Virus record (IMG/VR): IMGVR_UViG_3300027834_000284
Coordinates: 1-41,502 of that record
Length of the DNA: 41,502 bases
Source: a virus
Direction: 5' to 3' (one strand)
The notes under the pieces are model-generated. The model was not told the origin of the DNA and did no database searches. It was given only the letters and a program-made list of their open reading frames with translations. Position numbers and translations under genes: made by a program. Of this stretch, positions 1-41,502 are shown piece by piece (position 1 is the stretch's first letter; each line of letters begins with the position of its first letter).

Positions 1-63
1 TCAGCTGGTTAGAGCATCGGTTTGTGGTGCCGAGGGTCGTGGGTTCGAATCCCATCTTCCACC
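1..63 (+). tRNA. tRNA-His (GTG), 3' part
   Basis: The window opens inside the D-arm, so about the first dozen bases of the tRNA are missing. The anticodon stem TCGGT/GCCGA encloses a 7-nt loop with anticodon GTG, which reads His codons. The T-arm contains GTTCGAA, and the acceptor 3' strand CTTCCAC is followed by discriminator C at 63, as expected for bacterial tRNA-His. No CCA is encoded. The gene is the probable integration target of the prophage. Confidence 0.93.
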
Positions 64-64
64 C
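1..64. other. Probable prophage attachment site in the 3' part of tRNA-His
   Basis: The serine integrase gene lies immediately beside the tRNA and its reading frame ends inside it. This is the arrangement expected of an element integrated into a tRNA gene. The tRNA 3' half is intact, as would be needed to restore gene function. The exact core is unknown because the opposite attachment site is not in the window. This is inference from position, not from a visible direct repeat. Confidence 0.45.
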
Positions 65-1617
65 TTGAAAGGACTAGACGAAAATTCTAGTCCTTTTTTC
101 GTTTTATCAATTATACAATTCTTTATACTTCTGTTACTTACATCAAAAAATTGATTAATATAAGCGGTTCGAACTTTTCTATTATCCTTATCTATTGATA
201 TCCCTTCAGGAAACACAGCTTTCAGCAGCCTTGACTTAGCTAAGTTGTCTGAGGTGGAATATATTGAATGAATATTTAGTAGTGGTTCGAACTTTTCTGG
301 AGTAAAAGTATCAAAGAATGATAGATCCATAGACAATTCATCACGCTTTAATTTATACTCCAATTTTTGATTACTTAACTTATAAGTTAATTCGTTGTAT
401 TTCGGAGCCTCTATTTCATCATCCAGAAACTTCTGTTCCAAGTTATCCATTCGCTTTTCTATACGCTTCAATTCGGCATCACAAACAGATCGCTCAGCGA
501 GGATCTGCAAACGCTTCTCATCGGCCACCTCCAACACCATATCCACCATGCCATTATTGTCAAAACTCAGGTTTCGCATTAATTCAGACACCAAGTTATG
601 TGCAAAATCAACATTGATGTTCTTCCGATTCTTACCTGTAGTATGGTAATAGGAGTATCTGCTGCCATTTCTAGATCTACTCTTACTAGCAGTCATTTTC
701 TTATTGTCCTCGCTCAGCAATAATCCCTTCAGATAATACTCCGAACGCTGCTGTTCATCAAGTGTCCAGGTTCTACCCAAATTAGGACCAGGCTTTCCAT
801 TCAATATTTCCTGCACTAGGTTATACTCATCCAAAGTAATGATGCCTTCATGCTTGCCTTTCACAATTTCTTCAGGCAAAAAGTTGTGCGCTTTGCAATT
901 CACATAACCTGCGTACACTATGTGAGTAAATATATTATAGAAGACATTCTTTTGAATGCCTAATCTACTCTTGTATTCATGAAACAACTCACCTCTATTT
1001 TCACCTGCAATAAATCGATCAATGATTTCCCTCACCAATTTCCCTTTAACAGGATCAGGCACCATCAACTTTCTTTCATTCCCTGATCGGGTTTTTTCTC
1101 CTGTAGAAATACGAGTATATCCCACTGGTGTAGATGCCGTGAAGTATCCATTCCTTTGAGCTTGAGCAATGCCATTTTTAGTACGCTGACTAATATTCAA
1201 AGATTCTGAATGAGCACTCGTAGCGTACATCCCCAGAAAGTTTGGCCACATCGATTGTGAGAAATCAATCAGCTGATAGACAGCATTCACTTCCACGCCC
1301 AATTCCAAAAATTGACGAACTGTAGCAAAGTGCATCTCCGTATTTCGACCAAATCTGTCCCACTTTTCGATGAAAAGATAATCAACCTGTGATCGAGTTC
1401 CTTTTTGATTTCTACAGATTTCGAATACTTTGTTCAATTGATTTCGATCAAAGGTAGTTCCGGAGATCACATCGAAATATGTGCCTACTATCTGACAACC
1501 CTGAGTAAAGGGATGGGATTCGATTTGATTGATTTGGTACTCGATGGAGTTTCCTGATTGGTGCTGCTCTTCGGTGCTACAACGAGCGTAGATGATTGCG
1601 TTCTTTCTTTTTTCCAT
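1..1617 (-). CDS. Large serine recombinase (phage integrase)
   Basis: This 538-aa protein would catalyse site-specific integration and excision through a phosphoserine DNA link. The N-terminal resolvase domain (about residues 6-150) carries the YARCS motif with catalytic Ser14 and the conserved EKWDRFGRN segment. A recombinase domain (about 155-260) and a long coiled coil (about 375-445) follow. The zinc-ribbon position (about 290-335) has lost its cysteines: LLLSEDNKKM and YYHT stand where CxxC and YYxC are usual. The last 20 or so residues (ending PQTDALTS) are encoded by the antisense strand of tRNA-His, so the C-terminus would differ between integrated and free phage if crossover occurs in the tRNA. 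It is the last gene of the leftward early region. Confidence 0.93.
   Translation of the reverse strand: MEKRKNAIIYARCSTEEQHQSGNSIEYQINQIESHPFTQGCQIVGTYFDVISGTTFDRNQLNKVFEICRNQKGTRSQVDYLFIEKWDRFGRNTEMHFATVRQFLELGVEVNAVYQLIDFSQSMWPNFLGMYATSAHSESLNISQRTKNGIAQAQRNGYFTASTPVGYTRISTGEKTRSGNERKLMVPDPVKGKLVREIIDRFIAGENRGELFHEYKSRLGIQKNVFYNIFTHIVYAGYVNCKAHNFLPEEIVKGKHEGIITLDEYNLVQEILNGKPGPNLGRTWTLDEQQRSEYYLKGLLLSEDNKKMTASKSRSRNGSRYSYYHTTGKNRKNINVDFAHNLVSELMRNLSFDNNGMVDMVLEVADEKRLQILAERSVCDAELKRIEKRMDNLEQKFLDDEIEAPKYNELTYKLSNQKLEYKLKRDELSMDLSFFDTFTPEKFEPLLNIHSIYSTSDNLAKSRLLKAVFPEGISIDKDNRKVRTAYINQFFDVSNRSIKNCIIDKTKKGLEFSSSPFKGGRWDSNPRPSAPQTDALTS
68..99. terminator. Rho-independent terminator between tRNA-His and the integrase
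   Basis: A perfect 11-bp stem (68-78 with 86-96) encloses a 7-nt loop and is followed by a T-run on the plus strand. The matching A-run on the left gives a U-tract on the minus strand as well. It can therefore end tRNA transcription. On the minus strand it lies inside the 3' end of the integrase frame, which is unusual. Confidence 0.85.
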
Positions 1618-1711
1618 AATTCCATAGCATTATCGACTACTAATTTAGCTAGTAATTTTTTAGTGGTTAGTATGTCGATTGATTTACTCATTATTTCTTA
1701 GCAGAAATGGC

Positions 1712-2119
1712 TTAATTGAATTTCCAAAATGATAGATTCCCCTTAACATTCATTATCGGCTCTTCATACAATTTAGCATTGTCAAGTACCCAATTGAAGG
1801 TGGTTTTACCTTTTATAGAGTTTGATTTATCAGCCCAAATACTAGGATGGTTCAATACACAATCAACTATATCAACCTCTCCAATAACTGCCGAATAAGG
1901 CAAATCGCTAAGTAATGGGAATCCATTGTTCTTATGGTTTGATTGAATAATTTTTAATTGATCAGGTGTCAATGGATGGCCTTTGCCATCAAAAATTAAA
2001 GCAGATACATGAATGTAAATCCGGCCTCTAAAATGGGTTTTCCAAGTTCTATTTTCAATGTCTTTAATTCCATGGGCAATCAAAGATGCCCATGGTTGTT
2101 TTATGCTTAATGCTTTCAT
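1712..2119 (-). CDS. ASCH-domain protein
   Basis: This 135-aa protein matches the ASCH fold from its N-terminus: SIKQPWASLIAHGIKDIENR, then a W-T-x-x-RGR-hydrophobic-HVSA strand. These are the signature loop and strand of the family. ASCH proteins are small RNA-binding or base-amidohydrolase proteins (the YqfB type hydrolyses N4-acetylcytidine). The actual substrate here cannot be read from sequence. The gene overlaps the upstream adenine methylase by 4 nt (ATGA), so the two are translationally coupled and may act in the same nucleic-acid modification or counter-defence task. Confidence 0.85.
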   Translation of the reverse strand: MKALSIKQPWASLIAHGIKDIENRTWKTHFRGRIYIHVSALIFDGKGHPLTPDQLKIIQSNHKNNGFPLLSDLPYSAVIGEVDIVDCVLNHPSIWADKSNSIKGKTTFNWVLDNAKLYEEPIMNVKGNLSFWKFN

Positions 2120-2781
2120 ATCAATTCCTCCTTTTTTAACTGTATTATTAATGCATCAAGATGATGCTTTGGCATTCGTTTAAATTTTTGTACGATGTTT
2201 TTTCGTTGCCTCTTAATCGCTTGTCGCTCTATGAAGTCCTTACCAAGCACTTCATAGTTCAAAAGCTCTAGTGTCGATACATCATAATTGGTATATAAAT
2301 TATCGTGAAACAATCCCTCTCTACTCATATAAGTAAATGTCTCGCTGTTCCAACCTTTCAAAGCATCATCATAGAGCTTACACTTTGGATGAGTGATCAT
2401 AATCTGCGACTCTAGTGAATTCATTTTATGTAGAAACTGTCGGTGGTTCTCTATGGTAAATTCGAATTTGTAATATTTTCTACCGGAGCGTCTAGTACAA
2501 AATGTATATGGTGGATCAGCGAAAACAAAGTCATGGCCACTCAATACATTTTCTTCTAGAAGATCTAGGTAATTTCTGTGAGTCACTTTATTCTTTCCGG
2601 AGTATTTCCACAGATCAGTATCCATCTCCGAGCAAGTAAAAATTGCGTCTGCAGTATATACAGAATTCTCTAGCCCGGCCATACCCATAAAAAGAGAAAA
2701 GTATCTTTCACTTTTTGGAATCCGATTGGTCAAATACTCTATGACTCCTGGTATATTTTTATTGCCGACGTAGTTTCTCAT
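2116..2781 (-). CDS. Dam-like DNA adenine N6-methyltransferase (D12 class)
   Basis: This 221-aa protein begins with YVGNKN and continues to a YFSLFMGMAGLE segment, which stands in for the D12-class AdoMet-binding motif I. The catalytic motif IV is FADPPY at about residue 87. It would transfer a methyl group from AdoMet to adenine N6. At 221 aa it is slightly short for Dam, which is common in phage versions. The target sequence is unknown. No restriction endonuclease lies beside it, so a solitary methylase for restriction avoidance or regulation is the likely role. It overlaps the ASCH gene by 4 nt. Confidence 0.88.
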   Translation of the reverse strand: MRNYVGNKNIPGVIEYLTNRIPKSERYFSLFMGMAGLENSVYTADAIFTCSEMDTDLWKYSGKNKVTHRNYLDLLEENVLSGHDFVFADPPYTFCTRRSGRKYYKFEFTIENHRQFLHKMNSLESQIMITHPKCKLYDDALKGWNSETFTYMSREGLFHDNLYTNYDVSTLELLNYEVLGKDFIERQAIKRQRKNIVQKFKRMPKHHLDALIIQLKKEELI

Positions 2782-2798
2782 TTTCTATTTACTTTTTG

Positions 2799-2822
2799 GT
2801 CACTGAGCGGAGTCGAAGTGCT
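2799..2822. repeat. REP-like element, copy 1
   Basis: On the minus strand this reads AGCACTTCGACTCCGCTCAG then TGACC. A near-identical 25-mer lies at 21423-21447, differing at two positions. It sits in the 39-nt gap between the 157-aa gene and the Dam-like methylase. The sequence type is familiar as an intergenic REP-like repeat of Bacteroidota chromosomes (from memory, not searched). Confidence 0.6.
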
Positions 2823-3294
2823 ATATAACTATTCCTAATAATTCGGCTTGATCAACATCCAAAGCCATTAATTCTTCACCAAATCCTTGAGGCATATCTT
2901 CTTCATTTTCTATATCATCAAAGTCTTTTCCGTTTTTATAACTACTTAAACCTTCAAAAGAAACCTCATAAGATATTGGACAACTGAAAGAAAAACACTT
3001 ACCAAAATAATTAATACCTAATTTTTTAAGGTGAATCTTTTGCTCATCCCAATTCATTTTTCTAGCTTTTTTAATATATTTTTTAGCAAGCCTTTTATTG
3101 CATTTAATGTTTCTCTTAGTAAGGGATAATGCAATTCTAATTTCAGGCCTTTCAATATAATTCTCTTTAGAATCTAAAAATTCGCCTTCTCTACAATCCT
3201 TGTGCTTGCATCCATAACCACTATTAATAGTGGTTGTTGAGTCAAAAAAACCGCAGTTATTACATAGTGTATTTAAGTCTGTTATAATTTCCAT
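2821..3294 (-). CDS. Hypothetical protein with a cysteine cluster
   Basis: This 157-aa protein is not recognised. Its N-terminus holds C11-x2-C14, then C29 and C34 with H31 between, a spacing that could bind zinc. A second pair, C100 and C105, lies after a basic helical stretch (residues 58-80). The C-terminus is acidic. A small zinc-binding nucleic-acid protein is possible but unproven. The gene is separated by one base from the 101-aa gene upstream, so it belongs to the primase-containing early operon. Confidence 0.75.
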   Translation of the reverse strand: MEIITDLNTLCNNCGFFDSTTTINSGYGCKHKDCREGEFLDSKENYIERPEIRIALSLTKRNIKCNKRLAKKYIKKARKMNWDEQKIHLKKLGINYFGKCFSFSCPISYEVSFEGLSSYKNGKDFDDIENEEDMPQGFGEELMALDVDQAELLGIVI

Positions 3295-3295
3295 C

Positions 3296-3601
3296 CTACA
3301 TAGTTTTAGTTTTCATTATTCTACTTACTCTCTTCCTTTTCAGCCTCTTCTTAGCCAAATAATATGGCATAATCCCTTGGTTCATTGGCACCGATTCTCG
3401 CTTCAGAATATAGCACCGGCCTTCTTCTATAAATCGAGCCAAATCATGTGGATTGGTATATTTGGTAACGTGGTAAAGATCCATCTGACCTTTACTATCA
3501 ATCAAGATGTAAGGCATTCCTATTTTTCTTCTTTCTTCATCAAAATGATAATAAGTGAAATCACTAGTCGTTGCCAGGAATAAAGTCAGTTCTGTTTTCA
3601 T
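3296..3601 (-). CDS. Hypothetical protein (101 aa)
   Basis: No family is recognised. The protein begins MKTELTLFLAT, is mixed alpha/beta in composition, and ends in a very basic tail (KKRLKRKRVSR), which suggests nucleic-acid contact. It overlaps the end of the primase-helicase gene by 4 nt (ATGA) and is followed one base later by the cysteine-cluster gene. It is therefore translated as part of the replication operon. Confidence 0.75.
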   Translation of the reverse strand: MKTELTLFLATTSDFTYYHFDEERRKIGMPYILIDSKGQMDLYHVTKYTNPHDLARFIEEGRCYILKRESVPMNQGIMPYYLAKKRLKRKRVSRIMKTKTM

Positions 3602-6600
3602 GCTGGAAAAGGTAAATCAAGGTTAGTATTATCTTTAGGTTTATCAGCTGCCGTATCCGTTGCAGCTTCTCCTTCAGGTATTGGTATATAATTATGGTCA
3701 GGACTTTCATCTTTCTCAAGCTGTACAATTTGCTTCTTAACCATCATATCGTAATCGAATGCGTAACAGCTGTGGCTTCCTGCCGATCCAAATCGTCTGC
3801 CAGATACCAGTCCAATGAAATAAGGTCTGCTCTTAAAGTATTGGCGAAGTGTAGTTTCTCCAATCACATCCATTCCTTCACGCTTTTTCACTTCCTTATT
3901 ATAGTGTTGGTACACGCTGTTCAGTCTTAAGAATAGAATACGCTTGCTATCCTTATTCTCGTAGTTCACTTTATTGCGTTCTACAGTTATTTTGAAATCG
4001 ATTGGAGATTCTATTCTAAAATCAGTTTCCTTATCGATTATTTTCTGCTCAAATAAGAATGTGATCACGTTCCAGAATTCGGTCAATCCATTACTGTCGG
4101 CTATCTGATCTGAGTTGTCGATTATTAAATCCACACACAGCTGTGTTACTTCCTGCTCCGTAAATGGAAACTCTATTTTATCCTTTAGAATTCTGAAGGT
4201 AGTAAGCAGCACAGATGTGTTACCGAAAATTCGCTCCTGGTATTGCTCTTTCTTCAGAAGATCTTTCAATATTCTCTCTGATTCAGATTGTACCGATGGT
4301 AGTCGTTGTTCAAAGTAAGCCCTGTGCTGCACTATGTCGTTCACCAAGCTGCTAATGCCAGAATTTGTCCAATTCAATATCTTGGTGTAGCGTTCTTTTT
4401 CTTCGCTCGAAAAGTTCTTGGATTGGAAAAGCAATGAAATCGTTCTTGTCGCCAATGCATTCTCCATTCTTGTTGGCATGAATTGTCCGGCATAATAGAT
4501 GGCTGAGTTTATCTTGTCGTAGCTCGTTCTATTGGTACCTACACCGCTGCCTTTTTCTCTACCTATGCCATTCCAAGCACCCATCATTCCGTTGAACACC
4601 TCTTCTCTCACATTTCGATCTTGGTACTCATCGCAAAACTGTACCGTATTGGTGTTTCTGCTCAATCTTCTCGAAAATCCCACGTGAGTGGCCTGAGTAA
4701 GATCCAATGGTGGTAGCTTATAATAGAAGAAGTTCTGCAGTATTTTCCCAAATCCAGATTTTCCTGAATCCTTTTCTCCAAATCCGCCTAACAATGGGAA
4801 AAAATCGTAGTTGGTAATAAACAAATCTCTGAATATAGCAGCAAAGTTGAATAGTATGCCAACCGTTGCCTTCTCCTGGAATACCAATACCATTTGGTTC
4901 ATCCATTGCTTCAGCGTTATTCCTGATTCTTTGTATACAAAATATCGATCGTTCTCATACAAGTCATCTCCTTCTTGATTATTTTGATGCATCACTGAGA
5001 AAGCAGGGGAGTAGTAATAATCTATTTTCTGGTTGTACTCATCTTTCGTTTGATCGATGCCTTCCAAATGCATAATGCCATACTTATTCACAGCTCTAAA
5101 CTTTCCTTCCCAATACACACCGTTCGCAAACGCATAGAAACCTTTAGGATTTTGCCCCATCGTTAAGAGCTCCAATGCAGGTTCAAATTGATCCTCGAAT
5201 CGGTATACAAATCGGTCGAAATGCTCAGTCCTGAATCCGTTCTGAGTTAAGAACATGAATCCGCCAATTTTGAACAAGTATTTTTTAAACTCGTTGAAGT
5301 TGGCCAACATTTCACTGTCAAAATCAATCAGCTTTTTCTTCCCTCTCACATTCACAATCTCGCAGAGTCGCTTGTTTTCTTTATCACCTTGTATATGGAA
5401 GAGTGGCTCTAACTTGAAAGTGGTGCCTTCAAAAAAATATTTGTCTTTAATATTCTGAAAAAAGTATTGATTTCCTACAGTTACAAATCCATATCCTTCC
5501 ATGAATTCTTTTTCATCAGCACCATCGGGCAGCTGTATGCCACGCATGCTCATTTTGCCGTTCTTGCTATCTTTCTCCTTTTCCTCCTGGTCCCGTTCCT
5601 CTAGTTTGGCTATTTCATTTTTCAATGCAACCACCGTTACCTTTATGGCCTTAGATATTTGCTTGATGTACTCCGTACGCTTTACTTCATTTCTAATTAG
5701 ATAAAGTGTAGTAGCTATTTCGGTCACCGCCCTCGATTTCTTATAAGGATCAGTTTCCGGTACTTCTTTCACTTCTCTAGCTGTCTCTGCTTTTATCCGG
5801 TTAATTTCATCAGCTATACTTTTGTTGTTTTCTTTGGCAGCTTTCAGATCATCGCCTTCCAAATTTTTTAGGTCGATTACTTCATCCTTTATTAAATCAA
5901 TCTGCAGATTTGCCGTTTCCTTAATTTCTGCGATGTCTGAATCGTAGCGGTCACGCTTAAAGTCATATTGGCTCACTTTCCAGTCTATTGCATCATACTT
6001 GTTGGAATTGATCCAAGTTCCCACATCCAATTGAGTTTTAGAAAAACTATCAGGATCCTCTCCTTCCGGAAGTATGCAAATGGCCACATTCAGTCCTACA
6101 GCTAAGCAAGTATCTATATCCCGAATGGCAGCTTTCAGTCCTGCAGCATCACCATCCCTCAGTATTATTATCTCAGTGGCATACTTCTTTATCAGTGCAG
6201 CTTGTATCGGAGTCAAGGCAGTTCCGCAAGATGCTACGGTGTTTTCACATCCATGTTGGTGCATGGCCACCACGTCTGTATATCCCTCTGTCAGAATAGC
6301 TGTTCCTGTTTTGGCAATGATGTGCTTTGCCTGGAACAAACCATACAATACAGCCGATTTATCGTAGACCAAGCTAGTAGGAGAATTCAGGTATTTAAAA
6401 GCCTTATCCAGTTTTTCATCATTACTCTGTCTGCCACCAAATCCAACTACAGCACCTTTTTCATTATGTATAGGAAACATGATCCTGTTCCGGAACACAT
6501 CGTAACTGCTATCGCTTTTGGTCTTGGAAAGCCCCAATTCTTTAGTTATACCTAACGTGCCATGCTCAATAGCCCATCTGGTTAATTTATTCTGATCATC

Positions 6601-7077
6601 GTTGTATCCGATTTGGAAAGTAATCAGGCTCTCTTCAGAATAGCCTCTATCCACAATCATTTGCTTAGCCCAATGGTCAGGCTTCAATGTTCTGTAGCTC
6701 CCCACAAAACCTCTAGATGCTGTTTCCAATACCTTGTACATTTCAGCCTTGGTATCATGAGCTCGTTGCTGATCAGGAGAAAGCTGTTCTTTATCCAAGA
6801 ACATATTGTGGATCTGAGCTACAATTTCAACCGCCTGAATAAACTCTACTTTTCGAGTCAGCATTATGAATTTTATACCGTCGCCACCTTCGCCACAGCC
6901 AAAGCATTTAAATATTTGTTTGGCAGGAGACACCACGAAAGATGCAGTTTTCTCGTTATGGATCGGGCAACAACCTTTGTAATTGCTCCCTTCTTTTTTC
7001 AAATCGGTGCTATCCTGTATCGTTCTAACAATGTCGGCAGCTCTAACCCGATCTATGCTTGCATCTGTGTATCCCAT
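3598..7077 (-). CDS. Fused DNA primase-helicase (CHC2 zinc finger, TOPRIM, P-loop ATPase)
   Basis: This 1159-aa protein is the replication enzyme of the phage. A CHC2 zinc finger is formed by C37-x2-H40-x17-C58-x2-C61. The DnaG-like catalytic core has the TOPRIM acid E264 (LTEGYTD) and the RDGD pair D308/D310. A charged linker (about 380-510) follows. The C-terminal half has a Walker A motif GEKDSGKS (767-774) and a Walker B-like VQFCDEYQ (812-819), consistent with a helicase ATPase. It would synthesise primers and unwind the fork. The length is about twice that of DnaG, as expected for a bifunctional phage enzyme. The acidic tail ends in DLPFPA. Two small genes precede it in the same operon. 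Confidence 0.93.
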   Translation of the reverse strand: MGYTDASIDRVRAADIVRTIQDSTDLKKEGSNYKGCCPIHNEKTASFVVSPAKQIFKCFGCGEGGDGIKFIMLTRKVEFIQAVEIVAQIHNMFLDKEQLSPDQQRAHDTKAEMYKVLETASRGFVGSYRTLKPDHWAKQMIVDRGYSEESLITFQIGYNDDQNKLTRWAIEHGTLGITKELGLSKTKSDSSYDVFRNRIMFPIHNEKGAVVGFGGRQSNDEKLDKAFKYLNSPTSLVYDKSAVLYGLFQAKHIIAKTGTAILTEGYTDVVAMHQHGCENTVASCGTALTPIQAALIKKYATEIIILRDGDAAGLKAAIRDIDTCLAVGLNVAICILPEGEDPDSFSKTQLDVGTWINSNKYDAIDWKVSQYDFKRDRYDSDIAEIKETANLQIDLIKDEVIDLKNLEGDDLKAAKENNKSIADEINRIKAETAREVKEVPETDPYKKSRAVTEIATTLYLIRNEVKRTEYIKQISKAIKVTVVALKNEIAKLEERDQEEKEKDSKNGKMSMRGIQLPDGADEKEFMEGYGFVTVGNQYFFQNIKDKYFFEGTTFKLEPLFHIQGDKENKRLCEIVNVRGKKKLIDFDSEMLANFNEFKKYLFKIGGFMFLTQNGFRTEHFDRFVYRFEDQFEPALELLTMGQNPKGFYAFANGVYWEGKFRAVNKYGIMHLEGIDQTKDEYNQKIDYYYSPAFSVMHQNNQEGDDLYENDRYFVYKESGITLKQWMNQMVLVFQEKATVGILFNFAAIFRDLFITNYDFFPLLGGFGEKDSGKSGFGKILQNFFYYKLPPLDLTQATHVGFSRRLSRNTNTVQFCDEYQDRNVREEVFNGMMGAWNGIGREKGSGVGTNRTSYDKINSAIYYAGQFMPTRMENALATRTISLLFQSKNFSSEEKERYTKILNWTNSGISSLVNDIVQHRAYFEQRLPSVQSESERILKDLLKKEQYQERIFGNTSVLLTTFRILKDKIEFPFTEQEVTQLCVDLIIDNSDQIADSNGLTEFWNVITFLFEQKIIDKETDFRIESPIDFKITVERNKVNYENKDSKRILFLRLNSVYQHYNKEVKKREGMDVIGETTLRQYFKSRPYFIGLVSGRRFGSAGSHSCYAFDYDMMVKKQIVQLEKDESPDHNYIPIPEGEAATDTAADKPKDNTNLDLPFPA

Positions 7078-7079
7078 GT

Positions 7080-7274
7080 TTAGTATTCCTCTCTTTTTTG
7101 AATGTCAGTAATTTCGCTATCAGCAGCATCAGCCATTTCTTGTAGAATATTTATTCGCTGCTGCAGCTCTTTTTTATCGGCTCCTACTTTTTTCATCTGT
7201 CGCTTCAAAGCATTAATAGTATTAATGTGCGATAAGTATGTTTCCTTTAAATAGGGGGTTGCTGTTATAGTCAT
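7080..7274 (-). CDS. Small coiled-coil protein (64 aa)
   Basis: The protein is almost wholly helical, with heptad-like spacing from about residue 14 to 60 (INALKRQMKK, then LQQRINILQEM). It has no recognised family. It starts 4 nt inside the upstream 61-aa gene and ends 2 nt before the primase-helicase start, so it is tightly coupled to replication. A primase-helicase partner or loader is possible on position only. Confidence 0.7.
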   Translation of the reverse strand: MTITATPYLKETYLSHINTINALKRQMKKVGADKKELQQRINILQEMADAADSEITDIQKREEY

Positions 7275-7456
7275 GGTTCAATATCTTTTAGCATTAAAAA
7301 TTTTCTTTTTTGAGGTATGGACTCATTCTCCGATTCTCCTCTATCCAACTTAGAATTAGCCAACAGAATCAATTCAAATAATTCTGTCTCATCGCAAGCC
7401 TCTACAAATTGTGATGGTGTGATTTCTAAATGATATATTTTTTGAATTTTAGGCAT
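7271..7456 (-). CDS. Hypothetical protein (61 aa)
   Basis: The start chosen is the ATG of MPKIQKIYHLEITP at 7456. The frame is open to 7543, but the extra 29 residues are hydrophobic noise lying over the end of the upstream gene. With the shorter start the two genes overlap by 8 nt (ATGCCTAA), a normal coupling. The protein has an acidic central helix (FVEACDETELFELI) and no recognised family. Confidence 0.65.
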   Translation of the reverse strand: MPKIQKIYHLEITPSQFVEACDETELFELILLANSKLDRGESENESIPQKRKFLMLKDIEP

Positions 7457-7760
7457 TGATGGTAGGTTTATAATAATGTATAACAGGATGAATAACAAGG
7501 ATTCCAACTTGATGTACTCCAATAAAGGTTGTTTTGTCATCATTACTCAGGTTGGGTGTCCAGTTTGTGAATGTTAGCTCTTTGCACGCTGGGTTCGCCG
7601 CATGAACTTGGTCAAGCTCTTTTTTTACATCTGCTATAAATTGGCCTAAATCGGCATCATCTATTAAAACAGCATTGTATTTTCGAATGGCATTTTTCCA
7701 ATCTTTATGCAGTCTATTCTTATCTACATATCCGGCATCTTTTAATCTTGTGAAATACAT
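7449..7760 (-). CDS. Hypothetical protein (103 aa)
   Basis: Not recognised. The sequence has a helical basic N-terminus (YVDKNRLHKDWKNAIRKYNA) and a beta-rich C-terminus (TTFIGVHQVGILVIHP). It lies in the early operon 18 nt downstream of the interrupted J-domain gene and overlaps the next gene by 8 nt. Confidence 0.65.
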   Translation of the reverse strand: MYFTRLKDAGYVDKNRLHKDWKNAIRKYNAVLIDDADLGQFIADVKKELDQVHAANPACKELTFTNWTPNLSNDDKTTFIGVHQVGILVIHPVIHYYKPTINA

Positions 7761-7778
7761 ATCTCTAATTTTTTAAGG

Positions 7779-8495
7779 TTAATATCTTCTTCTTCTGTCT
7801 GAATGAAAGTTTGGTGCAGAGAAACCACCAGTATACATTTCTTGAAATTGCTTTAATTCGTCTATTATTCTATCTTCATCCACCTTATCTACTTCATATG
7901 AAAAGCCTTTAATCACTTTCAATAATTCGTTGATTTTGGACTGTTCGTTGTGGTGCTGATTAATAGAAGCTTCTACACTTTTCTTCTGAGCTGATAAATA
8001 CTCCGACATGATGCTAGATTTATCGCTGTCTTTTATTTTTAATCGTTTGGCTATTTCAGAAATTCTAGTCTGCTTTTCGGTGAGGTTTTCCAACTCCGTT
8101 TCAATTTGCTCCAATCCTTCTTTAGCGCATTGTTTAAACACTTCGCTCAAATCTTTTTTAGCTACATCAATTCCATATTTTGGGTTGAGAACCATATTCA
8201 TCACATCATTTATAAACTTGATGAAGTAGCCTTCTTTATTCTCAGTAGCTCCTTTTATTTTACCTGTAGTGTCATAATGCTGCCTTCTTTCCGGATCGCT
8301 CAACACTTGATACGCATTACTCAATTCTGCCATTTCTGCATCAGTGCCTCCTTTGTCCGGATGCAGCTATTTAGCCTTCGATTTGTAGGCTATTTTTATG
8401 GCAGTAATCATTGCATCTTTTGCCACTCCTAATACTTCATATAAATTTCTCAATGCTTCTAATTTTTTAAGGTTGTAAATTGAAGTACCAGGCAT
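7779..8495 (-). pseudogene. DnaJ-like J-domain protein interrupted by an in-frame amber codon
   Basis: Reading from ATG at 8495 gives MPGTSIYNL, then LYEVLGVAKDAMITAIKIAY (J-domain helices I-II). A TAG at 8367-8369 follows YKSKAK, and the frame continues without a shift through LHPDKGGTDAEMAELSNAYQ (HPD loop, helix III) to residue 238. The HPD motif that stimulates Hsp70 ATPase lies two codons past the stop. The stop replaces a position usually held by Lys or a similar residue; AAG to TAG is one base. The downstream part is a charged, coiled-coil C-terminal region of about 150 residues, still open. It is either a recent pseudogene, a sequencing error, a downstream restart at ATG 8333 (which would lose HPD), or readthrough. 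Confidence 0.75.
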
Positions 8496-8538
8496 TCATT
8501 CGTGCCTGATTCTTCTGTTGGTTTTCTTGGCTCACCGT

Positions 8539-8847
8539 TCAGGCAGTTTCCAATTCTCTAATCTCATTAGGATGCACATGATCAGAGTTCTTTACTCGTT
8601 CGAGTGCCATTTTTCTAAGCTTTTTCGAATCTACCTGATCATCTCCTGGCAAGTACTCTCCGGCTTCTTGAAGTGTTACATATCGGTATTGCATATCCTC
8701 CGAATTGTTACAGCTTATTACCGTATTAGTATCACTGCTGATAATGCCGATGAAGAAGTACAAGAAATCTCCTCTTTGAATAGGCATTTTATATATCATG
8801 GATTTACCCATGGCCAATAAAGTCTGTTTGTTGTGTACCTGTTTCAT
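8539..8847 (-). CDS. Hypothetical protein (102 aa)
   Basis: Not recognised. A beta-rich first half (GDFLYFFIGIISSDTNTVIS) is followed by a helical charged C-terminus (KKLRKMALERVKNSDHVHPN). It may be a small regulatory or host-takeover protein. It is separated by 43 nt from the J-domain start and by 10 nt from the upstream gene. Confidence 0.65.
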   Translation of the reverse strand: MKQVHNKQTLLAMGKSMIYKMPIQRGDFLYFFIGIISSDTNTVISCNNSEDMQYRYVTLQEAGEYLPGDDQVDSKKLRKMALERVKNSDHVHPNEIRELETA

Positions 8848-8857
8848 AATTTTCTAT

Positions 8858-9082
8858 TTAGGTAAGTGATCTAATGAATTGCATGCAATAGTCATTATTG
8901 ATGCTGTTGAACTTTTCAATTTGGTCTGCTTCCGTGAAAAAAGTATAAACCATTCTATAGGTGCCTGAATTAATCCGAACAGTCATTTCTATGGTGTATT
9001 CTAATTCATCCTTGTATTCTGTTTTGCGTTCCAGTAATACATCGTACTGTTCTAGTTGTACTATTCTAACCCAACCTTTCAT
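8858..9082 (-). CDS. Hypothetical protein (74 aa)
   Basis: Not recognised. The predicted pattern is alternating beta strands (YTIEMTVRINSGTYRMVYTF) closed by a C-terminal helix. It starts inside the 58-aa gene upstream, overlapping by 17 nt, a sign of translational coupling in the early operon. Confidence 0.65.
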   Translation of the reverse strand: MKGWVRIVQLEQYDVLLERKTEYKDELEYTIEMTVRINSGTYRMVYTFFTEADQIEKFNSINNDYCMQFIRSLT

Positions 9083-9242
9083 CGTCTGCCTCCTTTTTTC
9101 CGTGAAATGTTATCGAGACAATGAGATCTCCATTTAGACTAAATCTCTCAATCAATTCCTCTTTTGAAAAGTGAACCCTTGTCTTTAATTTAATCTCTTC
9201 CACTAGGGATGGTTCTTTAAAAAATATCGTTGTTTCGTGCAT
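9066..9242 (-). CDS. Small hypothetical protein (58 aa)
   Basis: A short frame from ATG at 9242 to TAG at 9066 encodes MHETTIFFKEPSLVEEIKLK and continues with alternating charged and hydrophobic residues. It fills an otherwise empty 165-nt gap between two coding genes on the same strand and overlaps the next gene by 17 nt. No family is recognised. Confidence 0.6.
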   Translation of the reverse strand: MHETTIFFKEPSLVEEIKLKTRVHFSKEELIERFSLNGDLIVSITFHGKKEADDERLG

Positions 9243-9247
9243 GATCT

Positions 9248-9676
9248 TTAAAATTGAATGGTTTTTAATGCTTCTATTACTTTTTCTCGATGGAGATAAG
9301 AGTTCATATCTAACTTTAAATTGGGATGAGCTTCTCTACATATTTCATTGAAGTCGATGTAGTGAGCTTTTTCTTCAGCTTCTTCTCTTAGTCTTTTCAA
9401 TTCAGACCTATCGCTTTTTAAATCATCAATTCGATTCTGATATTCACCTTTTATTTCACTTACAATTTCCTTATGTAAGTCATGAAGTTTAAGAAGGAAT
9501 TCTCCAATAGAATCCGATTTGCCTAAATCATCATGCCAATCTGAACAACCTCCTGCAGTATAAATTCCGTTCTTAGTTTCCTGCCTCCATATATTCTTAT
9601 AAGAATCTCTAGAGTCCCAAGAACTGTCATCTTCATGCTCTTCTATCAGTTTTTTTAAATCAGCTATCAGTCCCAT
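9248..9676 (-). CDS. Hypothetical coiled-coil protein (142 aa)
   Basis: The middle of the protein (about residues 60-105) is a charged coiled coil (LHDLHKEIVSEIKGEYQNRI and onward). The N-terminus carries an aromatic, acidic stretch with TAGGCSDWHDDLGKSD. No catalytic motif is visible. It lies 2 nt after the LuxR-type regulator gene and 5 nt before the 58-aa gene, so it belongs to the same early transcript. Confidence 0.7.
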   Translation of the reverse strand: MGLIADLKKLIEEHEDDSSWDSRDSYKNIWRQETKNGIYTAGGCSDWHDDLGKSDSIGEFLLKLHDLHKEIVSEIKGEYQNRIDDLKSDRSELKRLREEAEEKAHYIDFNEICREAHPNLKLDMNSYLHREKVIEALKTIQF

Positions 9677-9678
9677 AT

Positions 9679-10269
9679 CTAATTAATTACTTTATGTTGC
9701 ATAGCTACTTTCATTAGTGCTACTTTAGTTTGCACTCCTACAGCTTGATATAAATTTGATTTATGGAAATCCAATGTTTTGGTAGAAATGCCCAATGTAT
9801 CGGCAATGGCCTTGTCTGGCAGATCAGTTCCTATTAGGTCTATAATTAGGATTTGGCGAGGTGTTAAAGTGTGATCACCTATTGTAATTTCCTTGGAGTT
9901 CCAAAGTAGGGAAGGGCAGTCTGATTTATCCCTGAAGTTTTCTGACTTGGCCAATTGGCCGTTTTCGATGTCCGCTGAAGAATCTAGTTCACCATACATG
10001 TAGTAGGTGTAGAGCTCCACTTGTCGGTATGTGTTGCTGCTTATTTCCGATATAAAAGCCACTGCTTTTTCATCTTGTTGGTAAGCCTCTTTTAAAAGCT
10101 CGAAGTGTTCTGTAGGTAAATCCTTAAAGTAGTGGTTGTTTCCACTCTGAAGCCACAGTACTTCTTTGGTTTTTCTGATGCCAACAAACTCTATATTGGA
10201 GTCGCCTGGCATAACACCGGCTATTTGTGCCGATGGTGTAAAATGGGTACTTTTGTTACTGTTAATCAT
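9679..10269 (-). CDS. LuxR/GerE-type HTH transcription regulator
   Basis: Residues 134-194 of 196 form a GerE-type helix-turn-helix: LTPRQILIIDLI, DKAIADTLGISTKTLDFHK, then a second helix around VQTKVALMK. The N-terminal 120 residues form an unrecognised mixed alpha/beta sensor-like domain with no phospho-acceptor pattern that I can see, so it is not a typical response regulator. The protein is the only clear transcription activator candidate in the early region. It could drive delayed-early or late genes, but that is inference. A hairpin lies just upstream at 10301-10326. Confidence 0.85.
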   Translation of the reverse strand: MINSNKSTHFTPSAQIAGVMPGDSNIEFVGIRKTKEVLWLQSGNNHYFKDLPTEHFELLKEAYQQDEKAVAFISEISSNTYRQVELYTYYMYGELDSSADIENGQLAKSENFRDKSDCPSLLWNSKEITIGDHTLTPRQILIIDLIGTDLPDKAIADTLGISTKTLDFHKSNLYQAVGVQTKVALMKVAMQHKVIN

Positions 10270-10300
10270 TGGTGTAAGAATTAGTGATTAATGAATATTA

Positions 10301-10331
10301 AATCCTGTAGCGGTCACTGCAGGATTTTTTT
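10301..10331 (+). terminator. Hairpin with T-run between two early genes
   Basis: A 10-bp stem (10301-10310 with 10317-10326, one G-T pair) with a 6-nt loop is followed by a T-run on the plus strand. Both neighbouring genes are on the minus strand, where the trailing sequence is only moderately U-rich. It may therefore stop stray rightward transcription, or act as a weak leftward attenuator before the LuxR-type gene. Confidence 0.5.
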
Positions 10332-10698
10332 ATTTAATAATAAATCGATGTGCTGAATGAACCCCATCATTAAACCTCACTGCTTTTTCAAGTCCTAAAT
10401 ACTCTTTGCTTTTAGGAAGGAGTTCAATTATCCTTTTTACAGTTAGAGGTTTTTCTATAATCTCCTCTATCATACATTCCTTATAGAGGTCATATACTTT
10501 TGAAATTCTTATTGACATGATCTTATTCTCAGAATCGATCAAATAGTCTGTTCCCTTTTTTATCGTTTCGTCTTTTGAAAAATTGGCGATGATTCTCCAA
10601 AATAGCTCCATTGCCATATTTTCATGCAATTCAACTTCTTCATCGTATTGCTGTACTATGTCTCTAAAAAAATCGATTTGGTGTCTGGTGTATTTCAT
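10330..10698 (-). CDS. Hypothetical protein (122 aa)
   Basis: Not recognised. The protein is helical and charged, starting MKYTRHQIDFFRDIVQQYDE and ending in a basic segment (RFNDGVHSAHRFIIK). It is the second gene of the leftward early operon, 2 nt after the Cro-like gene. Such a position often holds an early regulator, but nothing in the sequence shows this. Confidence 0.65.
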   Translation of the reverse strand: MKYTRHQIDFFRDIVQQYDEEVELHENMAMELFWRIIANFSKDETIKKGTDYLIDSENKIMSIRISKVYDLYKECMIEEIIEKPLTVKRIIELLPKSKEYLGLEKAVRFNDGVHSAHRFIIK

Positions 10699-10700
10699 GG

Positions 10701-10949
10701 CTATATATTTTCTAATAGTTTTTCACGTTTTGATTGCTCAGCTTGCTTTATCTCAACAAGCTCAAAAATGGCTGCTTCAATTTCTTCATGGCTCACATCT
10801 CCATTCATAACCTGGCGAATAAAGCCTAAGCCATAATCAGAACCAGATTTGGTAGTGATTCCCTTTTCGCTCAAATACTCTGATACTCTTCTAGAGTATC
10901 TTACCCCAAGTAGGCTAAGTATTTTTTCTTTTTGATCTTGCTGTATCAT
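10701..10949 (-). CDS. Cro-like small regulator (82 aa)
   Basis: The protein is a short helical bundle with ILSLLGVRYSRRVSEYLSEK, then SGSDYGLGFIRQVMNGDVSH, which resembles a compact HTH in which the second element is a recognition helix. No close family is certain. It is the first gene of the leftward early operon and diverges from the repressor gene across a 96-nt operator region. That is the classical cro position. Confidence 0.6.
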   Translation of the reverse strand: MIQQDQKEKILSLLGVRYSRRVSEYLSEKGITTKSGSDYGLGFIRQVMNGDVSHEEIEAAIFELVEIKQAEQSKREKLLENI

Positions 10950-10978
10950 GGTTAATCCCTATTTGTTTAATTAATTTT

Positions 10979-11006
10979 TTACTGTTATTTTACTGACGTA
11001 TTACTG
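10979..11006. promoter_or_regulatory. Three 11-bp-spaced TTACTG operator iterons
   Basis: TTACTG occurs at 10979, 10990 and 11001, exactly 11 bp apart; the last two extend to TTACTGACG. Such helical-turn spacing places the sites on one DNA face. They cover the predicted start of leftward transcription from the promoter at 11010-11040, a suitable place for repression by the repressor or the Cro-like protein. Confidence 0.6.
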
Positions 11007-11009
11007 ACG

Positions 11010-11040
11010 CAAACATAGTATAAATTTATACTACTACAAA
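11010..11040 (-). promoter_or_regulatory. Early leftward promoter (Bacteroidota consensus)
   Basis: On the minus strand, TTTG (11037-11040) is followed by 19 nt and then TATGTTTG (11010-11017). This is a full match to the Bacteroidota -33 / -7 (TTTG / TAnnTTTG) pattern. It points at the Cro-like gene starting at 10949, leaving a leader of about 50 nt that contains the TTACTG repeats. Confidence 0.75.
11016..11033. promoter_or_regulatory. 18-bp perfect palindrome operator
   Basis: The site TAGTATAAATTTATACTA lies in the spacer of the early leftward promoter and 12 bp before the repressor start codon. Its position lets one bound dimer block leftward transcription and influence the repressor's own expression. 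It is a probable binding site for the product of 11046-11459. Confidence 0.65.
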
Positions 11041-11045
11041 CATTT

Positions 11046-11459
11046 ATGGACAAAAAATATACCTACATAAAGGAAAGAGTGCTTTCGATTGCTGATTTTA
11101 AAAGCATTAGCAAGGAAAAATTTTTAGCCGATATAGGTATGACTTATGGATCATTCAAAGGAAAAGCCAAGGAAGGTACCTTAAACTCTGATGCAGTAGC
11201 AAAAATTTATACCAAACATCCAGACATCAATATTGAATGGCTATTGACAGGAAAAGGCGAAATGATCAAAAACGAAGAATCAGTACATACAGCAATACCC
11301 TCACTTAATGAAAATAGCAAAGAACACGGTAAGAATTACAGAGATATGTATTACGATTCTTTAGTAAAATATCAAAATTTAAACGAGAAGTACTTAAAGC
11401 TGAAAGATGCTTTTGAGTCATTAAAAAAAGATGATAAACAACTATCTGTTAAACCTTAA
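11046..11459 (+). CDS. CI-like phage repressor (Bacteroidota type)
   Basis: This 137-aa protein has an N-terminal HTH-like region (about residues 8-75): a FLADIGMTYGSFKGKAKEG turn-helix, then HPDINIEWLLTGKGEMIK. The WLLTGKGEM signature ending the HTH domain is typical of Bacteroidota phage repressors. The rest is a linker and a C-terminal coiled coil (about 100-130) that could mediate dimerisation. No LexA-like peptidase domain is present, so inactivation would not be by self-cleavage. It is the first gene of the only sizeable rightward operon and faces the Cro-like gene across shared operators. Confidence 0.82.
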   Translation: MDKKYTYIKERVLSIADFKSISKEKFLADIGMTYGSFKGKAKEGTLNSDAVAKIYTKHPDINIEWLLTGKGEMIKNEESVHTAIPSLNENSKEHGKNYRDMYYDSLVKYQNLNEKYLKLKDAFESLKKDDKQLSVKP

Positions 11460-11473
11460 TTAATTAGATAACA

Positions 11474-12211
11474 ATGAATATACAAGAATTTATAGAAAAA
11501 AATTACACTTCATTTGAAATTGAAGATAAGTTCGAAATTGAATATTGGGATGCTAGAAATATTTGTCAATTTTTTAGATTGGATGAAGAACAATTGGATC
11601 ATCTAATTTATAGAACAGGAAAAGAATGTAAAGAAATTGGCTGGAAAAGGGCTTTTGATTTCAATATTGTAAAAAGTAACGGTACAATAAAAATAACCGC
11701 TACAGGATTATATCTTCTGTTGACATATAGCTGCGCACTTAAAAAGTATAATTATTTAGAAGAATTTATACCTCATTTTTCAGAATTAGCAATTGATGAT
11801 CTATTGAGATACCAAGGATTTAAGCAGGTGAAACGCAAAAAAAAGCTATCTGAATCTAATAAGGAATTTAGGAATGAATACTTTGAGAATCCTGACAAAT
11901 TCGACTCGAAAAATTATGATTCAGACTTAAAGGTTCCTGATTTAGATATCGAGGATCAAAGCCATCAATTTTACAATAAGAAAGTTGTTATAACAGGAAG
12001 TTTTGAAAGATTTCCTAATCGTAAAGACATGGCAATACTTATAAAATCAGTTGGTGGAGATAACAATACCTCCATTTCAAGATTAACAGATTATGTTATT
12101 GTAGGTGCTGAGGCTGGACCACGAAAAATGGAGCTGATAGAAAAGCACAACACTACTGTGATAAATGAAGATGAATTTATTGAATTATTTCAAGAACAAT
12201 TAAATGAATAA
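11474..12211 (+). CDS. BRCT-domain protein in the immunity operon
   Basis: The C-terminal quarter of this 245-aa protein (residues about 167-241) is a BRCT domain: KKVVITGSF, then FPNRKDMAILIKSVGGDNNT, TDYVIVGAEAGPRK and NEDEFIELF. It is closest in style to the BRCT of bacterial NAD-dependent DNA ligase. The N-terminal region (about 1-120) is not recognised. BRCT domains bind phosphopeptides or DNA ends and are rare as part of a small phage protein. It sits 14 nt after the repressor and shares its transcript, so it is expected to be expressed in the lysogen. A role in prophage maintenance, DNA-damage sensing or exclusion is inference. Confidence 0.8.
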   Translation: MNIQEFIEKNYTSFEIEDKFEIEYWDARNICQFFRLDEEQLDHLIYRTGKECKEIGWKRAFDFNIVKSNGTIKITATGLYLLLTYSCALKKYNYLEEFIPHFSELAIDDLLRYQGFKQVKRKKKLSESNKEFRNEYFENPDKFDSKNYDSDLKVPDLDIEDQSHQFYNKKVVITGSFERFPNRKDMAILIKSVGGDNNTSISRLTDYVIVGAEAGPRKMELIEKHNTTVINEDEFIELFQEQLNE

Positions 12212-12338
12212 AGAAGACCAACCCATCACCATAACACTTTCCGAAACAGAAAATGGAGCACTATCTGAAGCCATTGATAAAATAGTGGCCCAGGAGGAGG
12301 AGGAGGAGGAAAAGAAAACCACAACAGCCGCTAAATAA
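12204..12338 (+). CDS. Small acidic protein (44 aa)
   Basis: The ATG at 12204 overlaps the end of the BRCT gene by 8 nt, and the frame runs to TAA at 12336-12338. The peptide begins MNKEDQPITITLSETENGAL and contains a run of six Glu before a Lys/Thr/Ala tail. Overlap with the upstream gene supports translation. Function is unknown. Confidence 0.6.
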   Translation: MNKEDQPITITLSETENGALSEAIDKIVAQEEEEEEKKTTTAAK

Positions 12339-12340
12339 CA

Positions 12341-12490
12341 TGGCCTAAAGGCACACGTTCCTTAGCTTGGTGTTGTATGCCATTAAAACGGTTCTTCGCT
12401 TTGCTCACATACAACATTGCATAAAATTAAAGGCGGCTCTTAGCTTCGATTAAACTTTTGCTGTTAAGTCAAAAGAAAAAAGCCGCCCAA
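12341..12490. other. Structured non-coding stretch with several inverted repeats
   Basis: Between the rightward immunity operon and the leftward 55-aa gene lie several hairpins: GCC-TAAA-GGC near 12348, TGTTGTATG (12371-12379) with CATACAACA (12408-12416), and GGCGGCT (12432-12438) with AGCCGCC (12481-12487). The last encloses CTTTTG/CAAAAG (12455-12475). It may be a terminator region for convergent transcripts or a small RNA. No known RNA family is recognised. Confidence 0.45.
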
Positions 12491-12493
12491 CAA

Positions 12494-12661
12494 TCAACTG
12501 AATGATTGAAGTTTTATCCACAAGCTTTCAAAATCACTCTTTAAGTCATTTACCTCTCCTTGATAATCTAAATTATCTTCACACTCAAGAAGCAAATTCT
12601 GAGCTTGCTCAACTAATATTTGACATTCATTTATTTTTTCTACTACCTCTTCATTTTCCAT
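12494..12661 (-). CDS. Small acidic helical protein (55 aa)
   Basis: The frame runs from ATG at 12661 to TGA at 12494-12496. The sequence is acidic and amphipathic throughout (MENEEVVEKINECQILVEQA and onward), as in a single long helix pair. It lies downstream of the XRE regulator on the same strand. The 125 nt between them hold no other gene that I can see. No family is recognised. Confidence 0.55.
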   Translation of the reverse strand: MENEEVVEKINECQILVEQAQNLLLECEDNLDYQGEVNDLKSDFESLWIKLQSFS

Positions 12662-12786
12662 ATTTGTAATTATAAAATTTTGCTTACTCTAGGTTTTCTG
12701 CTTCCCCTTTTTTCTTTTTTATTTCTATATTTCAAATCAATTACGGCAATAACTTATCGCCTCTAATCTTATGCTCATCATTGTGG

Positions 12787-13071
12787 TCAATTAAAATACA
12801 TTCTCATCATTTCGTTAGTATCGGCCTCCGCAGGTATTAAATATGGACGAAGCTCCAGAGCTCCACATATTTCTAGGTAAATTCCTAATGGCATAGGTGT
12901 TTCTTGCTTGAAGTACCTTATTAGTGTAGTAACACCAACTCCAACTATCTCTGCCAACTCATTCTGAGTGACACCTTTTTCCTTCATCCGTTCTTTAATG
13001 AACTTAAAAATCAATTGTTGACCTGCTTTTGATGCTTCTGTATACTTTCCCATACCACCAAAAGCCCACAC
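12787..13071 (-). CDS. XRE-family HTH regulator (94 aa)
   Basis: Residues about 24-75 form a Cro/C1-type HTH: FIKERMKEKGVTQNELAEIV, then GVGVTTLIRYFK as recognition helix. A start at the internal ATG (13053, MGKYTEAS) is equally possible, because the first six residues are low-complexity. The protein may bind the palindromic operators at 13.52-13.57 kb and regulate its own cassette. This would be independent of the main immunity region. Confidence 0.75.
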   Translation of the reverse strand: MWAFGGMGKYTEASKAGQQLIFKFIKERMKEKGVTQNELAEIVGVGVTTLIRYFKQETPMPLGIYLEICGALELRPYLIPAEADTNEMMRMYFN

Positions 13072-13126
13072 CTATTAAAGATGTGAGCCGTTTGGATGCT
13101 CCGCAGATCTTGCGGAACTGCGAAGA

Positions 13127-13456
13127 TTATTCATCTTCAGAGATGTCTGCTAATTTTTGCTCTATAATTTCTTCATCATAACAAAAATCTATTAACAACA
13201 AAGTTGGGTTGTCATAGTCTTCATCAAAATCCCCATCATGAACCTGACTTTTATAGGCGTCGATTAGTGGCATGTTGTTAGTCGTTCTAACTAATTCAAT
13301 AGTTTTACCATCTACATCAATGATCAACTTTACTTGGTAATGTCCATATCCACTAGGTAGGATAGACAAATCAAAGAAGTTGATATCATTTTCGATAGAT
13401 ACTAATTCAGATAATTCTAATGTTGTTGCGTTGTTAATGTTGGTTGAAATATTCAT
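13127..13456 (-). CDS. Hypothetical acidic protein (109 aa)
   Basis: Not recognised. Strand-rich centre (YGHYQVKLIIDVDGKTIELV) and acidic C-terminus (EIIEQKLADISEDE). It is the first gene of the small leftward cassette that includes the XRE regulator. Two related palindromes lie 61-113 nt upstream of its start. It is a candidate moron expressed apart from the late genes. Confidence 0.65.
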   Translation of the reverse strand: MNISTNINNATTLELSELVSIENDINFFDLSILPSGYGHYQVKLIIDVDGKTIELVRTTNNMPLIDAYKSQVHDGDFDEDYDNPTLLLIDFCYDEEIIEQKLADISEDE

Positions 13457-13516
13457 CGGTGCAAGATTTTAATTGTTTGGGAACTATTTCCCTTTTTTGT
13501 TGAGACAAAGTAAAAC

Positions 13517-13542
13517 AAAAGTTTTCATATATGAAAACTTTT
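13517..13542. promoter_or_regulatory. 26-bp perfect palindromic operator
   Basis: A flawless palindrome centred between 13529 and 13530, with core GTTTTCATATATGAAAAC. A second, related site is centred 31 bp to the right. Both lie upstream of the leftward 109-aa and XRE genes, so they are probable regulator binding sites. Confidence 0.7.
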
Positions 13543-13551
13543 AATAAAATA

Positions 13552-13569
13552 TTTTTCATATATGGAAAC
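13552..13569. promoter_or_regulatory. Second operator copy (imperfect palindrome)
   Basis: TTTTCATATATGGAAA repeats the CATATATG core of the neighbouring 26-bp palindrome with one mismatch between its arms. The centre-to-centre distance of 31 bp is close to three helical turns, which would place two dimers on the same DNA face. Confidence 0.6.
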
Positions 13570-13612
13570 AAAACCAATTAGCTAACCTTTGCCCGTTTCA
13601 ATTTTCGAATTT

Positions 13613-15793
13613 CTAACTAACCGTTACTGTCAGCGTTTCAAAACTACTCACCCCTTCTGAATTAGTTACTACTAGCTGTATGGTGTATACGCCCGCCACA
13701 GTTACCCCAATAGATTGTTTTCTAAATCGAACATTTGATTTATTCGCATTTCTGTATTCAAAATTGCCAGAATTTAATCCATCGGGCGATCCAATTACTC
13801 GCCATTCAAAAAACAACTCTAATCCTTGTGGATCAGAAGTACCATCGGCATATAATTCCTTATTAAACCAATACATACCAAAACCATCGCCACCACTTAC
13901 AGCAGTGTATGCAGTAACATGTGGATGTTGTATAGGCTTTATAAAATTAGAGCTAGCTGCTACCACAATATCAGGTGCCAACAAAGTGCTACCAGCGTCT
14001 CCTGTAGTATCATCAACGCTTATATAGAATAGAGGAGGAGTTTTTATTTTTAACATTTTCAAATCCAATCGTTCCACTAGCTCATTCAAATTGGAGCGAG
14101 TTAGACTATTAATCATAAAGTAATTGTTGTACATCCACAACTTACTTTGTGCTGTTATTTTTGTACTAATAGCTATTGGTAAATAGACCGTTTGGTTGTA
14201 TTCCTCTCCGGTGAGCTGCTGATAATACCCACTTCTCAAGTATTGGTGTATAAATCCTATACGGCTCAATCCCACATCACCAAATTTTCCCAAAGGATCT
14301 GCATCTGGATTGGATTCGTAAAATAAAATCGACAATCCTGATTGATCTTCCACATCTACTCGAGCCCCTTGATATACTGGCTTAAGTGGTTCTATAGGTA
14401 TTGTTATCTCATCAAAACCAACAACTGGTGATACAAACCTCCCGGTTTTATCAATGTTCAAATAATCTCCATTACTAAACTGAATGCGATAACCTGTAGA
14501 CCTATTCAACCTTACTGGCACATCTCGCTGTTCGAATTTGGTTAAATCTACTGCTTCAGCATTTTCAACAAATGAGTTGAAATAGTTTAATGATACCGTT
14601 TTGTCTTGAATATTATAATCAGTAGTTAAATTAAAGGTTTCTTTTAATGAATCTATGAAATCACCAACCGTAATGTCTGGCAATAGTTGTGATAGCTGTA
14701 TATTTTCATAGTATAATGGTCGATTGGTACCTTCTAGTTTCAAAGTTCCCGAAATAGTATCTTTTACCGCTGCCTTGCATATTATTTCAATTTTTAAAGG
14801 TCTATTGATTAATGATTTTGGTACCTCGAAGTTAAATTCAAAATTGAATGAATATTCACCTGCTCGATACGTTACAACCGAATCATATATTTTACCATCA
14901 AAAGTAGCTCTAATGCTTAAGGTGTCTAGATCTGTATTAGTTGCTTCTACCTCTATAGTAGCTGTGTAGGTTCCGTATGATCTTATAAGTGTAGAGTGAA
15001 TGTATTTATTGTGTCCGGCAGGATATCCTGCCACACCACTAGTATTTAGCTGCAAATACAAATCGGCTGATTCTTCAAAATCTTTATTGGTGTAGAATAT
15101 TGAATTTTGATGATAGAACAAGCCTTTATCGATTATTGAATCACTCATGAAATCCCCAATTAAGGTGTATCCAATTTGCTCGAAAATAAACTCAGCTATG
15201 TACTTTATATATATGAATGGGCGCATTTCATTCATTCGGTATGGTGGTGGTAGTATACCGTAGGGATTAGCAGCATTGTCACTAAATTTACCTCCTACAG
15301 CTTCATTAATGTATCCTGTAAAGGCTCCAAATTCGTATGATTTATGGAAGTCCTTCACATACACTCTAGTAAAATTAATCAGCGTGTCGCCATAATCTTT
15401 TGCAATGGTGTCCTCGGCATAATCATAAATGCTCTCACCAATATCTAAAGTAGGCCATGGAAGTGTATTAAGTTTATCGGCAAAAATAGTCAACTGATCA
15501 AAAGAATAATAAATGGTTGTTTCTATTGTAGATCCTATAGAAATTACCATCAATTCTGAATCATACATTTTGCCATTTCTTGTTAAAATACCTTTTACAA
15601 ATCGATTTGGATTAGAGCTGTTGTGTGAAGCTATGAACTCATAAAACTCAATGGAACTTCTTTCCTTCGGCACTTTAAAAGGAAAGGAGTACTGCTTGAT
15701 CACGCCTCTCTGAACAAATGAATTTTCTTCAGAGAATTTAATGTCTAAATGAGTTAGATCTAGTTTAAAAGATTCTGTTTGAAAAATTATCAT
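13613..15793 (-). CDS. Large tail protein with C-terminal Ig/PKD-like domain
   Basis: This 726-aa protein is the last gene of the tail operon. It has a beta-rich body with repeated GDxL/GxFxD-type strands, and a C-terminal region (about 625-726) rich in Ala/Val/Thr strands ending VAGVYTIQLVVTNSEGVSSF, the typical last strands of a PKD/Ig-like fold. Order after the tape measure suggests a tail-tip or baseplate-hub component whose exposed C-terminal domain may contact the cell surface. No enzymatic motif is visible. It overlaps the upstream tail gene by 29 nt. Confidence 0.7.
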   Translation of the reverse strand: MIIFQTESFKLDLTHLDIKFSEENSFVQRGVIKQYSFPFKVPKERSSIEFYEFIASHNSSNPNRFVKGILTRNGKMYDSELMVISIGSTIETTIYYSFDQLTIFADKLNTLPWPTLDIGESIYDYAEDTIAKDYGDTLINFTRVYVKDFHKSYEFGAFTGYINEAVGGKFSDNAANPYGILPPPYRMNEMRPFIYIKYIAEFIFEQIGYTLIGDFMSDSIIDKGLFYHQNSIFYTNKDFEESADLYLQLNTSGVAGYPAGHNKYIHSTLIRSYGTYTATIEVEATNTDLDTLSIRATFDGKIYDSVVTYRAGEYSFNFEFNFEVPKSLINRPLKIEIICKAAVKDTISGTLKLEGTNRPLYYENIQLSQLLPDITVGDFIDSLKETFNLTTDYNIQDKTVSLNYFNSFVENAEAVDLTKFEQRDVPVRLNRSTGYRIQFSNGDYLNIDKTGRFVSPVVGFDEITIPIEPLKPVYQGARVDVEDQSGLSILFYESNPDADPLGKFGDVGLSRIGFIHQYLRSGYYQQLTGEEYNQTVYLPIAISTKITAQSKLWMYNNYFMINSLTRSNLNELVERLDLKMLKIKTPPLFYISVDDTTGDAGSTLLAPDIVVAASSNFIKPIQHPHVTAYTAVSGGDGFGMYWFNKELYADGTSDPQGLELFFEWRVIGSPDGLNSGNFEYRNANKSNVRFRKQSIGVTVAGVYTIQLVVTNSEGVSSFETLTVTVS

Positions 15794-16835
15794 TTTGGGC
15801 TATTTTGAATTTTAATGTTTCGTTATACAATCTTTTTTTAGAGGTGTATGGCTTTATTTTATTGGTTCCGGCATTCACTATTCTAATTAGCCCATCCATC
15901 ACTAAATACTTTTGATAAGATCTAATGAGTGCTCTAATTTGATGGTGCTTATTGATGTCCCATATATATCCGGTGTTTATTTCTAAAGGTTTGCTTTCAG
16001 AATAAGCCACTTCTTGCAGCTGACTAATGTTATTGGCTATATATTCTTGAACATCCGACTTAAATTGCTCTTCCTCTTCAAATTCTCCGGTGAACTCTAC
16101 GAATGAGACGGTGCCAAATTGGTTTTGATATTGAAACAACCGATGTTCCATAGGTTCATCCATCAAATTAGCTAATCCTAGTTCTATAAAGGATAAACCT
16201 GTAAAATACAATCGCAGCGAATAATTTACCACATTGGCTGCTAGAAGTAGCTTAAAAGGAATGCTAATACTATGTAGCAACAAATCAGAAGCATCTTCTG
16301 TGATTATTTTATCGACATCGCCAGAGTAGTGTGTTGCCTTAATACTAATGGGCATTATGTTCGATAAAAATGTATATGAAATAACTGCTCGTTCGTCCAA
16401 AAATTCAGATTGATGAGCATTCAACAATACTCTAGCACCGCCATCTATTGCAGATTTAGCAATAGGAGTGATTTCGCCTGGCATCATGTAGAATGATCGA
16501 GTGGCAATAATGGTATCTGTTTCATAATTCAACTCGCTAATAGCTACCGTTACTTGCGCTAATTCAAAGCTATTTATCTGAATTGAATCTAGGCTTACTG
16601 TGGGCATTACCAATGCCTGAGTAATTACCGAATGCACATAATTATTTATGTACATTATTGCATTGCCTTCAAAAAATGGCACATCAAAAGTATGTGACCA
16701 GGTACGGTCACCGTATTGTATATTCAAGGTTAACCATATTGCTTTTTCCGTTCCTAATGTTCGCACATCTATTTTATAATCAGACAAAGTACCGTATAAG
16801 TATCCGTTCTGATAATCTCCTACCAATTCAATCAT
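15765..16835 (-). CDS. Tail-tip associated protein (356 aa)
   Basis: The protein is beta-rich from the start (MIELVGDYQNGYLYGTLSDY), with no motif that I can name. It follows the tape measure with a 4-nt overlap and precedes the large tail protein. In siphoviruses this slot belongs to the distal tail protein. That assignment is positional only. Confidence 0.65.
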   Translation of the reverse strand: MIELVGDYQNGYLYGTLSDYKIDVRTLGTEKAIWLTLNIQYGDRTWSHTFDVPFFEGNAIMYINNYVHSVITQALVMPTVSLDSIQINSFELAQVTVAISELNYETDTIIATRSFYMMPGEITPIAKSAIDGGARVLLNAHQSEFLDERAVISYTFLSNIMPISIKATHYSGDVDKIITEDASDLLLHSISIPFKLLLAANVVNYSLRLYFTGLSFIELGLANLMDEPMEHRLFQYQNQFGTVSFVEFTGEFEEEEQFKSDVQEYIANNISQLQEVAYSESKPLEINTGYIWDINKHHQIRALIRSYQKYLVMDGLIRIVNAGTNKIKPYTSKKRLYNETLKFKIAQNDNFSNRIF

Positions 16836-19789
16836 GCTCGTGTATTTTGTTTGATTTGTTCATACTCTTTGTCCTGCTCCATTTGTTTGATATAACTTTC
16901 GTAATCTCTCACCGTGTAAGCTTTTATTCCTGCTTCTAAATTAGAGTTCAACCGGTTTATGGCAGCCATAAATGCTGGATCTGTACTGTTAATTGGGGCT
17001 TCATTTTCGGCTGCTGTAGTAAAATTGGGTGCAGCTGCTTTGCCGGCACTGCCACCGTCAAAATACTGACCTAAACCTTTTTTTCGCTCAGTTTCTAACC
17101 ATTGGAAAGTAGGTGCATATCTTGGATCTTGAGTCATAAATTTTGGACCTACCCATTCATCATCGTGCACCACACCAGTTACAGCTCCATATTCATCGTT
17201 GTAAATTGCGTCATTTCCTGTTGGTCCACCGTAGAAATGCGTTGGCATTTTTTGAAGCGGAGTACTACTTATTTTACTTACTTGAGCTAAACCAGTAGCA
17301 ACAGCCATACCTGCAGCAACTCCTCCTAAAGCTGGGCCGACTATTGGAATACCAGCTAATGCATTAAAAGCGCTAACTGCTGATTGGTATGTAGTAATTG
17401 TGGTTTCTGCAATTTTAATAGCTTTCCAAGCTGAAGAACCTTGATTGAAAACAGCTGCTGCCGAATTAAGCGCATTACTTATTGCATTTAATTTTTGTGC
17501 TTCAGTTAGTTCAGTCCAAACAACAACATCGCTTTTTAATGCCTTTTCAGCAACCGCAAATTCACTATTTACTTTATCAGATTTTTTAGTGTATTTTTCT
17601 CTTATTGCTGCTTTTAGTTTCTCTGAGTTCTCGGTTTCCTTTACTTTATCGAGTTCTTTGTTTTTTTGAATGCTTAATTCCTCGTTGGCAATTTCTCTAG
17701 CCCGTTGAAGCATCAATAATTGTCTTTCTTCCATAGAGGAAGTAGCAGCTAGTTGGCGTTCATATTCAGCTTCTTCATCAAGAATTCTATTCTCTTCTTC
17801 AATTGCTTTTAGTTGCTCTCTAAATTCTGCATCACGAATTATTTTTAGTTCTTGCTTTTCAAGTGCTTTCTCGTCTTCTAATGCTTGAATTTGAGCTTCA
17901 CGCTCTGCTACTTGCTCTAAAGTGAGGTTTAATTTATCGGCTTCAGATAAACTGTACTTCTCTTTCAATGCAGCATATTTCTGATCAATAGCTAGTAGCT
18001 CTTGATCTATTCCTGTCTGAGAATTATGTAACCTATCAGCTTGTTGTTTTTTGAGAAGCGCAGAAAGCTCCTCCTCTGATTTTTTAAACAGCTTGTTTCT
18101 TTCCTCTAAGAATTGTTTAGTTTTTTCAGCATCGCCACCACTATCAGCTCCACCTGTAACTCCGCCAGAAGTTGAACTATTATTAGTACCATTGGTGGAG
18201 CTATCAGCTATAAAATCATCTAATGAAAATCGTTCTACTTTGTCCTTACCGGAGAAGGCATTATAGATATCAGCAGCATCGTCAATGGCTTTTTTCTTCA
18301 GCGTATCGAATGAATCACCGATATTGCTCACTGCTACAGTAAAACCTTCTTTAATTTTGGCAGCATCGAAAGTAAAAATACCTTCCACAATGGTACCTGT
18401 AGCTTTTAGCTGATCCCACAGTAATGAGAGTGCTTCTCCAACAACACTAAATCCTATAGTAGCAGCTTTACCTATTACAGTTAAAGCCCCCGAAAACACT
18501 TGAGATTCATTATTTAGGTCAACAAACCAATTGTACAGATCTACACCGCCTTTTAGAATTTTGATAATGGTTTCTGTGGCGAATAGTTTCCCTTTTTCAA
18601 TCCACATACTAAAACCCTTGGAGCTATTGGCAAAGATTTGAGTTTGTAAGGAATTCAGCTCTTTGTTGGCTTCTAGGTTGTCTTTCTGCAGCTGCTGTAT
18701 ATCGGTCAGTGGTTTTTTCTGATCGTTGAGTGCCACATTCACTGCCTTAAAAATATTGAGTGCACCACCGGCATCTTCACCGGCACCTTTAAATAAATCG
18801 GCAGTTAAGAGCTGTGCCTGTTGAGAGTTTAACCCTATATTTTCAGCCTCTTCAGATATTTGTGCCAATGCATCCTTTGCAGTGATGGATCCATCCTTTA
18901 ATCCATCCAACAATTTGCCTGTAAATTCAGGACCAAAAGCATTTTCTAAGGCTTCTCGAGCTGCAGGAGTTTGCTCTGTAATGGCTAAGTTGAATTCCTT
19001 AATAGCATCGGGCAGCTTATCCGAATAAATAGAAAGATCGATACCGGCATTAACGATATCTGCAAATTCAGATGCAGAAAAGCCAGCATTTTTAAACTGC
19101 ACAGGATATTCCTTTATTGAATCAAGAAATTCTCCGTTGCTCAATTTACCACGAATGGCACCGTCTTCTATTATATCAAATGCTTCATCGTAGGATATTC
19201 CAAATCCTTTTGCTAGACTCTTAGCTGATTCAATCGATTCTTTTACATCCACATCAAATGTATCTGCTAATTCTTCAGCTCTAATTCTAATTAGATCTAC
19301 AGAATTACCGGACTCTTGAGTTAGATCTCGCACCAATTGGTTGGTTCTTTCAATCTCTAAATTATAGCTCACCCAAGATTTTACACCTGCAGCCACAGCT
19401 GTAACAGTAGCCAATGCTGCACCAAATGGAGTAGCAATAAACGCCCAAGCTGCTTTAGTAATACCTTTTATATTTCCAACTATACCTTGCAGCCCTTTTT
19501 GAGCCTGAGCTACATTTCCCGATAAAAAACCAGACATTACATTGTCCCAATGACCACGAGCTTCTTCCAAAACTCTATTAGTTCCATTAATTTCATCCTT
19601 TATACTCTGATAATGTTCACGAGCTTTTTCAATTTCAGCTGATTTTTTTACAAAATCATCAGTACCAGGAGTCAGCTTTTTGATGTCATTGTTAAGTTTA
19701 CCCAGTTCCTTACCAACTCCTTGAAGAGTATTAGCTACTTCTTTCCCATTAATCTGGATAGTTAAATTAAACTTCGTGTCCTTAGCCAT
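16832..19789 (-). CDS. Tail tape measure protein
   Basis: At 985 aa this is the longest tail gene. It has helical, coiled-coil ends (about 25-80 and 590-790), a hydrophobic segment near 113-136 (AAWAFIATPFGAALATVTAV) and a second near 850-885 (IPIVGPALGGVAAGMAVATG). The middle resembles TP901-type tape measures. Such proteins set tail length at about 0.15 nm per residue, which would give roughly 150 nm. It lies 8 nt inside the preceding tail gene. Confidence 0.9.
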   Translation of the reverse strand: MAKDTKFNLTIQINGKEVANTLQGVGKELGKLNNDIKKLTPGTDDFVKKSAEIEKAREHYQSIKDEINGTNRVLEEARGHWDNVMSGFLSGNVAQAQKGLQGIVGNIKGITKAAWAFIATPFGAALATVTAVAAGVKSWVSYNLEIERTNQLVRDLTQESGNSVDLIRIRAEELADTFDVDVKESIESAKSLAKGFGISYDEAFDIIEDGAIRGKLSNGEFLDSIKEYPVQFKNAGFSASEFADIVNAGIDLSIYSDKLPDAIKEFNLAITEQTPAAREALENAFGPEFTGKLLDGLKDGSITAKDALAQISEEAENIGLNSQQAQLLTADLFKGAGEDAGGALNIFKAVNVALNDQKKPLTDIQQLQKDNLEANKELNSLQTQIFANSSKGFSMWIEKGKLFATETIIKILKGGVDLYNWFVDLNNESQVFSGALTVIGKAATIGFSVVGEALSLLWDQLKATGTIVEGIFTFDAAKIKEGFTVAVSNIGDSFDTLKKKAIDDAADIYNAFSGKDKVERFSLDDFIADSSTNGTNNSSTSGGVTGGADSGGDAEKTKQFLEERNKLFKKSEEELSALLKKQQADRLHNSQTGIDQELLAIDQKYAALKEKYSLSEADKLNLTLEQVAEREAQIQALEDEKALEKQELKIIRDAEFREQLKAIEEENRILDEEAEYERQLAATSSMEERQLLMLQRAREIANEELSIQKNKELDKVKETENSEKLKAAIREKYTKKSDKVNSEFAVAEKALKSDVVVWTELTEAQKLNAISNALNSAAAVFNQGSSAWKAIKIAETTITTYQSAVSAFNALAGIPIVGPALGGVAAGMAVATGLAQVSKISSTPLQKMPTHFYGGPTGNDAIYNDEYGAVTGVVHDDEWVGPKFMTQDPRYAPTFQWLETERKKGLGQYFDGGSAGKAAAPNFTTAAENEAPINSTDPAFMAAINRLNSNLEAGIKAYTVRDYESYIKQMEQDKEYEQIKQNTRA

Positions 19790-20273
19790 TTTGCTTTTCT
19801 ATTTTTAGAATCATGTTTTGCAATTGTAGAGTGATAGCACGTGTGCGAGTTTTGGATAGACCTTCTTCTAATATTTTAAGAGCACCCGATTTTTCGTAAA
19901 CATCGTCGAAGTAAGATTGGCTCTGAAGGCCACCACGTGATTTACGATACACTTTACCCGTTTTAGAGAATGTTTGCAGGTAGCGGCTATTATCGGCAAC
20001 AACCCCAAAGTGATGAACAAAACCTACACGATTACTCATGAATTTAAGACCCAATAGTCGGTGGTCTCCCATTTCGGGCTTTATGTAAGTAGCTTCCAAT
20101 AGTGGAAGTCGTTCATCAGAGTTTTTCTTACCACTCTTTTTTGGTGAACCTTTTCCACGCATTTTAATCCCAGAAGATTTAATCTGCTTATAAACATATG
20201 CTGTAGCAGCAATAGATGCTTGAAATGCAATTTTCTCTTCTTCTTGCCTGATATTAGTAGTTTCGTTAGCCAT
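19782..20273 (-). CDS. Probable tail-completion or chaperone-position protein (163 aa)
   Basis: Not recognised by motif. The N-terminal half is basic (KMRGKGSPKKSGKKNSDERL), the second half mixed alpha/beta with GFVHHFGVV. It is the first gene of the tail operon, directly after a late promoter (20292-20327) with a leader of 18 nt, and overlaps the tape measure by 8 nt. The gene before a tape measure usually encodes a tail assembly or completion protein. Confidence 0.6.
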   Translation of the reverse strand: MANETTNIRQEEEKIAFQASIAATAYVYKQIKSSGIKMRGKGSPKKSGKKNSDERLPLLEATYIKPEMGDHRLLGLKFMSNRVGFVHHFGVVADNSRYLQTFSKTGKVYRKSRGGLQSQSYFDDVYEKSGALKILEEGLSKTRTRAITLQLQNMILKIEKQNG

Positions 20274-20291
20274 ACCTATTGCATTAGATTG

Positions 20292-20327
20292 CTAATTTCG
20301 GGCTGTGTCAGTTTTTAGAATAGGACA
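20292..20327 (-). promoter_or_regulatory. Late promoter for the tail operon
   Basis: On the minus strand TGTCCTATTCT is followed by 17 nt and then GAAATTAG. It belongs to a set of eight 36-nt elements of the same layout. It directly abuts the U-tract of the terminator at 20329-20359. Confidence 0.8.
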
Positions 20328-20328
20328 T

Positions 20329-20359
20329 AAAAAAACAGGTCACTCTTTCGAGTGACCTG
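20329..20359 (-). terminator. Terminator of the KilA-N cassette
   Basis: A 10-bp stem (20336-20345 with 20350-20359) with loop TTTC is followed on the minus strand by seven Us. It ends the KilA-N transcript just before the tail-operon promoter. Confidence 0.88.
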
Positions 20360-20429
20360 CATGGTTTGGTGAACTGACAATTCAAAAATACTATTCTTTA
20401 TTAAATAATTTCAATTGATTTCGGATAGC

Positions 20430-20930
20430 TCAAGTTTTTGTTGCTTTGGCTGCTTTGTATTCTTTTTCTTTCTGAAAATACTGCTCTACCGTTTCTTTGG
20501 ATGGATTATTTAAAATTTGCTCTTTTATGTTTTCCATAGAAAGTCGAGCTTCTTCTTGAATAGCATGAGCCTCCCAATGTTTTTGATAATTACCAAAAAT
20601 TATTTCATCCATTGTAGAAAAAATCCAAACTTCAAATTCGGGACTCAACCAAGCTGCAAATTTTAAAGCTAAACGTCTGTCAAAAAATATACCAACATGA
20701 CCTCGATTATCGACAATTTCTTGATCTGAACGACCCCCATTTGGGGTTTGTTCAAGTTGCTTTTCAAGTGCCGAAATAAATTTTTTTGTATGTTCAGCTT
20801 TCATAAAATGATCAGTCCTTTTATCAAAAGCTTTTGCCATTTCGGTAGCATTTACCATTAGATTTTTATCCATCGGGTTTATTTCAAAATGGATATTAGT
20901 GTCGTTGTAATTAAATTCTAAATTTTTCAT
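20430..20930 (-). CDS. KilA-N domain protein
   Basis: Residues about 10-115 of 166 form a KilA-N DNA-binding domain: MVNATEMAKAF, then DHFMKAEHTKKFI, GHVGIFFDRRLALKFAAWLS and FEVWIF. A short helical C-terminus follows (EEARLSMENIKEQIL). KilA-N proteins in phages act as antirepressors or lethal or regulatory DNA-binding proteins. The gene forms a small cassette with the 73-aa gene upstream, with its own promoter and leader element, and is framed by terminators, as expected of a moron inserted in the late region. Confidence 0.88.
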   Translation of the reverse strand: MKNLEFNYNDTNIHFEINPMDKNLMVNATEMAKAFDKRTDHFMKAEHTKKFISALEKQLEQTPNGGRSDQEIVDNRGHVGIFFDRRLALKFAAWLSPEFEVWIFSTMDEIIFGNYQKHWEAHAIQEEARLSMENIKEQILNNPSKETVEQYFQKEKEYKAAKATKT

Positions 20931-20938
20931 GATAATAA

Positions 20939-21160
20939 TTAGTTTAAGTTAATTTTAGTGATAGACTGGGCTTGATATGCACGTTTTTCTTTGTAATAAT
21001 GTTTATTACTAGTGCATTCGTAGAAATAGATAATTAAATCTGAAGAGATTAAATTTTTCTCTTTTAGCCGATTTATCTCATCAAAAATTAATTGTTCTTT
21101 CTCAACAGATTGCTGTAAAGAAGGTTTTTTGTTGGGAAAATGTGCTTGTAGTTTTGACAT
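20939..21160 (-). CDS. Small hypothetical protein downstream of leader element A (73 aa)
   Basis: Not recognised. The N-terminus is basic and polar (MSKLQAHFPNKKPSLQQSVE), then helical (LIFDEINRLKEKNLI), with a Tyr/Cys-rich end (YFYECTSNKHYYKEKRAY). It is separated by 8 nt from the KilA-N gene. Its start lies 21 nt after the structured element at 21181-21252. Confidence 0.65.
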   Translation of the reverse strand: MSKLQAHFPNKKPSLQQSVEKEQLIFDEINRLKEKNLISSDLIIYFYECTSNKHYYKEKRAYQAQSITKINLN

Positions 21161-21180
21161 AACTCATATAATTAAAGTTA

Positions 21181-21252
21181 GCAGGAGCTGTCCAGTATAC
21201 AAACACCAGAGGTGAGAATGACTGTCGGGCGTTACCGCTACCGAGCTCCTGC
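21181..21252 (-). ncRNA. Structured leader element A
   Basis: Read on the minus strand, a 9-bp closing stem (GCAGGAGCT with AGCTCCTGC) encloses a hairpin GCG-GTAA-CGC, itself closed by CGG/CCG with a TA bulge, and a second hairpin CACC-TCT-GGTG. Copy B at 32932-33007 keeps the same closing stem and GTAA hairpin with changed base pairs. It lies between a promoter and a small gene, which suggests a cis-acting leader RNA. No known family is recognised. Confidence 0.65.
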
Positions 21253-21308
21253 CGTATTTTAAATAAGATTAATTGAGTTTTCATTGTGTGTTTGTAATTT
21301 CGACGTTG

Positions 21309-21316
21309 TAAATATA
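21309..21316 (-). promoter_or_regulatory. Promoter -7 box for the KilA-N cassette
   Basis: The minus strand reads TATATTTA, near the Bacteroidota TAnnTTTG box. The sequence just downstream (TGTAAATATAT with TTCGAC on the plus strand) is shared with the promoter of leader element B at 33059. No clear -33 box was found, so the match is partial. Confidence 0.45.
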
Positions 21317-21333
21317 TAAAAAAATATTAATAA

Positions 21334-21358
21334 TAAAAAAACACTCATATAGAGAGTG
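21334..21358 (-). terminator. Terminator of the tail-spike transcript
   Basis: On the minus strand, stem CACTC/GAGTG (21342-21346 with 21354-21358) with a 7-nt loop is followed by a U-run. It separates the tail-spike genes from the KilA-N cassette. Confidence 0.7.
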
Positions 21359-21422
21359 GGTTTGATCATGCCTATACAAATAATTATAGAGTGGCCGTTA
21401 TAGTAGAAAATGTATGTGCTTC

Positions 21423-21447
21423 AGCACTTCGGCTTCGCTCAGTGACC
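21423..21447. repeat. REP-like element, copy 2
   Basis: AGCACTTCGGCTTCGCTCAG then TGACC on the plus strand, two mismatches from the copy at 2799-2822. Here CTTCGG and CCGAAG (21427-21432 and 21446-21451) can form a hairpin. Confidence 0.6.
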
Positions 21448-21472
21448 GAAGCAAAATGATTAACTTACACCC

Positions 21473-21565
21473 ATGGAAGATTTAAAATGGTACGAAATAG
21501 CATTAATAGTAGTTGCTTACTTAATTGGCTTTTATTTGTGGGCAAGGTATAGAGGTAGGAAGTAG
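21473..21565 (+). CDS. Small single-pass membrane peptide (30 aa)
   Basis: The frame runs from ATG at 21473 to TAG at 21563-21565. It encodes a short polar start (MEDLKWYE), one strongly hydrophobic span (IALIVVAYLIGFYLW) and a basic end (ARYRGRK), consistent with an N-out, C-in membrane peptide. It is on the strand opposite to all surrounding late genes. The rest of the gap holds the REP-like repeat and a terminator. No promoter of clear consensus was found, so expression is uncertain. Confidence 0.45.
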   Translation: MEDLKWYEIALIVVAYLIGFYLWARYRGRK

Positions 21566-21584
21566 GTCGGTTAAATAATTATTT

Positions 21585-22028
21585 CTACCCAGTTATAATT
21601 AATCTCTGAATTCGCCTGTAAGAACCACCTTGGTGGAAGAATTGAATAAAATCTCCAGCACTCACATTAACTGAATAATTATCGGAATTTTTCTGTCCAG
21701 TAAGATTAACCCCTCCATAATTAACATCATTAAGCATTGTTTTAATAATTAAGTCGCTACCTACCAAGGCTGTATATCCTCGACAATTGCCGTAGTATTC
21801 GAAACATTGAATTCTAACCGATCCAGTAAAGTTGATAGGAAAAAATGCAGAATTTCCATTAGTAGATATTTGCGCAGAGTCTGCCTGTGCAGACTCATCT
21901 GGGTCGCTGACAAAATCGTCAGCGACTAAAGATCCACTACCATCATTTAGACTTCCATAAACTTCATTAATTCCTATAGATATGCCAGTTGATGCTGTCA
22001 TTAATAATGCTCTGTCTCTATGCCTCAT
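21585..22028 (-). CDS. Tail-spike accessory protein (147 aa)
   Basis: Not recognised. The sequence is beta-rich and low in charge, with GSLNDGSGSLVADDF, then SVRIQCFEYYGNCRG and a C-terminal VNVSAGDFIQFFHQGG. It resembles the receptor-binding or cap domains of tail fibres in composition. It starts inside the tail-spike gene (11-nt overlap), so it may be a separate spike subunit or chaperone. Confidence 0.6.
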   Translation of the reverse strand: MRHRDRALLMTASTGISIGINEVYGSLNDGSGSLVADDFVSDPDESAQADSAQISTNGNSAFFPINFTGSVRIQCFEYYGNCRGYTALVGSDLIIKTMLNDVNYGGVNLTGQKNSDNYSVNVSAGDFIQFFHQGGSYRRIQRLIITG

Positions 22029-23847
22029 CCCTTACGCTGATTACGTCCCATTTATCTTCTGTATAATTATAAGCAGCAATTATATACTTTACTTTTCCTG
22101 CTGTAGTTGCAGTTGGTATCGCAGAACCAACTGCTCTAAATTTGCTACCAAAACTCAATGCTCTAGTGACACCATCATCCTTAATTCTAATTACCAAAAT
22201 ATTACCTTCAGTGGCCTTCGTTGGATTATTAATCAGCAAGGCAGTGGCTAAAGCGGTCACGTTTACATTCTCATAAAGCTCTAAATTGATTGTTAAACTT
22301 GTTGCTGTAGCGATATTTTGGGTATTTGTCCACAATGAGCCAGAAGTTATTTGCACATGTCCATTAGTTCCTAATGTAGAAGCGAAAGTATTACTATTAT
22401 AGTCGTATCTCAATCCAGACGATCCATTGATAAGGTTGACCATGTATCTTCCGGAAGCATTATTTCCTGTAATTTTTGCGTTGTGTGAATTATCAAGAAT
22501 AATACAGGAAGTGGTATCAGTATTCTGCGTACACCTAATGTGATTACTCGGGCCAATTATCGGATTATTGAAGTCTTTCAAATAGATCGCAGGGTCTTTA
22601 GTATTCGACAAAAATTGATTGGCAAAAATCTGAACTGTATTGTCAATATTAACAGTATTAGTAGCTTCGAAATACATTAACACCTGACCTACGGCAATAT
22701 GATTAAGCATATTGTTACTAACAATTATCTTGTTATTATTGGGGCTACCAACCGTAGTGCTGAAGTGAAAAACTCCTCTGGTTAAGTCTTGTCCAAGCGA
22801 TTGCAGTGGACCAACGAACGACTCACAAATGTTATTATTGATAAGTATGTTAGCTGCATCCACACCTTTAATTGCCGACACGACGTTAATAAAGTAGTTG
22901 TAGGCAATGATCGAATACTCAGACCCAGCTTTCATATAAATACAAGTCTGATCAACAGTAGATGAATCGTAAGGCTGTACTTCAAAGTGACACATTTGAA
23001 TAACTACTCCACGATACACAGATGCAGAAGAACTACCATTGCATTCTATTGCAGAAGAAGTAAAATTGCTAAAATTGCATTTAAAAATAGAAGGGTATGA
23101 TGCTCCATTAATCTTAATAAGCTTATACTTATTAGCTGTATAGGTTGGTGAAGAATCGCTCGTGCCTTTGAAGTTGAAATTTTGAAGAGTGCTTCCACCA
23201 CTGCCACCTCCAGCACCTATTAATATTAGGTACTCTGCGTTCGCTGCATAGTTCATCTTAATCTCACAACCGTTCCCTTCGAAGACGACTCCTGATACCC
23301 CGGGGCAACTCAAATCTAAGTTACTTGCTAAATACTTGCCTGAGAAATTTACTTTATTATAGTTCAACGCAATTGCAGTATTAACGGCATTCTGAATATG
23401 TGTACTAGTATCTACGCTGCCATCCATAAGCCCAGTCTCGTTCCACCAGTTCACATTGAATTCGGAAACTTCAAAAACTCTTTGCCATTTACTAGTCCCA
23501 TAACCACTTCTCTCAATTCCATATCGTTGAGGATTAATAGTTATAGAGTCATTTCGCTGCCATACTCCACCGTAACACTTATTCTTAATCATAATTAATG
23601 TTGCAGTGCCGTTATAAGTTGCCAACGAACTATATGTTGGCACAACATCTACATTCATAAATGCATTCTCAAGAGTTTCTTGAATATTGTCTATCGCCTC
23701 AGCATTCGCATCAATCTCAGTAGCATGATTGTTGAAAGTGTCTCGGATCTGATTGATTTCATCAAAAGTTAATTTCTTATTTACCGGCACATCAGGTAAG
23801 TCTTTACCCAATACTTTATCTTGCCAATCTATTTTATCTGCTCCCAT
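22018..23847 (-). CDS. Tail spike with a right-handed parallel beta-helix
   Basis: This 609-aa protein has a short N-terminal virion-anchor-like region and coiled coil (about 25-65), then a pectate-lyase-like parallel beta-helix (about 130-500) with repeated short strands such as NILINNNICES, NKIIVSNNML and NAKITGNNASG. The domain starts with a TSTHIQNAVNTAIALNYNKV segment that marks such helices. It ends with a beta-rich cap. Spikes of this type bind and often cleave surface polysaccharide. No catalytic residues can be assigned by eye. Confidence 0.85.
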   Translation of the reverse strand: MGADKIDWQDKVLGKDLPDVPVNKKLTFDEINQIRDTFNNHATEIDANAEAIDNIQETLENAFMNVDVVPTYSSLATYNGTATLIMIKNKCYGGVWQRNDSITINPQRYGIERSGYGTSKWQRVFEVSEFNVNWWNETGLMDGSVDTSTHIQNAVNTAIALNYNKVNFSGKYLASNLDLSCPGVSGVVFEGNGCEIKMNYAANAEYLILIGAGGGSGGSTLQNFNFKGTSDSSPTYTANKYKLIKINGASYPSIFKCNFSNFTSSAIECNGSSSASVYRGVVIQMCHFEVQPYDSSTVDQTCIYMKAGSEYSIIAYNYFINVVSAIKGVDAANILINNNICESFVGPLQSLGQDLTRGVFHFSTTVGSPNNNKIIVSNNMLNHIAVGQVLMYFEATNTVNIDNTVQIFANQFLSNTKDPAIYLKDFNNPIIGPSNHIRCTQNTDTTSCIILDNSHNAKITGNNASGRYMVNLINGSSGLRYDYNSNTFASTLGTNGHVQITSGSLWTNTQNIATATSLTINLELYENVNVTALATALLINNPTKATEGNILVIRIKDDGVTRALSFGSKFRAVGSAIPTATTAGKVKYIIAAYNYTEDKWDVISVRDEA

Positions 23848-23852
23848 AATTC

Positions 23853-24419
23853 CTAACTTAATAACATATCTAATTCGTAACTCATTCCATCAGATTCGGA
23901 AGGTGCCAAATCTGTCCATTTATTTTTTTCGATGTATAAACTCACTTTGTTTTTCAGAGTCAATTCGCATCTGTAGCCATACAGCTGATCAGTGAATAAT
24001 GGTCCTACTTTAAAAAAGTGAAAACTGCTTTTATCAACTAGGCCATACATCCAATTCTTCTCATCATCTATTCGAGCAATAGTAGCATCGTGCATGATTC
24101 TTTCCTGCACATCAAAACAAAGCTGTTGGCAATAATCCAACACCTCATTCTGTTCATCATAGCTGTCTAGCTTGTTGGTATTCACTCCTGGTTTACCCAA
24201 TATGGTAAAAGCAGTAATGTTGCTGTGAAAGGTTTTAGCGGCATCGCCCGAAGGTTTCACTTCTACCGGATCTATAAATAGCACCGGTAGTGTTAATCCA
24301 CTTTTAAGTTGACCTTCCACCTCATTCAAATTCCATCGATATGAATCGTTGATCAATGTATGCTTAGAAGCAAGGCTCTCCAAGTAGTTCACGATGGTTA
24401 AAAATGAGATTCTAGGCAT
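23853..24419 (-). CDS. Tail or head-closure protein (188 aa)
   Basis: Not recognised. The N-terminus is helical (MPRISFLTIVNYLESLASKH), the centre beta-rich (FHSNITAFTILGKPG). It shares one base with the preceding gene (24419), so the two are translationally coupled. Its place between a large unknown gene and the spike is compatible with a structural or assembly protein. Confidence 0.55.
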   Translation of the reverse strand: MPRISFLTIVNYLESLASKHTLINDSYRWNLNEVEGQLKSGLTLPVLFIDPVEVKPSGDAAKTFHSNITAFTILGKPGVNTNKLDSYDEQNEVLDYCQQLCFDVQERIMHDATIARIDDEKNWMYGLVDKSSFHFFKVGPLFTDQLYGYRCELTLKNKVSLYIEKNKWTDLAPSESDGMSYELDMLLS

Positions 24420-25192
24420 TACTTTTTATTTTTAGATTGTAACAACTTGTTTTCCTTTATCTTTTCTTCAAATTCAGTCAGAAAGGTGTATACATTGATA
24501 TTTTTAGTTTCCATATAATTGCCAAACTTCCCACCGGCAAACTGTAGCACTATCTTGCCAAACAAACTACTTCTTGGTGTTTTCTTTGGCTTAGCACCTT
24601 CTTTCGGCTTAGGAAATGCCACTTTAAACTGACTCACCAAGTACGTTCTACATCCCTGATAACTCAATAGAATAGCCAATAAAGTATCCTTCTTTACTTT
24701 ATGGAGTGTAGCAGCTCTATGATCTAACTCTAGTTTGTCGAATGGCACACGTTTCCCTTTTTCATCGCATTCGCGATAAAGAGCAGCAGCTAGGTACCTC
24801 AAGTAATCGAAATCTTTAGTTCTGAGCCATCCTAAAAAAAAGTCATCGGCATGAGCAAATTCATCTATTGTTAAGTTGATAATTCTGTCTGCAGGAGAAT
24901 ACAGAATGTTTGATTTTACTTTTAACGAAGGAATAAACCTGGTTAAAGTCAATTCTTGATAAAGCCATGAATAGTGTTCTTCTTTTAGTTCAGAAAAAGG
25001 CACGTTGTAAATCAATAGTCCACACTTAGCTTTACCAATTAGATTCCACCATTTGAGATTAAGCAACACCACCAATACTAGGTAATCAAAATAAACTCCT
25101 TTAACCCCTGAATTGGACAACTTAGCCAATCGCTTCAATTGTCGGTCAGAAAGCTCATTCCAAGAGGATGGTATGTTGAATTTTAGTTTCAT
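24419..25192 (-). CDS. Hypothetical phage protein (257 aa)
   Basis: The protein starts MKLKFNIPSSWNELSDRQLK, a type of N-terminus I associate with conserved Bacteroidota prophage proteins of unknown function (memory only). It is helical, with a basic C-terminus (KPKEGAKPKKTPRSSL). It overlaps the spanin gene by 4 nt. A tail-assembly or accessory role is possible; there is no motif to show it. Confidence 0.6.
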   Translation of the reverse strand: MKLKFNIPSSWNELSDRQLKRLAKLSNSGVKGVYFDYLVLVVLLNLKWWNLIGKAKCGLLIYNVPFSELKEEHYSWLYQELTLTRFIPSLKVKSNILYSPADRIINLTIDEFAHADDFFLGWLRTKDFDYLRYLAAALYRECDEKGKRVPFDKLELDHRAATLHKVKKDTLLAILLSYQGCRTYLVSQFKVAFPKPKEGAKPKKTPRSSLFGKIVLQFAGGKFGNYMETKNINVYTFLTEFEEKIKENKLLQSKNKK

Positions 25193-25743
25193 TTCTTAAA
25201 AATGGAAAGCAGACTGAACTGAGGAAACACAATTTTTATAAGCGATATCAACTTTGGAAGAATGAAGAAAATGAAAATGACCAACCACAGATACCAGGGC
25301 ACTTGATTTATTTTCTTAAAAACATAGTTATCTATTACTTCATCGGTTGACTTCTCCGACTTTTCCGAAGCATTAGTCTCAATGGTTTGGTTGGTAGTTT
25401 CTCCAATAGTTGTTTCAAATTGAAGCTGCCTATTGAGTAAATCGTAATAGAGCTTGTATGAATTATCACCTGAAGCTTTAGATGCGTTCAACTTGCTCAA
25501 GATCTCATCCACTTTCTGATCTACTGCTTTATTAAATGCAACATCAGTAGTATTGGCCTCCGGAACAGGGATTGCAATTTTATCTGCAATCGATTTGTTG
25601 ATCACTGTAACTGCAGCACTGTCTTTTTTAATTTCAGTTTTCTCAACAGTCGTTTTCTCGACAGATTTCTCACTTACTTTTTTAGATCCAAGACATCCGG
25701 TAAGTGTGATAATTAATAGGAGGTAGGTGAGTGTTTTCATCAT
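25189..25743 (-). CDS. Putative one-piece spanin (u-spanin)
   Basis: This 184-aa protein has a lipoprotein signal peptide ending in the lipobox LTGC (lipidated Cys at 17), a long polar, coiled-coil periplasmic region (about 20-145), and a C-terminal transmembrane segment (WYLWLVIFIFFILP, about 150-163) with a basic tail. Lipid anchoring in the outer membrane and a transmembrane anchor in the inner membrane is the topology of a unimolecular spanin, which fuses the two membranes in the last step of lysis. It overlaps the amidase gene by 4 nt. This fits the lysis cassette. Confidence 0.75.
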   Translation of the reverse strand: MMKTLTYLLLIITLTGCLGSKKVSEKSVEKTTVEKTEIKKDSAAVTVINKSIADKIAIPVPEANTTDVAFNKAVDQKVDEILSKLNASKASGDNSYKLYYDLLNRQLQFETTIGETTNQTIETNASEKSEKSTDEVIDNYVFKKINQVPWYLWLVIFIFFILPKLISLIKIVFPQFSLLSIFKK

Positions 25744-26267
25744 AATGAGTTTAAAAAATCATTAATAATATGAGCCATATTATCTATGGTTCCGATTTTC
25801 TTACAATCAGAATCATTACTTCCAAAGAATGGCTCAATTAATATAGTAGGAGCTTTAGTATGATACACACTAGCATAACCTCTATCACCTTTTGAAAGTG
25901 GTTTTAAACCTTGATTCCTAAGAGAAATTCCTGTGCATTCATTTACCTTCTTAGAGAAAATGTCTGCATACTTTCTACCCAATTCACTTCTCTCAAAGAA
26001 TAAAGTTTCACAACCATTAGCGTTCGGATTAGAGAAGGAATTAAAATGCAATTCAACCACGAGATCAAATTCAGTTTTATTTATTCTTGTTGCCGTATCT
26101 AATATTCTTGAGCTATAACTAGCAATTGACGAATCGTGTCTAAAAATTGAAACACCATTCAATTTCTCTGCTACCTTATTATAAAAATCAAACTCAGCTA
26201 GTCCAAAAAAATTGGAAAAAGCCCCTTTGCTTTTTTCATGATGACCTATTACAATTGCTATTTTCAT
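25740..26267 (-). CDS. N-acetylmuramoyl-L-alanine amidase (endolysin)
   Basis: This 175-aa protein is an Amidase_3-type zinc hydrolase. The zinc and catalytic residues appear as GHH (H9/H10), E25 (GLAEFDF), H74 (VELHFNS) and E145 (ILIEPFF). It cleaves the amide bond between MurNAc and L-Ala in peptidoglycan. There is no signal peptide, so it depends on a holin for release. It overlaps the holin gene and the spanin gene by 4 nt on either side. Confidence 0.92.
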   Translation of the reverse strand: MKIAIVIGHHEKSKGAFSNFFGLAEFDFYNKVAEKLNGVSIFRHDSSIASYSSRILDTATRINKTEFDLVVELHFNSFSNPNANGCETLFFERSELGRKYADIFSKKVNECTGISLRNQGLKPLSKGDRGYASVYHTKAPTILIEPFFGSNDSDCKKIGTIDNMAHIINDFLNSL

Positions 26268-26890
26268 GGCTGATCTTTTTTAAAAAACTTATTAATTCTG
26301 AATTCTAGAATATTCTCAATGATGGTGAATATTGGTGCTTTCTTCCCATATATGTATGCTGAGTTGTTCCCGATGCTTTTAAAATCGTAATACCAAAAAA
26401 TGGCAATTGGGGCTTTCAATAAAATATCAGATGTAAAGCCGAGGACTTCACCCAAATAACCTGTAGTGTCTATATTGATTAAATGCTTGATAAAAAATAG
26501 ATAACCCAACAAGGTGAAGCATTTGAAAAAAGTAAACTGCAGCTTTACAATTTGGAATTTTTTTAAATTGAAAATTTTTACTTCTTTCCTATATTCAGGA
26601 GTATTAATCGCATACTTACTTGAATTTGCCAGTGCCTCTTTTGATTGCATCACCGATTTCTTGACACCATACCAAGCATCAATCAGAACAGTCATTATAA
26701 CTAGGAATAGCAGAAAATTGGGAACTCCAAAAAAGTTAATGTGAAGTGCTTTAGTAATTAATTCAATTGAACCTGTAAGTATTGTTGATGTAATCAATAG
26801 AATGCCTTTATTGTCAATAGCTAATTCAAAAGACCGCTTAACATAGACATAAATCGGTTGAAAATACAGTTGGAAACAAGTGTTTATCAT
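26264..26890 (-). CDS. Holin-like membrane protein (208 aa)
   Basis: Hydrophobic spans lie at about residues 29-45 (GILLITSTILTGSIELI), 55-75 (FGVPNFLLFLVIMTVLIDAW), 118-136 and 150-165. The VLIDAWYGVKKS segment after a membrane span resembles the DxxxG motif of phage holin family 4. The length and position, just ahead of the endolysin with ATGA overlap, support a holin. It would permeabilise the inner membrane and release the endolysin. Confidence 0.72.
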   Translation of the reverse strand: MINTCFQLYFQPIYVYVKRSFELAIDNKGILLITSTILTGSIELITKALHINFFGVPNFLLFLVIMTVLIDAWYGVKKSVMQSKEALANSSKYAINTPEYRKEVKIFNLKKFQIVKLQFTFFKCFTLLGYLFFIKHLINIDTTGYLGEVLGFTSDILLKAPIAIFWYYDFKSIGNNSAYIYGKKAPIFTIIENILEFRINKFFKKDQP

Positions 26891-26896
26891 TCTTAT

Positions 26897-27436
26897 CTAG
26901 ATTACTTTATATACATTCTCAACTGCTAAATACCTTAGTCTGATGGTAGCTCCATCAACATTCAAATCAATAGAAGAGTTAACTTTATCATCTAAGATAT
27001 TGAAGCCATTACCATCAATAGTCAGCTTATTGGTTGAAGAGTCTAATTGCACATCCACAAATTCATAAATATGTCCATCGGCAGGTGTCTCTTCGGGGAG
27101 AGTATAAGTCCCTGTTCCATTTTCATTGGCATAGAATAGAATAATTCTATCTGTTGGGAGTACTGAATAATTAGCTGTTGCAGGTCTAGTTACCTTATTC
27201 AATGAATTTAACGCAGTTTCTAAATTGTCTATATCAGTTTGTAATTCACCTCTTGCAGTTTCTAAGTTATCTATATCAGTCTGCAGGTTATCCCTATCAT
27301 TCTCTAGATCTTGAATTGCCTCTTTTAAATACTCATCATTATCAATGAGCTTAAGCATGTTGGTTCTTAAACCATCACCGGTACCATCGCCGGCTGTAAT
27401 TCCTACGTTGAATGCTATTTTTGCAGTATATCCCAT
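26897..27436 (-). CDS. Tail-fibre-like protein with short coiled-coil repeats
   Basis: The start chosen is ATG at 27436 (MGYTAKIAFNVG); a TTG lies 6 nt further upstream. Residues about 35-80 form a coiled coil with a tandem repeat of LQTDIDNLET (twice, plus a related start), visible as a repeated DNA unit near 27.24-27.30 kb. The C-terminus is beta-rich and could form a trimeric fibre tip. It precedes the holin in the lysis unit. Function is not certain. Confidence 0.6.
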   Translation of the reverse strand: MGYTAKIAFNVGITAGDGTGDGLRTNMLKLIDNDEYLKEAIQDLENDRDNLQTDIDNLETARGELQTDIDNLETALNSLNKVTRPATANYSVLPTDRIILFYANENGTGTYTLPEETPADGHIYEFVDVQLDSSTNKLTIDGNGFNILDDKVNSSIDLNVDGATIRLRYLAVENVYKVI

Positions 27437-27438
27437 AA

Positions 27439-27555
27439 TCAATCGTTATCGCATGTTATATCATTTCGATCACAAGTAATGCTGTTATTGTCGCATGTTA
27501 GAGATGCAATAATGTTATTCAGCTGACTTTTTAATGAAGAAAAAAAACGTATCAT
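27439..27555 (-). CDS. Small hypothetical protein (38 aa)
   Basis: The frame from ATG at 27555 to TGA at 27439-27441 encodes a helical start (MIRFFSSLKSQLNNIIASL) and a Cys/Asp/Asn-rich tail with three TCDxN-like repeats. It follows the late promoter at 27560-27595 with a leader of only 4 nt after the box, so it may be translated from an almost leaderless message. The stop lies 2 nt before the ATG of the next gene. Confidence 0.5.
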   Translation of the reverse strand: MIRFFSSLKSQLNNIIASLTCDNNSITCDRNDITCDND

Positions 27556-27559
27556 AATT

Positions 27560-27595
27560 CAAATTTCGATTTAAGTGATTTTTTAAAATAGGACA
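27560..27595 (-). promoter_or_regulatory. Late promoter for the lysis and spike unit
   Basis: TGTCCTATTTT, 17 nt, then GAAATTTG on the minus strand. The start codon of the 38-aa frame lies 4 nt past the box. Confidence 0.82.
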
Positions 27596-27600
27596 GCATT

Positions 27601-28545
27601 TTACATCCCAACAATTGACTTAGTTACTACCAATCCTTTTCGTTCTATTGTTTCTGGAGCAGAGTACTCTTCAAACTTATCAGCATTGGCCACAATTACC
27701 TTCATGGCCATCTTTAAGTATTCTTCACCTTCAATTTGCTTATTAGCTTTAGTTCGAGTAAGGAATTCATTCACCTTTAAATTGATGTTGGTTACAGTCT
27801 TTTCATAAGGCAGTTCATCAAATCGCATGTGCATTCCTTTTCCATCCATCACGAACATTCCATTGTCCACTGTTCTCATAACAGTAAATGCCACAATGGC
27901 CTGCTGCAGTAATATTTTTACTTCTTTTCGTTCGTCTACTGTCTGATCATCCTTTAATGCCTTCAGTAATTCTTTACCAATAGGAGCAACGATAAACTGA
28001 TCTTCCACCGATTTGATATTCGGTTTCATCGCGATAAATGTCTGGCGACTATTGAAGATGTAGTAATATTTATTAAAGATTGAAGTCTTATTCACTAGCA
28101 GATCCTTGAACACAGAATAAGAATCAGAGCCTACCCATGGTCCAAATTTGGCAGCGTTATCCTCCATAAATTCCAAGAGCTCATCCAGAGCTTTATGACC
28201 TGCAGATTTAAACGATCGTTGCAATTCTTTAAACTGCTTATCTGTAGCAGGAGAAGAGGAAGTTCCATCAACTACATGAACACCTGAGTCAGTAATCTGT
28301 ACTGCTCCAATTGGCAGATACAAATAGAAACCTAGATTAGCAATTGCTTCTTGAGCAAGCACCAACGCTTCAAGCACTATTGGATCTGAAACTGGGTCAT
28401 CAAAAATGGCCAACTGATCTTTACCGATCAGTGGCTTCAAAAATTCACGCTCAGCTGATCGCAGATAACTTTTAATGTTATCATGAGTCAGTGAGTTATT
28501 CACAGAAATATACTCTTTGAGAGTAGCAATATCCTTTATAATCAT
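27601..28545 (-). CDS. Head-tail adaptor-position protein (314 aa)
   Basis: Not recognised by motif. The N-terminus (MIIKDIATLKEYISVNNSLT) and helical composition recall conserved Bacteroidota prophage proteins found beside the portal; a link to a named family is from memory and uncertain. It overlaps the portal gene by 4 nt. A head-tail connector role is inferred from position. Confidence 0.55.
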   Translation of the reverse strand: MIIKDIATLKEYISVNNSLTHDNIKSYLRSAEREFLKPLIGKDQLAIFDDPVSDPIVLEALVLAQEAIANLGFYLYLPIGAVQITDSGVHVVDGTSSSPATDKQFKELQRSFKSAGHKALDELLEFMEDNAAKFGPWVGSDSYSVFKDLLVNKTSIFNKYYYIFNSRQTFIAMKPNIKSVEDQFIVAPIGKELLKALKDDQTVDERKEVKILLQQAIVAFTVMRTVDNGMFVMDGKGMHMRFDELPYEKTVTNINLKVNEFLTRTKANKQIEGEEYLKMAMKVIVANADKFEEYSAPETIERKGLVVTKSIVGM

Positions 28546-29897
28546 ATCTGTGCAGCTTTTTGAGTTCCTGTTGGGTTTTTATCTAGAGTAGTCAATACAG
28601 TGTCTTCAAATCCACCTACTAATTTTTCATCCCAGCCATTATATTCTTGAATAAATTCCCATGGTTCTAGTGTAGTCTCTCTATCTGTTTTTTTCAAAGC
28701 GGAAAGAATCAACCAAGCTTCTCTCTTATCACTTCCTGATCCTGCACCAAGTTTTCCGCCAGGTATTCCAGCACCAATTAGTGAAGGATCCACACCGATA
28801 CCAGTTAACACTTCCTGATTTCCTGCTGATGTATCTTGTAAGTGAGCTCCATCAGGGTTTCCTTTATCGATAGTTGTAATTTTTAATCCTGGTTGAGGAT
28901 TTCCTGCCTCATCCTTATAAATCATGGACATGATGCTTTTACCACCATTTTCCACACCTCGAAGCGAGGTGTCTAAATCTTCAATAAAAGTTGTTCTTAG
29001 CTCTTCTCTTTTCTTTGGAGTGAAAGTCTGCCAATCCTCTTTGTATTTTCGCTCAAAAAATTCTTCAAAAACCTCAATGTGGTAATTGATATTGATCTTA
29101 TCATCAATGAAAGCTTTCTTCAATTTTGGAATAGAGTTTGCAATATCCAACCAACCACTATTATAAACTGAATGCCATTCCATTTCAGGATAATAACTCT
29201 CATCAATAAGTGGATAAAAGATTGGACGGATGAAATTGGTAATTCTGTTTTTCTTACAGTACTCTTTCACTTCTTCAGCACTCCAATAGCTATCAATTAA
29301 TTGAACTGACTCCACATACTTAGAAGCTTCAGAGACACCATCAGCCCATTTTGAAGAGATGAAAACTCGCTTTATCGATTTAGTACCTTCATCCATAATC
29401 TCAAATCGACAATTAGCAGTCTTTTGTCGCTTGATACGGTTGATTTTTTTGTAATCTTTTGACAATACATATTCAGGAAAAGCAATACCAAAGTACTCGA
29501 GATCAGTAATCGATTCATTCCAGAATCTTTTCATCTGATTTCGTTTCCAGAATTGATTGATATCGGGATACTCATGAAAGCATTTTTGTTCTATAATTCT
29601 CTTTCCATTATCATCATGCTTCTCCTCAGCTAAAATAAAACCTGATCCATAGTGCGCTTTTCTAGAAGTTCTTAATCCAGAACGTGCTGCACTATTCGGT
29701 TTAATTTTCTTCATTAACTGCTGAGGAAAATCATTATTAGTTCCCCATGAAGCAACTCTACCAACTGTATCTTCAGATTCTATAATAATAGAAGTAACTG
29801 TTGAATCACCTTTGTTAGAATTAGAAGAAGCAAAAGAAACTAAAGCTTTTCGTGCTCCACCTGCAATAGCTATATCTCCATAAATCGCTACACTCAT
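28542..29897 (-). CDS. Portal protein
   Basis: The start used is ATG at 29897 (MSVAIYGDIAIAGG), 2 nt after the stop of the upstream gene; an in-frame ATG 12 codons earlier would overlap that gene. The protein is 451 aa. Its C-terminal part has the portal pattern: LTGIGVDPSLIGAGIPGG, a Gly/Ser loop, SGSDKREAWLILSAL, then EPWEFIQEYNGW. A central helical stem region precedes it. It would form the dodecameric ring through which DNA enters the capsid. Confidence 0.8.
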   Translation of the reverse strand: MSVAIYGDIAIAGGARKALVSFASSNSNKGDSTVTSIIIESEDTVGRVASWGTNNDFPQQLMKKIKPNSAARSGLRTSRKAHYGSGFILAEEKHDDNGKRIIEQKCFHEYPDINQFWKRNQMKRFWNESITDLEYFGIAFPEYVLSKDYKKINRIKRQKTANCRFEIMDEGTKSIKRVFISSKWADGVSEASKYVESVQLIDSYWSAEEVKEYCKKNRITNFIRPIFYPLIDESYYPEMEWHSVYNSGWLDIANSIPKLKKAFIDDKININYHIEVFEEFFERKYKEDWQTFTPKKREELRTTFIEDLDTSLRGVENGGKSIMSMIYKDEAGNPQPGLKITTIDKGNPDGAHLQDTSAGNQEVLTGIGVDPSLIGAGIPGGKLGAGSGSDKREAWLILSALKKTDRETTLEPWEFIQEYNGWDEKLVGGFEDTVLTTLDKNPTGTQKAAQI

Positions 29898-29898
29898 A

Positions 29899-30240
29899 TT
29901 AATATTGAATTGTTTTACCGTTAATTGATACAATCAATCGGATGTGAATTTTTTTTATTTCACCATTTTGAAGCTGCAGATTTCTCGTTCTGTTTTTAAA
30001 ATGGTTCGGTTTCTTATTGACTATTTCAGTTTTATGAATAGATGCTAGTAAAGAATGTTTACTAGCATCTTTTTTTCTTGTAGTCGATTTAACAACTTGC
30101 TTATATTCTACTAATCGACCACCTCTTTTTGAATTTCGATTTAATGTCCTGAAAACAATATCGAAAGGAAATGAATTCCCATCCTTATCAACTCTATCGA
30201 TTACCGCAATGGCATCATAAAACGACATTCCTTTTTCCAT
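29899..30240 (-). CDS. Small basic protein before the portal (113 aa)
   Basis: Not recognised. It contains FDIVFRTLNRNSKRGGRLVE and a basic C-terminal half. It is the first gene after the late promoter at 30245-30280 and directly precedes the portal, with a single base between stop and portal start. It might be a DNA-binding or assembly factor. Confidence 0.62.
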   Translation of the reverse strand: MEKGMSFYDAIAVIDRVDKDGNSFPFDIVFRTLNRNSKRGGRLVEYKQVVKSTTRKKDASKHSLLASIHKTEIVNKKPNHFKNRTRNLQLQNGEIKKIHIRLIVSINGKTIQY

Positions 30241-30244
30241 GAAG

Positions 30245-30280
30245 CTAATTTCGCTCCGCTTGATTTTTTAAAATAGGACA
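30245..30280 (-). promoter_or_regulatory. Late promoter for the portal unit
   Basis: TGTCCTATTTT, 17 nt, then GAAATTAG on the minus strand. The start codon of the 113-aa gene lies 4 nt past the box. The 300-nt gap to the terminase gene otherwise holds AT-rich sequence, a hairpin at 30320-30342 (GTTTTCATT with AATGAAAAC) and a 14-mer at 30488-30501 shared with the promoter at 32629. Confidence 0.82.
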
Positions 30281-30541
30281 CAAAAAGAATCTCCTTTTTC
30301 TATCTGAAAAACACTGGATGTTTTCATTTTTTCAATGAAAACAAATATTTATTTCAAATTAATAGCATGTTTTTAGCTCAAAATCTCAAAAAATAAAATT
30401 TATATTATTGATTATAAATTCACTAGAATAGAAAAACATCCTTTCTAATATCTTTTTTATCAAACGATAACGCCGCATCCTAAGTCGATTGACAATTGCC
30501 ATCATTTAAAAGTTAGGATATATGAAAATTGGTTTCTCGAA

Positions 30542-32053
30542 TTAGATAGTCGTTGGGAGTGTCCAACTGTCTCGCTCAGGCTTTAGCTTATCCTTGTAGA
30601 TATCGTAGAGTGGGATGTCGAACGCATCAGATAGGTGAGTGGTGTGCTCTTGTTTCATACTTAGATTCTTCTCATCCTTCTTTACCTTTTCAATACCATT
30701 CTTACCATCAGCTGCTTCAGCTCTTTCAAGTGAGATTATAAGATCAGGATTGTTATGCTTATTGATCTCAATCATTGGGAACCTTGATGATGTTGCCTTT
30801 AACATTGAGTTGATCAATATAAACTTATCATTGTGAGGAGCCACAGGTCTACGCTTACTCTTATCGTACACCGTCCATCCTTTAGCCTTGAGTATTCGCG
30901 CCAACATATCACCATATGTTTCATTGGTACCTCTCAACAAACGTGCATTACCATCATGACCATAGTAGAGGTGTACCACCTTATTAGGCAGTGGTTGATA
31001 GTATTCATCGAATAGGTTGATTAGATCTTCTAGGTCAGCGGTATCACTTGATTGGCTTGCCCACATAGACTTTAGCACTCTGTATCGATCAGGTAGTTTC
31101 TGACTGATAACCGCCCCAATAAAGTTACCCCAGTCAATAGAAAGTATGAGTGGCAGACCTTTATTGATATCATTGTCCTGTCTACAGTTAAATGATGCTG
31201 TGGTATATTCAGCTGTAATAGACTCTAGATAGTCATTGTCGTAGTCTGTATAGTAGTGCTTATCAGGTTTAAGTTGAGGATAGAAACCATTTAGTATTTC
31301 TTTGGGGCGAATATTAAGAATCTCAGCATTATAATACAATTCAGATGGTGATTCATCCTTCATTTCGTCAAACCATTCTTGCCGTAAGTTTAACTTATTG
31401 ACCAATGCAGATGCTTTGATAAATGCATACTTTTTAGGCTTCTTTTTGGCTATTTCCTCCATATCAGTGAACCATCTACCTTTCTTAGTGATAGGAGTGG
31501 AGGATGCATATATTTCAGCACCAAGAAGTGTTGCGTTCTCAAATCTAGCTTCTTTTGCTCTATTGGTAGTTTTTACATTTGCAAATAACTTTTCAGGATC
31601 AAATAAAGCAGCCTCATCACCTAGAATGCCAAAAGAGTTTAACCCTCTACCGGAATTGGGATTATCTAAAGAGACTAATTGAAAAACTGATCCATTAGAA
31701 AAATGGATGATATTATCCCATTTATCAGGTGCATATATAGGCTCAGCAAAACCATAACGAGCTCCATTTTTACCCACTACGTAATCATATCCTTCAAAAA
31801 TGCCTAATACTGCTAAACCTTTTTTTGTTGATGGTAATGTTCTAGATAGTATTTGTTGATAGGTAGATCCAACCAAGGCAAATGATGCGCCGGGCATTTG
31901 TTTCACCATTTCTTTCATAAAAAAAGCCAAGATGAATGATTTACCTGTTCCACGACCCCATTCAAGGTAGATCTTTGTTTTCTTTAACACAGTAACTGCT
32001 AATACAGCTGCTAATTGAGCAGCATTTAGAACAACCTCTAAAAATCTACTCAT
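30542..32053 (-). CDS. terL: Terminase large subunit
   Basis: This 503-aa protein has Walker A GRGTGKS (33-39), Walker B FGILGDEAA (D146, E147), and the nuclease motif LILSIDWGN with D307, with a further acid near the C-terminus (LSDAFD). The ATPase drives DNA into the prohead and the RNase H-like nuclease cuts it. It overlaps the small subunit gene by 8 nt. Confidence 0.93.
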   Translation of the reverse strand: MSRFLEVVLNAAQLAAVLAVTVLKKTKIYLEWGRGTGKSFILAFFMKEMVKQMPGASFALVGSTYQQILSRTLPSTKKGLAVLGIFEGYDYVVGKNGARYGFAEPIYAPDKWDNIIHFSNGSVFQLVSLDNPNSGRGLNSFGILGDEAALFDPEKLFANVKTTNRAKEARFENATLLGAEIYASSTPITKKGRWFTDMEEIAKKKPKKYAFIKASALVNKLNLRQEWFDEMKDESPSELYYNAEILNIRPKEILNGFYPQLKPDKHYYTDYDNDYLESITAEYTTASFNCRQDNDINKGLPLILSIDWGNFIGAVISQKLPDRYRVLKSMWASQSSDTADLEDLINLFDEYYQPLPNKVVHLYYGHDGNARLLRGTNETYGDMLARILKAKGWTVYDKSKRRPVAPHNDKFILINSMLKATSSRFPMIEINKHNNPDLIISLERAEAADGKNGIEKVKKDEKNLSMKQEHTTHLSDAFDIPLYDIYKDKLKPERDSWTLPTTI

Positions 32054-32624
32054 CTTCTTCAGTTTCTTCTATTTCTTCAAATTCTGCATCAACTGTTAGG
32101 TCATTAAAATCTAGAACACCACTTCCCAATTGAGCCAATATAGCATTTGAAACTTCCCTAGGAATAGACATCTTGATTGGCTTATCATCTAACTTATCAG
32201 GATTGAAATTAATCGTAGTATCCTTGTCGATTTCAGAATACTTGCCCATTAATTCTAGAGCCTTACCAATAGCTTTTAAATCTTTAGCTTTTACAGCCAT
32301 CAATAAAAAACGATGTGAATATTCAAGCAGAATAGCCAATGATCCTTCACGCTCAGCTTTCATTACATTACCAAATAATCGCTCAGCATTTTTTAGATCT
32401 CGATATGCCTGAGCTCGGCTCAATTCATACTTTTCCATGAGCACATTTGCAGCTTGTTCTCGAGAATGGAAATTTTGACGTAATGCAAAAGCAGCCAACC
32501 AACGATCTTTTAGTTCGTTTTGCTTATCGGTGAGAGGATATTTTGCAGGATCTTTATAATATGCATATAGCCTATCGAAAGAGGTATCCCCTGTTTTTAT
32601 TCTAGGTAAATGATTTATTGACAT
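32046..32624 (-). CDS. Terminase small subunit
   Basis: At 192 aa, the protein has a helix-turn-helix-like region (about 50-85: SREQAANVLMEKYELSRAQA) followed by a helical oligomerisation part and a very acidic tail (EEIEETEEDE). It would recognise the packaging site and recruit the large subunit, encoded immediately downstream. The ATG lies 4 nt after the -7 box of the late promoter at 32629, so its message may be leaderless. Confidence 0.8.
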   Translation of the reverse strand: MSINHLPRIKTGDTSFDRLYAYYKDPAKYPLTDKQNELKDRWLAAFALRQNFHSREQAANVLMEKYELSRAQAYRDLKNAERLFGNVMKAEREGSLAILLEYSHRFLLMAVKAKDLKAIGKALELMGKYSEIDKDTTINFNPDKLDDKPIKMSIPREVSNAILAQLGSGVLDFNDLTVDAEFEEIEETEEDE

Positions 32625-32628
32625 GTGC

Positions 32629-32664
32629 CAAAAGTGGCAATTGTCAATTTATTAAAATAGGACA
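32629..32664 (-). promoter_or_regulatory. Late promoter for the terminase unit
   Basis: TGTCCTATTTT, 17 nt, then CACTTTTG on the minus strand. Part of its spacer (ATTGACAATTGCCA) recurs at 30488 on the other strand and, with one change, in the promoter at 35122. Confidence 0.82.
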
Positions 32665-32672
32665 GTAATATA

Positions 32673-32915
32673 TCAGCACTTTTCCTTCAGACACCACACA
32701 AATTCATTGACATCCTTTTTCTGTGGCTCAAAATTTAAAGTGGTCAGGATTTGGTGCATTTCAAAATCATCCACAGATCCAATTGGGAAAACTTGGAATA
32801 ACATTAACAAAACTCCAGATGTAGATAGCTGAAGTTTAGAATCAGTATTCTCTATTGTTCCTGGCGTATAATGTTTTTTAATGAATTCGGTGATTTCAAC
32901 GGTTTTATCTATCAT
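32673..32915 (-). CDS. Small hypothetical protein downstream of leader element B (80 aa)
   Basis: Not recognised. Helical and mostly acidic (MIDKTVEITEFIKKHYTPGT, then LFQVFPIGSVDDFEMHQILT), with a final Cys-rich end (FVWCLKEKC). Its start lies 17 nt after the structured element at 32932-33007. It lies between the ParB-methyltransferase and the terminase unit. Confidence 0.65.
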   Translation of the reverse strand: MIDKTVEITEFIKKHYTPGTIENTDSKLQLSTSGVLLMLFQVFPIGSVDDFEMHQILTTLNFEPQKKDVNEFVWCLKEKC

Positions 32916-32931
32916 GGTTTAATGAATTGAA

Positions 32932-33007
32932 GCAGGCGCTGTCAGGTTCACCAAACCAATAAAGGCAGATAAAAAACCCCGGGACATTACTGTTTACCGG
33001 CACCTGC
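32932..33007 (-). ncRNA. Structured leader element B
   Basis: Minus-strand copy of the element at 21181-21252. The closing stem is GCAGGTGC with GCGCCTGC (one G-T pair), and the hairpin ACA-GTAA-TGT is again closed by CGG/CCG. It lies between a promoter (33059-33087) and the 80-aa gene. Confidence 0.65.
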
Positions 33008-33058
33008 CTATAATTATAGATGCAATTCATAATAATTTGATTTGGTGATTCGACAATG

Positions 33059-33087
33059 CAAATATATTAACTATCCATATATTTCAA
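33059..33087 (-). promoter_or_regulatory. Promoter of leader element B
   Basis: On the minus strand TTG (33085-33087) is followed by 18 nt and TATATTTG (33059-33066), an almost perfect Bacteroidota promoter. It overlaps the 3' end of the ParB-methyltransferase gene. Downstream TTCGAC and TG-pyrimidine-AAATATAT are shared with the promoter of element A. Confidence 0.7.
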
Positions 33088-34347
33088 CCATTCTTCTTCA
33101 GATAATAACTTGCCATTCTTTTTGATTTCAAACTCAAGTTTATTATCAATCATATAATTCAACCATCTTCTAACATCCACATCTACATAAACAGGATCTA
33201 ACTCCATCCCATAGCAGTTCCTCCAAGTCTGCTCAGATGAAATTAGTGTAGAACCTCCTCCCAAGAATAAATCTCCAATTATATCCTTCTGTTTTGAACT
33301 ATTTTTAATCAAATAATTAATTATCTCAATCGGCTTCATCGTTGGATGATCTGCATTTCTAGTTGGCCTATCAAACTCTAGAACTGTGGTTTGTTTTCTG
33401 TCAGTATACCAGGAGTGAGCAGCACCTTCTTTCCATCCATAAAGTATTGGTTCATGCTTCCAATGGTAATCTTGTCTACCCATTACAAGTGAATTCTTGA
33501 CCCAAATAAGGCACTGAGCTAATTTAAATCCCGAATCCTTCAATGCATTTCTAAAATTGGCTCCTTCAGAATCTGCATGAAAAACATAAATAGGTGCTCC
33601 TGGTCTTGAATTCAAAAAACTCTCTTGATAGAACATGTACAAAAAAGTATAGAATGAATCGTTGTCCATTTTATCATTCTGAATCTTCAACTTCTCCTTG
33701 GTGCCTCCTTCATAATTTACATTGTATGGAGGATCTGTCACTATCTGATCAAACTGCTTTCCATCCATCAGCTTAGCATAATCTTCTGCCTTAGTGCTAT
33801 CACCACAAAGCACTCGATGATGCAATTTCTTCTGTTTACTGATAAGATCATAAATATCTCCTGAAATGGATATCGAATCCTTTGGTGGAGTTAAATCTAC
33901 TTCACTTTCTTCCTCTTGTTTTAATTCATCAGGAATAATGTCTTCAGGAACGTTTATTTCATTCAAGTCTAATCCAAGATCCATTAGATCAATGTCTGCA
34001 AAACACTCCTCAAGAATATCAACATCCCAATATCCAACTGATATATTGGAAGTGATGTTATATTCCTTGAACTCCTGATCTGTTAGCCTTCTATTTGGAA
34101 CTCTAACATCGATTAGTTCTTCACCACGATCTAGATCCATCAAAACCTTCACCCTTTGATGCCCGGCTATGATTACCATATCAGTATTAACTGCAGGTAT
34201 TTCTGCAAGATTATACTTCTCGAGACTATTTTTTAATTTCTGAAGTCGTTCAGGAGTTATTTTCCTTGGATTATATTCACATGGAACAAGATCCTTTACT
34301 TTTATCCTTTCAGTATGCCATTCTAATGGCTGCAATAATTCATTCAT
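33067..34347 (-). CDS. ParB-like nuclease domain fused to a DNA methyltransferase
   Basis: Residues about 10-100 of 426 form a ParB/Srx-like domain (PCEYNPRKIT, then IIAGHQRVKVL). A linker (130-155) leads to an N6/N4 methyltransferase with catalytic DPPYNV at 205-210 and, later, the AdoMet motif GDLFLGGGST near 360, the beta-class motif order. It would methylate adenine or N4-cytosine. Such fusions are common beside phage packaging genes, perhaps to mark DNA. Together with the Dam-like enzyme it gives the phage two methylases. It overlaps the upstream gene by 4 nt. Confidence 0.9.
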   Translation of the reverse strand: MNELLQPLEWHTERIKVKDLVPCEYNPRKITPERLQKLKNSLEKYNLAEIPAVNTDMVIIAGHQRVKVLMDLDRGEELIDVRVPNRRLTDQEFKEYNITSNISVGYWDVDILEECFADIDLMDLGLDLNEINVPEDIIPDELKQEEESEVDLTPPKDSISISGDIYDLISKQKKLHHRVLCGDSTKAEDYAKLMDGKQFDQIVTDPPYNVNYEGGTKEKLKIQNDKMDNDSFYTFLYMFYQESFLNSRPGAPIYVFHADSEGANFRNALKDSGFKLAQCLIWVKNSLVMGRQDYHWKHEPILYGWKEGAAHSWYTDRKQTTVLEFDRPTRNADHPTMKPIEIINYLIKNSSKQKDIIGDLFLGGGSTLISSEQTWRNCYGMELDPVYVDVDVRRWLNYMIDNKLEFEIKKNGKLLSEEEWLKYMDS

Positions 34348-35117
34348 TTCCCATTAATTATTTCGTTTAATTCCTGTAACTCCATTTCATGCTGCAGTAG
34401 CTTCGCTTCAGCTCTTTCAATCGATACCTCTAATTTTGTCTTGTTAGATTTTGACAACTTCGATTTTGAATGTCGCTTTAAGCTCTCCACTTTCTTGCCG
34501 TATTTAGTAACCGAAATCCGTTTATTGTTGCGTGCCTGTACTCGTTGCTCAGGCGTTAAATCTGCATAGGTTCTAGGCTTTATATCTAGCACCACCTTAT
34601 GCGTCACGTAGTAATCCAACACTTTCTGAGCAGTTTCAATTCCATCGAATAGTTCTTCAATCTCAAGACAAAGATCGAGTGCTGCACTTTCTTCATCAGC
34701 ATGCAATCGAGTCAATCGACTATGTGCAGAAATGGCCAATTGATAATCATTTCGTTGCTTAATGGAAATAGGATGAAGATCCGGATGCAGCTCATTCAAC
34801 CGATAGAATGCACTCGATTTTGACTGATCAGGAGATGGATCAGGAGATGGACCAGGAGAAGCAACAGGACTTTTAGTTGCTGAAGTATATACACTTTTAA
34901 CTTTTTGAGACTTTTCTTTATTCTCCGATGCCAGGAATAAAGGTTTTGATAGTTTTCTAAACTTACTAAGCTCATAGCTCAATTTATCAGCATTTCCTTT
35001 AGACTCTTTTCTAGAAAATAACCGAACCAAATTAACGCTGTGCCCTTTCAAGCTCCGATACAACTCAACACCTTGCTGATAATCGCAGCCATTTTCAAAC
35101 CATTCATTTACATCCAT
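34344..35117 (-). CDS. Hypothetical phage protein with a Pro/Ser linker (257 aa)
   Basis: Not recognised. A basic N-terminal part is joined by a repetitive linker (SPGPSPDPSPDQS, near residue 90-105) to a helical C-terminal half with RNDYQLAISAHSRLTRLHAD and a final coiled coil (about 225-255). The ATG lies 4 nt after the box of the late promoter at 35122-35157, so its mRNA may be leaderless. It is coupled to the ParB-methyltransferase by ATGA. Confidence 0.62.
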   Translation of the reverse strand: MDVNEWFENGCDYQQGVELYRSLKGHSVNLVRLFSRKESKGNADKLSYELSKFRKLSKPLFLASENKEKSQKVKSVYTSATKSPVASPGPSPDPSPDQSKSSAFYRLNELHPDLHPISIKQRNDYQLAISAHSRLTRLHADEESAALDLCLEIEELFDGIETAQKVLDYYVTHKVVLDIKPRTYADLTPEQRVQARNNKRISVTKYGKKVESLKRHSKSKLSKSNKTKLEVSIERAEAKLLQHEMELQELNEIINGK

Positions 35118-35121
35118 GCAA

Positions 35122-35157
35122 CAAAAATGGCAATTGTGAATTCTTTATAATAGGACA
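35122..35157 (-). promoter_or_regulatory. Late promoter for the ParB-methyltransferase unit
   Basis: TGTCCTATTAT, 17 nt, then CATTTTTG on the minus strand. It starts where the U-tract of the terminator at 35157-35192 ends. Confidence 0.82.
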
Positions 35158-35192
35158 AAAAAAACCTCCTTGACTTAGGTAGCTCAAGGAGG
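35157..35192 (-). terminator. Terminator of the secreted-moron gene
   Basis: A 9-bp perfect stem CCTCCTTGA (35165-35173) with TCAAGGAGG (35184-35192) and a 10-nt loop is followed on the minus strand by eight Us. Confidence 0.9.
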
Positions 35193-35210
35193 CAAATGAT
35201 AGATAAAAGA

Positions 35211-35615
35211 CTAACTTAAGTAGTTGCTATTCCAAAATGAATAATTGGATCTAGAATCATGATATCTATATTTATTGACCGATACCGGATACTTTATTTT
35301 CGAATAGATACTCCTATAATCTAATTCATCTAGATAACCGGATGACATCGGATATTTCAATCCGGCATCTAATTCTACATTTACATTCCCCACTGAGGAG
35401 AAGCACACTTCAGGTGCATCAATTTCAATGATCGATACATCATTTACAACCGAAGCTGTAAAATCTGTAATCTCGAAATTGATTACATCTGTTAACATTG
35501 GAGCATTATGCTCAACAATTACTACATTCTCTTTGCCGATTTTCTCGACTAATTCTGTGGCCATGCAGGCGGATCCAAATCCGACAATCAACACAAGCCC
35601 TAACAACTTTTTCAT
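35211..35615 (-). CDS. Secreted protein of unknown function (134 aa, moron)
   Basis: The N-terminus MKKLLGLVLIVGFGSACMAT is a signal peptide. The Cys before MATE gives a weak lipobox (GSAC), so either signal peptidase I cleavage after CMA or lipidation is possible. The mature part is beta-rich with no motif, ending in a Tyr/Ser-rich tail. The gene stands alone between a promoter plus terminator on one side and its own terminator on the other. Such an isolated exported protein suggests superinfection exclusion or lysogenic conversion, but this is inference. Confidence 0.72.
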   Translation of the reverse strand: MKKLLGLVLIVGFGSACMATELVEKIGKENVVIVEHNAPMLTDVINFEITDFTASVVNDVSIIEIDAPEVCFSSVGNVNVELDAGLKYPMSSGYLDELDYRSIYSKIKYPVSVNKYRYHDSRSNYSFWNSNYLS

Positions 35616-35648
35616 AAAATGAATTTATTAATGAATACTAATGAGTAA

Positions 35649-35684
35649 CAAATTTGACAATTACCTAATCCTGAAAATAGGACA
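35649..35684 (-). promoter_or_regulatory. Late promoter for the secreted-moron gene
   Basis: TGTCCTATTTT, 17 nt, then CAAATTTG on the minus strand, with a leader of about 33 nt. It abuts the U-tract of the terminator at 35684-35717. Confidence 0.82.
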
Positions 35685-35717
35685 AAAAAAAACTCGAGCA
35701 GATCTGCTCGAGTTTTT
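35684..35717. terminator. Terminator of the head unit (perfect 20-bp palindrome)
   Basis: CTCGAGCAGATCTGCTCGAG (35693-35712) is flanked by A-runs on one side and T-runs on the other, so it can act in both directions. It ends the unit that contains the capsid genes. Confidence 0.9.
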
Positions 35718-35741
35718 ATAATTTTTCAAATATTGTTTAAC

Positions 35742-36311
35742 CTATACAACTGCAGGCTGCAATGTTATAGTTCCCTCGTAAATCGGAGCAGGATACTTTT
35801 GCTTGTCCATGAAAGTAAATTTACACACATTATCATCTTCCACATTAGCACCTATGATTGCACCATATTCAGACATTGTACCGCCTCTTCGAGCAGATCC
35901 GATTTGTCTCAACCTTCCACTTTCAGCTTCAGTTGCTAATACTACCACATCTTTTCCTTTCAAATAACGCTGCAAACCTAGAATATCAGATTCAGAACCT
36001 AACATTTCAAAAACCAACTTATTCTCGAAAATGCTCGATTTTTTAGGCGTACCTGCACCATTAGACTCTAGAGACACGGTATCTTGAATTGCCTTTACCT
36101 TAGTAAATCCAAAACCTGTCAGAAAAGTATGATCAGCACTAATCTCTACCAATTCTGCCAAGGTAGTAGCAGATCCATCACCATCACGTTCTAACGGCTG
36201 AGTCAAAGTTTCAAAATGCTTTAACTCTGCAATATAAATTTCAGTGTGGTTAAATCCACCTGTTGCTTCCACATCTGCAACTCCAATTGTTTCAATTTTA
36301 ATAACTGCCAT
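35742..36311 (-). CDS. Probable major tail-tube protein (189 aa)
   Basis: No motif is certain. Composition is beta-rich with many short strands (FENKLVFEMLGSESDILGLQ, then SEYGAIIGANVEDD) and it ends TLQPAVV, as in small tube-forming proteins. It lies downstream of the capsid and coiled-coil protein in the head unit. Size and position fit a tail tube or head decoration protein; the tail assignment is a preference. Confidence 0.55.
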   Translation of the reverse strand: MAVIKIETIGVADVEATGGFNHTEIYIAELKHFETLTQPLERDGDGSATTLAELVEISADHTFLTGFGFTKVKAIQDTVSLESNGAGTPKKSSIFENKLVFEMLGSESDILGLQRYLKGKDVVVLATEAESGRLRQIGSARRGGTMSEYGAIIGANVEDDNVCKFTFMDKQKYPAPIYEGTITLQPAVV

Positions 36312-36313
36312 GA

Positions 36314-36754
36314 TTACAATTTTTTAAGATGAACAGACTCGTTTGCTCTTAGTGCCAACATTAATTCTTCATTTTCTACAGCTTCCTTAGCGGTATATTT
36401 CACACCTCTAAACTTAAAGACATCGCGAGTTAAACCCACTTTTTGATTATCGCCAAAAGTGTACTCAGCAAATACCTTTGTCTTTTCTGCATTTGAATTT
36501 TCAATTTCAGACTCAAGCTCTTGAATAAGATTTAAAGCTTCCTCTAATTTTTCATTAGCGATAGTCTCTAATCCTTTAAGGCCTTTAATTCTTTCTGCAT
36601 CACCTATAGCATTTTTTTTCAACTCTGATATTTCTGATAACAAAAGAGGATGCTCAGCAATCTTAATTAGATCGCTTATGTTTTCATTTGTGGCCTTCTC
36701 AGGAACTGTAATATTCAGTTCCTGAGCACGTGCCAATAATTGTTCTTTATTCAT
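36314..36754 (-). CDS. Coiled-coil head protein (146 aa)
   Basis: The N-terminal 35 residues (LLARAQELNITVPEKATNEN) look like a small HeH/SAP-type helical motif, followed by a long coiled coil (about 50-90) and a beta-rich C-terminus (YTFGDNQKVGLTRDVFKFRG). Position directly after the capsid suggests a head-completion or decoration protein. It is 2 nt upstream of the tail-tube gene. Confidence 0.6.
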   Translation of the reverse strand: MNKEQLLARAQELNITVPEKATNENISDLIKIAEHPLLLSEISELKKNAIGDAERIKGLKGLETIANEKLEEALNLIQELESEIENSNAEKTKVFAEYTFGDNQKVGLTRDVFKFRGVKYTAKEAVENEELMLALRANESVHLKKL

Positions 36755-36776
36755 AATTTCTATTGTTAATTAAAAA

Positions 36777-37724
36777 TTAAACCCACTTAGATACATACAC
36801 CAAAGGATTGTACCCAAAACCTAAACCTTCCCACCAATCGGTCATCAAGTAAATAGCTTTTTTACTTTCCTCAATTCTTGGCTTCTTCATGCCGTTAACT
36901 CTTCTCAAGTACAAAAAGTTATCGTTTGGAGTAGACCAGATGTATTTCTCACCAGCCATCGATGGTAAACCAACCAATTCAACATTAGTAAAGTCAACCA
37001 CAGGCTTGTTTGGATCGTAGTTTACATCAGTACCATGAGTATTTCTTTTGTCCTGGTGATACCATTTCAAAATTTGTGGATCCATGTAAACTCTCTTTTT
37101 TACTCTGGTAACCAAAGGATCAAAACCATCCACAAACTCTTCAATCATGTCAAAAGCATTCGCCTTAGTAATTGCAGCAGACAATGTAATCTCATTCATA
37201 GAAGAATCTGCAATACCTGCATCTAACATTCCTTTAATACCATCAATCGCTTTGATTGTCTCTCCAGGAGAATCAGCAACAGGAGTCTCATAGGTACCTT
37301 TAAAGTATCCTTGTGTTTCCATATCATGTTCTCTTTGTGGTAGAACTTCATCTTCCAACATGTACTTTACCAAAGGAGAATTCTTCCTCTCATCACCTTC
37401 TAAGCCCTGTAAAAATCCTAACCAAGAACCTTCACAATCATCTGGATACAACTCAAGGTCAATCATTAGATGTCTCAATCTAATCTCATTGGCTTTGAAT
37501 ACTACATCACCTTTGTGAACGAACTTCTTTTGAAATTGCTGAACAATTTCACCCATAATTACATTAGAGAATCTATAAATCTCACCATCGTGAATAATAG
37601 GTTTTGCATAAGAAGGAGTTTCAGTCTTATGTCTCAACTTGGTCAAAAGCCTATTCATGTTCTGACCTTCAGGATTATAATATGCACCAAACTGTGCAAC
37701 AATGTCTGTTTTATCTATTGCCAT
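36777..37724 (-). CDS. Major capsid protein
   Basis: The 315-aa product follows a protease/scaffold gene and has a capsid-like composition: an N-arm with helical LLTKLRHKTETPSYA, then beta strands and WSTPNDNFLYLRRVNGMKKP near the C-terminus. No sequence signature alone proves it; the operon order (protease, scaffold, capsid) makes it the best choice. It should be the most abundant virion protein. Confidence 0.75.
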   Translation of the reverse strand: MAIDKTDIVAQFGAYYNPEGQNMNRLLTKLRHKTETPSYAKPIIHDGEIYRFSNVIMGEIVQQFQKKFVHKGDVVFKANEIRLRHLMIDLELYPDDCEGSWLGFLQGLEGDERKNSPLVKYMLEDEVLPQREHDMETQGYFKGTYETPVADSPGETIKAIDGIKGMLDAGIADSSMNEITLSAAITKANAFDMIEEFVDGFDPLVTRVKKRVYMDPQILKWYHQDKRNTHGTDVNYDPNKPVVDFTNVELVGLPSMAGEKYIWSTPNDNFLYLRRVNGMKKPRIEESKKAIYLMTDWWEGLGFGYNPLVYVSKWV

Positions 37725-37741
37725 TACAAAAAATTATTTGA

Positions 37742-38173
37742 TTAATTATTCATAGCTGCAGATATGTCATAGCCTGCAACCATATTATTATCTTCACTGC
37801 CTGCGTTATCAGGACTATCAATCGTTTGAGTGGTTTTACCACCATCTTTACTACCGTACTCTTTCACAAGTGCCGATAAAGCAACAATACCTTCCTCATT
37901 ACTCATTTTTTCAGCACCTTCCACTTCAGCTTCTTTCAAAGCATTTTGCACTGCAGTGGTTACAGCAGCACTTGTATTGGTTAGCTCGGTAATTTTTGCA
38001 GTATTGGCAGTTGCCAATGTTGCAGCATCTGAAATAGCCTTATCATTTTCTGATAGCCTATTTTCAATTAAAGAAGCCTGAGCCTCTGTAAGAATGACTC
38101 CATCCTTGGTTTCATCATCCTCAAATTTGTTCCCAAGAACAGCCTCGATCAAAGGCAGATTTGATTTACTCAT
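37742..38173 (-). CDS. Nested scaffold protein (internal start)
   Basis: The in-frame ATG at 38173 lies at the domain border between protease and scaffold and is preceded by a Ser/Asn/Thr-rich linker. The product would be 143 aa, helical and acidic, typical of a scaffold. It is predicted from architecture alone, since Bacteroidota starts often lack a Shine-Dalgarno sequence. Confidence 0.5.
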   Translation of the reverse strand: MSKSNLPLIEAVLGNKFEDDETKDGVILTEAQASLIENRLSENDKAISDAATLATANTAKITELTNTSAAVTTAVQNALKEAEVEGAEKMSNEEGIVALSALVKEYGSKDGGKTTQTIDSPDNAGSEDNNMVAGYDISAAMNN

Positions 38174-39058
38174 TGTTTTGCGTTTTGAGTTATTATTAGT
38201 TGAATTTGTACTCGGTTTAGATAATGAAAAAACCTTATCAATAGCAGATTGCAATGTTCCAAGATCATCTATAAGGCCTTCTTTGAGAGCATCTTTTGGA
38301 TTAAAAATATCACCCTCTAATGCTTTTTCAGATATCTGTGGTCGATACCTTTTCATGTCATCATGAAACTGCTGTGCAGATGGATTAAGCAACTTCTCAA
38401 CGAATGGACGCTCATCACCATCTTTCATTGCTCTTGTTTGCTTATTCTTTTCAGGAGATATATCAGCATACCACTCATTAATGGTTGCACCCTTCTTTTT
38501 AAGGATACCCTCTACATTCACTGAATAATGCATAGACCCAATGCAGCCAATAAAATCAGCATGTTTATGAGCGATAATAAAATCTGTGCCTGCTGAAAAG
38601 TAATATGCAGCAGATCCAATCATATCCTTAGTGAAAACACCTGTCGGCTTTGGGTAAGTATTCAAGTATTCTGCGAACTCAGCGTTACCTGATCCTTGGC
38701 CACCGCCTGAATTTACATCGAAAACAACTCCTACTACATTAGAATCATTTTTCCATTCATCCATTAAGTTCATGATAGATTGAGTTCCTTTAGGACCACA
38801 ATTCTGATCATACTTAAAAATAGGATGATGGATATTTATAACAGCTACCTGACCGCTAGAATTGGATGCAGTAGTATTTCTTGAATTTTGTAATTCACTA
38901 GAAAAAGAAAAGTAGTGAGTGGTGGTATTCAATGAGTCTTTCAATAAAGACATATCTCCACCGTTAATGATGTTAAATAGAAATGGATATAACTGACTCT
39001 TTGCAGAGTCAATAAACATCCAATTACTGCTTAATAAAGAAAAAAAGTTCTTATCCAT
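37742..39058 (-). CDS. S49 (SppA-like) prohead protease with C-terminal scaffold
   Basis: Residues about 70-270 form an S49 peptidase: VVGVVFDVNSGGGQGSG (oxyanion region), then MIGSAAYYFSAG with catalytic Ser149 in place of the SppA SGGYY segment. The last 143 residues, starting at Met296 (MSKSNLPLIEAVLGNKFEDD), form a helical scaffold-like domain. A separate product from that internal ATG (38173) is likely, as in the lambda C/Nu3 pair. The protease would remove scaffold and mature the prohead. It is the first gene after the late promoter at 39084. Confidence 0.87.
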   Translation of the reverse strand: MDKNFFSLLSSNWMFIDSAKSQLYPFLFNIINGGDMSLLKDSLNTTTHYFSFSSELQNSRNTTASNSSGQVAVINIHHPIFKYDQNCGPKGTQSIMNLMDEWKNDSNVVGVVFDVNSGGGQGSGNAEFAEYLNTYPKPTGVFTKDMIGSAAYYFSAGTDFIIAHKHADFIGCIGSMHYSVNVEGILKKKGATINEWYADISPEKNKQTRAMKDGDERPFVEKLLNPSAQQFHDDMKRYRPQISEKALEGDIFNPKDALKEGLIDDLGTLQSAIDKVFSLSKPSTNSTNNNSKRKTMSKSNLPLIEAVLGNKFEDDETKDGVILTEAQASLIENRLSENDKAISDAATLATANTAKITELTNTSAAVTTAVQNALKEAEVEGAEKMSNEEGIVALSALVKEYGSKDGGKTTQTIDSPDNAGSEDNNMVAGYDISAAMNN

Positions 39059-39083
39059 CTGTAATGCCTTTTTTCGGACAATA

Positions 39084-39119
39084 CAAACTTAGAGTGGTGT
39101 TACTTTTTAAAATAGGACA
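39084..39119 (-). promoter_or_regulatory. Late promoter for the head unit
   Basis: TGTCCTATTTT, 17 nt, then TAAGTTTG, a full Bacteroidota -7 consensus, on the minus strand. The terminator at 39121-39149 lies directly upstream. Confidence 0.85.
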
Positions 39120-39120
39120 C

Positions 39121-39149
39121 AAAAAAAGCCACTCTAAAGAGTAGCTTTT
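39121..39149 (-). terminator. Terminator of the 172-aa gene
   Basis: An imperfect stem (AAAAGC-ACTC with GAGT-GCTTTT, one C-A mismatch, loop TAAA) is followed on the minus strand by a run of Us. Confidence 0.75.
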
Positions 39150-39178
39150 AAATCAATCAATTGAAAAATCAAACTAAA

Positions 39179-39697
39179 TTATTCCATTTCCAAACCTCCA
39201 TCACCTCCACCATCTTCTGCCACAGGAGTAACAATATACACCGGTTTTTGTGGGATATCACCAAACACAGAAACTCTTATCCCATGGCCATCTTCTTGTC
39301 TCTTACCATTAATAGGTTGATACGAAAATTCTAAAGGGAATAATTTCGAACCATATATCTTTCTCATTCCGGAATGATTAGTAGCAACCAATAAAAAATC
39401 TTTATTCATGTACTTATTCATATAATCATCAATAGATTCCGTTTGAACAGTAATATCAAAATCTGCAGAAATCTTATAAACAATACCATTTTTAGTCTTA
39501 CTCCTGGGCTCACTAATTGTTATATTCTCACCCATTGGCAAAAAGTCCAATACCTCTGTGGGATTAGAAAAAACAACATGATGCGCATTTTTATTCGTCA
39601 ATAGGTCTGGGCATAGATCTACCTCTTCAGTAGTGTACAACTCCACAGAAAACCATCCGCCTAAATCTTCATGGTTGGTAACATTGGCATCACTCAT
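39179..39697 (-). CDS. Hypothetical virion-like protein (172 aa)
   Basis: Not recognised. Beta-rich with FSVELYTTEEVDLCPDLL, then GENITISEPRSKTKNG and an acidic Gly-rich tail (EDGGGDGGLEME). Composition fits a small tail or head protein. It is preceded by a degenerate late-promoter block at 39706-39716. Confidence 0.6.
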   Translation of the reverse strand: MSDANVTNHEDLGGWFSVELYTTEEVDLCPDLLTNKNAHHVVFSNPTEVLDFLPMGENITISEPRSKTKNGIVYKISADFDITVQTESIDDYMNKYMNKDFLLVATNHSGMRKIYGSKLFPLEFSYQPINGKRQEDGHGIRVSVFGDIPQKPVYIVTPVAEDGGGDGGLEME

Positions 39698-39705
39698 ATT
39701 ATATC

Positions 39706-39716
39706 ATTTTAGGACA
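39706..39716 (-). promoter_or_regulatory. Degenerate late-promoter block
   Basis: TGTCCTAAAAT on the minus strand keeps TGTCCTA and the preceding U-run, but no NAnnTTTG box lies 17 nt downstream; that place is inside the next gene. Confidence 0.4.
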
Positions 39717-39766
39717 AAAAAAACATTAGCAAAAATTGTCATACTCCTAATCCTTACTGTCATTGA

Positions 39767-40276
39767 CTATGCAGCGTCATCATTTTTAACGGCCTTATTA
39801 TTGTCAGATTCTCGATATCTACTGTAGTCTCTATAGATCGATTCAGGTTCTATTTCATTCTCAAAAATCTCATGAACTTTCAAAAATTGTAATATCGCTC
39901 GATTTATTTTCTGCTTATTATAAGAGTTATGTTCCTCATTGTAAAAGAATAGATTAGAACCAAGAGTAACATCTATATAAGAATACAATTCGCTGTTGAA
40001 TACTTTCTGAATCATACTCTCAAGCATCCTAATTTTGGTCGGAGAAATATCAAACCCAATTCGAGACACCACAGATGCCGGAATAACTAATTGGTAACAA
40101 TTTTTCTTATCAAATTTCACATTCCCTCTCCGATATTCCTTATCCATTAACTCAATTATGTATTTTCCCAACCAAGAATTAGTACTAACTGTATAATTAG
40201 TACCATATTTCTTGATTAAGAACTTTTTTAGATAAGGTTTTAGAGGTAAATTGAATGTTACAGATCCTGATTCCAT
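39767..40276 (-). CDS. Hypothetical protein (169 aa), first late unit
   Basis: Not recognised. It begins MESGSVTFNLPLKPYLKKFL, with mixed helices and a basic middle (YRRGNVKFDKKNCYQLVI), and looks soluble. It shares the first late unit with the 85-aa gene. A regulatory or DNA-binding role is possible, without motif support. Confidence 0.62.
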   Translation of the reverse strand: MESGSVTFNLPLKPYLKKFLIKKYGTNYTVSTNSWLGKYIIELMDKEYRRGNVKFDKKNCYQLVIPASVVSRIGFDISPTKIRMLESMIQKVFNSELYSYIDVTLGSNLFFYNEEHNSYNKQKINRAILQFLKVHEIFENEIEPESIYRDYSRYRESDNNKAVKNDDAA

Positions 40277-40304
40277 AGATAGAGATGAAAGTTTCCTAAA
40301 AGTA

Positions 40305-40562
40305 CTACTTTTTAGTATTACTTACCTCTTTTTTTTCGTAATTCTTACCGCTTATCATCTTGGTATAACACATTTTAGTGTTACTTTCTTCGTTCAATAC
40401 TTCAAAATAGTGGACACCTTTTTTTTGAAGATCCAACACTGCCTGATCTGCAGATGCTGCAGTACCATCAGTTTTTACCAATTTCATTTTATGCGCTGAT
40501 TTACCACCAACTACCTTTGATTCTCTCTCTGATACTATGATCAATTTCGATTCTTTTGCCAT
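40305..40562 (-). CDS. Hypothetical protein (85 aa), first late unit
   Basis: Not recognised. Basic and polar (MAKESKLIIVSERESKVVGG, then VHYFEVLNEES), ending in a Lys-rich tail (NYEKKEVSNTKK). It is the promoter-proximal gene of the first late unit and lies 21 nt from the box of the promoter at 40584. Confidence 0.62.
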   Translation of the reverse strand: MAKESKLIIVSERESKVVGGKSAHKMKLVKTDGTAASADQAVLDLQKKGVHYFEVLNEESNTKMCYTKMISGKNYEKKEVSNTKK

Positions 40563-40583
40563 AATTTCTTATTTTTAGATAAG

Positions 40584-40619
40584 CAAACTTAGTTTCTCCA
40601 CAATTTCTAAAATAGGACG
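40584..40619 (-). promoter_or_regulatory. Late promoter for the first late unit
   Basis: CGTCCTATTTT, 17 nt, then TAAGTTTG on the minus strand. The box is identical to that at 39084. Confidence 0.83.
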
Positions 40620-40888
40620 CAAATTTTCAATTATTGATCATCACTAGATAAAAATGTATAGTGCAGATGAAGTACATTGATAAATTGTGGTCCATATCCA
40701 GCACCTCTATTTTTATGTTGAATACTGTTCAACTGTTCCACAAATAAATCAACAATCTTAAAATCAATTCATTAATTAATAGTAGACATGTTGGAACATG
40801 TTGAACAAAATCCAAAATGATGGAACAGTAAAAAAGCCGTTCAACATGTTCCAACAAAAAAAAGTTTAAAAAATCAGCGAATTAGTGT

Positions 40889-40917
40889 TATATCTATTTA
40901 ATTATTAAATAGATATA
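40889..40917. repeat. 29-nt AT-rich palindrome
   Basis: A perfect palindrome around a single central base (40903), rich in A and T, lying between the GTTGAAC inverted pair and the tandem repeats. This layout is reminiscent of an unwinding element beside iterons. Confidence 0.65.
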
Positions 40918-41084
40918 TATAATAAGAAGAAGAATGTTGAACCGTTGAACAGTTGAACGGACTTTAACACTTTTTTCTTAAATGTCTTTTTATTTCGGGG
41001 TTGCGGGGTTTGCTGTTTTTGTGAAATTTTGAAATTTCAGGAGTTAATTCCAAAGAAATTACCCACGTTGCTGCCCAGTTTCAC

Positions 41085-41117
41085 GCACAATAGATTCAAC
41101 CGTTCAACCTATTGTGC
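41085..41117. repeat. Hairpin carrying two GTTCAAC-type sites in its loop
   Basis: GCACAATAG (41085-41093) and CTATTGTGC (41109-41117) form a perfect 9-bp stem whose 15-nt loop is ATTCAACCGTTCAAC, two repeat units with 8-bp spacing. Confidence 0.6.
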
Positions 41118-41172
41118 AACTCTTTAGTAAGCAAAGCAATGAAGTATGATGTAATGTGGTACTAGTTGAACC

Positions 41173-41206
41173 AAAAAAGCACCGAATCGATGTGATCCGG
41201 TGCTTT
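41173..41206 (-). terminator. Terminator of the two small right-end genes
   Basis: Stem AAAGCACCG (41176-41184) with CGGTGCTTT (41198-41206) plus a short inner helix (one mismatch), followed on the minus strand by a U-run (A-run at 41173-41178). Confidence 0.8.
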
Positions 41207-41224
41207 AGGAATTTTTGGTTAAAC

Positions 41225-41362
41225 TTAGTCTATCCAGGAATAACCTGTTTTTTCTTTGAGCTCCTTTTTTAATTGCGCTATAACTTCTGTATCGGATGAT
41301 CCATGTTCTATAGCTTCTACCAAGTAGTAATATTCGCTCTCAAGTATTTCGTTAAATGTCAT
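41225..41362 (-). CDS. Small hypothetical protein (45 aa)
   Basis: The frame runs from ATG at 41362 to TAA at 41225-41227. The peptide begins MTFNEILESEYYYLVEAIEH and ends in Lys-rich, then Trp-containing residues (KKELKEKTGYSWID). It is followed by a terminator. It begins 2 nt after the stop of the other small gene, so the two form an operon. No family is recognised. Confidence 0.6.
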   Translation of the reverse strand: MTFNEILESEYYYLVEAIEHGSSDTEVIAQLKKELKEKTGYSWID

Positions 41363-41364
41363 AT

Positions 41365-41502
41365 CTAGTAGTTTTTTAAGGCGTTCCACCAAAATACTAC
41401 TGTTCCGAACCCAATCCCACTCTTAGTGGCTAAAGTGTGTAAGAAATCAATATCAAATTTATCTTTCTTCTGTATCTCCTTTTTTACTTGTTTTGCTGTC
41501 AT
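41365..41502 (-). CDS. Small hypothetical protein (45 aa)
   Basis: ATG at the very right edge of the window to TAG at 41365-41367. The basic, helical start (MTAKQVKKEIQKKDKFDIDF) and an aromatic end (GTVVFWWNALKNY) suggest a small DNA-binding protein such as an HTH with the final part as recognition helix. That is speculation. A longer N-terminal extension beyond the window cannot be excluded. Confidence 0.55.
   Translation of the reverse strand: MTAKQVKKEIQKKDKFDIDFLHTLATKSGIGFGTVVFWWNALKNY

What the first reader, a model, noticed from the sequence alone, without database searches (positions are those of the whole stretch)
20292..40619. Eight copies of a 36-nt late-promoter architecture unlike the standard Bacteroidota promoter
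At 20292, 27560, 30245, 32629, 35122, 35649, 39084 and 40584 the minus strand carries the 11-nt block TGTCCTATTTT (GTCCTATT invariant in all eight), exactly 17 nt, then an 8-nt box of form NAnnTTTG (A2, T5, T6 and G8 invariant; T7 in six of eight). All eight lie upstream of late genes, all on the transcribed strand, and none occurs in the early region. The box matches the Bacteroidota -7 element TAnnTTTG; the block replaces the usual -33 TTG. Exact spacing and placement indicate a phage late-promoter family needing a phage activator or a different -33 recognition.
Basis: partly seen in the sequence, partly recalled or inferred. Interest (0 to 1): 0.92.

Follow-up and report, generated by a model that had tools for sequence, protein, structure and literature searches.

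The report
Phage late promoters with activator box
A flavobacterial virus switches on its particle-building genes from eight copies of one promoter in which the normal upstream contact is replaced by a virus-specific box, most likely bound by a virus-made LuxR/NarL-type protein; relatives carry the same layout with other boxes, and the box changes when that protein's DNA-reading helix changes.

Summary
All eight 36-nt elements are present at the stated coordinates, all on the minus strand, with zero expected by chance. They are late promoters of a widespread group of temperate Flavobacteriia phages. The GTCCTA-to-A..TT[TA]G architecture is the top unsupervised gapped motif in most relatives, lies on the terminase strand 165:11, and is at background level in 99 other Flavobacteriaceae genomes.

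The best candidate is the early gene 9679-10269(-), a LuxR/NarL-type HTH protein. The box sits at -40 to -30, where an activator contacting sigma would sit. Relatives keep its position but use other boxes (TGTCCTTTT, TGTCACAA, TATCACAA, TGTAACA, TGTCTTAA). Loss of TGTCCT coincides with recognition-helix change D/N to H/T in 34 of 34 phages (about two independent events).

In addition, 48 of 129 sites place ATG exactly 4 nt after the -7 element, implying leaderless late mRNAs, against 5.5% of host mRNAs (PMC9723704). The published idea that these LuxR genes serve quorum sensing (PMC8776804) gets no support from their domains. No transcript start or binding was measured.

The parts
40584..40619 (-). 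late promoter 1 (box -40..-30, 17-nt spacer, -7 TAAGTTTG); upstream of 40305-40562
39084..39119 (-). late promoter 2 (-7 TAAGTTTG), directly after a terminator hairpin 39124-39149; upstream of head protease 37742-39058
35649..35684 (-). late promoter 3 (-7 CAAATTTG), directly after a terminator hairpin 35688-35717; upstream of 35211-35615
35122..35157 (-). late promoter 4 (-7 CATTTTTG); ATG of 34344-35117 four nt after the box (leaderless)
32629..32664 (-). late promoter 5 (-7 CACTTTTG); ATG of 32046-32624 (gene before terminase large, presumed terminase small) four nt after the box (leaderless)
30245..30280 (-). late promoter 6 (-7 GAAATTAG); ATG of 29899-30240 four nt after the box (leaderless), then portal-like 28542-29933
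27560..27595 (-). late promoter 7 (-7 GAAATTTG); ATG of a 38-aa ORF 27439-27555 four nt after the box
20292..20327 (-). late promoter 8 (-7 GAAATTAG) after a hairpin and T-run; upstream of 19782-20273 and tape measure 16832-19789
9679..10269 (-). candidate late activator: 196-aa LuxR/NarL-type protein; GerE HTH at residues 134-188, N-terminal domain without a Pfam match
   Evidence: Pfam GerE 3.5e-10, phrog_10300, AF2 pLDDT 90, HTH Z 10-12 to GerE/NarL
11010..11040 (-). early promoter for comparison: TTTG - 19 nt - TATGTTTG, with palindrome AGTATAAATTTATACT (11017-11032) in the spacer
   Evidence: sequence read

Best explanation
The eight elements are activator-dependent late promoters. Host RNA polymerase with the primary sigma factor recognises the -7 box (NAnnTT[TA]G), but there is no -33 TTTG. 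Instead an 11-bp box, TGTCCTATTTT at about -40 to -30, is bound by the phage's early LuxR/NarL-type protein (9679-10269). That protein most likely acts as a class II activator, filling the place of the sigma region 4 / -33 contact. The early operon, driven by an ordinary -33/-7 promoter under the repressor, makes this protein, which then fires all late operons together. Shown by computation: architecture, late-strand placement, phage restriction, conservation, and covariation of box with recognition helix. Inferred: binding, sigma contact, activation, and timing. At half of the window's sites (48 of 129 across relatives) the implied start falls on the A of an ATG, so those late mRNAs would be leaderless.
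For: 8 sites vs 0 in shuffles. Unsupervised gapped k-mers: GTCCTA at exactly 28 nt before A..TT[TA]G is first or near first in most relatives. 106 unique sites give TGTCCTATTTTAA with no second half-site. Orthologous promoters of the window and G036: block 94%, -7 box 92%, spacer 54% identical. Late strand 165 vs 11. LuxR-positive contigs and genomes picked without regard to the motif carry it clustered in the prophage: G051, G053, G054, G060, G061, G063, G064, G070, G071, G073, G076, G077, G078. Background level in other Flavobacteriaceae genomes. Boxes differ within one host genus (Flavobacterium): TGTCCTAT in G061/G063, TGTCACAA in laban6-1, TGTCTTAA in 6H, TATCACAA in G059/G075. Helix rule: D/N with TGTCCT in 29/29; H/T with other boxes in 5/5; G075 sits in the TGTCCTAT clade by its N-terminal tree yet has switched both helix and box. 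The changed residues lie in the segment aligned with the NarL recognition helix.
Against: No transcript start, binding or expression data. LuxR is a core gene of these phages, so co-occurrence partly reflects ancestry; only about two independent box/helix switches are seen. The difference between TGTCCTAT and TGTCCTTT does not follow the recognition helix (window and G065 share TLDFHK). BT-TP2 and MT835542 carry 2-3 TGTCCTTT sites without a detectable LuxR homolog, and FPSV-F7 keeps 6H-type boxes but its record lacks LuxR and primase. G072 has a LuxR homolog but no recognised box. LuxR-family proteins usually bind as dimers to repeats (own knowledge), but only one asymmetric box is seen.
Confidence: 0.78

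Rival explanations
1. The promoters are phage late promoters, but the box is read by another phage protein or a host regulator, and LuxR does something else.
For: BT-TP2 and MT835542 have TGTCCTTT boxes without LuxR. LuxR is ancestral to the group, so co-occurrence is weak evidence.
Against: Box and LuxR recognition helix change together in two lineages. No other early DNA-binding candidate of the window is shared so widely among the records compared: p82 in 7, hth94 in 3, LuxR in 16. Same-genus hosts with different boxes argue against a host regulator.
Confidence: 0.13
2. The box is an alternative -33 element read directly by host sigma (primary or alternative), with no activator.
For: The box covers the -33 position and the -7 element is host-like. 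F. psychrophilum has several promoter motif classes, including TAnnTTGY (PMC9723704), which resembles -7 boxes of the TGTCCTTTT phages.
Against: The pattern is at background in 99 Flavobacteriaceae genomes; boxes differ among phages of one host genus.
Confidence: 0.06
3. LuxR is a quorum-sensing switch between lysogeny and lysis, as proposed for Leef and Ingeline (PMC8776804), and late timing is set some other way.
For: LuxR name and presence with integrase genes in Helgolandviridae and Duneviridae (PMC8776804).
Against: 35 homologs: GerE HTH in 31, but no autoinducer-binding, receiver or PAS domain at E<=0.01. Box-helix covariation.
Confidence: 0.04
4. The repeats are not promoters but packaging, recombination or RNA-processing sites.
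For: Exact block repeated in intergenic DNA, often right after terminators.
Against: Fixed spacing to a sigma-type -7 box, ATG at a fixed 4 nt, late-strand bias, spacer turnover.
Confidence: 0.03

Closest known systems
Bacteroidota primary-sigma promoter (-33 TTTG / -7 TAnnTTTG; PMC6847099)
   Same: -7 element and its likely distance to the start
   Different: -33 element replaced by an 11-bp phage-specific box at a fixed 17 nt from the -7 box
Activator-dependent phage promoters of proteobacterial phages (Mu C late, T4 MotA middle, P2 Ogr late; own knowledge)
   Same: A phage-made protein binds at or near the -35 position and recruits host holoenzyme to a set of co-ordinate promoters
   Different: LuxR/NarL-type protein, Bacteroidota host, single asymmetric box, many promoters with implied leaderless mRNAs
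LuxR/NarL/GerE regulators as class II activators (B. subtilis ComA near -35 touching sigma A, PMC4797271; GerE with sigma K, own knowledge)
   Same: HTH fold (Z 10-12 to GerE/NarL), site overlapping the -35 region
   Different: No receiver or autoinducer domain found; phage-specific N-terminal domain; phage late genes
LuxR genes of Leef and Ingeline phages (PMC8776804)
   Same: Direct homologs (48% and 30% identity)
   Different: Interpreted there as quorum sensing; here as late-gene activator

Membership tests
Bacteroidota primary-sigma promoter | -7 element TAnnTTTG | tested here: met
   A2, T5, T6, G8 in 8/8; T1 only 2/8, T7 6/8
Bacteroidota primary-sigma promoter | -33 TTTG about 19 nt upstream of the -7 element | tested here: not met
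   Replaced by the TGTCCTATTTT block in all eight; the early promoter of the same phage has it
Phage activator-dependent late promoters | Several copies of one activator box at fixed distance from the -10/-7 element, on late operons only | tested here: met
   8/8 minus strand, 0 early; 165:11 across relatives
Phage activator-dependent late promoters | Phage-encoded early DNA-binding protein that recognises the box | tested here: inconclusive
   LuxR/NarL-type candidate, box-helix covariation; no binding data
Phage activator-dependent late promoters | Late transcription lost without the activator | not testable with these tools
   needs a gene deletion and transcript mapping
LuxR/NarL (GerE) HTH proteins | C-terminal GerE HTH | tested here: met
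   Pfam GerE 3.5e-10, above cut-off; 31 of 35 homologs
Quorum-sensing LuxR proteins | N-terminal autoinducer-binding domain | tested here: not met
   no such Pfam match in 35 homologs at E<=0.01
Two-component NarL response regulators | N-terminal receiver domain | tested here: not met
   no such Pfam match in 35 homologs
ECF or sigma-54 promoters | CGT box at -10 (ECF) or -24/-12 elements (sigma-54) as described in PMC9723704 | tested here: not met
   106-site profile shows neither

The most novel reading that the evidence does not exclude
A late-transcription system general to temperate Flavobacteriia phages, in which a LuxR/NarL-type protein stands in for the -33 contact, has diversified into several orthogonal box specificities through its recognition helix, and is built so that many late mRNAs begin at the start codon (leaderless), giving late genes a different translation mode from most host genes.
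Probability: 0.45. Interest if true: 0.8.

Novelty: new variant of a known kind. Interest (0 to 1): 0.7.

Why it matters
No late-promoter system for temperate Bacteroidota phages turned up in the literature searched here. This one names a candidate activator, an exact box, and natural pairs of box and recognition helix that can be tested at once with reporters. It gives a different reading of the LuxR genes of flavophages, lets late operons be annotated by sequence, and could supply orthogonal expression switches for a phylum with few. The implied leaderless late mRNAs would be a notable case in a phylum that lacks Shine-Dalgarno sequences.

Tried and rejected
The window record is a virus contig with no host assembly, so the host is inferred from relatives (Flavobacteriaceae). 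A divergent LuxR alignment (A2) had no stretch conserved enough to scan with. GTCCTATT with one mismatch alone is at chance level, so the box alone was not used. A paired half-site upstream of the box was looked for and not seen. The N-terminal domain modelled alone (pLDDT 85) gave no credible PDB match; a weak or missing match does not show a new fold. A search for a LuxR/GerE protein in BT-TP2 and MT835542 found none. G072 and G062 yielded no clear box; G062 lies at a contig edge. Many single-hit contigs of the first collection scan are isolated or high-GC matches and are probably chance; conclusions rest on records with several same-strand sites. The sigma-70-type promoter scan is uninformative for this phylum. 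The GerE binding consensus and NarL base contacts could not be confirmed from the held papers and are not relied on.
Full report
The observation. The block with one mismatch allowed is at chance level on its own, so the exact block with fixed spacing is the signal. Details: GTCCTATT is invariant, the leading T is C at 40619, and the two positions after GTCCTATT vary at two sites; the second box is NAnnTT[TA]G with T1 in only two of eight.

What the window is. A temperate tailed-phage contig: serine recombinase 1-1617, early operon from 10949 downwards with primase 3598-7077, and late genes at 13.6-40.6 kb including head protease, terminase, portal and tape measure. Homologs of its LuxR gene lie in Flavobacteriaceae genomes (Arenibacter, Tenacibaculum, Polaribacter, Flavobacterium and others) and in the phages Leef, Ingeline, 6H and laban6-1 of Helgolandviridae and Duneviridae.

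Relatives. A scan of viral contigs with the full pattern returned records with several same-strand copies. Asking without supervision which k-mer at which distance before A..TT.G is most over-represented, GTCCTA at 28 nt (or its shifted forms) leads in most of these phages. In the records analysed, sites lie on the terminase strand 165 times and on the other 11 times. Some records were chosen because they contain the motif; those chosen only by the LuxR homolog are an independent check, and 13 of 28 carry clustered exact sites, most of the rest having a variant box or a truncated contig. In whole bacterial genomes the hits cluster within prophage DNA, and in 99 further Flavobacteriaceae genomes a stricter pattern is at the level of its reversed control (5 against about 4). 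This answers the refuter about random host DNA.

Promoter anatomy. 106 distinct sites give TGTCCTATTTTAA with strong conservation from -40 to -30, a free spacer, and A-11, T-8, T-7, G-5; the positions used to select the sites are conserved by construction, but T-40, T-32, T-30 and A-29/A-28 were not selected. Numbering follows F. johnsoniae, where G is -5 and many starts lie 4 or 5 nt after the -7 element (PMC6847099). Between the window and G036 the eight orthologous promoters keep 94% of the block, 92% of the -7 box and 54% of the spacer. No second half-site is seen. Several sites follow a terminator hairpin and its T-run directly. The early promoter of the same phage is an ordinary TTTG-19-TATGTTTG.

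Leaderless mRNAs. Of 129 distinct sites, 48 have ATG exactly 4 nt after the -7 box with at least 30 open codons, and no other offset exceeds 7. With G at -5 the A of ATG is +1. Leaderless mRNAs are 5.5% in F. psychrophilum (PMC9723704). In the window this holds for 34344-35117, 32046-32624 and 29899-30240, and for a 38-aa ORF at 27555. This is inference from sequence; no start was mapped.

Box variants. At the same position relatives use TGTCCTTTT or TGTCCTTTC (Leef, Ingeline, G056, G057, G065, G068, G069, G220), TGTCCTAAAA (G046), TGTCACAA (laban6-1), TATCACAA (G075, the same prophage as in G059), TGTCACAG (G090), TGTAACA (G194) and TGTCTTAA with a 16-nt spacer (6H).

Candidate activator. The early gene 9679-10269 encodes a 196-aa protein with a C-terminal GerE HTH (phrog_10300) and an N-terminal domain without a Pfam match. 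Homologs are found in every record of the window's motif family whose early region is present; G015 and G046 end at the primase, next to which the gene lies. The model is confident (pLDDT 90); the HTH matches NarL and GerE. None of 35 homologs has an autoinducer, receiver or PAS domain match.

Covariation. Within the segment aligned with the NarL recognition helix, the residue after T-[LF/Y] reads D or N in all 29 phages with several TGTCCT boxes, and H or T (followed by Q or L) in the five with other boxes (Fisher 3.6e-6 without correction for ancestry). G075 falls with G071 and G073 (TGTCCTAT) in a tree of the N-terminal domain, far from laban6-1 and 6H, yet carries T-Q in its helix and TATCACAA boxes. 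So at least two lineages changed helix and box together. The rule was seen in these data, not set beforehand; the phages fetched afterwards, G220 (N-T, TGTCCTTT), G194 and G090 (H-L, other boxes), agreed with it. The finer difference TGTCCTAT/TGTCCTTT is not explained by the helix.

Mechanism. Shown: promoter-like architecture, late placement, phage restriction, box-helix covariation. Inferred: that the protein binds the box, contacts sigma or another RNA polymerase part, and is needed for late transcription. ComA is a measured precedent for a LuxR/NarL-family protein acting near -35 and touching sigma A (PMC4797271). The quorum-sensing reading of these LuxR genes (PMC8776804) is not supported by their domains.

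Weak points. LuxR is core to the group; two switches are few; BT-TP2, MT835542 and FPSV-F7 carry boxes without a LuxR gene in the record, and G072 the reverse. The literature searches found no description of these promoters, but the library lacks most subscription journals.

Noticed in passing
window 32635-32644, 35128-35137 and spacer of 35649-35684 (-): A second element, ACAATTGCCA (ACACTTTCCA in another clade), sits in the spacer next to the -7 box of the promoters for 34344-35117 and the presumed terminase small gene, and inverted for a small secreted-protein gene; seen in relatives too. It may be an operator for a second regulator.
   Followed up: partly
window 11017-11032: Perfect 16-bp palindrome AGTATAAATTTATACT in the spacer of the early promoter, between divergent genes; candidate repressor operator.
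   Followed up: no
window 11474-12211 (+): Protein with a C-terminal BRCT domain directly downstream of the repressor-like gene.
   Followed up: no
L162 (FPSV-F7, MK764440): Record keeps 6H-type TGTCTTAA boxes but lacks both the LuxR homolog and the primase found in 6H; it may depend on a resident prophage or be incomplete.
   Followed up: no
L160 (BT-TP2) 17977, 25811, 32316; L161 (MT835542) 18384, 7562, 429: Bacteroides phage BT-TP2 and a human-gut phage scaffold (MT835542, host not stated) carry TGTCCTTT boxes at the same distance from a -7 box but no detectable LuxR homolog; another activator may serve there.
   Followed up: partly
L156, L212, L157, L205-L207: -7 boxes of TGTCCTTTT phages are often CATCTTGC/CAAATTGC or TAATATTG rather than TAnnTTTG, like the TAnnTTGY motif of F. 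psychrophilum (PMC9723704).
   Followed up: no
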